A stretch of 64,000 bases of DNA, taken from NCBI GenBank assembly GCA_027487485.1, contig JAIYDN010000008.1, positions 1-64,000 on the forward strand. The letters run 5' to 3'. The position numbers were made by a program, and so were the translations under genes. Positions 1 through 64,000 of this stretch are shown piece by piece (the stretch's first letter is position 1; every line of letters begins with the position of its first letter). The notes under the pieces were generated by a model that worked only from the letters and a program-made list of their open reading frames with translations, had not been told where the DNA came from and made no database searches. The stretch is from Planctomycetaceae bacterium (GTDB lineage Bacteria > Planctomycetota > Planctomycetia > Pirellulales > Pirellulaceae).

Positions 1-470
1 AGCACCACCAAGAACCAGCCCAGTCACGTTGACTGTCTTGTTGTTCCCGACTCCGATATCCGCGAACGTTGCAGTGCCGCCCGTTAGCGTTACCACATCA
101 GGACCAATCACACCGCTCAAAGAACGGGTCGCAATGGTTGCTGCAGTCGTGTTATCAAACGGCTTATTGTTGACGGTAACGGTCGCAACCAAAGTTGCAC
201 GTTGCATCGTGAAAGCGGTCAAAGCCGACTGAGCCGCGTTGTTGTTCGAGTTGGCTGCCACGGAGGCTCGGACGTAGTACGTACCCGCATTCACCGGAGC
301 GGCAATTGCATTGGTTCCAGCCGCATCGCTGAAGTACGTGTACGTGATAGTTGGAACTGGTGTAGCACTGCCCGATAATGTCGCTGTCGCGGCGTAGGCG
401 GTTCGGTTGTAAGTACGGTTGCCAGACGTGATCGTCAGGGTTGGCGTGACCGCTACAGCGTTGATCGCAA
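1..470 (-). other. MBG/YDG-type modules at the window edge
   Basis: The last visible residues include YNRTAYAATATLSG, NAGTYYVRASV, then VNNKPFDNTTAATI and LTGGTATFADIGVGNNKTVN. These match the MBG and YDG adhesin modules common in large exoproteins, which usually occur in tandem. The gene therefore very likely continues well beyond base 1. Confidence 0.7.
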
Positions 471-3400
471 ACGTTACGCTACTTGCGTTGATTCCATCGT
501 TGGCGGTGATGGTCACCACTTGGTTGGCAACAACATCGGGTGGCGAGTAAGACCACGCCCAAGTCCCATTGCTGTTCTTCACTACCGCACCATGCGATGC
601 AGTCAAAACAACGCTGGCATTACTCGACTCGGGATCAACCCAGGTTCCTGAGTTGGTGAACGTTGATTGGACATTACCCGACACGGTTGCATTCGTTCGA
701 GTCATTATCACCGACTCGTTCACATCGGTGACATTCAAGATCAATGGCTTCGTGGTCGATAGCCCGCCCGAGTCGGTCGATCGCACTCGAACGGAGTACG
801 TGGGCTTGGCTTCGAAGTCCAGCACTTGACCTTGCCTAATAAAGATCTTGTCTCCCACAATGATGAACTTCGCATTGTCCGAATCGCCAGTGCCAGTGAC
901 CAAGTCATAAACGTACGAATCAACCGGATCAAGATCGACCGTTCCCATCTGGCCGAACAACATGTCCGCAGCTGTTGGTGTGTTCTCCAAAACAGTGTTC
1001 TGGTTGAGGGTGATGTCGGTTGGGTCACTGTTGATAACGTTGATCGATCCGTTCACAAAGCTGAAAGTGAACGGTGGCACATTCGTGTTGCCCGAAACGA
1101 TCAACGGCGTGACTCCAAAGGCTGCATCAGGTTTGACGACAAACGGAACATTCGCGATTACTCCCGCGGTGGAGGTCGATGGCGTAGCTCGATACAGGGC
1201 AATTCGAAGCTTGCCGGTTGTGTCTTCAACAAACGATTCGACAGTCCAACCACCCTCGGTCAAGAACATGCCGGCAAAGTTCACTCCGGCGGCATTGAAA
1301 CCATCTGCAAGGTCCAAAAGGTTGGTGTTGTAATCGATGAACACGTCCACCCCAAACAATCCCGCGGCATTATCTGTAATGCGAATCGGAACGTTGGCGG
1401 TTGCTCCGCGACGTGTTGGTACCAAGAGATCGGCTGCAATCGTCGGGTCCACTCCGGCAGGAATGATCAAGCCACCCGCTGGCAAGTTAGGAATCTCGGG
1501 TTGCGATGAGGGCGAAAGTCCCTTGCGTGCGATCCAGGACGAATCGAGCCCATCCAAGCCAGCATTCTGATTGACGTTGGCCACGATCGAAGGATCAGTC
1601 CAGCTATAGGCATCGAAGCCGGTGTAGGCCCCGACCACAACCCCCGCAACCCAGCCTGCATCTTGAGCCGTGTACAAACCATCGCCGTTCGTGTCGCCGA
1701 CGAAGACTGCTTTATGCAAGCCTGCATCCGCAATCGTTGGGATTGGTGTGCCTCCACCCGTCTCAGTGTAAACGTTCAGGTTCTCAACACGGACCATGTC
1801 CGAGGCACCGTAGGGAGTATTGGCTGGCACACTAGCAAGCAATCGGGTTACGATCTGTGGACCGGCTGGCAGTGGCGTCGTGCCGGACAAGGACAATCGC
1901 ATTCGCCCCGTTGAAACCAAATTCACCGTCGTCGACCACCCCGCTGGAAGCACACCAAAGAAGGTGCTCGACAGGTTCAGCATCGACGGGTTGTACGTGA
2001 TGTCGAAGTCCATGGCTAGGACTCCGGCACCATCGCTGATGGTAACCGGAATGCCAGGGTTACCATTGTCGAACGACAAGTTCACGTTCTGGCCTTCCGT
2101 ACTGGTCGCTCCCCGAGAAAAATCAGGAAGCGAGACCACGCGAGCGGTCGAGCTGACCACGCCAAAGGTGGTGACAAAGTGGCCGCCTGGCAGTCCATCG
2201 TTGTTGCCATCGAGCAATTCGCCCGTTGCATTCTTGAATCCATCCGCCCGACTGAAGAGAGTTGCAGTGTACGAATCCGAAGCCAGTGGCGTTCCGGACT
2301 TGATGAAAGTAAGCGTCTTCGAAGCCGCGTCCCACAAGATCGAGCCCTTCACCGGCCCTGTCGATGCACCCACGATCGTGATGTCGGTCGCGTCGATATT
2401 GGTATCCACCCCGTCGTAGACATTCAGAACCGATAGATCGAGAAGTGAGTTGAACTGGAACTTGACCGTGCTCGCAGTGACTTCTGTGCGAACGATCCCA
2501 ACCGTCTCCGCGACGTTGCTAACGGTGACCGGGAACGTTTGAAGCAGTTTAGAACCAGCGGCGTCAGTCACCTCAATGGTCACCAGCCGTGTTTCACCGA
2601 CAGTCAATCCTGTTCGGTCGTTAATGACCAATTGAGAACCTTGGATCGCAAAGGTGCTCAATCCAACAGGCAACAATGGTCCTTCGGCCACAATGGTATA
2701 GGTATGGCTATCGGCTAAATCGATATCAAGCGTGTTCAAGTTACCGACAACGTTGGACGTCGTCACTCGATTGCCAGTCAGTGTCACCCCAAGCGGAGCG
2801 TCGTTTCTGCCTTGAACCGTCACTGTAACCGTTGCGGTCGAAGTAGCACCTGCTGAATCGGTGATGGTGTAGGTGAAGCTATCGGTTCCTGTACCACCAA
2901 CATTCAAGTAATCGTAGGCTCCATTCGGATCGTAGTCGTACGAGCCGTCCGGTTGCACTGTCAGTAAAGCACCCGAAGTAAGCGTGAATTGCTTACCAAC
3001 GTTTGCGGAAACTCCGTTCACCGCTGTAACGACTCGCGTGTCACCTGAATCGACATCGGTGTCACCGACCAACAATCCGGTGGCAGCGTAATGCCGACCA
3101 ACTTGCGCCGCAGTCAGTGCCGTGTTGTACAAGGAAACTTCGTCCAGTGTGCCAGTAAAGTTGTGGCTGCTGGGTGTTGTCACAGTCGAGTTATGGAAGC
3201 GGGTTGTACTTGCACCACCCATCATGGCTGGCCCGTGAGAAGCAATGCCGCTGAAAGAAGTGTTATCGGCTGCGACTTCGACGCCGTTGACATAAAGCGT
3301 TGCTCTGCTCGCTCCAAAAACCGCCACAACATGGTAGGTCGTGTTGCCAGCTATACTGGCCTTCACCTCCGGGCCAAAAATATTTGCATTCCAGGTTCCG

Positions 3401-6400
3401 AAGTACAACTGCCCAGCATCAATGTAAAGATTAAGGCCGTTCGTTGTCCCACCTTGTTCATACAGAACTTGACGTGGCTGAACATTGGGCGCGTTGAACC
3501 AAAGTTCAATCGTTTTGGCGGTTGCACTGCCTGAATAGCTATTGATCAGCGTCGATGTGGCTACTGATATGGATTGAGTTCCATTGAACAATAGCCCAGT
3601 GTCTAGGGCATTCGCAAGCAACCCGGCAGCTGAATATTCAATAGTTCCGTTGATCGTGCCATCAGGAGTGCTTGGAGCCATTCGGTTGGCAGCCACAGTC
3701 CCCTCGGCCTCGCTTAGACGCCAGAAAGCGACTGGTGTGTCAGCAAGAATCGCATCGTCATAGTTGCCCGACGCGATTCTGATCACCGAGTCAGCGGTGA
3801 CGGTATTGGTATTGGTAACCGCATTCGGCGCGTCATTGACGCCGTTGATCGTAATCGTCAGGGACGATGGAACCGTTGCAACGCCATCCGAGAGGGTATA
3901 CGCGAACGACTCCGTGAGCGTTTGGCCAACCGCCAACTGCTGTATGGCAGGCAAACTGTTGTTCAACGTGTACGTGTATGTCCCGTTGGCATTCCATAAC
4001 AGAGAGCCGTACAGACCAGCGACAATAGTAGTCGCTCCGCCGTTAACCGAGACCACCGCAAGGATAGTGCCACTGTCAACATCGGAGTCGTTCGACAATA
4101 GGTTGCCAGTGATCTGTAGGTTGCCAGTGATCTGTACTGTCCAAGAGAGGCCGTTCAACAGCGTACCGTCAATCGAGCTTGGGCCGGAGCTTCTGACTGT
4201 TGTCCCTGATCCTTCATTGAGCCGCCAGTAACCAATTGCGTTTGTACCTGCAATGTTCCCGAAACGGATCTGAATTAGTTGGGTCGGGGTCAAAACGCCA
4301 CTCCATACACCAACGTCCGACATCATTCCATCGAAGTGCTCACCGAACGACGCGCTGCCAATCGTGAAGTTGCCGGATGTTGTGTTGGCTGGAGAAGTAC
4401 CCGAGACGGATCCGATGCTGACCCCGTTAACAAAGAACTCCACCGAATTATCGGACTTCATCGTGGCCGAAACGTGGTTCCACTGCCCAATTGAAAGCGA
4501 TGATGCAGTAATGTCGTAGTCAGCGATTCCGTAAGTCGTAAACCGGAGCCCTGCGCCGTTCAGTCCAAAGCCCCAGTTGCCGCCGGAAAAAATGCGGCGT
4601 GTGCCAGTCAGCACGTCTGGTCTAACCCAAGCCGCAATGGTTAGATTGTTGCGTAGCGATGTAAGAGACGGCACCAATCCCAAATCAATCTGATCGTTAA
4701 CTCCGTCGAAATTGAGAACAGTAGCCGTTGCATCTTCTGAAACGGCGTTGCTATCCGCAATCGCAATCGGCAAGTCATTGAGTCCAGGAACCACGATCGA
4801 CATTGTAGCCGTACTGGAAGCTCCCGACGAATCGGAGACGACGTAGGTAAAGGAATCTGTTGCAGTTAGACCAGCACGCAACGCGTTGATCGAACTAGAT
4901 GTGTTCGGATTGTAGGAGATGCTACCGTCTGCATTTCGGGTTAGCGTGGCACCCATGGTCGATACGGCTTGAACACTCGACACGATCAGGCTTGATTGAT
5001 CGACAGGACTTGGGTCAGTATCGTTGCTGGTAAATCGAACAGCCGGAATGACTACCGAGTTATTCTCGCCCAAGCTTGGGACACCAAATACGTCGATTTC
5101 GCGGTAACCAACGTAACCACTTTCAACCGAAGTAAACTCGAATCGAACAGCAGCAACTCGTGTGGCTAAAATACCGCTACCACCACTCACGTTGACGCGC
5201 GAGCTCGATGGTGTGTTCGCGGCGGGAACAAAATTGACGGTGGTCAATGTGATGAACACAGTCGGGTTGTCCACCGTCGAATACCTGAGAACATAGTTTT
5301 GGTTGTCGCGACCTGTGTCCCGCCAACCGGTGTACGTATCGATCGAGCTGATGTCATAACCTGACGGACTGTTAACGGTATCGAGATTGTATGTCCACTG
5401 GCGATTGTTGCTGGCCAGGACTGCGTCGGGATACGTACCAACCGTTCGAGCGATACCAAATGTGCCGTCGGTCAAGGTCAACGTGTTCGTTGAAGCTCCT
5501 TCGGCGGTATTTAGCGGCCCGCCTGTTACTACCGCAGCAATACCAGCCACAAGGTCTGTATTGGAAACCGTATAGGCTGTTGAAGCCGAATTCCCTGCAG
5601 TCGCCGGTGCGACAATCGCGGGCAAAGGAATCATATCGTCATTCGCGGTAGGAGCCGTATTGGCGATCACGATGGAGATTGGTTGGACACGCGAAGCACC
5701 TTGGTTGTCGGTCACGGTGAGTGTCCCAGTGTAAGCTCCATCTTGAGTAAACGTCTTCGTGACCGAGACTAAGCCAGCAACCACATTGCCAGTCGAGTTG
5801 GCAGACCCATCGCTCCACACGATCGAGAACGTATGCGTATCCGTGATACTTGGATCGGTCACAAGTGCCACAATCGTGACAGGCAAGTTCTCAGAGCCAA
5901 TAACATCATCCGCAACGATCACGGCGGGCGCATTGGCTACCGTAGAGTAAAGAGCATTAGCATTGCGTACGAAGCTAACGTTCGCAAATTGCCCAGAAGG
6001 ACTAGTGTAACTATCGGTGATCGTCGCGGTTACCTGATACTGACCGTCTGCATTGACACGAATACTCAACATTTGTGGGTCGTTGGTTGGGATAATGCTA
6101 AACGTGTTGGGTGTAACAGACCACACCACATTTCTCATGCCCAATTCATGAACCGCAGGTAGATTCCCAAGGGTGAATGTCACAACATCCCCTTCGACTT
6201 CGCTAATGTGATTGGCCCATCCAAGACCGTTCTGGAACGTGCCGTTGAGGACTGCGGTTCCCGAGCTTCCTACAGTGGAACCTACGCCTTCATTGAGCCG
6301 CCAGAACCCAATGGGACTTGTTCCCGAGATATCGCCCGAGCGGATTCGATCGAGAGTGGAAGTTGTTAAGGCAATAGGCCAGACACCGACATCCCGGATC

Positions 6401-9400
6401 ATCCCATCAAACGGATTGGCAGCGCCAAAGCTGCCGATCATGAAATTCGGATCGACATTGACGGAAGAAGCGGTTCCAGACACCACTCCGAGCGATCGTC
6501 CGTTGACAAAGAACTCGACGGAATTATCACTTTGACGGACGAAAGCTACGTGCGTCCAAACTCCACGTTGGAGCGCAGCGCCGGAGCTCAGTCGATTCGC
6601 CTGACCCAGCATGACCAGTTCAAGTTCGGTGCCATTTCGCCCGAATCGCCAAGTCTGTCCACCTATAATCCTGCCGAATCCAGTCGCTAGATCCGGCTTG
6701 ATCCAAGCAGCGAAAGTAAAGTTGTTCGTAAGTGCTGCAAGAGCTGACGAACTGATCGCGATCCGATCATTGACACCGTCAAAGTCGGGAGCCGTGATGT
6801 CATTTTCACTTTCGATGGTAACCACTCCAGCCGCAGCAATGTTGATTGTTGTACTGGTGGTATGACTCAGGGAATGGGTTGTCACGCCGTTATTTCGGAA
6901 GACATCTGTAACTATCAGGGTTGCTGTGTAATTCCCTGCGGATACCGGCACAAAGTTAACGTTTTCCGAGGTTCCGGTTGCGATGGTGGTAGTTCCCAAT
7001 TGAATCGTCCACTGATAGGTACGATTCACGGCAAAGGAAGTACCGATCAACCCGCCAGCGGGTGCGAGGGGACTTGAACTGCTCGAGTTAAAGGTTACGA
7101 CGGAGCCTGCTTGGGGAACCGTCGAAGGCCCGGAAATGACCGCGACAGGATTAACCGTGATCGTCTGCGAGAATGAAGTCGAACCGCCATCGTTATCGGT
7201 TGCCGTTAACGTGACCGAATAGACACCGGAATACTTAGGAGTAAAGCTAAAGTTAAACTGGTCCGAAGATAGAATTGCTTGTCCATTATTTGCAGACACT
7301 TCCCAAAGATAGGTTTCCGTGTCATTCACGCCTGCATCAGCGACATTGGTGGCGCTGAAGGTGATCTCTTTGTTGATCGCAAGGGGTAAGTTGCCTTGGT
7401 TGAGATTCGTAATCGTCGGATTCTGATTCACAACAGTAAAGCTTCTCTCGGCATTCGCCCCTGCCCCATCTTTGTCGACGGCTCGAACTAGCAGCTTGTA
7501 GATTCCGTTATCAGGTACCGTGTATTGAACTGGGAAGATCGAAGGTACTGTCGATGACCAAATCGGAGATGTGACCAAGCCGTCGAACCCGTAGACGCTG
7601 CTGTCGCGAGCGGTGCTGCCCGAGAGTTCATTCAGCTTCAGCCGCAACCGTAGATCACTGCTCGTTTCCGAGACGACATTGTTGCGGATCGCGCTGATCT
7701 GAGCCGTATCCAGGGCACGGCCAAACACCAAGAAGTCGTCCATGAACCCAACGAAAGCATTTTGGAAGCTGCCACCGACAGCCGCTTGATCTTGCCCCAG
7801 GATCAAGCCATTTCGGTCTATGTTGAGGGGCAACTGAGTTCCGGTCAAAGAACGCGTCCCTTGCGAGACCCCGTCCAAGAACAGTTCGACAACTCCGCGC
7901 TCGAGATCGCGAACGATTGCGACGTGATAGAACCGATCCACTAAGGCGGCCGTTGTCCAGGACAGCGCTGGTTGGTTGTGGACCTGGACGGTCCAAGTAT
8001 TCAATGTACTCAGTGATAGATTGAATTCATCGAGACGGGTTGCATTCGCCGCGTTGATCAGTGTTTGCAAGCCGGTCTTGGTGGTTCTTAGCCAAAACGC
8101 ACTGGTAAGATTCGTCGCTTGGTGAAGCGTTTCGCGAGGCAGGCTAATGTTGGTCGTGCCTGCATTTCCAAACTGAAGCGAACGTTGAGTTAGTTCAACC
8201 GATGTGCCATCTGGTTTTTCGATCGCGATCTGAACGTTCATTGCTGCAAGGTCCACGCTGCTTGGGTCTGCAATGATCAATTGGTCGACGGTTGCCCCAT
8301 CTACACGAACATCAAATAGGCCAGCGGACGCATTAGACACAAACGAAATCGTCTGTCCTTCGCGGACACCAGCCCCGGAGTTCGCAAGTCCCAAATTGGG
8401 AGTTTTGTAAATGCTTGGGGCGTCGTTTCGGAGGAAGAGTGGAAAGAACTGTCCCGCAAAGTTGGCGGTAAATACACCGTTATCGGATGACGCGACCGGG
8501 CCAAACGTTGCTCCGACGCCCATCGATAGGACCGTAGAGCCACTCGAAAAGAACCAAGGGAAAGATATTATTGCCGATGGGAAAGATGTCGACCAGCTTG
8601 CTCCAGACAGTGTTCCAACCAGTGTTGTAGAGCCATAGGTCGAGATTGTGTTGCCAGCTCCTTCATTCATTAACCAGTATGCAACTTGGTTATCCCGAAA
8701 GTTCCAAGTGTCTCCAAGGCGAATTGAGTTTATCTGGCTAGAATTGAGGGCCGCTTTCCAAACCCCAACTCCGTTAACATACCCCAGCTGATTACTGCCA
8801 ATTGAAACGTTAAAACCAGTGCGGGCTTCTGCCGGCAAAGAATGTGATTGGGCTCCCAACAAACCTCCATTACGGAAAAATTGCACGGAGTTATCCGTCA
8901 ACATCGATATAGCAAAATGATTCCAGCCACTCAGCTCTGTCCCAAGATACTGTTGGTATCGCTTGATCTCCGCCCCTGTCGACCCGTAGGTTTTAAAAAC
9001 AAGAAAAATATCCGTGTAATGAGTCGTAAATGGACGACGATTTTGGTCGAAGTATATTGCCAGCTCAAAATTTCCAGCAGAGAGAATTGTTGAATAACGA
9101 GTAATGCTCCCTAACGATGTGGGACTTTCGTAGTCTACCCATGCAGCGACAGAAAAGTTATTGGTAAGGCTTGAAATATCAGGGATATTGCCTAAGGCAA
9201 TACTTGGCGCACCCCCGAAGGAATTCGGAAAATAAACAGACGACCTCCTAATCGTGGGCGAGATGCTAACTTGACTTCCTTCTTCATAAACGAGATTGAT
9301 TCCCTGTAGCAAACCTGCGGTCGAAGGGAGTGTGAGATAAGTAAGATCTGGTAGCTTAGTAATAGTCGATGATGTTGAAGCCCCCATCGCGTTAACCCCG

Positions 9401-12400
9401 GTTCCCTCCAGTCGCAAGGACTGTAGCTTTGGCAATGAACCAAGTGCGGTGATATCCGTGACAGAGCTTTGATTGGTCAACGTCAAGCTTGTGAGGTTTG
9501 GGTTCCCAACCAATTCACCCGCCTGAGGTCCTGTAGTCAAACGACGTGGAACCAAGTTAGCCAAGTCGGCGTTGTCGATTCCAGCCGCAGCTGATGGCCT
9601 TGCCAGATTGAGTGACGTGAGATTGACCAGTTGCTCAACACCGGAAAGATCTGTAACGTTCCCATCAGCTTGGATCGATTGCACGTTGGCCAGTTGCGTC
9701 GCAGTAAAATCACGTAGAGCGACTCGCGTGGAAGTAAAATTCGCATCCGAAGAGTACTGTGGCTTGGAATTCGAACTGCTTGTACCAAGAACTCCGATCA
9801 GATTCGGATTCGCGACATTGTTGGCAATCCCACCAATTCCTTCATCGAACTTGAAGTATGCGATCAAGTCCGGACGGCTGGCAACGAATGCATCCGTAAG
9901 AGGCGCGTTATAGCGTGATGCGATTTCGGAAGCGGGTAGGGCGGTGTTCCAGACCCTGAAATCATTCATCTTTCCCTCAAAGCCGCCCAGCCATAGCTCT
10001 GCGTCTGTCGACGTGAACGAACTCGAACTATTCTTGGTTGCTTTCTCTTCCCCATTGACGTAGATCTTCATGAACCCACCGTTCGCAGCGCTGCTCACAA
10101 ACGCGAAGTGTGTCCACGTTCCAACGATTCTCGTCGGTGGAGTATAGGTAAGCCTACCTGTCAAGCTAATATTTCCGAAGTCCCAATAGATGTTTCCATC
10201 GGACCATGGAACATGCGCATTGATTCGATTCGTGGCGACATCGGGAATTGCTATGAATGCGCTTTGTTGATCTTCATCGTTATCTACCTTTTGCCAGTAT
10301 TCGATAGTGATTTCGGTCGAAATGTTACTTAAACCGAAAGCGGGAATTCGAATTCGGTCATTCACACCGTCAAAGTCCAAGGACCTGTCGCTCGTGACAA
10401 GCGTTGATGCTCCAGTTGCATCCGCGACTGCTAAGCTAAGAGTGTTGTCATTGAACTTGACGATCGGGTCTAAAACGGGAACTGTTGCACCGTAGCTCGT
10501 TTCGGTAACCGCTGTTGTGATTAATGGCAAGTCAGCCACATCTCGGTCCCGAACCTCAATCGGCTCACCCGTAAACGTATCCGAGCCGCTTTCACCGAAT
10601 AGGCGGTCAATTCCAAAATTGCCTGCGATCATGTCATCGCCGTCGCCACCATAGATGACGTCTCGATCAATCCATGACAAAGTCTCATGTGTTTGACCCG
10701 CAATCGGTGCATCCATAGAGATGGTAAATGCGTTCGAGCCGGAAAAGTTGCTTACCCCGGCAAACACAAGCCGTGCACCTGAAAATACAGCTTGGTCCGA
10801 ACCAATATCATCACCTGCCGAGGTCGATATCAGTGTCAGGTAGCGTGCATCCGAGGGTACAGTCACATTGTATTGATCAAGAGATGTGGATCGGGTCTCT
10901 GGAGCAGGTATCGTACCCGTAAAGGACCATACGCCATTCAAATCACTCATCGCAATCCGTTGCCCGTTGATGTACCCCGCAATGATGCCGCTATCATTGC
11001 TCACGATCACTGCTGTTCGGACGGACCCCGAACCGCTGTCATTCATACCAGCTCGATCTATGACAAATTGGTAGGATTGGTTAGGAGCCATTCCTCCTGC
11101 CGTCCGGATTTCATTCAGGTCAAATGTCAGTAGTCCGTTGGCATGCAATCCAATTCCATCCTCGGCCTTGGTCGTAGCATTACCGAAACTAACTAGACGA
11201 ACAGTACTGATGACAGGCTCGTTGACACGATCGCTCATGGTGTCGTTGGTCGGAGGGGACCACGACGCGTTCTGCCAACCGGTGTTGGTAAGATCGACGC
11301 GAACATTGTTAGCTGAATTTAGGAAAAGCGGTCCAGACCCTCCCTGAAGAACTTGATCAACCCCCAAGTCCGCCGCATCCGCAGAAGCCCTTAAGGTATC
11401 CGATGTTATCGCATTCCCAAGCGAGGATGTATTTGCATCATCAAACAAGTTCCCTAACGGAATTGAGGTCGCATTTTTTACTTTCAAGAAGTAGGTTCCG
11501 GCAGCCAACGTGCGCATATCGATGGCAGACCTGTCCGTGAGCAAAACGCGGCCTTTGTCGTCAATCAAATCCGTGACAAACGCGCCGTTAAGCCGGATCG
11601 CATTGCCTGCCTTGCCATCCCCCAGAGTAGTAAATCGGAACCAACGTTCTGATTGCCCCATTGGAATCGTAAAGGGCACCCCTCCGTTGTCAAAGATTTC
11701 ACTTGCGCCAGTCCCACGATCTTTGACAAACGATCCACTTCCAGGAACCGATGTGTTTTCCAAAACATCAAAGACGCTTGGTAAGTTGGCAGGGGATGCG
11801 GCCCCCGGAATAACGTAAACCCGCCCTGCGCCTCGAACGCCATCGTTTACCGTATTGTAACCTGCCGACACAACAAGATCGCTGATCCCATCATTATTGA
11901 CATCTATGTTAGAAGGGCTTTGAGGTGTTAATCGTTCGTCAAAAAACTTGACTCGACTGGGAAGTTTCGCCAATCTGCTTATGAAGTTGTAACCCATGAA
12001 TTCGAGCCTTGCGCCTGAGAAGACAGCCGTATCCTGGCCATTTCCGTCCCCTGCAGAAGTAGCAATCAGGCTCAAGTAGCGAGCTGTTGCAGGCAATGGA
12101 ATACTGAATCCGACCGGAGTTGTTGCGTTAGTCTGTGCGGCTGGAATGATTCCTGTAAACGACCAAGCTCCATTTGCAAGTTGCATCGACACTTGTTGTC
12201 CATTGATGTATCCCGCTATAACTCCGTTCTCGTTACTAACAATCACTAGGGTTCTTACGGAACCGTTGTAGCCATCATTTACTCCAGCTCGATCTACAAA
12301 AAACTGATTGATTTGGTTCTGTACAAAGTAACCCTTATCACGCAACTCGGTCAGGTCAAAAGTAAGCACACCATTAGCGTGCATTCCAATCCCATCCTCC

Positions 12401-15400
12401 ACTTTTGTGGAGGCGATGTTAAACCCTGGGGTCCGGACCGTACTGATTGCGAATTCGGTTGTAACCTGTGTGATTGCATCGTTAGTCGGAAGGGAATAAG
12501 AAGTACTTTGCCACCCAGTGTTAACCAAGTTGACTTGAACTTGATCGCCTGCATCCAAAAACAAAGTTGGGGCTCCACCTTGTATCACCTTGTTAATACC
12601 CAAATCCTCTGTACTCGCCGAGGCTCGAAATGTATCGGTGTAGACAGCGCCGTCAAGATCGCCTTTGTCTGGATCATCGAATAGATTACCCAAGGGAATA
12701 ATGCCGAGTGTTCTCAGGTTTCCAGGGACGTTTCTGCCGGTGGTATCCAAAACGTCTAAACCGTCCGCCTCTGCAAACTGGTACCAAGCATGCAGTCCAG
12801 TGTCCGCAATCGACACTCCCCTATCGCGAACTGCGGCTATCTCAGCAGCAGACAAGGCACGACTGTACACGCTGAAATCGGCAATCGTTCCTGTGAACGC
12901 GGTGGGACTATAAAAGCTACCGCCTACACTTCCTTGGTCGGGTCCGAGCATTAAACCGCCAGCGTCAATCGCAATTGGTACAACCGGAATGCTGACTGTG
13001 CCCATCAAGACGCCGTCCAAGTAAATGGATGCAGTATCCTCCGCATCCTGCGTCGTAACGGCTAAGTGATGCAAAAGTCCATCTGCAATGTAAGGAATGC
13101 GAACAGATCTCGCTTGATCCCGAATCGTAATCCAAACGTAGTAACCATCAAAAACTCCTCTAGCGTCACTATTCCTGATCGAGATTTGGAATTCATCGAT
13201 CGCGTTCGGGGTACCTGCCCGGAGGCCGTTGAGCAAGATCGTTGTGTCAGGCTTTAAGGTGCTAAACCATAGCGAAGTCGTGCTGTTTCCCAAACCATTG
13301 TAAACCGATGTAGGCAGTACCAGTGCATTCTGAGTCCCATCAATGGCAAGCCCGGAAATAGGTCGATCTACACCCGAAACAGGTATAGTGCGATCGGCTT
13401 GGGCAAAGCTCATCCCTGTGCCCGAACTTTGGCTTCCCACATCTGAAAAGAGAACTGTCGATCGAGGTTCCACGTTACGTTTAGCAGAACCGATCTCCAA
13501 CCGCGCGCCCGAGAAGACACCGTGATCGTTGTAGTTGATGTTGGTGCTGCCCTGAGTGACGGCAAGTGTCAGGAACCTAGCTGAGGTAGGAATAGTGATG
13601 TCGAAGGAACGAAACGCATCATAAGAACTAACGGATGTCAATTGTGATGGCAATGATCCGATGAAAGAAGAACTAGTTCCTGAAGCTACCTGAACTTGCT
13701 CGCCATTGACATAGCCTGCAAGTACGCCAGCAGTAGAGCTGAACAACACAACAACATTGAGCGAGGCAAATGGGTTGTTGAAACTACTGTCATTGATCCC
13801 AGCGCGTTCCGATACGAAGCGCAACACGTCCTTAGGTGCAAGGCCGCTTGCCGTCCGAATTTCATTCAAATCAAAAGTTACAGCTTGATTGGCATGCATG
13901 CCAATGCCTTCTTCGATTTCCGCATTTCCCTGAATCGGTCTTCCCCGCGTTTGTATCCCTCGGGTGCTAGCTTGGTCACTGGAATTGTTAAAGGTCGCAT
14001 CGTTTGCTGCCGTACCATAGCTGTTGTCGGCCCAGCCCAGGTTGGTAAAGTCAAAATTGACAGACCCGTTGATAGAAAACTTAGCAGGCCCGCCCCCCTG
14101 AACCCGGGCAACTCCTAGGTCGCTGGTGTCAGCAGTCGCATTGAAAGTATCCGTAAACAACGCCGTTGGAATCGTTGCTGTCTTGGCGTCATCAAACAGG
14201 TTTCCAAGAGGAATGCTTGTGGGTATGCGCCCCGTAAGTGAGATGTCATTAAGTCCATTGCCGTTATAGTCCCCAGCGGTTGCAGAAAGATCGCTTCCCC
14301 AAATGGTCAGATCGGGAGTCTGAAAAATACTTCTGATGGTTGTCGAGCCATGGTATACCTGCAGACCATTCGGGCCGATGAACCCCACATCAGCCAAACC
14401 ATCTTTGTTCAAGTCTCCCAACGCAACTGGTTCGAACGATTGGAAGTTATTGGTTTGTACAGTAATACGCAGGTTATTGCCGCCACCTATCTGCTGCAGT
14501 TGCGAAATGATGGGTACCGTTTGTGAAAGCGATGGTAGCAAAGACTCCGTACCCGAGACAGACGGTGTACTCACGGTTGTAAAGACAAGTCCCCACGATT
14601 GCAGAAAGCCGCTGTCAGCATCCGCGAGGTCATTAATCTCTAGAGTCCAAGTCCCGCTGGGAGACTTGCCAGCCAAGCTACCCAGCGAGCCTGTAGGTCG
14701 GAATCGACCCGTGAATGGCGGACTACCCGATGCAATGGATTGTGCCGCTTGGGCGTCGAAGATGGTACCGGTGAAGTTGTCTCCAGACCCTCCAACACGA
14801 CTGAACAACTCCACCCGTGTCCCATCGGGGCCAACAAGGAAAGCCGACAAATCCCCGGTATACGTATGCGTCAATGTTAGATTTACATCAATATCGAAAA
14901 TCTGACCAATCGCATTAAATGCCAAGGAACGACGAACTTGACTTCCTGCGTTGGGACCGATGGGAATCGATAGTCCCGTTTCTTGAACGACTGGGGCTGT
15001 CGTGATGATAGGAGTAAATCCTATCTGCAAACCGGTTGCCAATCCATTGACCGTCTCGACAACGGTTAGCTTGACATCGCTTCCACCGCGAACAGTCACG
15101 ATCTCGACTCGTGTATTATCCGAATTGGGACGAGCAACAACCTGACCTCGCAGACTCGACAGATCGATTTGTCGATTGATCTCATTAATGGTGTTGGTTA
15201 GGACGCTGCCGGTTTTGGAGTCGACTCGAACGAGATACTGGACGGTCAAAGAATTCAGAGAAATCTGTAACGTAGAAGTTTGTCCCGCTGAAAAATTGGG
15301 GGGGGAAGTTGCGGTAAATACGGCCGGGTTCACACTATGAACTTGCACAGAAGCGTTGGGATTGCCAAGCAACAAGTCATCAAGTCCATCTCCGTTTACA

Positions 15401-18400
15401 TCCCCGGCTCCAATGGTTTGGATAGAAATGGGATTGGAAGGAACTGTAAAGGCAACATCGGGCCCTGCCACAAAGCTGCTGGAGATTTCACCAGATGTTA
15501 AGACGCGATTGTACAAACGGAACTCGTTGTACGACGCGTTGGCTGTATCGTCGCTCCCCTTTGACCTACCTAACCAATTATTTGTTTGAGTTATGTTTGC
15601 TAGAGTGTTCGTCGTGTCGAACACACCTGTCTGGACACCATTCAAGTAGACGGTGATGCGTGTATTATTGTTCGGAGCCCCGCCGTCCTGAATGATGAAT
15701 GCAAAGTGATATTCAACACCAAGCTGTAGATTTGGCAGAAGGGTATTATTGCCACCCAGGCCAAATCCAACGCCCCCCAGATTGTTGCCACCATTGCTTC
15801 GCCAAAATGCATAAAGTGAATCACTCTGGCTCGTTCCAAAATCAAAAATTCTCGTTATAAGACCGTTGCCAAAGCTATGTCGAGTTGCCCAGATTTCTAT
15901 GGTTGCAGAGCTTAGACCAGACAATAGATTGTCAGGAAGCTTAATGTATTCTGAATCTGCTTTCGTACCCCCAGTTAAACGGACCGTCGAACCATTGAGC
16001 GATGAATTGACCGTGGCAGGTATTGGATCCTCTAGCGTTGCACTTGTGCCCCCCATGGAATCGGCAAACGTATTGCCAGACGTCTCGTTGAAGCTGTAGC
16101 GGCGCGTCAGAGATTGAGCAATCGTCGCAGGCTGAGCAAACTCGATTGACGCAATGGAGTCGATCGCCGTCATTGCCGGATAAGGAGTCGTCGCCGTAAA
16201 AGCGCTAATGTCGCTTCCGGAGAAAACATAGCCCAATTGCGAGCGTCCAGAAACAATGGTCTCTGCTCCAAAGGTCGAATCCGAACTGACAACCAAATCC
16301 TCACGACGATCTCCAGTCATGTCTTGAACTAAAACAGAAATGCCCCCTACGGGTGAGAAAAGGCTACGTGGCAGCGTGATCTTTCGCGCGTTTCGATCGG
16401 TACCGGTCGTGGAAAGGAAAGTATCAACAAAGGATTGATTCCATTCTCGCGGCCATGGCATCGCTGTCTTGCCGGTCTTGCCACCCATAACCACAGTAAA
16501 CGAATAATCGTTCCCAACAAGCTTGGAGAAAACAAGGTCGGCCGCGCCGTCGGCATTGAAGTCCCCAAATTCATTCGATGGTGTTCCCAATGCGGCGTGA
16601 TCGATAATGATGTCTGCAACATCTGCGACATTCTCAAATTTTGTTTGACTCGTCGGGCCAAATATCAAAAAGCTACGGGTCGCACCGGTAGCAATGAAAT
16701 CGGAACTTCCATCGAGATTGAAGTCCCCAATGGGTCGAAGAGACGAAAGAATTTCGTTGGGCTGGGCGCCATAAAGTCCCTGATCCGGGGAAACCGGTTC
16801 ACTTACATCCAAATAGGGCTTCGCCAATGCATACTCGAATCGTTCCAACGCAAAGCCGCCCGAAGGGAAGTTGGATGGTCGGGGTGGATTGTACGGGAAT
16901 GCTGTTGAGGCACCCGTTGTTGGTTGCAGACCAAAAACTTGATCAGCTCCACCGTCCCCATAAAGTTTATCGTTACCTGTTGAGCCAACGATGTAATCGT
17001 CTCCAGCCCCACCGCGGATCGTGTCGGCAATCGGTCCACCAAAAAGAAAATCGTTACCATCGCCACCCAATATCACTAACGATGTCTCGCTGGCCCCCTG
17101 TTCGAAATCCCCGAGATCAAGTCCCCATTCTTCGTTGAACTCAGGAGATGTCGTACCAGAAATCGGCGAAACGATGAATTGACTGTCGGTGCGAACGACG
17201 TCGTTTCCAGCTTGAGTATTGAACTGTGTCTCTTCAATATTGTTCGTCTGATAGAAGAGGTATTCCTGTTCGTAACTTACACGTCCTCCCGTCGTGGTCG
17301 TGCGATACGCTTGAGTACCGATGTCCCAAACGAAGCTCATGAATTCATATCTATGAAGTCCAGTGTTGTAGCGTAGCGTTGCGTAATCCGGAACATCGAA
17401 GCCGCGTCGATCTGTGTCCCCGCCAAGGTAGACAACGCGATCGCTCCCTTGACCGCCATCCATGCGGTCGTTCTGAGTGGTGACATAAGTCTGCGTTGCC
17501 GGATTGAAGACCGTATTGCTTTGGTTGGCTAGCAACGGCAAGGCATCGGGAATGATTTGGAACGTATCGTCCCCAGTGCCACCGAACAGCAAATCGCTTG
17601 CGCCGCGATCCTTGCCACCGGTCAATACGTCGTTGCCATCGCCACCAAAAATCCAGTCTTCCCCTGCACCGCCGCGTAGAATATCGTTCCCAGCTCCGCC
17701 CAAGATCACATCGCGACGTTCCGAGTCCTTGCGTAACGAAAGATTAACCTTCGGTATCGCAGCAAGTTCATTCGCATTGTTGGTCCCCGTCAAGTTGAAA
17801 CGAAGGTCGTAGATCGTTGGCACTATGTTCGGACTGGATACTCGAAGAAGATACGTTTTTCCGGTCACTAGATTTGCGAGCGAAATAGTGCTGGACGTTC
17901 CAACTGGCGGTGATTGTGGATTGAGCTTGCTGCCGACCGGCAGGCCGTTGGAGCCTCGCTCGTACAGTTCTAGTGCCAAACCATCGATGGGGGAGGCACT
18001 GGCCAATTGTATTATCGCACTCGAAAAGGCATTCGTTGCCAACGAGAATGAATACCAATCCACATCTGTCGGGCTGTCGATTGTCAAGCCGTTAAACTCC
18101 AAGCCGTTCGCTGACACGGTCGTGCCGTCGAACGCCTTTAGCACCGAGTTCACGGGTCGCATCAACTCAAATGACTGAGTGGCGATGTCATTGCGGCTGA
18201 TCGTGCCGTTTGCACTAACTGCACGCTCCGACTTGTCGACCAAGATTGAGTTTCCGCTGCGCACATCGACGACATCGTCCCCTGCTCCTGCGTCAATCCA
18301 TACCGTTTTTTGCACTGTGGGGCCAACGGTGATGATGTCGTTGCCACCCAAAGCATCGATCAGGATCACCAAGAAGTCTCCTTCGGGTGGAATGAGACTC

Positions 18401-21400
18401 GATAGCAATGCCGTTTCTTGAGTGGCTTTCGCGTCGGCGTTGGTGATCTTGGTCAGCGAACCTGCACGCGCATCTTCGTCTGTGTCAGAAAGCAATTGAT
18501 CGAGTCTAAACTGAACCCCTTCGCTGCTCCAGATCTTGTTCCCGTCGCCGTCCGTTGCATCAAAGTCGAGACGAACTTGAGCAGCAAAGCTAAAGTTACC
18601 ATTGTTGTTCGTTAGACGCGTCACCAAATGGTGATCGGTCAAAAGCCCCGGCTCGGTGACAAAGTTCACATCGATTTGATCGGCTGCGTTGGAACCGCCA
18701 ATGTACCAGACTTGATCCGATTCACGTGCGTATTGTTTCCATTCATCGCCTGCAATACCACCGTCCATCGATTCCATCGTGGTGCCGTTGCTTCGGTATA
18801 GTACGTCATTACCACCGTTTCCGTACATGAAGTCTACGACTGTTCCGCCGTACAAATTGTCATTGCCCTCGCTACCGAGCATTCGGTTCAGACCGGTCAC
18901 CTCGAGTGAGTACGGTAACCGTTTAGCGCCACTAGTTAGATTGTCATCCAGATCGAGCGAACCGTCGTCGTTGAGATCGCCGTCGTTTGCAAAGAGATTA
19001 CCTTGTGGGTCTACAAAAATACCAAATTGGTCGTCGATCCCGCTTGCGGTCGAACGAACGGTCGATGGGTCAAAGCTCCATGCATAGAGCTTGTTCCTTC
19101 CCATACCACCAATCAAATCATCGTTCCCCTGGCCAGCGTACAGTTCGTCGTTATCCGCTGTCGAACCGTTGGCAATGTCACCCCATAGACGGTCATCACC
19201 CGCAAAACCAAACAATCGGTCGCTTCCGATTCCACCGTCAAGCTGATCACGCCCAGCCGAACCAAGCAAAATGTCATTTCCGCTGTTGCCGTCGAAGACA
19301 CCGACGTTGTCTCGCGAACGCGCCGACAAACTGGATGTGTCAAAAGACGTGAAGCCGTTAGGTAGGGTAACACCAGTCAATGCGCCCGATTGGATGGCTT
19401 CGTTGCTATAGAATCCAATCGTATCGTTTCCAGCTAAGCCAGCGATACGGAATTGTTCGATCAGCGGCTTGCCATTGGCGTCGGTCATGACGACTGGAAT
19501 AGCGTTGTTCCCCACCAAAACGGAAGCGTTTCCATTGCGTTGGCCGATCAGAATCGTGTCGTTACCAGTCGTTCCGTTGATCACGAGAATGTCGGTCGCA
19601 TTGTCATCTGCAATATCGCTGAGGGTCGTATTCCCGTAGTGACCATCGATGGTATCCGAGATCGCGGGTTCATCTGTCCGGAAGATGAACAGATCGATAC
19701 CGCTTCCACCGTACTGTTTATCGGAACCCGCTTGACCATCGATCAGGTCGGTGCCACTGCCGCCCCAAATGGTGTCGTCACCACCGCCGCCGTAAAGTTG
19801 GTCTTCACCGCTGCCACCAATGAGAACGTCGGCTGCGCCGTTTTTGTCCGCCGTGGTCAGCACACCCGGCGACGCAAAAACCCCTGCCAAGTTATGCGGC
19901 AGATAGGTCGCTCCCACAAACTCATCCCCGACGATGAACTCGTTACCGGCATCCCCGCTGAGTACTTCTCTGCGGATGTTTCCGTGAATGTAGTCGCCGT
20001 CGTCGCCACCAAAAATCTGATCACCGGCCAAAAGCAACTGAGCATTGAATTGGCTAAAATTGGTGACAGTTGGTGCGAAGGCATACATGGTGTCGCGGCC
20101 CGCGCCGCCGTAGAGACGTTGTCCCGCTTGTCGGCCAGTAGAATCTCCGGCTTCGCCAAACATCGTGTCATCGCCATCGTCGCCGTACAAGTTGTCGATT
20201 CCGCTACCACCTTTGATCACATCGTCTCCGGCACCGCCACGTACAACATCGTCTCCGTCGCCACCATCGAGTTGAACGTCGTTCCCAGCCCCCGCGTCGA
20301 GATAGTCGACGCCAGCTCCCCCTGCAAGCACATCGACATCCGTTCCGCCAAACATCACGTCGTTTCCATCGCCGCCACTGAGACTATCACGGCCATCTTG
20401 ATCCACCCCATCGACCGTCAGTCCACCAGTGATGGCAGGTGTGATTCGAATCAATGGAACGTACCTGTCGGCCGCAACCTCAGCTCGTCCGAACGCAGTA
20501 ATGCCGGAAGAGTAAAGTGCTTCGGTTTCTGCGTAATTGGGCGGAAGAACGAAATCGGTTGTGTTTTGGCGATAGTTGGTTCTGATTCCAACCGCTGATC
20601 CGCCAAACATTACGTCATTGCCGTTGCCACCATCCAGGATGTCGTCCCCGCGAAGCCCGACCAAGAAGTCGTCGCCGTCTTCGCCGTTGAGTCGATCGAG
20701 TCCGCTGCCTCCCCACACTTCGTCGTTGCCAGCCCCTGCGCTAACCACATTGTCTCCTTCGCCGGTGTAGATAAAATCCGATCCCCCCAGCGTGACCACC
20801 GAATCGTTACCATCCGTATTGGATGGAGCAAGCTGTGACGAGACCGGTGCACCGTTGACGAAAACGATCGAGCCATCATCCGCAAGAATATAGTTATTGC
20901 CCGCACCAGCCTGGATCACATCGGATTTTCCACCCGCAACAACCACGTCATCGCCAGATCCGGTAGTGATCGAATCGACGCCGCTCAACACCGAGCCGAA
21001 ACTTTCAACGCGGATTGGAATTCCGTTGGAGAACTGAATGGTTCCCCGATCGCCGACGACAATGTTTCTACCATTGCCGGTTACAACGGTATCGTTGCCA
21101 TTGCCAGCAATAACATTGTCATTACCGCCGCCGAGTGTGATCATGTCGTTGCCGTCAGCATTGCTGATCAGGCCTTGCATCGAAGTCACCAACCCACCGC
21201 TGATCGACAGCAATGCCAAGTCGCCGGAAACAAAGTTGTTTCCTTCACCAGCGACAACCGTATCGTTACCTAAACCTGCAAGGATGTAATTGTTCCCGTT
21301 GCCAGCCGTGATTGAATCGTTGCCCGCAAAGGTAGAAAGCAAACGAATCGACGAGATGACGAAGTTATTGGCGGTGACTTCAGCCGAATCACCAATCAAG

Positions 21401-24400
21401 ACATCATCCCCATCCATGCCGGAAATGATGTCCGCACCGTTCATACCAAGGATGCGATTGGAAACACTACTGCCCGTGATCGTATCTGCAGCCGACCCGC
21501 CCGTAACGTCTTCAATACCCGCAATCGTGCCAATATTGTTTGCGCCTGTATTCAAATTAACATTGATCGACGATGACCAAGTGGAATAGTCGATGAAATC
21601 TCGTGCACCCGCTCCGCCGTCGGTCAAGCCTGTTAGCCCCACCCCCGGAGTCATGGCAAAAACGTCGTCGCCGGAACCTGTTGCAACATTCTCGATCGAT
21701 GTGAAACCGATAAGACCTGTCAAGCCGCGTAAAGCTGCCCCAGCATTTGTTGCATTGACATTCACTCGTAAAGAAGCGGTCTGCCCAGACATGTCGAGAC
21801 TGTCGGAGTCGACCCGGCCTGGCGTGACCGTTCCAATCAGATTTCCGGTCAATCGTCCAGATGCTGGAACGATAAATCGGTCGTTGCTGTTGCCGCCCGT
21901 TAGGTTCTCAAAGCTCTCGAAAGCAAAGGGAACACTCGATCCCGAGTCAAGAATGCTACCACCGTTAAGGCCCGATATCGTCCAGTCGGCATTCACATTG
22001 CGACCTACCAACAAGTCATTTCCGCTCGAACCGCCACGCACGAGATCGATATTTTCAAAACGACCACCAATGCGGTTGGCAGTTTTCATTTCGCGGTTGA
22101 TCGTTACGACCGAAGAAGCACCGAATGCCGAGTAGTCCAACGCATCCAAGCCGCCTGCTCCATCGATCACCCCCGCGATGAAATCGGTTGGATCCAAGAT
22201 GAATCGGTCTTCTTGAGCGCCACCCGTCAAGTTCTCGATTGCTTGGAAGTGGAAGGCTCCGTTAATACTGCCTCGGTTCGTTCCGGTGATCGACCATGTG
22301 TTGACCGTATTGCTTCCGACCAGACCACTTACGGTTAACGAATCACTTCCCGACCCGCCTACGATTGTTTCGATGCCTTGAACCCCAAGAGCACGATTGG
22401 ATCCACTGGTAACGGAAATCGAGCCTGCCAGCGAAACACCAAGTCCCGACGTCACACCACTGAAGTCAAACAAGTCGCCGAGTTCCGCAGGAGTGGTTCC
22501 ACCACTTGCTTCCGTGATCGAATCCGTTCCCCAATTGTTGGCGAAAACGTAGCGATCTCTCCCTGCTCCGCCAGCGATCGTGTCGTCGCCATCGCCGCCA
22601 ACCAGCACATCGTCTCCTGAACCCCCAGTCAGCGTGTCGTGCCCTGCCCCACCATAAAGCATGACTGGTACAGTGACACTTTCATCCACGGTGATCTTGT
22701 CATTACCGCTTCCGCCGGTAAACAAAATGCGATTCACGCCGGTGTAAGTTCGAACAGTAGTGTCGTCGTCACCATCGCGATTCTTGTACTTGAACGTAAC
22801 CTGAATCGCATCACGATTCTGATCGTCCTTGAACTGCCTCACACCGAACTCTTCGTTTTCGTCCGTGCCATAGAGAGTACCGCGTGGGCCTGCGTTCTCG
22901 CCGGCGTAAAGCTTGAGTGTTCCATCCGAGGATACTTCAGCCAGCCCTGGTGCAACGCATGAGTGATTGAACTCAAAGAGTTTGAATTCGGCGATCGTGA
23001 AACTATCGCCGCCGAACAGCCAAACATCGTAGTACGCTCGAATGAACGCAGTGATCGAACCATGGGCATCGAATATACATGATCCATTCGGCGCACCGTT
23101 GTCGGGCGTTGGCCGCAAATAGAACAAGTCTCTCAGTTCATCGAGATAAATCTTGCCGTCTTTATCGAGGTCGTTCCAATTGAACCCAAGGTCTGCTCTC
23201 ACGCCACCTTCGATCCCCGCTTGGACGAAGTACAAATCAAGCACCGCTCCGACGGATGCCTCTAGACTAATGCCGAACTCGTCGATGTCCCTTCCGCTGG
23301 TGACGTTGGCGAGGTCGCCGAAATAGAAGCCATCAACGAAGTTGCCGGTCTTGGCGATACCACGTGTGTCAAAGCCCACCGAGAAATCCGCGAAAGCATT
23401 TAGCTTCGCGTTGAACGTTGCATACAAGGGAACTGGTGGGAACGGAATGGGCCCAAACCGCATGCTAAACGGAACATTCAGATCCAGCTTCGGAATACTC
23501 CACTGTACGATGTCAGCCTTCTCGCCAGTGAACAGCTTGAAGATGTTCGAAGGCTCGGTAATCAGCGGGATCTTGATTCCAAATCCTCCCTTGCCATTCG
23601 AGTCCGCTGCACCAGACAATTTGCCGAGCAACGATTTGGTTTTTCCGGCTCCGGCTTTGCCCGAGCTTCCAACTTTGTTGCCGATTGAATTCGGATCGTT
23701 GGGGTTGCTCGAGATTGCTCCATCCAGCGAGTTGGTTTTGACTTGAACCGGCGTGTTCTTGTTGGTCAAGTCGGTTGGCGTGCCGACCAACGCACCTGTG
23801 CTAGGATTGACCGGGTCGGTCGTTGTGTACGCAGCAGTGATCGTGCCTGTAGGTATGGTATTGAAGACAATCTTGGTCTTGTTAACGCCAGCATCTTTGT
23901 AACGAACAACCTTGTAGGTGTTGGACGACATCTCGCTGCCATTACTGAACACACGAACGCGGCTACCGGCCTTCGCACTGGAAGGTAGGATGCGTTCCAG
24001 GCCCGTACCCGTGGTAGCGATACCTGTGAGCGCAGTCGGCTTGCCGGTTACATAGTAGGTTCCGAAGTTAATAACGATCGAATCCCCATCGCGCACGGCT
24101 TCGTCGAATGAATCCATGAACTTGAAAATTTCTTGCATCAAGCCGATCACTTGCTGGGCCTTGCGAGCCGCGTTCCTAGTCTTCTCGTTGGCGGATGCAC
24201 CAATCATGCCAAGCGAGACGAACGTAATTTCGGGACCGCTCAACAATTGCGATAGATCGTTTAAACCTGGCACAGGCGAAGCTAAAAAGTCAATCAACGG
24301 ACGAATTGGGCCCAAGTAGGTCTTGAGAGACTCAAACACAGGGCGAACGACCGTGGTCAAAAAGCTGCCCATATCGAGATTGACGTCCCGAATCGCTATG

Positions 24401-27400
24401 TCGGGCAATCCACCACCGATCATTCCATCGCGCGTTGTCAGTCCGAGAGCCCAGTCCAAAGTTAGATCCGCGGTGATGTTTGGCAAGCTGGACGAGCTTA
24501 CATCCGCCCTCAGCCGCAGATCGGCATACGCTTCGGTGGTGATCCCCGCGTTGAAGAGTGTTTTGGGTGAATTCTGTCTTATCTCAGCAAACGACAAACG
24601 ATTTCTGGCGTCGCCGTCTGGATTAACAATGTCGACGAAGAGATTGCCCGATAGCCCTGTTCCCTTCGATAACCGACCGTTATTGTCCGCATCCGTCTCT
24701 GTCAGAACATCGTTGGTATCCCCGTCGCGGTTGTAATCGAATCCATCGATGGCTTCATTGAGAACCGGCGCATCGACGCCATTGTTAAGTATCCCGTCGC
24801 GGTTGTAGTCTTCGATCGGGTTGCTCGTGGCCGAGACATTCAGGATAAACAGCTTTCCAGAGAGGCTCGTTCCTGGCTTCAGGATCACGTCCAACGACAC
24901 GCCCAACTCGGTTGAACCCGCAGCTGGAATGCCATCGGTGTAGGTCGCATTTGGTTTTAGTTGGAAGTAGAAACCGTTTTGAAGACTAACACCAAACCCA
25001 AAACTAAAATCGTAACCGAAGCGGAGCTGCACGCCTCCTTGAGTCGCCAATTCGAACGCAACCGCATCGACTCCGAGATCGAAGCTTGCGTCAATGGTAT
25101 CACTACCTGCAATCCGAAGGTTGATTCCGAATTCAGCCTCTGCAATCGGAGTTGCCAACGTCGGGATGGAAACCTCGACATCGCGTTGATCGGCGACCTC
25201 GACGTCGTTGCCAACAGTGGGGTCGTCATGGAAGAGCGGGTTGAGTTTCAGGATGTTCAAACCAGCAGGACCGATCGAGCTGAAGATCGATTGTTGCACC
25301 GAAGCCCGGACCGCATCGATCGATCCATTCGCTGAGCTGACTACCGAATCCAATTGATTGATCATCGTACGCAGCTTCCCAACGAAGCTACCTGTCATGT
25401 CAACGCCACTTCCAATCAATGGCAGTTTTTCAAGCAAATCGGTCTTCAAGCCCGATTCGATCATCGACAAAATAGCTTTCACGCCACTGATCAGCTGTGT
25501 CAGGCTCAACTTGGATGGATCGGTCAATGAGGCGATGTAGTTCTTGACCCCATCGAAGTTGACATCGACTTCCGTTGGCTGATTGAGGCTAACAACGACC
25601 GCAACGGCGTTAGGAACGTTGACACCCGCAAAGTTACCGCTGAGCGAAGCCGTTGCGATGCCGTTGAGAGTGAAGTCGAATTTGTTCGCAGTCGGAGTCG
25701 ATGTCGCAAAGACTTGCGAGAATGGAATCCCGCCGATCGTGTTGCCATCGGCGGTCTTGCCAAGGTTCGTCAGGAATGGATCGATCGTGAAAGTAGCACT
25801 CGCAGGGGCACTTGCAATAGGCGTATACTCGACTCGCGTCGTGGAGGTGGTTGGGTTTTTGAAGGTGATGACTGGTGGGTTGGCGCTGCTCACGGAATAA
25901 TCGACGTCGGCAGGTGTCGTCGTAGCGCCGCGTGTCAGTGTTGTTTCCCAGGTTCCGCCCGATGTATAGGCTCCATTTCCTTCTCTCCGACCAGTCAAAC
26001 CGACATCGGTAAAAAGGCTAAACGTGGTGGGCGTCAAGACATCCACAAAATAGGTGCCGTTGGCATTGGTGTTTCCAAGAACTCCCTCGATCACAACCTG
26101 TTGGGAATCACGCAATCCGTGAGGCAGGGTGGTGGTAATCACGATCGGATTCGCGTTCGTAGCCCCACTCAAGCTGCCGCTGCGAACAACTTGAACCGAT
26201 GTGTCGACCGGTGTTGTAGCCAGAGTGAAGGCCGACTGGCCAGATGCAATGTTTTGATTCGTCCCAGAGGTCAGCGAACTAGTCCCCGACGCCAACGAAT
26301 ACTCTACCCGAGTTGACGCAACGACTGGATTCTTGAAGGTGATGACCGGGGGATTGGCGGTGTTGATCGTGTAATCCACGTTCGCTGAAGTGATCGTCGT
26401 TCCACGCGTCAATACAACGGTCCAAGTTCCACCGCTCGCGTAAGGCGCATTGCCTGATTTGGCTTGTGTTAACGCTTTGTCTGTGAAGAGTGCAAAGGTC
26501 GTGGTAGAAAGAACTTTGACAAAGTAGCTACCGTTGGCGCTCGTGTTGCCTAATACGCCATCGATGGTAACCGACTGTCCATCGCGGAGTCCATGAGCCA
26601 CCGCACTTGTGATCTCGATAGAACCTGGATTCGTTGCTCCGCTGATGGCACCACTGCGCGTAACCACGACCAGATTGTCGGTCGGAGCATCCGCGAGCGT
26701 GAATGTCGAACCACTTGTTGCGTTAGCAGGAACGTTTTGCAACTTCGAGCCCTTCAACTGCAGCTTGCCGCTCAAACCACCACTGATGCCCGCAATGCCC
26801 GCTTGAGCGCTGACGGTCGAGTCGATGGCGGTTGTCAACTGAACACCGGTTGTGCTAAGCAAATACGGAGTGAAGGTTCCGAACCGGAATCCAAAATCGA
26901 GATCGAGATGTCCTCCGACCGTTACGGCGATATCACCACCTGTGGTAACATCGATCGGCCCCAGGTCGGGCAAATTGAAATCGAATCCATACGACTTAGT
27001 CACTGTCTTGTCGATATCGATCTTGACGATGGCGGTAGCTTGGAAGCCAGCCGCAACCGCATCTGCATCTTGGAAATCGATGGTCAGATTGAACGCATTC
27101 GCTGGCAAGTTCAATTGCTTTTTGATGGCGTCGCCGATGATCTTGCCTAGACTGCTGCGCGAGGCGATTGAATCTTGGATCTCGCCGACCTTGGCAAGCA
27201 GTGCGACTTGCCCTGGGGTTGTGACGGGGATACTGGCTACCGTGTTTCGTAAACGAGTCGCAGCGGCTACCAATTGACCTGTCGACACAAAGGTCAACTG
27301 CTGGACTTCGGAAGTTGTACCAACAACGCCTTGCGTGAGTGTTCGCGACTGAACGGTCAAGCCTGTACGGCTAGTTCCCTTGAGGTCATCTACGTTTCCT

Positions 27401-30400
27401 CGCGATGCTTCAAACGTAACCGTGTAAGGTCCGCTCTTGGAACCCGTTACACTCTTTACGACCCCCGCCCCGAAAACTCGAGTCAGTTCATCGAAGACAT
27501 CGGCAGCCGATGCATCTAGTGGAATATCCGCCGGAGTCACACCGTTAGGCGTCGGGGCTTGGGCCAAGCTGACTTGATAGGCATGGTTCGGATTAGCGGC
27601 CGACTTGACGCCAGCAATCTGGTCCCTCACAGCATCGTTTTGCGACGGAGTTCCTGCAAGTCGCGTGAAGATAGCTTCCAGTTCCAAAATCTTGGCGTTG
27701 AGCAGCGTTAAGTCAGGAGCCTTGAGCAGTTCTTCGGCCGCCTTCGACAATCCTCCAACAATATCGAGAATGTCATTGGGGGTTTTATTAATGACGGGGA
27801 TCGGAGTATTGAGTCCCGAGATGTCGCTGCTTTGCAACAACTCGACGACGCGTTGAATGACACCTACCAAATCAGCGAACGAAAAGTTCTTGAAGCTCTC
27901 CAGCGCAGCTTGGAAATTCGTTACGCCGTAGGTCAACGTCGGTTTGTTGAACCCGCTGCCGCTCAGGGTCATGCCGATACTCATCGGGGTGGCTCCCCCT
28001 TGTTGAAATGCAGTTGGCAAGAAGACCAAAGCGGTGCCGTCGATGGGTAGATTTGCAGTTCCACCGTAGGTAAAGCTTGGCGTAATGGCTGTCTTCAAAC
28101 CCGCCAATGAGAAATCACCGAGGCGAAGTTTGCCATCAAGCGCTTCGTTGGCTAGAGTCTCCGGATCATCGATGTCCACCAGACTGACCGATGCATTGGC
28201 GGTGAAGTTGAGCACACCGTTCTTGATGCCCAAATCAAGAATCCCCAGCGACGCAATCAAGTTGATATCGGTCGAGTTGATAACAACGTTCGCGTAGGCG
28301 CTGCTACCCGATGCAAGTACATAGAACTGTTCCGTCGTCAGCCGTCGCATTAGGGGCGCCCCATCGATGATCGTTCCATCTTTGGCATCATTGGCAGGTG
28401 TGTTCGGATCATCATCGGCGGTAATGGCCTCGCCTATGATGCCTAAAAGCGTGCCGATCGGGCTGACACCATTGTTATCTCCGACGGCGGATACTCGGAA
28501 TGTGTTGTTGCCCGATCGAGTCGTCTTGTCCTTTAACTGAATCCTGTCCTCCACGAACAGGACTTCTAGTACGTCTGAACCGCCCACAGCATCTTCGATT
28601 CGTGATTTAATATCTCCAAGCGTTTCTGCGAAAAATGGGGCGATTCCAGCGGGCTTGGTGTCCAGATCGACATTGAATGACTGTCCGTTCCGCAGCCTAA
28701 TATTCAAATCCGAAATGCTGCTCCTTTGATTTGGATTTGTTGCAAATCCGAGAAACGGTGAGGATGCACTGTTGATCGTTAGTCCATTGATGTTGCTAGC
28801 GTTCGCCAACAAATAGAGCCTGCCGTCGGTGGTTGCTTGAACTTCGATGGGGGGAATGTCGTTGACAACGGGCAAGCCTGCAATCGAGAGAGCTTTCAGC
28901 GCATCGGTTAGATCTTGAGCTAAGTCGCTAAGACTGGTGTTATCACCAACTTTTGCTGCGGGAACGGTGACGCTAACATTGGTCACAGTGCCGCCAAACT
29001 GATTAACAGCAATACTGAGGGTCAGGTCGGTTGCAGGACTGTTCTTGCCGCTCGAGTTGACGGCAGATCCAAACATACCCACTTTGAACTGAGCTCCGCG
29101 ACCCTGGTTCAGCGTGCTGAGTAAGGTTGAAGCAGACACAGTTCCCGAACCAATCGGATCGAGATCGACCCCCACAGTCAGGTTCACACCCGCGTTGGCG
29201 GTGAAACTCGCCGCCGCTCCGCCCGCTACGCTTAACTGCGCAAAGCCAACGTTCAAACCTGCGTCAAAGTTCAAGTCAACCGACTTGGTGAACTGAGTCC
29301 CGAGATTGATATTGAACTGAACCGAACGAGTTGTATTGGTCGCAACGTCGGCTGGTATGTAATTGAGCGAAGCAGTTGCTAAAGTCTGGCCTGCAAACTG
29401 AGCTTGGATCATACCATTGATCACATGCACTAAGTCCTGAACCGTGTTGGCGCGGAACGATGGACTGGCCAGCATTCCATCGCGGAAGCCAATGACATTA
29501 CCCGTTTGTACGGTCGAATCGCCCAGGCCTAATTCAGTTCGAGCGGTGTTGGCATCTTTGGTTTGGCCCGCAGTGAAGCCAAGGATCGTGCCACCATGGA
29601 TGGTGACCGATTGCGTAGCGCTGTCGATCGCGAAAATGCGAAGTAACGTCCCTTCGAGTCGTGCCCGAAGCTTTTGATTAAGCTTTCCGCCACCAAAATT
29701 CGTGTTCGCAAAGGCTGCATTCACGCTGGCCAGCATATCGCTTGGCTGGCCGTTGTTTTGTGTGGACGCTGCTGTGATCGGCACCACGACGGTTGTACTA
29801 TCGATCGCGATGCTCAAGTTCAAGTCGGTCGTCAGTTGCGTTGGCAAGTCATTTGCTGCAGTCACTTGGACCGTGCTCAATTCAAGCGAAATTCCTGCCG
29901 TCGGGTCGGTCGTTCGAATAGCCAACTTGTTCGCATTGGTGGTTCCAAACAAGGCGATCGAGCGATTGGACGTAACATCCGGTAAATTGGTAGGAGTCGT
30001 CAACGAATCGGGGAGGATCCTGAACGTCAGCGTATTGAGCGTCATCTGATCGACACTGGCCTTTTGATATCGCCCCGAAGTGTCCCGATACTCGATCACA
30101 TCGCCAACGCGAAGCCCCAGGTTGTAGAGGTTAACGTTAGCGGGTAAGGCTGCAACCCAGCGTTCGAAACCAGCTGGCAACGTTTGAACGAAGTTCGGAA
30201 TCGCAGCAGTTACCTTGGTTAGCGAACTGATCTGTGCACCAGAATAAGGCAACTGACGCTCCGCGATGAGCTTGGAACCGAAGCCTTGCGCAACGAGAGC
30301 CGCATTGATATCGGCGTACAAGTCATCGATCGACGTGTTGGTCGAGGTGCTTGCAGCTGGAATCGTGATAAACGAGGGCTCGCTCCCCTCGATGCGAATC

Positions 30401-33400
30401 GCAAAGGTTGCGTCGCTCGATAGTCGGCCATTGGTGACCGAAATATCATTCGTGCCGACCAGCTTAGGATTGAAGTACAACTGACGCGCAAAGTTCTGCG
30501 TCGTCTTGCTAAAGTCAATGATGCCGCTGATCGCGTCCTTGACGAACGGAATCCCCTCTGGAACATCCAGCTTGCTTGCGATGTTCTGGACCGAGGTGCC
30601 CAACTGGACAAACATCGTCGCGATTGCTTCAGGTGTCAGCGATTCGGTCGTGCCGATCGTGTTGTCAATATAGATCTTGTTGAAGAGCGTGCCGAGTTCG
30701 GCGAGCGACGCGAATTGGGCAGGAGCTCGCGTCGTTGTCACTATTGGATTGGTGACATTTGTGGAGAAGATGGTGACTTGGCCTGGAATTGCGGCGCCTG
30801 CAACTTCGGGCCTGATCGACAATCCATCGATGTCGAACGAACCGAAGAAGGCCGGTTGGAACGAGGTTAGTAAGTTTGCAGGAGTCGTCAGCTCGGTGAG
30901 GGTGGCACGCTGATTGGCGTTGCCCGCCGTCCCTGGGTCCTTAATGTTGATTCCAAAGACCGTATCGAACTTCACTCCATTGTTAGCGGTGACTACCGCT
31001 GGATCTTCACCTAGCACGACACTAAAGAAGCCAAGATTGGCGCGCGCTTGCGGATCATCCAATTGGGCGGAGATCGCGACGCTTATCTCTGGAGTTACAT
31101 CGTCGATGATCATCACGCGATCCCCTAACGGAATGGGAGACGCAGGCAGTACCGGGTTCGGATTCAGATCGATGACGATTGGCAGTCGAATGGTCGGGGC
31201 CGCGTTTACCAAGAAGTTGCCGGAAGCATTGAACTCAAGCCCTGCGATTTGGTTACCAAAATCGAGCTTGGTCACATATTGAATAGGTCTCGGAGAAAAC
31301 GTTGGGATCAACGTCATCAACTTGGTCGTGTTGTCGTAAGAAACCGCTCCAAGCCCCGTGAACGAGATTCCCAGCGGTTCGGCCAGTTCGTTGAACAGTT
31401 GCGCTAACGAAGGTGCAACGACGCCGGGTTTGTTGTAGTTGACCAGCGCTGCTTTCAGGTTATCCCCCAAAGTGCCGCCGACTTGGAAGGTGAGCGATGG
31501 GGTAGCCACGTTCGGCGAATCAGACCGCGTTTCGGCATATCGGATCGTGACAACTTCACCAACCACGCTATCGATCGTCCCTTCATAGAACTCGCCGCTG
31601 GTAGCCAAGAAGCGCATCTTGTCCTCGGGCTTGATGCCGACCGATGCTGCCGATTTACCACCCAAGTTGAGCTGAGTGGTAAAGCGTTTGAAGCCGCCTG
31701 ATGTTGCTGGGCCCGTGATCGAAATAATTTGCGAGCGATCGAATGTTCGCGGTTCGGCTTGTGTCGAGAGAAGCTCGCCAACGGTCTTGTTAAGCAGTGG
31801 AATTTTGGTCGAAAGGGCACTGCTGCCAGTGGCGTTGTTGAGCCAAGTGGCAAGCCCTAACAGGCCATTGACCAAAGCTTCGGAGGACAAATTCAGTAGC
31901 AGAGGGGCCACGTTCAGCGTAAAGCTGGGGGCGGATGTGTCGAACAGATTCGTGTCAACTACTTGGACGCTTGGCAACGTCGATGAACCGACGACCAAGT
32001 TAGCACCGTACAGACTGGCATTGAACGCAAAGTCAAGATCCAAAGAACCTCGCGGTGTCACTGTGATTCGATCCCTGATCGGCAGGGTTGTGTTGGCAAT
32101 TGCGATCGTGGCTCCCGCATTCACCAGCAGTTTGGTCGCCGTGATCGTGCCACCAACTGTTCCATTTCCGATCGAGAAACCGAGCGTCGAACCGTTTCCT
32201 GCAATAGCCGAATTGAGATTGAATCGATTGAGGGTGAAGAACGGATCGACTCCAGTGGCTTGGCTGAGTCCCACTCCGAACTGCATCGCTAGGTCGACCG
32301 TGGTGGCGACATTGACTTTGGCATTTGCGTTGAAATTGACGCCGATGTTATTCCATTGGGAACCTAGCGTATCGAGCTTCAAATCCACTGCCTTGGTGAA
32401 ATTGCCGTCCACTACCAAGTCAAACAGCAACCTGTTGGTTGCCAAATCGACCCCTCCCTTGATCGAGATCGGTGATTCGCCAGCCGTTCCCTTCTTGAAC
32501 AGCGACTTGGTCACCTCATCGATCTTCGCGGCCAGGGCATTCTTGAGCCCGAACGCGGTTGGCTTCTTTCCAACGTTCGCTGGATTGTAGACTAGGCTGG
32601 TTGGATCGAAGCTTCCAAAGTATTCCTCAGCAGCCTTTTCGAGTTTAATGAGATCGCCCCAGCGACGTTGCGTGGTGCTGCCGGGTTCGTTGAGGATGCC
32701 GTTGAGGGATCGGCCGATGCCCGGAATCTCTTGATTAAGAGCATTAGTGTTGGAAACATTGTCGGCCGCTGAATCGAGCGATGCGAGCAACGTCAAGACT
32801 TGGTCTTGCAGAGCAGAGCCCAGATCAATGTCCACAATCACGTCGGGCGTGCCAGCAAACAGGTTTTGCGACGAGGCGGTGATGACCGGTCTGCCGAAAG
32901 TGGCCAGATTGAATTGAGTGGCCGTGTTCGTAATGTTCAACGGAAGCTTCAGATCCAACGCAGCCGTTGGAGTGATCGAAACCATGTTCGTGAACTGAGG
33001 CAGACCGTTTACGATCTGTTGGAACGTGACATGATTTTCGCCGGTTGGGTTCTTGATGGTAACAGCGGCGTTTGCAGCCAGACTAAAGCTGCCGTTTTCG
33101 ATCGCTGCGTTGAGAGTTCCGAGGGTTACGTTGGCATTGAGATTCGGGATCGAGCCCGATGCTCCCATCACCAAATTGAGATCGCGAACGAAAAGGCCGT
33201 TGGCGTAATCATCTCCTTGAAGCATGTCCAGTCCGAGAATACCTGATAAGGTCAAGTTGCCGGTGAGTGTGTAGTTTCCGTTGACGCCCAGCGAACCAAA
33301 GCCGCTTCCCAGGTTCAATGCCCCGGTTGCCGTTGGCACTCCCCCGACGAAACTGGCTGCGTTAAAGTTGAAGCTGATGGCTTTCTCCGTTCCCGAATCC

Positions 33401-35421: not shown

Positions 35422-35665
35422 AGTGCTCACCCAAATGAATTCGAGGTAATGATGGGGCAGAGACGACCGAACTTGGTGTTTAAAAAGTCACTCTTAAGCG
35501 GGCTGTCCCGAAATCTACTGCATTGAGAAAATGCGGATCAGATTCCCCCATACTTTACACATCTGCGCACCAACCTCTTTTGTGACGAAATTTTTCCGAA
35601 AGATTCGGCCTTTCGCTAAAGTTTCATTCGCCTCGCGATTCCTCAATGGGGTGGAAGCTGATAGA

Positions 35666-35698
35666 CCGTAACAAGTCGGTGTAGGCCGTAACAAGTCG
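35666..35698. repeat. Short direct repeat CCGTAACAAGTCG x2
   Basis: CCGTAACAAGTCG occurs at 35666-35678 and again at 35686-35698, spaced by 20 bp (about two helical turns). A related GTTACGG in inverted orientation follows at about 35709-35715. It could be a regulator site or part of an interspersed repeat. Confidence 0.6.
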
Positions 35699-35836
35699 CT
35701 TTGGACGCAGTTACGGCACGGCGTGCCAGATAGGATTGGCCGGCGGACTCGTCCTTGGGGACGCAATGCACCGGAGGCTCCTGCCTCCTGAGTTGTAAAT
35801 GCATGCCTAACGCGAGGCGGAGCCTCTAAGGCAGTG

Positions 35837-35861
35837 CGTTCCAAGGCGGAGCCTTGGAACG
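35837..35861. repeat. Perfect 11-bp stem hairpin of an interspersed palindromic element
   Basis: CGTTCCAAGGC (35837-35847), loop GGA, then GCCTTGGAACG (35851-35861) form a perfect stem. A second palindromic piece, GAGGCGGAGCCTC, lies just upstream (about 35813-35826), and GGAGGCTCCTGCCTCC before that (about 35771-35786). This composition is typical of REP-like elements in planctomycetes and cyanobacteria. No T-tract follows, so a classical terminator is less likely. Confidence 0.7.
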
Positions 35862-36149
35862 AGAGTAAAACGCAAAGGCTATATCTGCGCATCAAACAAG
35901 AGTGTGACCGAAATTTCTGAAAAGATTTCGAAATAAGCAACAGCTAAGCGAAGGCTTGAAGAACGATGAAACGGAATCGCTTGGCAACAGCAACTGCAAC
36001 CAGCTATATTAGGTCGCAGTGTGTGGTATCATCTGAGTTGACAGCCATGGTGCGTGTGCTTCACGAGTTCCTTGCTGTTAGATTTGCACTTCCTTCCTCT
36101 TGGTCACAAGAGCGGCATCCCCCAGCAAGTCCCACCGACGAATCGTAAT

Positions 36150-36776
36150 ATGGATCCAACTGACGAGAGTTTACTTCGGCTTGCTACCATGGGAGACGCC
36201 GCTGCTTTTGGAGTCCTGTTCGATCGATATTCTCCAAAGCTTAGAAGATTGGTTGCCAAGCAGTTAGACCCTCGCCTGTATACGCGGATTGACGTCTCAG
36301 ATGTCATCCAAGAAGTGCATATTGAGCTATCGAAGCGGATCGCCGAGTTTTCAGAAGAACGAGCGGTAACGCTGTACCACTGGATGTGTTTTATGACCAA
36401 GCAGAAGGTGGCGGAACTCGAACGTCATCACATGTTCACGCAGATTCGCGACGTGCGACGCGAGATTCCACTGCATCGCTTTTCTTCTTCCAATTCGTCG
36501 ATTGTCCTAGCGGCTCATTTGGTATCTCAAGTAAGCAGTCCAAGTTCTGTCATTCGCAAAGAAGAAGTCGCGGGCTTGGTGAGTCAGGCCATCGAAAAGC
36601 TCGACCCAGACGGACGCGATGCGATCGTCTGTCGCCATGTAAGTCAACTCAAGACAGCCGAGGCGGCTGAGTTGCTGGGGATCACCGATGCCGCATTCCG
36701 ACAACGCTATTTTCGCGCTCTCAAGCAATTGCGGAAGCTACTACATGAATGCGATTTGAGCTGGAGCGACTTATGA
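36150..36776 (+). CDS. ECF-type RNA polymerase sigma factor
   Basis: A 208-residue protein starting [20 protein letters not shown]. Region 2 is visible as [16 protein letters not shown] and [17 protein letters not shown], and region 4 as [20 protein letters not shown] followed by [13 protein letters not shown]. The spacer holds a Ser-rich stretch. I chose the ATG at 36150 because residues upstream of it in the same frame (from 36054) do not look like sigma-factor sequence and would extend the protein beyond the usual length. It belongs to the planctomycete ECF group linked to Ser/Thr kinases. No anti-sigma gene is present; the neighbouring kinases probably take that regulatory role (inference). 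The stop overlaps the start of the next gene as ATGA. Confidence 0.88.
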
Positions 36777-39700
36777 CCCAGGAGGACGGTGCCGATGAAC
36801 GAGCGTTGGATGATGAACGACTAGATGGCATTGTCGATGAAATTTTGTTGATGCAACGCAGTGGCTTGCAACCCTCGGTCGAGCACTTCGTCGGACTGTA
36901 TCCTGAGTTAGAAGATGATCTCCGAGAACTGATTCCCGCACTGAACCTTGCAGAGCGTCTAAGGACAACCCAGTATTCGACGCTGCAGACATCCAATTCA
37001 AGCTCAAAGTGGCTCCATTTTCATTCGCACGGGGCCGATCGCTTCCAAATCCTTCGACCGCTCGACCGCGGCGGGTTAGGAATCGTCTCGGTGGCATTGG
37101 ACCAAGATCTTCATCGCGAGGTTGCGGTCAAGGAGATTCGCCCGGATCGCGCGGATGATCACGGCCTTCGAAGTAAATTCATTCTTGAGGCTGAGGTGAC
37201 CGGCGGACTGGAGCATCCCGGGATCGTACCCGTGTATGCATTAGGTGCCTCCCCCGATGGACGCCCCTATTATGCGATGCGATTGATCAGGGGTGACAAT
37301 CTTCGCGAGCACATTCGTAAATTTCATGGGGGTGTACAATCTGGCAAAATTGCATTCGATGGCCCTCAGTTGCGACACCTCATCCGCAGATTCTTAGTCG
37401 TCTGCGAAGCGATCGACTACGCGCACTCACGAGGTGTCTTGCACCGGGACTTGAAACCCAGCAACGTGATGCTGGGGCGATATGGTGAAACGCTGGTTGT
37501 GGATTGGGGCCTGGCGAAAGCAACAGGTCTATCAGGGCCCGATCTAGATAATTCTGACGCGGATCCCCAGCGTGGTCTTGATGTCCAGGTCAATCAAGAA
37601 ACCCCCATGATGCCAAGCCTGTCCGATGACGCAACACGTTTCGGGTCGTCGATCGGAACACCCGGCTATGCACCGCCTGAACAGATCCTTGGTCAGCTAG
37701 GGAAAATCGGCGTTCGTTCCGATGTTTACGGCCTCGGTGCAATCCTCTACGAGATCCTTACCAACGTTCCACCTTGCACGGGCACGCTCGCTGAAATCAC
37801 GCAACAAGTAACCACTGTCGGAATCGTCAATTGCCGCTCCGTTTTCCCGCAAGTGCCAAAACCGATCGATGCGATTTGTTCTAAAGCTCTATCTATGGAT
37901 TACGACCATCGTTACGCCTCAGCAGGCCTCCTGCGAGCAGATATCGAGCGATGGTTGGATGACGAATCGGTATCTTCGTACGCAGAGCCCTTCTACTCGC
38001 GGCTCAGGCGGTGGCTCAAGAATCACCAAGCACTTTCTACAGCAATGCTTGCCATTGGATTAATGACCATTCTTGGAAGCTTTCTGATCGCGATAGTCGT
38101 CGGACAAAACAATTCAAAACTTAGGGCTTTGAACTCAGCGCTCGACAAAACCAACTCCGAGCTTATCGAGTCGAACCATCGCGAAATGATGTCCCGAACC
38201 GAAGCGGAAAGCAGGGAACGCGCGGAGCGTTGGGAACGCTACCGAACCAACATATCCGCGACCATTTCCTCCCAGCAAGTGGATAACCGCTCGCTCATGA
38301 AAAGCTCCCTGGAATCCGCACCAGAAGAGTATCGGAACTGGGAGTGGAGACATTTACAAAGTCAGCTCCAAGAACTGTCGGTCACGTTTGGGAGTGGCAG
38401 TCAAATCTGCCCAAAGACGCTGCAACAAGCGATCGTCCAAAATGCAAACGAAGTGAGCTTGCGTGACCCCGCTTCGACAGGAACAGCACGCGTTTTGAAA
38501 CACGATGTGCCGATTTCCTTTGTTCGTTTCGGTCCCGATGCGAAATACTTGGCCGTAGTTCTCAAAGACAACCGTACCCTCATTTGGGATCTAGCCGCTC
38601 AAAAAATCATCGCATCCAATCAAGCTAGCGGTCAAGTATCCGATTTGCTTTTCCACCCATCAAGACCGCTTCTCTTGATCGGCATTAGACAGGAAGGCAG
38701 GTTTTATGCTTGGAATTTTAGCGATGGTGGATGGGTCGATAGCGATAGCAAATGGGGAAATCCCGATACGGAGTATTTCCGCGACTTCAATGCATCGGGA
38801 GATCGGTTTCTCATCAACAAGGCAGACAAATTTTCTTTGATCGACGTGAGCAAAAGAGAAGTTGTCGTTGAGCTTGATGGGGTAGGCCTTGGTTTTAGCC
38901 CGAGTGGAAACAAGTTTCTTGCCGTACATCAAAACAAATTTCAAGTGCGAGACAGCACATCGGGTGCTATGTTGCTCGAAAGCAGGGTCATGGGTGAAAG
39001 CTTGCGATACTGGAAAGGGGATTGGTCGCAGGATGAAAATCGAGTGCTGATAGGTGGTCGATTTCCATTTGTAACATTACAGAACTGGGATCTGTCCACT
39101 GCCGCGATCAGCGAATTGGAAGGGCATACCAATGGAATTTGGAACGTGAGGATATCCCCAGATGGTAAGACCGGATTAAGTGTGTCCCAGGACTCTACCG
39201 CTCGCGTGTGGGATCTAGAATCATCGAAAGAGAAATTCGTCCTTCGTGGACACAGGGCTCCTGTTCGCGCGGGCAACTTCCGCCACGATGGCAAACGCAT
39301 CATTACCAGCGGAGATGAATTGAGCAGTCGTGTGTGGGATAGCGAGACCGGAAAGCTTATTACGACTTTGCAGCGTCCAGCAAGCGCTCGCGAACTCTAC
39401 TATTCTGACGATGATTCTGCCATCTTATGTCGCGATGAGCTTATTAATGACTATACCCAATCGTCGATTTGGCGATCCAATGTTATTGAGCACAACGGTA
39501 TCTTGAGGGGGCATAGTAATTATGTCTACGATGCAACCTTCTCCAAGGATGGAACCCGTATTGCATCTGCAGCATGGGACGGAACGATTCGACTTTGGGA
39601 TACCAAAACGCAGCAGTGTACGAACGTTTTTGCACCATCGTCAGTGGAACCAATCGGCTTTCGATCGGTTCAATTCTCTCCGGACGGCAATTTTTTGGTT

Positions 39701-40432
39701 GCGTCGGGCATAGCAGGCGGCAGCGGCGAAGTATTTTTATGGGATCTTCAATCCAACAAGCTTTCTCAGCAATGGTCATGCTTAGCCGATACCGAAGACT
39801 TTCGAGCAGCCTTCGATAGTAGTGGCGAAATGGTGCTGGCTGGCTCCACCGACGGCACGGTTCGATCTTTTGACGTTGCCACGGGTTCACAGAATAACGC
39901 TTTTGCAGGCCATGTCGCGGGCGAGTATAGATCGCGATACTCCGAAACATGTTCTGAAGTTGTTTCCCATCCCGATTCGCAAAGATGGTTTTCAGCAGGT
40001 TACGACGGCAATGTACTTATATGGGAAAAACAAAGTGGCCGTCAGCTAGCGAAAATGACAGGACATCGAGGAGCCATTTATCGAATCGACCTTTCCAAAG
40101 ATGGCGTAACAGTAGCCACGGCAGGCCTAGACGGCCAGGTGAAACTGTGGGACGCCAATACATACCAATTGATAGCCACACTTGGGCATGGATCGCCTGT
40201 CTATTCGGTTTCCTTCCATCCGGATGGGTCACGATTGGCGGCCGGTTCTTCGGATGGACTGATTCGTATTTGGGACATAGCGACGCACAGCCAAGTTGCA
40301 GAGTTGCATGGCCACTCGGACTATGTTCACTCGGTTGATTTCAGCCCCGATGGCACTCAATTGGTTTCCGGCTCAGGTGACTTCTCAGTTCGAATCTGGG
40401 ATACGATTTCTCCAATCGATCGGAAGCAATGA
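36773..40432 (+). CDS. Membrane Ser/Thr protein kinase with C-terminal WD40 repeats
   Basis: 1219 residues from the ATG at 36773, which overlaps the sigma-factor stop (ATGA) and has GGAG seven bases upstream; an earlier ATG at 36749 is possible. Residues about 15-65 form a short helical domain ([11 protein letters not shown] and [16 protein letters not shown]) shared with the next kinase. The kinase domain (about 85-400) has a glycine loop LDRGGLG, Lys120 in [14 protein letters not shown] with Asp226, a DWG in place of DFG (Asp244), and GYAPPEQ. A transmembrane helix lies at about 420-444, then a coiled coil, then about eleven WD40 repeats (about 560-1219) such as [20 protein letters not shown]. 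Topology suggests a cytoplasmic kinase with an extracytoplasmic propeller that senses a ligand. Likely co-transcribed with the sigma factor and the next kinase. Confidence 0.9.
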
Positions 40433-40433
40433 C

Positions 40434-40507
40434 TTGAACCGCAGGCGCTAGCCGCGACCACATATCCAGCCCAATGAAACTCGACGCGGCTAGCGCCAGC
40501 GGCTCAA
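40434..40507. repeat. Interspersed inverted repeat between the two kinase genes (copy 1)
   Basis: A 23-bp left arm (40434-40456, TTGAACCGCAGG...) and a 23-bp right arm (40485-40507, ending CCAGCGGCTCAA) are near-perfect inverted complements around GGCGCTAGCCGCG. The loop is 28 bases. The element begins one base after the WD40 kinase stop. A second copy of the right arm lies at 45020-45042. It would form a strong intercistronic mRNA hairpin. Confidence 0.85.
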
Positions 40508-40530
40508 AAAAAGTAAAAGAAGATACCGCA

Positions 40531-43500
40531 GTGACAAGATCAGAAGACTCCCACCTCGCTTCGCTCGACCAAATCATCGACGAGATTCTCGATCGGTTGC
40601 GAACTGGCGAATCACCCGACCTGGAAGATTACCTTCAACGCTACCCAGAAAACGCTAGCGAGATTCGAGATGTCTTTCCCGCCCTGGTGATGGCCGAACA
40701 GATAAAACAACAATCGATGGCTGGAAACGGCAACCAGAAGTTGCCTCCACCCCTTCGAAATACCGAGAATGATTTACTGCTTGGCATGTTGGCGCTGCAA
40801 TGCGGACTCATCAACCGCGAGCAGTTTCTGGAGTCGTTCGCTAAATGGAATCGCGATCGATCGCAATCCTATCGAAGCGTTCTTCTTTCGGAAAACTGGA
40901 TCAGGCCAGAAGCCATGGACTTGCTTGAGATCTTGGCTTCGAAGCAACCGTCTAGTAGCATGTCGCGCAGCGAGGGGCTGGCTGCAGGTCCCGAGGTTGG
41001 GGATTTCACGATCGACTTAGGTGGGCAACCTAAACAGCCGCTATCAAAACCTTTGGCATCCACGATCGCCCCCGAGACACTGTCCCACAAGCGTTCCGAG
41101 ATGATCGGCAATTACAAACTCCTTCAAAAGATTGCTGAAGGCGGAATGGGGGCTGTATGGATGGCCGAACAACAGCGGCCCGTCATTCGTCGTGTCGCAT
41201 TGAAGCTGATTAAAGCAGGGCATGACACCGAACAGATTGTTGCTCGTTTTGAGGCTGAGCGGCAGGCTTTAGCCATGATGGAACATCAAAACATCGCCAA
41301 GATGCTCGATGGTGGGCAAACAGAAACGGGGCTGCCTTACTTCGTGATGGAACTTGTCCAAGGTATCCCGATTACAAAATATTGCGACCAAAACAAACTC
41401 AGTCTTGAAGAACGACTAAAGCTGTTCATTCCAGTTTGTCATGCCGTCCAGCACGCGCATCAAAAGGGGATTATTCACCGGGACCTTAAGCCCTCGAACA
41501 TCTTAGTGACTCTTTTCGACGGAAAGCCCGTTCCGAAAGTGATCGACTTTGGGCTTGCCAAAGCGACTCAAATGCAAAGCCGCCTCACCGACAAGACCAT
41601 GTTTACCGAGTTTGGACAAGTGGTTGGGACTCTACAGTACATGAGTCCCGAGCAAGCCGAGATGAACTCCATGGATATCGACACACGAACCGACGTGTAT
41701 GCCCTGGGTGTGTTGTTATTTGAGCTCCTAACTGGCAGCACTCCCATCGACAAAGGGACCTTTGAGAATTTGGCTATCTTCAAAGTACTGGAAGCCATAC
41801 GTACTAAAGAGCCACCGCGCCCATCCACTCGGCTGAGTACTTGCGGCGACGCGATCACTGACATTAGTGACCAACGTCGGATCTCTCCTGATAAACTTCG
41901 TGGCATTCTCAAAGGTGATCTCGATTGGGTCGTGATGAAAGCGTTGGAAAAAGATCGAACGCGACGGTATGAGACAGCCAACGACTTCGCGCAAGACGTG
42001 ACTCGCTACCTGAATAGCGAACCACTTCTCGCTCGGCCCCCTTCCAAGGTATACATCCTGCAGAAGTTTGTTCGAAAGAACAAGACTGCAGTCGTAACCG
42101 CTTCATTCATGATGCTGCTATTGATCCTTGGGTTTGTAGGCACAGCCATCGGTATGGCTCGAGCCATTGCAGAACGCAATCGCGCGAATGAGGCCTCGAT
42201 CAAGTCGACGGAGGCGGCGAAACAAGAAATGGAACAAAGAAAAATAGCAGAATCGAACTTGGAAAGGGCATTGCATGCCGAGACAGAAGAGAAGACACGA
42301 AGCGAACAATTGTTTGCACGCGGAAACGAACTGGAAAAGATAAGCAAATTCCAACAAGCCCAACTCTCCGAAATCAATTCCGCCAAGATGGGCAAAAAGT
42401 TGCGAACCGCACTCCAAAGTTCGTATGCCAAAGAGTTATTGGATGAGAAGTTAGATGAGTCCGAAACAAAAAGATTGCTCGACGCATTCGAATTAGCGTG
42501 CTTGAAGGTCAATTTTACCGATCTAGCCAACAAAGCGCTCGACGAGAGCATATTCGAACCAGCCATGAAAGCCATTGAAACCCAATACACAGGTCAGCCC
42601 TTGTTCCAGGCAAAGATGTTTGCCACCATTTCCTTTTCATTACGTTCCATTGGATTGTTGGACTCGGCCGAGGAGCCGGCGAAGCGTGCTTATACCCTTC
42701 GGGTTGAGCACCTTGGGGCGATGAACCGCGAGACACTAGAGGCCAAACATGAATACGCTTGCCTTGTTGCAGATCAGGGAAAGATTTCGGAGTCGTTGGC
42801 ACTTTTTGAGACGGTGATGCGGGAATGCCGAGACTCGTTAGGCGAAGATGACGAATTGACTCTTGTCGCAGTTGGAACTTTCGCTGGCGGCTTGGATGAC
42901 GCAGGTCGTTTTGATGAAGCGGAACCGTTGTATCGCAAGAACTTGGCCGATCGACAAAGATTGCTTGCGTTCGATGATAGAGGAATTTTGGCTTCCATGA
43001 ATGATTTAGCCATATGCCTGAAAAAGCAAATGAAGCTCGAAGAAGCCGCTCAGCTTTCCCAAAAGGAACTCAAATTGCGTGAAACTCTCCGCGGTCCGCA
43101 CCACGAAGAAACCTATACATCCATGCTCAACCTTGCCTCGATACTGTACGAGAAAGGGCAAATCCAGGAATCCTTAAACTTGGACCAAAAGGCCGTTGAG
43201 GGTTTACGAGATCTTCTTGGAAACGAACATCCGACCACCCTATCCGCGATCAATAACTTGGCCAATAGTTATCAGCTAGCGCAGAAGTACGAATTTGCAG
43301 AACCTCTATATCAAGAAGCAATTGAAGTAGGCGGACGACTCAACGGTGAAGCTCACCCAAGCACGATTCGCGCCATGAACAATCTCGCGATGCTTTTGGG
43401 CTTAACCGGCAGACACGACGAGAGCATAAAATTGCACTTGAAGGCGGTTGAGCAATGTCGCAAAACATACGGTTCCGCTCATCCCAACACTGTGGAGTAT

Positions 43501-43902
43501 CTTGGTAACCTTGCGAACGAATATCTTGCCGTTGAGAAGGACCAAGAGGCCTTGCCTTGGGTTCGGGAGTACTACGAAAAAACCGGATCCCTTCAAGCAG
43601 GCATTGGCCTTGCGGAGACACTTTTCAAGTTGGGGCAAAATGAAGAAGCGAGGGAACTGAGTTCGAAGCTAAAGACAATGTTGGACACGACACTTGCTAA
43701 CGACCCCCGAAATCGCGCTAACAAACTGACGGAACTAGCCTGGGCATACTATCAGGGTAACGAACTAGACCTGATGAAGCCGCTGCTGATCGAGGCAAAG
43801 CCGCTCCATTTGGAAACCGGAAATGAGAATTCCTTGATGGGGTTGGATAACGAACACCTACTCAAGGAGCTGGAGAAGCAAGAAAACGCCCCGATGGAGT
43901 AG
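40531..43902 (+). CDS. Membrane Ser/Thr protein kinase with TPR repeats
   Basis: 1123 residues from a GTG at 40531, preceded by AAGAAGA seven bases upstream. The in-frame ATG at 40474 lies inside the inverted repeat and would add AASASGS-type residues encoded by the repeat, so I prefer the GTG; the N-terminus then aligns with the WD40 kinase (IIDEIL and RYPENASEIRDVFPAL). The kinase domain (about 190-500) has AEGGMG, Lys225 in [14 protein letters not shown] with Asp318, DFG with Asp339, and MSPEQAE: a complete active site. A transmembrane helix follows at about 520-543, a charged coiled coil (about 545-640), and kinesin-light-chain-like TPRs (about 700-1010; NLANSYQLAQKYEFAEPLYQ). Likely a membrane-anchored signalling kinase in the same operon as the sigma factor and first kinase. 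Confidence 0.9.
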   Translation: MTRSEDSHLASLDQIIDEILDRLRTGESPDLEDYLQRYPENASEIRDVFPALVMAEQIKQQSMAGNGNQKLPPPLRNTENDLLLGMLALQCGLINREQFLESFAKWNRDRSQSYRSVLLSENWIRPEAMDLLEILASKQPSSSMSRSEGLAAGPEVGDFTIDLGGQPKQPLSKPLASTIAPETLSHKRSEMIGNYKLLQKIAEGGMGAVWMAEQQRPVIRRVALKLIKAGHDTEQIVARFEAERQALAMMEHQNIAKMLDGGQTETGLPYFVMELVQGIPITKYCDQNKLSLEERLKLFIPVCHAVQHAHQKGIIHRDLKPSNILVTLFDGKPVPKVIDFGLAKATQMQSRLTDKTMFTEFGQVVGTLQYMSPEQAEMNSMDIDTRTDVYALGVLLFELLTGSTPIDKGTFENLAIFKVLEAIRTKEPPRPSTRLSTCGDAITDISDQRRISPDKLRGILKGDLDWVVMKALEKDRTRRYETANDFAQDVTRYLNSEPLLARPPSKVYILQKFVRKNKTAVVTASFMMLLLILGFVGTAIGMARAIAERNRANEASIKSTEAAKQEMEQRKIAESNLERALHAETEEKTRSEQLFARGNELEKISKFQQAQLSEINSAKMGKKLRTALQSSYAKELLDEKLDESETKRLLDAFELACLKVNFTDLANKALDESIFEPAMKAIETQYTGQPLFQAKMFATISFSLRSIGLLDSAEEPAKRAYTLRVEHLGAMNRETLEAKHEYACLVADQGKISESLALFETVMRECRDSLGEDDELTLVAVGTFAGGLDDAGRFDEAEPLYRKNLADRQRLLAFDDRGILASMNDLAICLKKQMKLEEAAQLSQKELKLRETLRGPHHEETYTSMLNLASILYEKGQIQESLNLDQKAVEGLRDLLGNEHPTTLSAINNLANSYQLAQKYEFAEPLYQEAIEVGGRLNGEAHPSTIRAMNNLAMLLGLTGRHDESIKLHLKAVEQCRKTYGSAHPNTVEYLGNLANEYLAVEKDQEALPWVREYYEKTGSLQAGIGLAETLFKLGQNEEARELSSKLKTMLDTTLANDPRNRANKLTELAWAYYQGNELDLMKPLLIEAKPLHLETGNENSLMGLDNEHLLKELEKQENAPME

Positions 43903-44141
43903 GGCAACTGCAGGTGGGCCCTTCGTTACCGTTTGGTCACACCCAAGTTACTTTCGCGACATTTTGATGCTATAATTGAGACATCTATTGGCGCACACCT
44001 GAATACAGCCTGGACAAATACATTTGGTAGTTTCGTTCTATGTGCCGACCGCTTGGATTTTTAGCCAAAGCTTAGCTGCTGCCTCCTTTTGACGATTGTT
44101 TCTAGCCGGCCTGCGTTGGACTTAGAACGGATTCGTTTTTT

Positions 44142-44897
44142 ATGACTCAGCCCAATGACAACTCCATCCGCGATGCAATGATGATCAAGGAAGATGGGTT
44201 TGCAGGAGTCGACGACACCAATCAAAAATCTCCATCAGGGCATGCCTACGGGATACGTACTTCAACTCGGTTAACCAGTTACTATCGCCAGACACATCGA
44301 AAAAATGCGGTGGATGTGACGCCGCAGGAAGTGATCGATTGCATTGTCACGGCCAATGTAACCAACTGAGTATTGATTGGGCTGCACGGTTATGTGGGGT
44401 ATATGCCCATGCCTCGAGCGACGCAAGATGTCGACATCATGGTTCCCTACAGCCAAAAAGAGAAGGCCGTGAAGGCGATTGCAGAGCGATGGCCGATGCT
44501 AGAGAAGCGATCGCTTTCACAAGTCGTTCGATTCATGGATCCGGGAGATCCTGATGAATCCGGAAACCCGAAGCCCGTGATTGATGTGATGCTGCCATGG
44601 AGCGAGTTTCAGAAAACGATCTTGCTGAATCATGTGCTGATTGATCCAGAATCTGGCAACCGTATCCCCACGATCGAAGCGGCGATCGTATCCAAATACG
44701 CCGCATTAATTTCTCCTCATCGCAACATCGACAAACGAGAATATGATGCAGGCGACATGCGTCGCATCATAAAAGCCAACTCGACCCGAGTGGACCTTGA
44801 CCAATTAAGCAGTCTAGCTGCTCAGGTCTGGGAAGGTGGAGGTGCGGAGATTGTGAAGTACTTAGAATTGGCTCTCGCCGACAAGCCATTTTCGTGA
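44142..44897 (+). pseudogene. Nucleotidyltransferase-like protein interrupted by an in-frame TGA
   Basis: One continuous frame is broken by a single TGA at 44367-44369: 75 residues ending VIDCIVTANVTN, then VLIGLHGYVGYM...RATQDVDIMVPYSQ and about 160 more residues. In related nucleotidyltransferases (AbiEii / DUF6036-like) this position is normally a Trp before the V-L-x-G motif, so a TGG to TGA change is the simple explanation. The acidic DVDIM motif of the nucleotidyltransferase fold is intact, as is the downstream EAAIVSKYAALISP segment. The second part could in principle restart at TTG 44373, without a clear ribosome site. It may be a decayed toxin-type or housekeeping nucleotidyltransferase; an assembly error is also possible. 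Confidence 0.7.
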
Positions 44898-45019
44898 CGA
44901 GCCGCGTCATGGATTATTGCTTTAGACGTTTAACAACGTGCGTCGGGTTGTGAAAGGCAGAATAGCGCAACAATAAAAGACACTAGCTGTGACCACTATC
45001 CTAATGCAATCAAGCTCAA

Positions 45020-45042
45020 CGCGGCTAGCGCCAGCGGCTCAA
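45020..45042. repeat. Interspersed repeat, copy 2 (decayed left arm)
   Basis: These 23 bases are identical to the right arm of the element at 40485-40507. A degenerate left arm (CTAGCTGTGACCAC, about 44983-44996) corresponds to CTAGCCGCGACCAC in copy 1, and the loop region is also similar. The hairpin potential of this copy is reduced. Confidence 0.8.
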
Positions 45043-45152
45043 TAAAGCGCAAAGATATCGCTAATCCGCCGCATGAACCTAGCGTAGGTTCCTAGATGAT
45101 TGACAGCAACGCATGTTCTTTTTTTGCGTCGCTGAAAATTGCTGGCACCGGA

Positions 45153-45181
45153 CGTTCCGTTGGCAATATGCCAACGGAACG
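45153..45181 (-). terminator. Hairpin downstream of the TIGR03000 gene
   Basis: CGTTCCGTTGGCA (45153-45165), loop ATA, TGCCAACGGAACG (45169-45181): a perfect 13-bp stem 19 bases beyond the stop of the minus-strand gene ending at 45200. There is no immediate T-tract, so it may act as a transcript-stabilising hairpin or a bidirectional end rather than a classical intrinsic terminator. Confidence 0.5.
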
Positions 45182-45199
45182 CATGTTGGACCGTCATGA

Positions 45200-46477
45200 C
45201 TAATTGGAGGCCACTTTGTTGAGGACTTGGTCATCTTCAAAGTTGAAGGTGATTTCCAACTTGTCGCCACCGATCAAACGGATGGTCTTTTCCTTGGTTT
45301 TGCCCTTATGAGTAACGACGATCTTGTAGTCGTCCCAAGCTTGGCCTTCTACCAATTGCTTCGTGCGATAGATGCGGGATGCACCTTCGCTCTTTGTTGG
45401 GTTTTGTGCCAGAGTGACTTGAGCATCCTCAGGCACGTTCAAGGTCAAAACCGTCTCGACTGGATCATCGGCCTTCAGCATATCGAAGACGATTTCTTCG
45501 CCGTTGCCGCTGTTAACCACAACCGTCTTGTTTTGAACCACTTCGGAGCCATCCTCTTTGGTCAGGATTGCCTTCAATTCAAAGCGGTAGGCTTCGTTTT
45601 CTCGAAGGTTGTTGCTCACGAAATGACGAACGTCGCCAGTCGAGCTGGTCTTGTTGCCATTCACGTAAACAACAGCCGCTTCAGGAAGCTTGACCGACAA
45701 ATGAACTTCGGTGGGCTGAATCAGTCCGCTTGAAGCCAACTTGCCTGCAGATTGCGAGGAAGAACGATTTGCGCTTGGTGTACCTGCTGCGCCTGGAGCA
45801 GCGGGAGTGCTTGGGACAACGGTACCTTCGGCTGGAGCGCTCATGATGGTACCAGGTGCGTGGTAAGTTTCGGATGGTACGTAGCTGTCATACGTTCCAT
45901 AGTGCGACGAGCCCGAGCTACCGCCGTAGACAGGTGACGAATAGCTTCCGCCCGAAGATCCACCCGAGGAACCGCCCGAAGATCCACCGATGTAGGAACC
46001 ACCGGAAGATCCGCCTGAAGAGCCACCATGACGAGCGAAATGTCCGCCGGAGCTGCCGTGACCTACACGACGATAAACGCCACCCGAAGATCCGCCCGAA
46101 GAGCCACCGGAAGAACCGCCAGAGGATCCGCCAGAAGAACCGTAATGAGTTGCTCGTGCTGCTACTTTGGCGCTCATGTGGTCATGAATCTTGGTATGCA
46201 AACGACGCAATGGGCCAACATGCCCGCCACCCGAAGAACCGCCGGAGGACCCGCCAGAAGATCCACCGTACACTCCGCCGCTTGATCCGTAGCCGCCGCT
46301 GCTTCCACCGCTGGAGCCGTATGCGGAAGCGTATCCGCCGCTCGAGCCATAACCAGCTGCATAGCCACCACTGCTACCGCCGCTGCTTCCCCATCCGGCA
46401 GACGCAGTGCTAGCGCCAGCCAAAAGCAAGGCAACCATCGAAGTTCCAGACAGTAAATTCTTCAAGTTTTTTCTCAT
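45200..46477 (-). CDS. Secreted (GSSGG)n repeat protein with two TIGR03000 domains
   Basis: 425 residues. I chose the ATG at 46477 because GGAGG lies seven bases upstream and it starts a signal peptide, MRKNLKNLLSGTSMVALLL followed by AGASTASA. Residues about 28-200 are dominated by Gly-Ser repeats (GSSGGSSGG with interspersed Tyr and His). Two related beta domains of the planctomycete TIGR03000 family follow: about 260-335 (LPEAAVVYVNGNKTSSTGD, HFVSNNL) and about 345-420 (VPEDAQVTLAQNPTKSEGAS). Such proteins are exported and may be cell-wall or surface associated; the function is unknown. The region's synonymous codon variation shows that the repeat is not a recent DNA expansion throughout. 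Confidence 0.85.
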   Translation of the reverse strand: MRKNLKNLLSGTSMVALLLAGASTASAGWGSSGGSSGGYAAGYGSSGGYASAYGSSGGSSGGYGSSGGVYGGSSGGSSGGSSGGGHVGPLRRLHTKIHDHMSAKVAARATHYGSSGGSSGGSSGGSSGGSSGGVYRRVGHGSSGGHFARHGGSSGGSSGGSYIGGSSGGSSGGSSGGSYSSPVYGGSSGSSHYGTYDSYVPSETYHAPGTIMSAPAEGTVVPSTPAAPGAAGTPSANRSSSQSAGKLASSGLIQPTEVHLSVKLPEAAVVYVNGNKTSSTGDVRHFVSNNLRENEAYRFELKAILTKEDGSEVVQNKTVVVNSGNGEEIVFDMLKADDPVETVLTLNVPEDAQVTLAQNPTKSEGASRIYRTKQLVEGQAWDDYKIVVTHKGKTKEKTIRLIGGDKLEITFNFEDDQVLNKVASN

Positions 46478-46898
46478 GACGTTCCTCCGAGTCGGTACAA
46501 AACACTGCATCATCCGGCAGTTAATAGTATCTGAGAATATCCGGAATCGATGGTAATTCAAGAAGACTGGGTAGAATTTAGGGACTGGTTGCAACAGTTC
46601 GTACCAACATTAACGGTGATTTCTGTACTTTTCGCCCCCCGGCAGTACATCCGACGTCTCTTGCAACATGCCCCTCCTTGTTTAATTTTTCCCAAAAACA
46701 TCCCCCTTTCTCAGAGAATTTTGAGCACCGAACACGGAACAAGGCATCGAAAAATAATCACTTGGTCTGCTCGAAAGCAAGCTCGTGGAGCATCGTAACT
46801 GCGGCTCAAGTTGGTCTTGAGGAACAGTCCAGGTCCATTTCGACGATCGTGAGTGAGATGCTCGAACGACAGATGCTTTGTTTCGAATGGAGCAAACG
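46478..46898. other. Intergenic region upstream of the TIGR03000 gene
   Basis: Should contain the promoter of the gene starting at 46477. I see no repeat, RNA gene or convincing coding frame; open frames here lack homologous-looking sequence. Confidence 0.5.
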
Positions 46899-47756
46899 CT
46901 AGATGGAAGGGACTGTCTCTTTAATCACAATGTCTCCATTGGAAGATTCCAAAGTTAGCGAAACGCCCAAGCTGGATTGACCTTCAAGATCGGCGCCCCA
47001 TGTGCCTTCAATCGCGTTTTCAGATTTTCTTGTTGTCTTCAGGTTGGATGCCGGGAATTGGACAGTCCCATTGGTTGTCGTAGCCTTAACCTTCAAGTTC
47101 GTTGATGCAGGAAGAGTCGCCTCGATCTCCCCGTTGGTTGTGATGGCTTTGCAATCACCTTGCAGGTTACATCCAGTTATATCAATCCTTCCGTTGCTTG
47201 TTCTAGCCTGCAAGTTTCCATCACATTGTTTCACTTCGATTTCGCCGTTGCTCGAATTCAATTCGACACTGCCTAGGGCATTGGAGATCGATACGTCACC
47301 GTTGGAGGTATTGGCGCTAACGGATGCTTGGCTATCCGCACTGGAGATTCGGCCGTTGCTGGAAGTGAGTCGCAGATTGCATCCGGATGGCACCCTTACT
47401 TCAAAGTCAACTGAATTCGAGACGAACATCGAACGCTCTTTTTGTTGCTGGGCAACAATTTGAGTGGACTTTTCATTCGATTCAATCGACGGGATCAACG
47501 AGTCCAGGATACCTTCCGCTTCCTTTTGGCTAGATCCATATGCTTTCATATGGGCCACAATCGAAATCTCCGGCAGTTCACTTTTCGTAATCACGATATC
47601 GCCGCAAAACGAACTAACCTCAACTTCCATTTGCGAATCGAAAGGGATCGTTTTCTGGAAATCGCGACTTGCCGAATAGTTCTTTATGTTGCAGCCTACG
47701 AACGGGATACAACACGACAGCAACGTGAAGCAGGTGAATGCAAGTCGATTTTTCAT
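46899..47756 (-). CDS. DUF4097-like putative lipoprotein with SNG repeat solenoid
   Basis: 285 residues from the ATG at 47756 (an upstream TTG at 47774 is less likely). The N-terminus is MKNRLAFTCFTLLSCC followed by IPFVGC, a lipobox-like motif with Cys22, so probably a lipoprotein. Repeats such as LTSSNGRISS, NTSNGDVSIS, NSSNGEIEVK, RTSNGRIDIT and TTNGEIEATL recur about every 15-20 residues, the pattern of a DUF4097-type beta solenoid (adhesin-like). Function unknown; an envelope or sensory role is plausible. It is divergent from the glycerate kinase gene. Confidence 0.75.
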   Translation of the reverse strand: MKNRLAFTCFTLLSCCIPFVGCNIKNYSASRDFQKTIPFDSQMEVEVSSFCGDIVITKSELPEISIVAHMKAYGSSQKEAEGILDSLIPSIESNEKSTQIVAQQQKERSMFVSNSVDFEVRVPSGCNLRLTSSNGRISSADSQASVSANTSNGDVSISNALGSVELNSSNGEIEVKQCDGNLQARTSNGRIDITGCNLQGDCKAITTNGEIEATLPASTNLKVKATTTNGTVQFPASNLKTTRKSENAIEGTWGADLEGQSSLGVSLTLESSNGDIVIKETVPSI

Positions 47757-47947
47757 TTGGATCGCTTTATGCAAGAGTCAAGATATTGCCCAATTGTCCC
47801 ATGGAAGTTCGAACATGATTCGAATATCTTGGGAAACTTGCTGGAGTTAGCCAATCTTCAGCCTGCAGCATCGCAGCATGAATAATCCGGGGCAGCCTAT
47901 AGAATGCCATCCCCAATCGATCTACTCCACAATTTCCCAAAAACCTT

Positions 47948-49345
47948 ATGGGTTCTGCGACCTTCTCGGACCAAGTTTCCCGTGATGCACTCGATATTTG
48001 GCGTTACGGTGTTGATGCTGTACGTGCTGATCGTGTCGTGGAATCACAATCCTCGTGGGATGGCCGTTGGCTTACGCTGGGTGAGAAAAACTGGGACTTA
48101 AAAGGCTGTTCGCGGCTGATTCTTGTAGGTGCTGGCAAAGCTTGCGACGGTATGTTGTTTGGTTTGTTGCGCATGCTTCAAAAATCGGGACGCCCGTTTC
48201 CAAGTCTAGCTGGATGGTTCAATATCCCCGAACGAACGACTCCGTGGCATACAGAACTTCCAGGTGGAATCACCTTATGCCAGGCACGACCTCCGGGGAT
48301 GAACCAACCTACCGAAAAGGTTGTATCGGGAACCAACGAGATCCTGAAGCTAGTATCGAACGCTCAACGGAACGATTGCGTCATCGCCTTGATCAGCGGC
48401 GGTGGATCGGCACTGCTATGCTCGCCTATCGATGGCCTTTCTCTTCTCGAAAAAGTAGAACTGACCAAGGCTCTTTCCGACAGCGGAGCCAACATCGAGC
48501 AACTCAATTCGGTCCGACGATGCCTAAGCAACGTCAAGGGAGGTGGACTTGCGCGGGCTTGCAACGCCAAGCACTTGATCACTTGCATTCTTTCCGATGT
48601 GCTTGGGGATCCCCTTGAGATCATTGCTTCGGGCCCAACCGTGCTTACTCCCGAACCAGACGCTGCGTACGCGCTGAAAGTACTGGATTCTTTCTTCCCG
48701 AACCAATTTGCCAACATCCGTACATTGCTCCTAAAAGCAATGCATCAGAATCGCCTTCAGAGCAAAACCAACCCTCGATGCGAACTCGAACATGTTCTTT
48801 TAGCGAACAACGCAACCGCAGTGGACGCAGCCGGCCAAAAAGCAGTCGAGCTAGGATATCGATATTGGATGCATGCCGCGCCGAAGAGCGAAGGAGATGT
48901 TCAAACTCTAGGCGAAAAAATAGCATCTCAAATTGTCGCTACGTCCACGCAGGAGCATATCGATTGCCTTATTTCAGGCGGGGAACCAACTGTCGCTTTG
49001 CCATCGATAGAAACACGAGGCATCGGAGGTAGAAACCAACAGCTCGCTCTTTCGGTCTTGCTTCATTTGCAACAAAACCCAGCTTGGGATCTACATCAAG
49101 ACTTTACTTTTATCTCCGGCGGTACCGACGGGGAAGATGGGCCAACCGACGCAGCAGGTGCTATGATCAACCGAATGGTGATCGAAAACATGAACAAGCT
49201 CGGGCTGAACCCCGCAGACTACATCCAGCGTTGCGATGCCTACCGATTCTTCGAACAAACCCAAGGCCTGATTATCACCGGCCCAACCTGGACGAACGTA
49301 TGCGATCTGCGAGTCGCGGTTCTGTCACGCTCGAAAACAACTTAG
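47948..49345 (+). CDS. Glycerate 2-kinase (DUF4147/MOFRL family)
   Basis: 465 residues. Phosphorylates D-glycerate to 2-phosphoglycerate using ATP, linking glyoxylate or serine breakdown to glycolysis. Visible motifs are VGAGKA near residue 60, ISGGGSALLCSP (DUF4147 domain), VKGGGLARA, SDVLGDP with IASGPT, and the C-terminal MOFRL region GGRNQQLALSVLLHL and ISGGTDGEDGPTDAAGAMI. Length and motif order fit the family. No clear ribosome site precedes the ATG. The next gene, nadD, starts 13 bases after the stop and is probably co-transcribed. Confidence 0.9.
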   Translation: MGSATFSDQVSRDALDIWRYGVDAVRADRVVESQSSWDGRWLTLGEKNWDLKGCSRLILVGAGKACDGMLFGLLRMLQKSGRPFPSLAGWFNIPERTTPWHTELPGGITLCQARPPGMNQPTEKVVSGTNEILKLVSNAQRNDCVIALISGGGSALLCSPIDGLSLLEKVELTKALSDSGANIEQLNSVRRCLSNVKGGGLARACNAKHLITCILSDVLGDPLEIIASGPTVLTPEPDAAYALKVLDSFFPNQFANIRTLLLKAMHQNRLQSKTNPRCELEHVLLANNATAVDAAGQKAVELGYRYWMHAAPKSEGDVQTLGEKIASQIVATSTQEHIDCLISGGEPTVALPSIETRGIGGRNQQLALSVLLHLQQNPAWDLHQDFTFISGGTDGEDGPTDAAGAMINRMVIENMNKLGLNPADYIQRCDAYRFFEQTQGLIITGPTWTNVCDLRVAVLSRSKTT

Positions 49346-49358
49346 GAACCTTAAAATC

Positions 49359-50015
49359 ATGAAGCGTAAAATTGGATTGTTTGGTGGGTCGTTCGACCCC
49401 ATCCATCACGGCCATTTGATGCTCGCCGAATTATGTCGCGAATCCCTTCAACTGGACCAAGTACGATTCCTGGTCGCGAACATTTCACCATTAAAAACAA
49501 ATCAAAAAACTGCAAGCAATCGCGACCGGATCGAAATGGTCAAGCTTGCGATCGGTGGCAACCCCTATTTTGAATTGGACACTCGTGAAATCGATCGAGG
49601 GGGTGTTAGCTACACGCTGGATTCCGTTCGGTCCATTCAAGAAGAACTATTGCGCAAGGATGAAGCCCAAACGGAGCTTTTTTTGTTGATGGGTGCTGAC
49701 GTACTAAAGGACATTGCAAAATGGCATCAACCCAAGCAGCTCTTTCAGTTGATTACCCCCTGTGTTATCAGCCGAGGTGGTTTCGGGGAACCTGCCTGGG
49801 AACATCTTCAGCCGTTCATGTCCGCAGATCGATTGTCAGCAGCGCAACGTCTTCAAGTGGCCGCTCCCCAAATCGATATCAGCTCGACTCACCTCAGAAC
49901 ACGAGTCCGCAAAGGGCAAAGCATTCGATATCAAGTCCCTCCGTCCGTAAGTGCATACATTCTTGCACAATCGCTATACCAAGAGTCTACGGAGCCGAAC
50001 TCGAAAAGTGAGTAG
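49359..50015 (+). CDS. nadD: Nicotinate-nucleotide adenylyltransferase
   Basis: 218 residues. Joins nicotinate mononucleotide and ATP to make deamido-NAD in NAD synthesis. The start motif GLFGGSFDPIHHGHL holds the H-x-G-H signature of nucleotidyl transferases; the C-terminal ISSTHLRTRVRKG corresponds to the family ISSTxIR motif. FLLMGADVLKDIAKWH matches the conserved middle. AGGAA lies about ten bases upstream of the ATG. It follows the glycerate kinase gene by 13 bases. Confidence 0.95.
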   Translation: MKRKIGLFGGSFDPIHHGHLMLAELCRESLQLDQVRFLVANISPLKTNQKTASNRDRIEMVKLAIGGNPYFELDTREIDRGGVSYTLDSVRSIQEELLRKDEAQTELFLLMGADVLKDIAKWHQPKQLFQLITPCVISRGGFGEPAWEHLQPFMSADRLSAAQRLQVAAPQIDISSTHLRTRVRKGQSIRYQVPPSVSAYILAQSLYQESTEPNSKSE

Positions 50016-50127
50016 CGGTCGGGAAGCTACCAGAAATGACAAATTCAGTCGTAAAGGCGAACAAGTGCAATGAATATCATTCGCTCAGATGTCACCGCGG
50101 GGTATCACCTCGGGCGAAGCGTTACTG

Positions 50128-51552
50128 CTATCTCTTGATAGTAACTGGCGAACCGCGTCCTAGCATTCCGAACAGGTCGCTTGCATCCATTGGTGACAAG
50201 CTGATGCACCCGAGTTTGCCATCGGATGGTCCTTCCGACGATCCGTGGATGCACACGTCTTGGCCCAAATCGATCCACCAACCACCATATGGGTTGCGAG
50301 GGTCGTTGGCCAGTATTTGCACTCCGTTGCCGTAATAGTTCTTGTTCGTCTGTTTATCGATGACTTGAAAGAGACCTGGTTTTGGAGCGGGCTCATTTCC
50401 CAAGGTCACTGGATAGCGACCTGCATACAGGTCTCCTAAAAACACGGTAAGCTCACCACGAGTCAAGTCAACCTCGGCTCGGAAGGGCCCCGGCACTACC
50501 TTGAGTCGCGCGCCGCTTGGCAGTTCTTTGGTCGATTCGATCGCGTTAATTCGAGCGATGATCTCGCCAGGAACGTCATACCTTTTTGAGATGTCGCTGA
50601 GAGTCTCGCCCGGGGCGACAATGTATACACTGTCGAGCATGTGACGTCTGGAATAGACCACTTCGCGAGCCAACGCATCCAACAGGTCTAGAAGATCTTG
50701 TCTTTGTTCATCGGTCAGTTCCGGAGCGTTGTAAAACGTGGAAAGGGTTGCAAGACCATCCTTGAGTTCTCCTCGATTGATCTGTTCCATCGCCAAGTCT
50801 TTTGCATTTTCATAGGCCTTGGAAACGGCGGTGGACTTAATCCCTCCCTGGGGGGTTGGGGGGCCCAAATCCAAGGGCGATGATGAACTTGCGTTGTCAC
50901 CCATCGGAATTTTGGGGGTGTTTGATCCGGATACTAAGTCGGCAGGAACGCTTGAGGGATTATTGAGCCCGAATGTTGGCGTGCTGGTGGAAATAGGCGA
51001 GGAATCGGATTCCTCAGGTTGCGGCTTCACGCTGCTTTCGGGCAATGGTGGCAGGAGCGGTATCGAGTTCGGCAGTGCCGGCGAAGCCAAATCCCGTGCC
51101 GGCGAAGCCAAATTCCCGTCTGATTTTGGGGTGCTCGGAATTGTGTTGGGCGTTTCCGTTGCGACCAATAAGGTCGAAGGAGGAACGGAGTTGTTTTCCT
51201 TGGTAGGGCTTCCAGAAAGCTCCAACGCATTGGTTGGTACGCTTGAAGGGGCTGGCGTTAACGTGGGAGAAGGAAAGGCATTGGTGGCGGAGTTGGACGA
51301 GCCAAACGAAGGGGCTGGCGTGCTATTGAAGGCCTCGAAGCCGTTGGATACTCCGGAGGGGCTTGAAGGGCCGTTCGCCGGAAAGGGGGAAAGCGTACTG
51401 CCAGGACCGGATACATCGGGTAATGTCTCCATTCCAATCAGATCTTCATACTCCGGCTTCAACGGAGTGTCGGTTCCGTTCAGGGCGATGTACCCGCTGT
51501 AAAGTACGAAAAGCAGCAACACTACGACAAAAGCTGTTTTGATGGTTTGCAC
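50128..51552 (-). CDS. L,D-transpeptidase (YkuD) with LysM domain
   Basis: 474 residues from GTG 51552, chosen because GGGAGG sits six bases upstream; the longer frame from 51597 has no such site. A single N-terminal membrane anchor (TAFVVVLLLFVLYSG) is followed by a long Pro/Ser/Thr-rich linker (about 40-230), then a helical segment, a LysM domain (YIVAPGETLSDISKRYDVPG) and a YkuD domain. The catalytic motif is CIHGSSEG followed by KLGCISLS with Cys449. The enzyme would make 3-3 crosslinks in peptidoglycan or attach proteins to it; a functional one supports peptidoglycan in this planctomycete. The linker holds a small tandem LASPA repeat. Confidence 0.88.
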   Translation of the reverse strand: MQTIKTAFVVVLLLFVLYSGYIALNGTDTPLKPEYEDLIGMETLPDVSGPGSTLSPFPANGPSSPSGVSNGFEAFNSTPAPSFGSSNSATNAFPSPTLTPAPSSVPTNALELSGSPTKENNSVPPSTLLVATETPNTIPSTPKSDGNLASPARDLASPALPNSIPLLPPLPESSVKPQPEESDSSPISTSTPTFGLNNPSSVPADLVSGSNTPKIPMGDNASSSSPLDLGPPTPQGGIKSTAVSKAYENAKDLAMEQINRGELKDGLATLSTFYNAPELTDEQRQDLLDLLDALAREVVYSRRHMLDSVYIVAPGETLSDISKRYDVPGEIIARINAIESTKELPSGARLKVVPGPFRAEVDLTRGELTVFLGDLYAGRYPVTLGNEPAPKPGLFQVIDKQTNKNYYGNGVQILANDPRNPYGGWWIDLGQDVCIHGSSEGPSDGKLGCISLSPMDASDLFGMLGRGSPVTIKR

Positions 51553-51624
51553 TTCGGTCCTCCCTGACCGTGAGTTCAAAATGAAATACCCTTCCACGGG
51601 GCCTGCTGGGGATGCTAGACACCG

Positions 51625-51933
51625 TTAGCCAGGCAAGTCAATCTCAATTACCCCATTGCCTTCACGGATTTTGTAGCTTTTTAACATCGGTTTGCAGGTC
51701 GTGCTATTGTTGCCAGTAGCAAGATCGTATTGCCAACCATGCCAAGGGCAGGTGACTGTTCCGTTGGCGATTTTGCCTTTTGCCAAGGGCCCTCCCTGGT
51801 GCATGCAAACGCCGTCTATGGCGTAAAGGGCGTTTGCATGCCGGTAGACTGCAATGACATCCTGCCCGCATACCATTTCGATCGCAGCTCCCTCGACGAG
51901 TTCTTGGGTTGGGCAAACAGTTTTCCAAGCCAC
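51625..51933 (-). CDS. Rieske-type [2Fe-2S] ferredoxin
   Basis: 102 residues from a GTG at 51933. The two iron-sulfur motifs are complete: CMHQGG (Cys43, His45) and CPWHGWQYD (Cys62, His65). The compact single-domain size fits NirD-like or ferredoxin subunits of dioxygenases, which pass electrons. It lies 55 bases after the PQQ-propeller gene on the same strand, so may be co-transcribed; no partner oxygenase or reductase is in view. Confidence 0.9.
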   Translation of the reverse strand: MAWKTVCPTQELVEGAAIEMVCGQDVIAVYRHANALYAIDGVCMHQGGPLAKGKIANGTVTCPWHGWQYDLATGNNSTTCKPMLKSYKIREGNGVIEIDLPG

Positions 51934-51988
51934 GTTCGATTACTTTTCTGTTGAGAGCGAAATGGTTGCAGGACGTTGTCGATCCAAA

Positions 51989-53278
51989 CTATTTGGAGAT
52001 ATCGTAGCAGAGGATATCATCCAAGGATCGGATGTAGAGCTTTCCGTCGACAATGGCGGGGTGAGCCCAGCTGGGTCGTTTGCCACTGCCTGGAATCTTG
52101 AACTGGCTGACGACGGTAAACTTGGATGGGTCGGCTTTGACGAGAGCGACTTCACCGTTTTGGAACTGGCAAATCAAATTCTTGCCAGCACCGATCACAA
52201 CGGTGGAGCCTTCGCCTGGACCACGCCCTTTCCAAAGGATTTTCCCGGTCAAAAGTTCTGCACAAAAAACTTGTCCTTTATCATCGGAATCACCATAGAT
52301 ATGGTCACCGATCAGAACGACCCCACCATGTTTGTTCGCAAGCTTTGTGTTAAGTCCATAAACTTCTTCGACGGAGACGCTACCGTTCCCCTCATCTTTT
52401 TGTCGCAGCAAGGCGCCGCCACGAGCGTACCCCACGGGCATGAACACAAGATCATCGCGAACGATTGGTGTTGGGATAACGGCAGTTGTTTTGTCGATGG
52501 GGTAGGACCATAGAAGCTTTCCATCTTCGGGCGAAACACCCAGCGCTCCGCTACCCGTTGTTTGTACGTAAACTCGATTGGAACCGATCTCTGAGATAAC
52601 GATCGATGCGTGACCGGCCCCGCGATCGCCTGGTCGTACTGTCTTCCAAAGAAGCTCCCCAGTCATTTTGTTCAAGGCGACCATAGTGGCCTGTTCGCCA
52701 CCTGGCGTGCAAACCAGTTTGTCGCCATCGATCAATACCGACTCGCTGTAGCCCCATGGATCATCTTTCTTGCCACCGAGATCATCCACAAGGTTTTTAC
52801 GCCAAACTTCTTTTCCATCTTGAGTATTGCAAGCGACCAGAACTCCCTTCGGAGCAATCACATAAACCATGTTGCCATCGACGGTTGGCGTGCTTCGCGA
52901 GTTGTGCCACTCCTCGTTCATTTCTTTCCAAGCAGGGCCAGTTCTTGTTGCCCAAAGCTGCTTGCCAGACTTTCGATCGTAGGCGGTCAAGTACTCTTCT
53001 TCATCGCTTTTGGTGGACAGGGCGTCTCCCAGAGTAAAAAGCTTGTCTCCAGCGATAGTAACACTTGCGTACCCACGGCCAGCACCTTTGACCTCCCAAA
53101 CCAATTTGGGGCCAGCCTTCGGCCAAGCGGTAAGCAGTTTTGGATCTTCTGAAACCGCTTTTCGGTCCGAACCGCGAAACGTAGGCCAATCATCCGCAAC
53201 CGCGAAAGAAGGCATTCCACAGAGAAAACATGATGCAGCGAAAATCGCTGGAATGCGCAGACTACGAACCAAAGACAT
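51989..53278 (-). CDS. Secreted PQQ-like beta-propeller protein
   Basis: 429 residues. A signal peptide (SLRIPAIFAASCFLCGMPSF, ending near AVA) is followed by blade repeats of the PQQ/BamB-like type: YLTAYDRKSGKQLWATRTG, VACNTQDGKEVWRKNL, ALNKMTGELLWKTV, GVSPEDGKLLWSYP and AELLTGKILWKGRG. It opens with WPTFRGSDRKAV, a common motif in planctomycete exported PQQ-like proteins. Such proteins are periplasmic; no PQQ-binding Trp-docking or metal residues could be assigned, so a dehydrogenase function is not shown. Confidence 0.85.
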   Translation of the reverse strand: MSLVRSLRIPAIFAASCFLCGMPSFAVADDWPTFRGSDRKAVSEDPKLLTAWPKAGPKLVWEVKGAGRGYASVTIAGDKLFTLGDALSTKSDEEEYLTAYDRKSGKQLWATRTGPAWKEMNEEWHNSRSTPTVDGNMVYVIAPKGVLVACNTQDGKEVWRKNLVDDLGGKKDDPWGYSESVLIDGDKLVCTPGGEQATMVALNKMTGELLWKTVRPGDRGAGHASIVISEIGSNRVYVQTTGSGALGVSPEDGKLLWSYPIDKTTAVIPTPIVRDDLVFMPVGYARGGALLRQKDEGNGSVSVEEVYGLNTKLANKHGGVVLIGDHIYGDSDDKGQVFCAELLTGKILWKGRGPGEGSTVVIGAGKNLICQFQNGEVALVKADPSKFTVVSQFKIPGSGKRPSWAHPAIVDGKLYIRSLDDILCYDISK

Positions 53279-53434
53279 TGAAATCGGCCTTTCTTAGGAG
53301 CTTTTAAAATTTCCGCGTGTCGCTCACCGCGATCAACGCTCTCCCAAATTCTACCAATTTCTCCTACTCATGGCTGTGGGGATCAGTCCACTGGACAAGA
53401 AAAAGCGTTTGATCCCTCGCTACAGCCTATGAGT

Positions 53435-53800
53435 TTACGCCGTTCGCTTCAGCGATATTGAGTAAAGCAACACAATGGAACCGCTAGCAAGTAGTGACCA
53501 CGGGAACCATTCTGACGGCCGGAACACTCGTTCGACTCCGGATTGACCGGGTGAAGAGAAAAAGCCGCCAGATTGTTGCATGCTTTGCTGCGCTGGATCG
53601 TCAATAACCCCGGCAACCAAAACTGCGCTATCAATCAAAAGGCACTCGATTCCCATAATGATGAGAACGATACCAACCGCACAAAAAAAAGCTCGCCACA
53701 TAGTTGAAGGACGAATCAAGATTCGTACACCCTTGATGGTTGAAACAGGTTGAAGCGACAATGGATGTCTCTTCATGAACACGACCACTTCGCTGGACAT
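53435..53800 (-). CDS. Small two-helix membrane protein
   Basis: About 121 residues from the ATG at 53800 (ATG 53776 is also possible). Two hydrophobic stretches (WRAFFCAVGIVLIIMGIECL and, near the end, WSLLASGSIVLLYSISL) flank a Gln/Gly/Ser-rich loop. I do not recognise a family. It follows the DUF4350 gene by about 115 bases on the same strand and may belong to that operon. Confidence 0.6.
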   Translation of the reverse strand: MSSEVVVFMKRHPLSLQPVSTIKGVRILIRPSTMWRAFFCAVGIVLIIMGIECLLIDSAVLVAGVIDDPAQQSMQQSGGFFSSPGQSGVERVFRPSEWFPWSLLASGSIVLLYSISLKRTA

Positions 53801-53914
53801 CGGCGACCGAAAAGAAAAGCTCCAGCCAATCAAGGTGGAAGCATGGCTTTTTTGCTATCAATCCGTCACCCTTGGATTTTCCGGCATCATCCCAATCTTC
53901 TGCAGAGCTGCGGC

Positions 53915-55390
53915 TCAAGCGGATTGATCTGAGTTAGCGGCGTTGAGCGGATTGCTGGCTTGCTTTGCAAACGGGCTGGCTTGCTTTGCAAATGGGGAGG
54001 TTGGATCCTGCTGCGCTACCGGATCGACATTTGCCCATGGCGAAGTCGGTTCTTTGCGCACTTGCCGGAAATAGTCGGCAATGGTGGCAAGCGCGTAGAA
54101 TCGATCTTTTGACTTGAGCAGCATTGCACCGACAGCATCCACGTGAAGTCCAAAATCGCGATGCGACTTTCTTGGCAAAAGTTTAGGCCGACCGAAAATC
54201 GGGAACAATGCAATCAGTGCAAGCATGCCTAAAAACACTGCGTGAAGGGTCACTACATTGAGGGGCCAAATGGTAAGCATCTCGAACCCTTTTTGCTGTT
54301 CGGCCAAATCATCCTTTCGCACGATAGGATCAAGCGTTCCCGATACGAAGCCAACGCTTTTTTTAGGTAGTTTTGCAATGAGCCGTCGAGCTAAAGTGCG
54401 ATTTTGGTCGTTGATCAAACCTAGATTGGAAATCATGGAAGAGTTGGCCAAGACAATGACCCGGGAATTGCCCCATTTCGAACTGGTGATCTCTGCGATC
54501 AAAGGTTCGCGTTCCTGTGTCGCAAGCAAAAAGTCTAAACGAGGGCGATCGCTTTCAGGAAACATTTTGATTGCCGTAAGCATATCTGCATCTTGTTTGC
54601 TCCATTCAAATTCAAACTCAGGAGTGGCCGGTGTATTCGCGGGCGGCGCGATCGTATTCGGGGCGTTGGCTGGAGATCCGGTGTTCGTGGTTGTGGTTGC
54701 CGAAATAGGAGCCGGCTCTCGATCAAATACTTTTTTCAGATCCGAGTAGGAACGAAGATTCATCCCAACCGGGACACCTCGTAAGAAGATTCTCGACTTA
54801 CTTATGTCGATGGAATCCGCCCAAGGGCCAGAGACAGATTTCACTTGTTTCTCGACGGAGTTCGTGTAGTCGAAAAGAAACCAAGGGGTTGCAACGTTCT
54901 GGCGGACTGAAGATCGCAATTGATCCAATTCACGTTGTGCGATTGCGATCTGTTCCAAGCAGCTCCAGCGTTCTTCTTGATTGGTTTCTTCCAGTAGTAG
55001 TTTCTCCGAGCATTGACGCCAATAGTCTTCCATAGCGGAAAAGTCGCGTCCGACATAAACCAAAGTGCGGTCGCCGGAAGCAAGCCATTGGTTCATCCAT
55101 TCGAAGGTTTCAGAGCGATGTGCGCCAAAGTGATTGGGGCTCCATACGATCGCCTTGAGTCGATCCTTAGCTCGAGGAGAAAGGGAACGTACTTCTTTGG
55201 TGTCGCACCCCTCGGAGTCGCATAGATTTCGGAATACTGAGATGGCGGCAGGGCTTTGCCTTGCTTCCGTCCCCTCGCTTATCCCGTACTCGCGAGAAAG
55301 TTTGTTGCAACCCTGACATGCGAATGCGAACGCGAGGAGGAGAATGACGGAGATGCGATGACGAACCGTTTTTGAGCGCATCGGATTCAT
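53915..55390 (-). CDS. DUF4350-like membrane protein
   Basis: 491 residues. The N-terminus ILLLAFAFACQGCNKL has a lipobox-like Cys28, so possibly membrane-attached. It carries a globular region (about 40-350) including SKWGNSRVIVLANSSMISN, and a transmembrane helix near 395-415 (NVVTLHAVFLGMLALIALFP), then a cytoplasmic-type tail with a small tandem repeat SPFAKQA x2. The start overlaps the upstream gene's stop as ATGA. Such proteins occur in planctomycete rows with MoxR, DUF58, DUF4129 and SpoIIM; the exact role is unknown. Confidence 0.7.
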   Translation of the reverse strand: MNPMRSKTVRHRISVILLLAFAFACQGCNKLSREYGISEGTEARQSPAAISVFRNLCDSEGCDTKEVRSLSPRAKDRLKAIVWSPNHFGAHRSETFEWMNQWLASGDRTLVYVGRDFSAMEDYWRQCSEKLLLEETNQEERWSCLEQIAIAQRELDQLRSSVRQNVATPWFLFDYTNSVEKQVKSVSGPWADSIDISKSRIFLRGVPVGMNLRSYSDLKKVFDREPAPISATTTTNTGSPANAPNTIAPPANTPATPEFEFEWSKQDADMLTAIKMFPESDRPRLDFLLATQEREPLIAEITSSKWGNSRVIVLANSSMISNLGLINDQNRTLARRLIAKLPKKSVGFVSGTLDPIVRKDDLAEQQKGFEMLTIWPLNVVTLHAVFLGMLALIALFPIFGRPKLLPRKSHRDFGLHVDAVGAMLLKSKDRFYALATIADYFRQVRKEPTSPWANVDPVAQQDPTSPFAKQASPFAKQASNPLNAANSDQSA

Positions 55391-56268
55391 GAAGCACCTC
55401 CTAAAGCAGTCGGCAGCGATGTTGAAGCTGTGCTTTGTTTTTCGATTCGCTTCAGCTCGCTTTCAAACGTTGCTAACTGGTTCCAGATGGAGTCAAAGGT
55501 TGGTGCATCGAGTTGGTGCTTTCCGAAAAATGTAAACTCGAAAACCGTGACAAGTTGGTTTGCAAAACCGCGAATGGCTTCACGATCCTTCAGCTCCCGC
55601 ATGTACATTCGATTGGTTTTCCCTTTCGCCAATCGTATGCATCGGGCTTCATCCAGAGTGACCAAAACGTGGCTATAGAGATAGGCAATAGCTCGTGAAT
55701 AGTCGCCTGCCGCTCGATGCCTTTCGGCTTGGCCGAGCAACCCCAAAAGGCTTTGCTCGATTTCAAAAGGGAGATCTTGAATCTTCACCGCTTCCCGTTC
55801 GAGAGCAGCTTTCGTGGTTTTTCTGCGAGTCGGAGAATACCGAGCTCCGAAGTCGGTGTACTGCCAAATGATGTAAGCGATCGTGAAGATCAGAATCAGG
55901 AAAAAGAGGATCAATACGATTTTCCAGCCCGAGAAAATCCACGTAAAAAAATCGCTCAGATCGGTAGTAAACCAATCGAGCCATGACCAGTCGTAGGGAA
56001 GATCGGGCGAGGCGACTGCGTCATGTCGGTCCGACACGTCCAGGGCTTTTTTTGCAGTTCCCGATGGCTTGATCGATCCTTGTTCTGTATCGTACCAAAT
56101 GGAGTTGGTGGATCGTTGAATGACTTCGCGATCATCCGCACAAGAAGCAGTGCTGGCAAAAATTGTCATAACGGTAAAACAAGCCAAAACCATTGTTATC
56201 CACCGTGAAACGCGGGTGGATGTCGAGCTTGCTTTGAGAGAGTCGCTTTGGGTAGCCAAATGAATCAT
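55387..56268 (-). CDS. DUF4129-domain membrane protein
   Basis: 293 residues. A signal-like helix at the N-terminus, then a transmembrane helix at about 110-135 (WKIVLILFFLILIFTIAYII), and the DUF4129 C-terminal domain (about 175-275): EQSLLGLLGQAERHRAAGDY with RAIAYLYSHVLVTLDEARCI. This domain resembles the C-terminal part of transglutaminase-associated proteins in MoxR operons. Start and stop both overlap the neighbours as ATGA, so translation is coupled. Confidence 0.8.
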   Translation of the reverse strand: MIHLATQSDSLKASSTSTRVSRWITMVLACFTVMTIFASTASCADDREVIQRSTNSIWYDTEQGSIKPSGTAKKALDVSDRHDAVASPDLPYDWSWLDWFTTDLSDFFTWIFSGWKIVLILFFLILIFTIAYIIWQYTDFGARYSPTRRKTTKAALEREAVKIQDLPFEIEQSLLGLLGQAERHRAAGDYSRAIAYLYSHVLVTLDEARCIRLAKGKTNRMYMRELKDREAIRGFANQLVTVFEFTFFGKHQLDAPTFDSIWNQLATFESELKRIEKQSTASTSLPTALGGAS

Positions 56269-57191
56269 GAGGCGACCTCTAACAATCGTTGGGATTCCGC
56301 TTTCAATTTCAATTCAATCTCCCAACCTTCGGTATGGATGCGAGAGTTCATGTAGTTTAGAAATCGAATGATGGTCCCCCAAGTTGCGATTCCCCAAAGA
56401 ATGAATGGGAAGAAAATCAAGTCCATCCATGGCCCCCAAGACCATATCCCGGTTAGCACACCGATCAAGAATAGGGTGCTCAGCGAGATCGAAAGCGTTG
56501 TGAGGATTTCTACGATGGTGACACCCATGTGCATGCCAAACAATTCAAAGGCCATTCCGGAGTGCAGCCAGGACGAGCGTTTTCGGTAGGCGATCCGGCT
56601 TTTGTCATTTTTGTTGATATAAATAGGGCAGCGCTCCAACAATAGGATTTCCAAAGCGAACGGTCGGAAACCTCGAACCACGAAAACGTAAGAACAAAGG
56701 CACAGCAAGTACAGCGGAATTTCGACCTCAGGTCGGAATACTGGCGATTGGAACAAAAATGCAAGAGGGACAAAAACCAAAATTGACATGCGCAAAAAAC
56801 CTTGAATCACGGTAATTGCCCCGAGCTTCGACCAGATCGCGGTCAGTACATTTCCAAGCGTCGGTTTGTCACCAAACACGGCTTGGCCAATAAAGTAAGT
56901 GACACCGCTTAGCGCGAGAGGTGCTTGGATCAGAATAGCGGCAGTCATGATGACTAAGTAGCGAGTTTGGAACGCCGCTGCCTCGCCAAGCTCACGTGAA
57001 GACATGACCAATTGATCGTATTGAGTCAGAGGCCAAAGCAAGATGAAATTGGCGACAGCAAATGGAAAGGCACCCAAGAAAGCCAAGCAAAAAATCGAAG
57101 TCCAGTAGCGTTGAAAGACCAGCAGACTTAGGTCGATTAAATCCGTGCCGCTTCTTTGCGAAATGGTGACCGCCGTTTTATCGAGCTGCAT
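56265..57191 (-). CDS. Polytopic membrane protein of unknown function
   Basis: 308 residues from the ATG at 57191, chosen because GGAGG lies six bases upstream; a longer frame from 57227 lacks this. It overlaps the SpoIIM-like gene end by 14 bases. About five or six hydrophobic segments are visible, including WTSIFCLAFLGAFPFAVANF, AIWSKLGAITVIQGFLRMSI and MDLIFFPFILWGIATWGTII. No recognised catalytic motif. The family commonly found at this operon position is an uncharacterised membrane protein. Confidence 0.65.
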   Translation of the reverse strand: MQLDKTAVTISQRSGTDLIDLSLLVFQRYWTSIFCLAFLGAFPFAVANFILLWPLTQYDQLVMSSRELGEAAAFQTRYLVIMTAAILIQAPLALSGVTYFIGQAVFGDKPTLGNVLTAIWSKLGAITVIQGFLRMSILVFVPLAFLFQSPVFRPEVEIPLYLLCLCSYVFVVRGFRPFALEILLLERCPIYINKNDKSRIAYRKRSSWLHSGMAFELFGMHMGVTIVEILTTLSISLSTLFLIGVLTGIWSWGPWMDLIFFPFILWGIATWGTIIRFLNYMNSRIHTEGWEIELKLKAESQRLLEVAS

Positions 57192-58218
57192 GAACGCCTC
57201 CGATTTCACGCCAAGGATTATCCTCATGGTGCTTCAAGGCAAGTTGGATTGGAGGTGTCGGGTACCCCAAGACAACAAAGTAGTACATCAAAAGACCGGA
57301 GCTGAAGATGGCAACGGAGGCTTTTGCGAAATAAGGCAAGGGAGACGGGGAAACGAATCCTTCCGTAAATGCAGCCATGAAAAACATAGCGATGGATGCA
57401 AGAACAATTGGCAGCGCGCGTTCTGCGTTCAACCGAAAGGACTCCATGCGAAGCAGACCTGAAGTGGAAAAAATACCGAGGCCCAAACGTAGGCCAGCGG
57501 CTGCCGACAATGCGATCGCCGTTAGTTCAAAAACCCCGTGGGCAGTAACGAACTGGAAAAAGACATCCCCCTGTTCAACATCGGATCGTGTCATATAGCC
57601 GAAGGAGGCGCCCAAGACGACTCCGTTGTATCCCAAGGCGCAAAGGGATGGCAAAATAAGCGGCCCCAATGCAAAGCACTGTAAGCCAATGCTGGTGTTG
57701 TGTTGGATGTAAAAGCCCGACATCGCTACGTATTGGTCAAAATTGCCAGCCAGCGGGCGATTGAAGCTGTTTTCCATCTGTTCGATTTGTTCAGAACCTA
57801 AAATCCTTTCCGCATAACCTGGAAAAGTCCCTTCGGACCAAGCCAATAGTGCCGAGAGGGTAAATAGCCCAAAGAAAACAATGAATGCGACCTTGACGCA
57901 CACGTCCCTGAAAATGCTCTGCGGTGTGATCACTGTGCAGTAATAAACCCATCGTTCGATAGAGGAACGGCTGGAACGATACAGCAGGCCGTGAGCGCGT
58001 CCAACCAGACGATGTAGGTACTCGACCGTGGCAGGTGGCAATTGGTACTGTTCTGCCATCGACAAATCAGTGCAGGCTGCGCGATAGAGCGAGGAGAATC
58101 TCGCGACCAAGCTGCCGTTGCGCTGAAATGGAAAGCGAATCCCTTCCAGCGACGAGCACATTTTGTCCAGTTCGTTCCAACCAAGTCTGCGCTGTTCTAG
58201 GAGGACAGAGATCTTCAT
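57178..58218 (-). CDS. Stage II sporulation protein M-like membrane protein
   Basis: 346 residues. The C-terminal two thirds carry several transmembrane helices and the SpoIIM/DUF95 signature stretch: GFYIQHNTSIGLQCFALGPL, GYNGVVLGASFG and TAHGVFELTAIALSAAAGLR. The N-terminal 110 residues are a helical cytoplasmic region. The organism is not expected to sporulate; in this context the SpoIIM fold is part of a MoxR/DUF58-type membrane system. The start overlaps the RDD gene stop as ATGA. Confidence 0.8.
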   Translation of the reverse strand: MKISVLLEQRRLGWNELDKMCSSLEGIRFPFQRNGSLVARFSSLYRAACTDLSMAEQYQLPPATVEYLHRLVGRAHGLLYRSSRSSIERWVYYCTVITPQSIFRDVCVKVAFIVFFGLFTLSALLAWSEGTFPGYAERILGSEQIEQMENSFNRPLAGNFDQYVAMSGFYIQHNTSIGLQCFALGPLILPSLCALGYNGVVLGASFGYMTRSDVEQGDVFFQFVTAHGVFELTAIALSAAAGLRLGLGIFSTSGLLRMESFRLNAERALPIVLASIAMFFMAAFTEGFVSPSPLPYFAKASVAIFSSGLLMYYFVVLGYPTPPIQLALKHHEDNPWREIGGVHAAR

Positions 58219-59240
58219 GGTGACACTTTCCCAGGGGGGCCGCTATCGCTAGCAGATCGAGGCGTTGGTTCAAGCACGGGCGGTGGTGCCGCTATTGGTG
58301 GTGCAGCTATTGAAGGCGCCGCAACCGGCGATGCAGATATTGTGGCTGCCGACGCTTTGCTGTCCGTTGTTGGCGAGCGATGTTCGGGCGCATTAGGTGG
58401 TGGTGAAGCAAACGATTGCGAATCGAGAAAAGCATCTTTCGCGATAAACTCTCGATAGTACAAAGCGCACAGCAGTAGATCGGGGCTGGTGTCGTCGCGA
58501 AAGTTGAATTGCCGCAAAAGAGGCGCTGCGATGTAAGCAGCAAGTTCTTGACGACGAACATTTGGTATCCTTGCCCTTCGCTCAACAAACAAAGCGATCG
58601 CTTTCGCAAGGGTTGTCGTCATACGAAAGTTGGCTGGAATGTGCCCACTGAGTGACTCGACGCGTGGGTCGTCGAACTTAATATGAGGCGGCACCCAGGA
58701 TCTCTGAGTGACCACCACCATGGTACCCGCTGCTAAATCGCCCAGTCGTTGAAAACGCTTGGTCATGGTCATGCAAAGAAGAGATACCAAAAACGTTGGA
58801 ATCACGTACATCGGGGGTGCGTCTGGGCTGAACAGTTCCAAAGAAACCATGGGGGCAAAATCCGCTAGTCGTAGAAAGTTGCGAATGGTCGCTTGGTAAG
58901 CGTTGATGGGTCGTCCATCGACGGAGATGACTCGCACTTTGGTCAGCCACTTGCCGGGTGTTTGTCCGTTCCAAAAGGTTTCAAATAGCAGGCCGTAAAA
59001 CCAATCTAAGGCGAACCATGAGATCAAAAAGAGCAAGATTGCAATTCCGCCAGAGAATCGCACCACAAATCCAAGCAAGGCCATCAGGATCAGCAAGATC
59101 CAAAACAAAATCCCTCGTACTGCAAAATCAAGAATAAGCGCAGGGAGTCGTCGGAACGGTCCAGCGATTCGATATTCAAACCGCACGTTCTCTGGAGTCG
59201 TTACAAATGCATTCAAGTCAATTGCGTCTGTCGCGTGCAC
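58215..59240 (-). CDS. RDD family membrane protein
   Basis: 341 residues from a GTG at 59240. The RDD domain fills residues about 15-180: FRRLPALILDFAVRGILFWI (R..A..LD motif), GQTPGKWLTKVRVISVDG and QRLGDLAAGTMVVV. A C-terminal cytoplasmic part ends in a Pro/Ala-rich tail (about 290-341). RDD proteins are polytopic membrane proteins, some linked to ion transport; the function here is unknown. First gene of the row RDD - SpoIIM - membrane protein - DUF4129 - DUF4350. Confidence 0.82.
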   Translation of the reverse strand: MHATDAIDLNAFVTTPENVRFEYRIAGPFRRLPALILDFAVRGILFWILLILMALLGFVVRFSGGIAILLFLISWFALDWFYGLLFETFWNGQTPGKWLTKVRVISVDGRPINAYQATIRNFLRLADFAPMVSLELFSPDAPPMYVIPTFLVSLLCMTMTKRFQRLGDLAAGTMVVVTQRSWVPPHIKFDDPRVESLSGHIPANFRMTTTLAKAIALFVERRARIPNVRRQELAAYIAAPLLRQFNFRDDTSPDLLLCALYYREFIAKDAFLDSQSFASPPPNAPEHRSPTTDSKASAATISASPVAAPSIAAPPIAAPPPVLEPTPRSASDSGPPGKVSP

Positions 59241-59500
59241 TAAAATAGCTCAACGAAGGGCATGAGTTTGGAGCGAGATACCAGTTCTTCCGCCCCAGTG
59301 ATGCTAGATTCTAGTCTCTAGTTGGAAACCAATCAGTAGCCTACCCAAGATTCTTAGCGACTTGAAATTGGGAAAGGTTGATGGTTAATTGGCTTGAAAA
59401 CCGGCTACAATAAGGTCAGGTTGAGGTAAGTTCATGCAGCTCATGCGAGGTTTTGTTCTATGAATCTGCCAGGGATAGAGAAAAGAATAGGTCTGCTTCG

Positions 59501-61000
59501 ATGAACGAGAATTTTTCGGACGCGGCCGCTCAACCGGGAATCCATCCATTCAAGAACGACGGAGAATCGGAACGAGAAAAACTTTCCGATGCCGTTGAGA
59601 CCAAGAGCTTGGAAAACCAAACGCGGATGAGTCAATCTGGGGTGAGTCCAATAGACGATCGCCAGCCCGAGATGGACGATTCTGAAGATGGGCACGAGAA
59701 GAGCCACAAGCAGCCGACACCTTCGTCGCTGCTCCTGTCGACCCTTCTTAGCTTGACCGCAGTTCTGGTCCTTTTAACCTTCCTGCGTTTTTTGCTCCCT
59801 TCCACGCTGGAGTTTTCCAGGTATTCCTGGCACCGAGGTCAGTTGCGAGCAGAATACGATGTCGCCGGGGAGCAGCTAAAAACGGTTTCCAATGACAATC
59901 TTGCACTGTTGTCGCAAACAGTGGCTCGACGTGTATGTCCAAGTGTCGTGCATGTCACGTTGGATCGTATTGATTCCGAAAATGATTCCCCCGAGGGATC
60001 CGATACGGGTGTTCCCAATTTTTTTCCTTTTCGACGTTCGATGGTTGGCCAAGGGAGCGGCGTCCTTGTCGACGCTCGAGGACACATCTTGACGAACTAC
60101 CATGTAATCAATGATGAAGGGAGCCGATTGAGTACGAAAGGCAGGATCCAGGTCGCGTTGCCGGACGAACGGGTGTGCAAAGCGGAACTGATCGGATTCG
60201 ATTCCGTGCGTGATTTAGCAGTTCTGAAGATTGAAGCGGATGGACTGTTTCCGATTGTTTGGGGGGATAGCGAACAGATGGAGGTCGGGGCGCCCGTTTG
60301 GGCCGTTGGAAGTCCCTTTGGTCTATCCGGATCGATCACCTTTGGAATCCTTAGCGGGAAACATCGATTGGACTTGACTGGCACAAGCTATGACGAGCAG
60401 CGAATTCCAAGAAAGGATCGGCACATCTCGGCTCGTTATAGCGATTTGATGCAAAGTGACGTCGCCGTCAATCCTGGCAATAGCGGCGGGCCATTAGTGA
60501 ACAGCCGCGGTGAATTGGTTGGCATCAATACGGCGATCATTGGCGAGGCGTACCGTGGGGTCAGTTTTTCGATCCCAAGCAGCATTGCCAAGGTTGTCTT
60601 TGAACAGATTTTAGAGTCTGGTCGCATGAGTCGTGGTTGGCTGGGTGTCGAGTTGGTTCGCGTCACTGAATGGAAGCGTGAGCAAGCCGAGCAGCTTGCA
60701 CTTGCAATCGGAAGCGAACCCGACGAAGTCGAATTTGATCTCGCGAAAGAGAAAGCGAAAGAACCAGTGCGGGGAGCTGTGGTGCGACGCATTGTTTCGG
60801 AAGATTCGCCAGCGGCAGTGGCCGGCTTGCAGCTTGGCGATCATATTATTCAGTTCAATGAAAAGCCAGTCAAAGGTGTCGAGGACTTGATCTTTGAGAT
60901 CAGTAAGTCCCCTGTTGGAAGCAAAATCAAGTTATTGATTCATCGTGACGAAGAAACTCAATCGATAGAAGTCGTGATTGGCGAACGCCCGGCTAATTAA
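59501..61000 (+). CDS. HtrA/DegP-type serine protease with PDZ domain
   Basis: 499 residues from the ATG at 59501; a longer frame from TTG 59453 is less likely. A charged N-terminal region (about 1-75) precedes a single transmembrane helix (LLSTLLSLTAVLVLLTFLRF). The trypsin-like domain has the triad His201 (ILTNYHVI), Asp238 (RDLAVLKI) and Ser328 (NPGNSGGP). A C-terminal PDZ domain (about 375-495) contains SPAAVAGLQLGDHIIQFNE. It is a membrane-anchored periplasmic quality-control protease. Divergent from the RDD gene. Confidence 0.92.
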   Translation: MNENFSDAAAQPGIHPFKNDGESEREKLSDAVETKSLENQTRMSQSGVSPIDDRQPEMDDSEDGHEKSHKQPTPSSLLLSTLLSLTAVLVLLTFLRFLLPSTLEFSRYSWHRGQLRAEYDVAGEQLKTVSNDNLALLSQTVARRVCPSVVHVTLDRIDSENDSPEGSDTGVPNFFPFRRSMVGQGSGVLVDARGHILTNYHVINDEGSRLSTKGRIQVALPDERVCKAELIGFDSVRDLAVLKIEADGLFPIVWGDSEQMEVGAPVWAVGSPFGLSGSITFGILSGKHRLDLTGTSYDEQRIPRKDRHISARYSDLMQSDVAVNPGNSGGPLVNSRGELVGINTAIIGEAYRGVSFSIPSSIAKVVFEQILESGRMSRGWLGVELVRVTEWKREQAEQLALAIGSEPDEVEFDLAKEKAKEPVRGAVVRRIVSEDSPAAVAGLQLGDHIIQFNEKPVKGVEDLIFEISKSPVGSKIKLLIHRDEETQSIEVVIGERPAN

Positions 61001-61467
61001 TCGCCACAGAACACACTGAAAAAAAACATGGTTTCTGACGCACTGATTTCCGTGTGTTCAGTGTGTTCCGTGGTTCTAAAATCAGTTCTTGCTGGATGGT
61101 TTCTTTGACCACCGAATACACGGAACACACAGAAAAACAGCCGATGTTTCTGACGCTCTGATTTCAGTGTGTTCGGTGTGTTCCGTGGTTCAAAAATCGG
61201 TTCTGTCTTGGGTGGTTTCTTTTACCACCGAAAACACGGAACACACGGAAGAACAGCCGAGGGGGATGACGTCCTGATTTCTGTGTGTTCCGAGTACTCC
61301 GTGGTTCCTTGAGCTGTTTTTGGGCAAGAGAGTCGGTAAAGATAACGAAACGGACGTTTGGCATCGCTTTTCGTTCAGGTGTGGCACTACAATGCGGGTT
61401 GCAACGATATTTGTAGCTGAACTTGACGCCACAACTTTGCCTCGATTCCTCTTCCTGAAAAGTCTGC
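61001..61467. other. Intergenic region filled by three hairpin-forming repeats
   Basis: No credible gene; the open frames on both strands are made of the repeat. Three inverted repeats occupy 61004-61306. The last 150 bases before 61468 look unremarkable and should hold the next gene's promoter. Confidence 0.6.
61004..61306. repeat. Three tandem inverted repeats (CCACGGAACACAC-type)
   Basis: Each unit is a long imperfect hairpin with arms like ACCACCGAA.ACACGGAACACAC and GTGTGTTCCGTGGT. Arms: unit 1 at 61004-61020/61058-61074; unit 2 at about 61109-61136/61162-61190; unit 3 at about 61224-61250/61279-61306. Spacing is about 110-115 bp. The text between units also repeats (AAAATC.GTTCT, GGTGGTTTCTTT). 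This is a planctomycete-type interspersed element present as a local tandem array downstream of the htrA-like gene. Confidence 0.85.
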
Positions 61468-62490
61468 ATGTCCAAAACACTATCACCGTCCGAGCAAGAT
61501 TACGCCAACTCAGGCTGGTTACAGGCCTTAATGGGGATGAACGACCCAGTCATCCAACAAGCTCGACTGAGCACGAAGAAGCATTTGGACTGGATCGATA
61601 CTTTGTGCAGTTTGACCACGATTCGCGAAAAAGCTGACTCGCTTGAGTCGTCGATGGAATCGCTTTGGAAGTATGGCTGTGAAAATGATTTGAAGTGGTT
61701 GCTGACTTTGATTCCCGCAACTCAGCTTGATTGGCTATTGGACAGCACGGATGAATTCACCATTCAGCAGACGGTCGCGCCCGATGTGAGCGATGCGAAA
61801 GCGTGGGCTTGCGCCATGGGGATTCACGATTGGTCCACGCAAGTGACCATGCGCATTTTGAGTGGTGACTTTGTCAGCTGGCAGCGTCGCGTTGCTCGGC
61901 AAGGGGCAAACGCTCCTGTGGGCTTCACGATGGAATCGTCCGCGAAGGCAATGATGGAACTAAAGACCACAGCCTCTTGGAAAGCCAATCAATGGGTGGA
62001 TGGCGTTTGGACTTTTTCGATCGATGGACAATCCACAATGGTTCACTCTGTGGAAGAGCCGATTCAGGTCGCGCGACCTGACTGGAAGGTGACCGAAGAA
62101 AATGCAATTCTATCGATTCAAGCGGCTGACGAACGATTTCAAAAACTTCGAAAGCAATCTACCGGCAGCGCAATCCCGCAAGGAGATTGGGCGGCTTGGT
62201 GTGAATCGGTACCGTCCTTGGAGCCGTTGCATCAAGCCGTACTGGGCGGGCGGGACATGAATCTTACGTCGCCTTTTCGAGGCATTTGGGCAACGGTTTG
62301 GCCGATCATTTATTGCCGCAGGAAGCGTTTGAAGCGAGGGACGTGTGGGTTGGTAGATGTTCGCCAAAAGCTAGATTGCTGTTTTCAGGCTGACCCGAAA
62401 TTGGTGACCTGGCTGCTTGTGTTCGGCGATTTGCTTTGCCAAGCTCAAGTGGGTGATGGTTTGGGGATCGCCGCCAAGTTCAAGTCTTAG
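61468..62490 (+). CDS. Hypothetical protein, unrecognised
   Basis: 340 residues; I do not recognise a family. It is Trp-rich (for example SWKANQWVDGVWTF and WAAWCESVPSL) and mostly predicted-helical, with no signal peptide or membrane segment. The C-terminal part (about 290-340) has CRRKRLKRGTCGLVDVRQKL and LLVFGDLLCQAQVG. The stop overlaps the convergent gene's stop (TTAG). Probably cytoplasmic. The coding character is normal for the neighbourhood. Confidence 0.65.
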   Translation: MSKTLSPSEQDYANSGWLQALMGMNDPVIQQARLSTKKHLDWIDTLCSLTTIREKADSLESSMESLWKYGCENDLKWLLTLIPATQLDWLLDSTDEFTIQQTVAPDVSDAKAWACAMGIHDWSTQVTMRILSGDFVSWQRRVARQGANAPVGFTMESSAKAMMELKTTASWKANQWVDGVWTFSIDGQSTMVHSVEEPIQVARPDWKVTEENAILSIQAADERFQKLRKQSTGSAIPQGDWAAWCESVPSLEPLHQAVLGGRDMNLTSPFRGIWATVWPIIYCRRKRLKRGTCGLVDVRQKLDCCFQADPKLVTWLLVFGDLLCQAQVGDGLGIAAKFKS

Positions 62491-63143
62491 TCTGGTTCAA
62501 ACAGGATTGCCAATTCCTTTTTCAGGCGAGGCAAATCTTGTGCGACCATGGCAGCGCTGATTCCGAAAAGAATAAGGCTAAGTGCAAGCCAGCGAAATGC
62601 TTCGGCCTTTTGAGTCGTAGCGTTTGGTTTTAGGTTATTTGCTATCAGCTTTTCCATGGTATACCATCCCATTGGGTTTTGAGATCGGCCGATAGCTTCG
62701 AGTGAAGCGGTCTTGCCCCCCCCCGCTTTTTCGATGCTTGCTCGCAGGCCCAGCGATGGAACTTCCAACATGTCTTTCCCCCAAGATGCTTCCATCTGTT
62801 CGAGCGATAAAGCATCTTGAACGGTTTTCTTGAGTTCTTCCGAATCCTGGCCGTAGACGATCAATTTGAACTTGGAGTTCAAGGCAATCAGCATGATCAC
62901 AAAGAAATAAAGTGCGAACAGGACACCCCAAACCCAAGGTCCCAAAATGGCATACGCGGCTCTTGGGAAAAAGAGCTCGATAGGCCCGATAGCGACAAGC
63001 CCCATCATTGCCATTGCCAAAAGAAAAAAATCGGTAGCACCGCTGAGAAGTGTTGGGCGTGATCGCAAACGTATCAGGCCCAATACTTGGAAGTAAGCGG
63101 CCAAGGGGAGAATGGCTACCGAAAGGCGAATAAGATCAAGCAT
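62487..63143 (-). CDS. Hypothetical membrane protein
   Basis: 218 residues from the ATG at 63143, which overlaps the end of the DHH gene by eight bases (…GTCCATGCTTGA…), so it is translated right after it. Three hydrophobic stretches come first (LIRLSVAILPLAAYFQVLGL, ATDFFLLAMAMMGLVAI and WVWGVLFALYFFVIMLIAL), then a soluble part, then a final membrane segment (FRWLALSLILFGISAAMVA). A nine-base C tract (62716-62724) lies in the coding region (GGGK). No known family recognised. Confidence 0.65.
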   Translation of the reverse strand: MLDLIRLSVAILPLAAYFQVLGLIRLRSRPTLLSGATDFFLLAMAMMGLVAIGPIELFFPRAAYAILGPWVWGVLFALYFFVIMLIALNSKFKLIVYGQDSEELKKTVQDALSLEQMEASWGKDMLEVPSLGLRASIEKAGGGKTASLEAIGRSQNPMGWYTMEKLIANNLKPNATTQKAEAFRWLALSLILFGISAAMVAQDLPRLKKELAILFEPD

Positions 63144-64000
63144 GGACAGGTTTGTTCGCCAAAGCGGCTCGCAGAGCTTGAAGGACGCGATTCTGGAGCT
63201 CACCAAACTCGGCTTCGACGAAGGCACCAGCCGCAGCGCGATGCCCTCCGCCGCCGAATTGTCGAGCCAGTTCGTTGCAATCGACGTGGCAACGGGATCG
63301 GAAGCTGATCTTAAAGCCACCCCGAAGTTGTTCGATCATGATGAACGCGACCTTAGTTCCTTCGATTGCCAGGGCTAAGTTGATCGCATCTTCGGTGTCG
63401 CTAGGTAGAGCTCCTGATTCGGTGAAGTCCTCTTTCTTGACGAAGGTGTGTATCAGTTGGCCGTTCATTTCTGTTTGAACGCGCGACAGGATTCGACCTC
63501 GTAGCCGCACGCGTCCGACGGTGTCGCGTTCGTAAAGGTCGCCATAAATAGCTGAGGGCGAAGCGCCGCAATCCACCAGTTCAGCAATAATACGATAGGT
63601 GTCGCTGGTGGTGGAAGCGAATCGGAACCATCCGGTGTCGGTTGCGATGGCTGCATAAAGGGCCATTGCCATCGGTTTCGTGATTTTAACCCCGGCTTTT
63701 TGAGCAAGCAGAGCCACCAAATGGCCGGTCGCTTCCGCACTGGTGTCTTTGAAAAACTGGGCGCCTAAGTCGTCTTCACCGACATGGTGATCGATGACGA
63801 TTTTTGTGCCAGTCCATCGACGCAATACGTCGGCCATTGGCCCCAACTGCGCCCATGCACTGGTGTCCAAGATGATTAAGCAGTCCCCTTCCACGTCCTC
63901 GGCATCTATATGCTCACTAATCACTTGGATACTTTGGGAAGGGTCCAGGAAGCCAAGGATGGGTGGAGTTTGGTGCCCGTTGACGATTGTGACTTTCTTC
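63136..64000 (-). CDS. DHH-family phosphoesterase (NrnA-like), N-terminus beyond window
   Basis: The frame runs to the right edge; at least 287 residues are visible and the first exposed residues are KKVTIVNGHQTPP. Motifs: ILDTSAWAQLG, the DHH signature VIDHHVGED, DTGWFRFASTT, and the C-terminal DHHA1 stretch LARQFGGGGHRAAAG. The family includes bifunctional nano-RNase/pAp phosphatases (NrnA), which degrade short RNA oligomers and hydrolyse 3'-phosphoadenosine 5'-phosphate using divalent metals. The first metal-binding motif (near the N-terminus) lies outside the window. It overlaps the downstream membrane-protein gene by eight bases. Confidence 0.85.
   Translation of the reverse strand, partial: KKVTIVNGHQTPPILGFLDPSQSIQVISEHIDAEDVEGDCLIILDTSAWAQLGPMADVLRRWTGTKIVIDHHVGEDDLGAQFFKDTSAEATGHLVALLAQKAGVKITKPMAMALYAAIATDTGWFRFASTTSDTYRIIAELVDCGASPSAIYGDLYERDTVGRVRLRGRILSRVQTEMNGQLIHTFVKKEDFTESGALPSDTEDAINLALAIEGTKVAFIMIEQLRGGFKISFRSRCHVDCNELARQFGGGGHRAAAGAFVEAEFGELQNRVLQALRAALANKPVHA

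Follow-up and report, generated by a model that had tools for sequence, protein, structure and literature searches.

A single open frame that runs off its contig

An open reading frame of giant length that reaches the end of a contig without a stop raises the question of whether it is one gene, where that gene would end, and what its product might do. The window, the whole stretch of 64,000 nucleotides that was analyzed, is positions 1 to 64000 of contig C41 (124,033 bp) of a draft genome (G000) of 7.49 Mb in 114 contigs; other genomes, contigs, and loci are given G, C, and L numbers, and published papers are cited for their accessible text. A preliminary description had proposed one open frame of at least 11,807 codons, consistent and free of stops and frameshifts, and still open at base 1. 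Translation of the minus strand from 35430 to 1 yielded a single open frame of 11,810 codons with a GTG start, an open 3' end, and no stops, in a window that contains no N. From the ATG at 35421 there are 11,807 codons, as proposed, encoding 1,233 kDa of protein with three cysteines, and the codon-position pattern described below also bears out the consistency of the frame. Such a length is beyond chance at 52% GC. Contig C41 ends at base 1, where the gene was indeed left open, cut by the assembly.

The best explanation of the locus as a whole, which we consider likely, is a single intact gene that the assembly truncates and that encodes a giant surface protein of the planctomycete type; we infer this product to be exported and to serve as a calcium-stiffened adhesin or scaffold. 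The gene is real and unbroken, with a length of ~36.5 kb, and its protein of ~12,000 residues is probably surface exposed. Its family is conserved, although little has been described of it, and is of a kind that is already known, the predicted planctomycete surface giants with an LExR-type N-terminus. Beyond the preliminary description, the analysis revealed Ser/Gly changes at the nucleophile of the N-terminal domain, a C-terminal cassette common to otherwise different giants, and divergent kinase neighbors.

TABLE 1 Features of the giant gene and its divergent neighbors (window coordinates)
Feature	Position	Strand	Remarks
Giant open reading frame	1..35421	-	11,807 codons from ATG; 11,810 from GTG at 35430; 3' end cut by contig end
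YDG domain	1..195	-	Cut by contig end at model position 73 of 85
3' stretch common with C67	1..2160	-	Two DNA blocks, 75% and 78%; last part also in other giants of the genome
Cohesin domain 2	1075..1410	-	32.5 bits
Cohesin-like domain 1	1780..2064	-	23.2 bits, just below 24.1-bit cut-off
LamG_3	4279..4704	-	Best of six stretches
Big_9/cadherin-like	4795..5070	-	Best of three stretches
PKD	5683..5931	-	Domain match
Pentraxin/LamG	7681..8133	-	Domain match
NPCBM-like	12004..12423	-	Family passes; no single stretch passes 0.001
Proprotein convertase P-domain	14581..14895	-	Pfam
LamG_3	15481..15954	-	Best of two stretches in that third of the protein
RTX region	16852..22839	-	HemolysinCabind E 8.7e-81, 13 stretches; limits approximate
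Conserved core, ~3,500 aa	22882..33633	-	Almost without Pfam match; two E1_FCCH stretches, best 26419-26631
Predicted alpha/beta-hydrolase head, lysosomal phospholipase A2/LCAT fold	33652..35301	-	Ser176, Asp501, His540 from ATG; limits approximate
Head insert, similar to mycobacteriophage Bxb1 gp23 repeats	34324..34659	-	Approximate; among 14 aligned heads reaching it, only in the window and L115
Basic N-terminus with LExR-type motif (FEALEKREVMTAG)	35299..35421	-	From sequence; resembles export motif RRLxxExLExRxLLA
Sigma-70-family factor	36054-36776	+	Divergent from giant gene
Protein kinase with WD40 repeats	36749-40432	+	Divergent neighbor; Ser/Thr kinase
Protein kinase with TPR	40474-43902	+	Divergent neighbor; Ser/Thr kinase

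The assembly breaks in a C-terminal cassette common to many giants

The preliminary description had suggested extending the sequence to the left of base 1, where the contig ends, and a search of the genome returned no overlap near 100%. The last 900 bases of the window matched 18 other places in the genome at 68 to 78% identity, 16 of them within ~700 bases of a contig end; with none of the 18 near 100%, no overlap identifies a partner contig.

Intact copies of the end are present on C49 (4,472-codon frame) and C102 (1,872-codon frame), and in both, one cassette and a stop come immediately after the YDG domain. The expectation that the frame closed in modules that usually come in tandem was therefore not borne out, these copies having no long tandem array. 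Past the point that corresponds to the end of the window, 375 residues follow in C49 and 352 in C102. The order in C49 is a domain starting NRQVFYNNSGFE, a dockerin, a Gly-rich linker, an acidic-hydrophobic tail, and the stop; in C102 the first domain starts NRRVFYNDSGFE and the order is otherwise the same. Since 211 residues precede the dockerin in C49 and the distance from dockerin to stop is 141 to 186 residues in 11 cassette copies, 352 to 397 residues would be missing and the full protein would have ~12,160 to 12,205 aa (36.5 to 36.6 kb), an estimate derived from paralogues. One dockerin is expected in the missing C-terminus, judging from these sequences.

The 1,155-base cassette of C49 matched 18 places including itself (78 to 100%), and 15 of these lie at a contig end or no more than 5 bases from one. 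Cassette copies are 77.6 to 97.4% identical pairwise, most differences falling at third positions. Of the contig ends, eight break off within the YDG domain or cassette (C41, C67, C63 right, C52, C12 left, C50, C80, and C48 right), and eight start within it and carry the stop (the left ends of C36, C63, C49, C82, C75, and C48 and the right ends of C31 and C92). These equal counts prove nothing, because there is an additional 77-base cassette match at the right end of C12 and there are weaker end matches on C101, C9, C84, C114, C77, and C55. Presumably, short reads could not cross such copies. The gene appears endless only because the assembly breaks in a tail module that is common to many giants of the genome, and with contigs breaking in copies this similar, counts and lengths of giant genes in draft genomes can be too low.

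The giants that end in this cassette are otherwise different. At the threshold used, the DNA of the window and of C67 aligned in only two blocks (Table 1), both within the last 2.2 kb, where protein identity was 76 to 82%; elsewhere it was 25 to 60% or there was no match. Similarly, two neighboring giants of G157 were 95.5% identical in DNA over their last 2.6 kb and 66 to 76% identical in the earlier blocks listed. The cassette protein was matched in 15 of the 27 genomes of the genus, own genome included. In a tree of 37 cassettes, nine of the ten own-genome copies formed one clade (100/99) whose sister was the three copies of G101, and the tenth, that of C33, fell outside on a long branch. 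The copies of G101 (3/3) and G105 (2/2) each grouped by genome. The tree left out eight shorter own-genome pieces (the left ends of C63, C49, C82, and C75, together with C50, C80, C31, and C92), two of the nine cassettes of G107, all three of G099, and single ones of G084 and G085. Strict clustering by genome was rejected: the copies of G107, G102, G100, and G096 are not single groups, and those of G107 and G096 mix, which argues against a universal cassette-by-genome rule. The simplest reading of these alignments and trees is that the C-terminal end has undergone recombination or gene conversion.

A common pattern of sequence in the C-terminal tails was also rejected. It matched 10 of 24 tails, several of which are related by descent, versus 601 of 20,000 internal 25-mers, missed 14 tails, and had been written after the tails were seen.

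Modules of a putative surface adhesin

The preliminary description had listed hydrolase, RTX, lectin-like, cohesin, dockerin, and cadherin folds on one chain. Most of this list was recovered, the lectin-like part as LamG and pentraxin modules and the cadherin part as a cadherin-like domain; the dockerin was not, as none of the 38 Dockerin_1 matches in the genome is on C41. The protein carries predicted calcium-binding nonapeptide (RTX) repeats, the motif matching 26 times from aa 4236 to aa 6137. The conserved core yielded one fold candidate, which was rejected as too weak: a 741-aa piece, whose model was poor (pLDDT, 69; pTM, 0.52), resembled FliD/flagellin, with Helicobacter pylori FliD as the best match (E, 2.5e-5; TM, 0.11 on the query).

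The planctomycete export motif is RRLxxExLExRxLLA (PMC8567305). In the window motif, FEALEKREVMTAG, LExR is present and the end is VMTA, not LLA; most relatives have LExRxLLA. An NCBIfam scan of the N-terminus returned no LEPR-XLL match.

These modules suggest a path by which the protein might act. It would be exported via its LExR-type N-terminus, and the RTX part would fold and stiffen on calcium outside the cell. Adhesion would be provided by the LamG, pentraxin, and NPCBM modules, and the common C-terminal cassette, with its dockerin, Gly linker, and acidic tail, may anchor or sort the protein. The whole chain would then be a long surface adhesin or scaffold that bears a lipase-fold head, which would be active in the window species if the triad works.

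Cohesins and the possibility of a scaffoldin

Cohesins are far fewer in the genome than dockerins, with six matches on three contigs (two each on C41, C67, and C33) versus the 38 Dockerin_1 matches. These numbers, and the dockerin borne by the common C-terminal cassettes, fit a scaffoldin whose main job is to hold dockerin-bearing partners via its two cohesins. A 'planctosome' with cohesin, dockerin, and P-domains has been proposed for lake planctomycetes, in which these domains occur on large proteins like the window giant (PMC6461901). The proposed planctosome anchor has 2,210 aa, a lamin-tail domain, and a 26-aa signal peptide, and a lipase-fold head and RTX repeats are unmentioned in the accessible text of that paper. 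A scaffoldin role in the window is possible but doubtful, given that cohesin 1 falls below its cut-off and that the pair of cohesins makes up a small part of a 12,000-aa chain.

Of the two other cohesin loci, that on C33 (1 to 3233; L105) consists of 1,077 codons in a frame truncated where the contig starts, and it has two cohesins plus one dockerin. That on C67 (20921 to 55366; L103-L104) is a second giant, whose frame of 11,482 codons also runs off its contig; it has two cohesin matches, and its N-terminal part differs largely from that of the window giant.

A lipase-fold head with a variable nucleophile

The modeled head has an alpha/beta-hydrolase fold of the lysosomal phospholipase A2 (LPLA2)/LCAT type. 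The best fold matches were LPLA2 (PLA2G15) and LCAT, with 17% identity over 293 to 299 residues; Pfam scores were weak (DUF7379, 30.1 bits versus a 33-bit cut-off). Sequence and alignment indicate that the triad Ser176-Asp501-His540 is intact in the window, as is the Ser-Asp-His triad in LPLA2 and LCAT. Those proteins are themselves ~370 to 380 residues long, not giant, and the window head carries an extra insert relative to them. Bxb1 gp23, to which the insert is similar, is a tail-tip protein, and the insert module also matches in many other frames of the bacterial family.

Among 15 aligned heads, the nucleophile column has Ser in nine and Gly in six, whereas Asp and His are retained in each of the 14 rows that extend to them. 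When that column was left out of tree building, the nucleophile changed state at least four times on the resulting tree, and the window has Ser versus Gly in its nearest relative, G102. The states clustered on the head tree no better than shuffles, and the direction of change is not readable from it. The six Gly heads, that of the nearest relative among them, make it unlikely that catalysis is the sole role in the family. The window head, with its full triad, may cut lipids; in relatives whose nucleophile position is Gly, a binding or structural role is more likely.

The fold and intact triad, together with RTX and sugar-binding-type modules, would also be consistent with a secreted or surface phospholipase for feeding on or attacking other cells, with the remaining chain serving delivery and adhesion. 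The replacement of Ser by Gly in 6 of 15 heads, through those repeated changes on the tree, makes activity seem dispensable in the family, and we consider this alternative unlikely. An adhesin or scaffold that bears a lipase-fold head remains the preferred reading.

Relatives and the continuity of the frame

The sequence places the host among the planctomycetes, with an uncultured Pirellula sp. MAG (CAIXME010000602.1) as the nearest named relative. It was 62% identical over the first 597 residues and was the sole locus returned in a scan of one genome per GTDB species, from which the window's own and very near genomes were possibly left out. A protein search with the first 600 residues identified eight proteins of 6,132 to 7,986 aa among 446 scored candidates, one of them an LEPR-XLL domain-containing protein of Stieleria sp. 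(P0001; 6,282 aa in a partial database entry). This protein was 49% identical over 40% of the head query and has Pfam DUF7379 and RTX matches. The N-terminal 597 residues were matched in 57 of 241 genomes of the family at 1e-5, many of them via the insert at ~243 to 370 alone, and residues 1560 to 2300 in 7 of 246 genomes sampled from the order at 1e-10 (own genome included in both counts).

Relatives in other genera have frames of 9,894 (G170), 11,073 (G169), 12,028 (G212), and 10,070, 10,209, and 9,175 codons (G157) between stops, and they keep the order of the N-terminal half in one frame. Residues 1 to 6000 were 29 to 64% identical to these six copies; G169, G212, and the first G157 copy matched nearly throughout, and the other three did so without residues ~600 to 1,600. 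Fragments from the same genus (G102 and G107) were 54 to 81% identical. Past residue 6,500, matches were patchier and partly in order, reaching residue 10,880 in G169 and 10,970 in G212; order is only partly kept there because the repeated LamG modules match one another. In every aligned block listed, codon position 3 was the most divergent and position 2 the least, in comparisons with G107, G102, G169, and the in-genome paralogue on C67 that covered, with gaps, ~aa 9 to 10,880 and 10,949 to 11,810. The whole length of the frame thus appears to be under selection, and nothing points to a frameshift. A chimera of several fused genes or a frame with hidden frameshifts might be suspected in a draft of 114 contigs with many breaks in repeats, and where match order is only partly kept past ~aa 6,500, but such an artefact is extremely improbable given the collinearity of residues 1 to 6000 within a single frame in other genera, some of it on contigs as long as 1.8 and 8.5 Mb, the reach of the G169 and G212 matches, and the persistence of the codon-position pattern.

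Huge proteins in which Dockerin_1 is enriched are a recognized feature of planctomycetes (PMC11573180), and the largest planctomycete gene in a 2016 survey was 36,239 bp (PMC5177795). The gene in the window, at least 35.4 kb, is well above the giant-gene threshold of >5 kb cited in the same survey; at ~36.5 kb its length alone is not new. The giant genes of Fuerstia marisgermanicae, Gimesia maris, and others are like the window gene in size (~36 kb), phylum, and predicted adhesion or carbohydrate-binding roles (PMC5177795 and PMC5352709). The accessible text of these two papers leaves a lipase-fold head, a common C-terminal cassette, and kinase linkage unmentioned, all three of which are found in the window family. 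Giant proteins are thus common in planctomycetes, with roles that the accessible text of the cited papers gives as predictions. The window family offers handles for testing them: a head of known fold with natural active-site variants, a cassette as a possible anchor, cohesin/dockerin pairs, and a recurrent kinase neighbor as candidate regulator.

Two further frames of the same genus, of 11,775 (G105:C43:18001-52000; L158-L159) and 11,906 codons (G095:C43), match the head insert only.

Divergent kinase genes near several of the giants

The genes upstream of the giant diverge from it (Table 1). A divergent kinase gene lies within ~2 kb of the start in five of nine own-genome giants (C41, C63, C67, the left end of C50, and C8), with one gene between giant and kinase on C41 and C63. 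It is absent at the other four: those on C3 and C15 and a pair on C50 in which one giant is the 5' neighbor of the other. The nine were met in the cassette, cohesin, dockerin, and last-900-base searches, have frames of 4,000 codons or more and a 5' flank that could be read, and are not a full census; C49 was excluded because the end of a further giant forms its 5' flank, its kinase neighbor being downstream, and C59 because its start was not seen. The genome has 74 kinase matches in ~70 genes. The binomial chance of five in nine, a post hoc test, is 2e-5 to 2e-4 for windows of 5 to 8 kb with 68 kinase genes in 7.49 Mb. In other genomes, a kinase is next to the start in four of seven copies (G102, G170, G216 copy a, and the first G157 copy), a count that leaves out the other two G157 copies and G012, whose flank is too short. 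No kinase was found near the start in G169 and G212 (nearest frames searched by Pfam, the rest by a crude motif) or in G216 copy b (crude motif only).

The divergent kinase and sigma-factor genes may govern expression of the giant. In Rhodopirellula, a hypothetical protein has been suggested to regulate a neighboring giant gene (PMC2754498). No title in a literature search that lay outside most subscription papers and bioRxiv preprints dealt with giant genes beside kinases, and the words giant, adjacent, neighbor, upstream, and surface protein are absent from PMC11032199.

A bolder reading joins these observations into a surface system of the Pirellulaceae. Its giants would carry an exchangeable, genome-specific C-terminal dock under the control of divergent Ser/Thr kinases; the window gene and that on C67, two of the three cohesin loci, would be the hub for dockerin-ended giants; and the head would be a switch from enzyme to binder, its catalytic Ser coming and going while Asp and His stay. 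As a whole, this scheme is quite improbable.

Surface giants are likewise clustered in Apilactobacillus kunkeei, in which all five (Giant1 to Giant5) have a similar C-terminal domain and there is intragenic recombination (PMC12863079). They differ in belonging to lactic acid bacteria and in their beta-solenoid and helical repeats, SH3b-like C-terminus, and length of 3,000 to 8,000 aa. In G157, the three giants of the window family listed above lie in a row within 97 kb (C5, 134317 to 231325; L095-L100).
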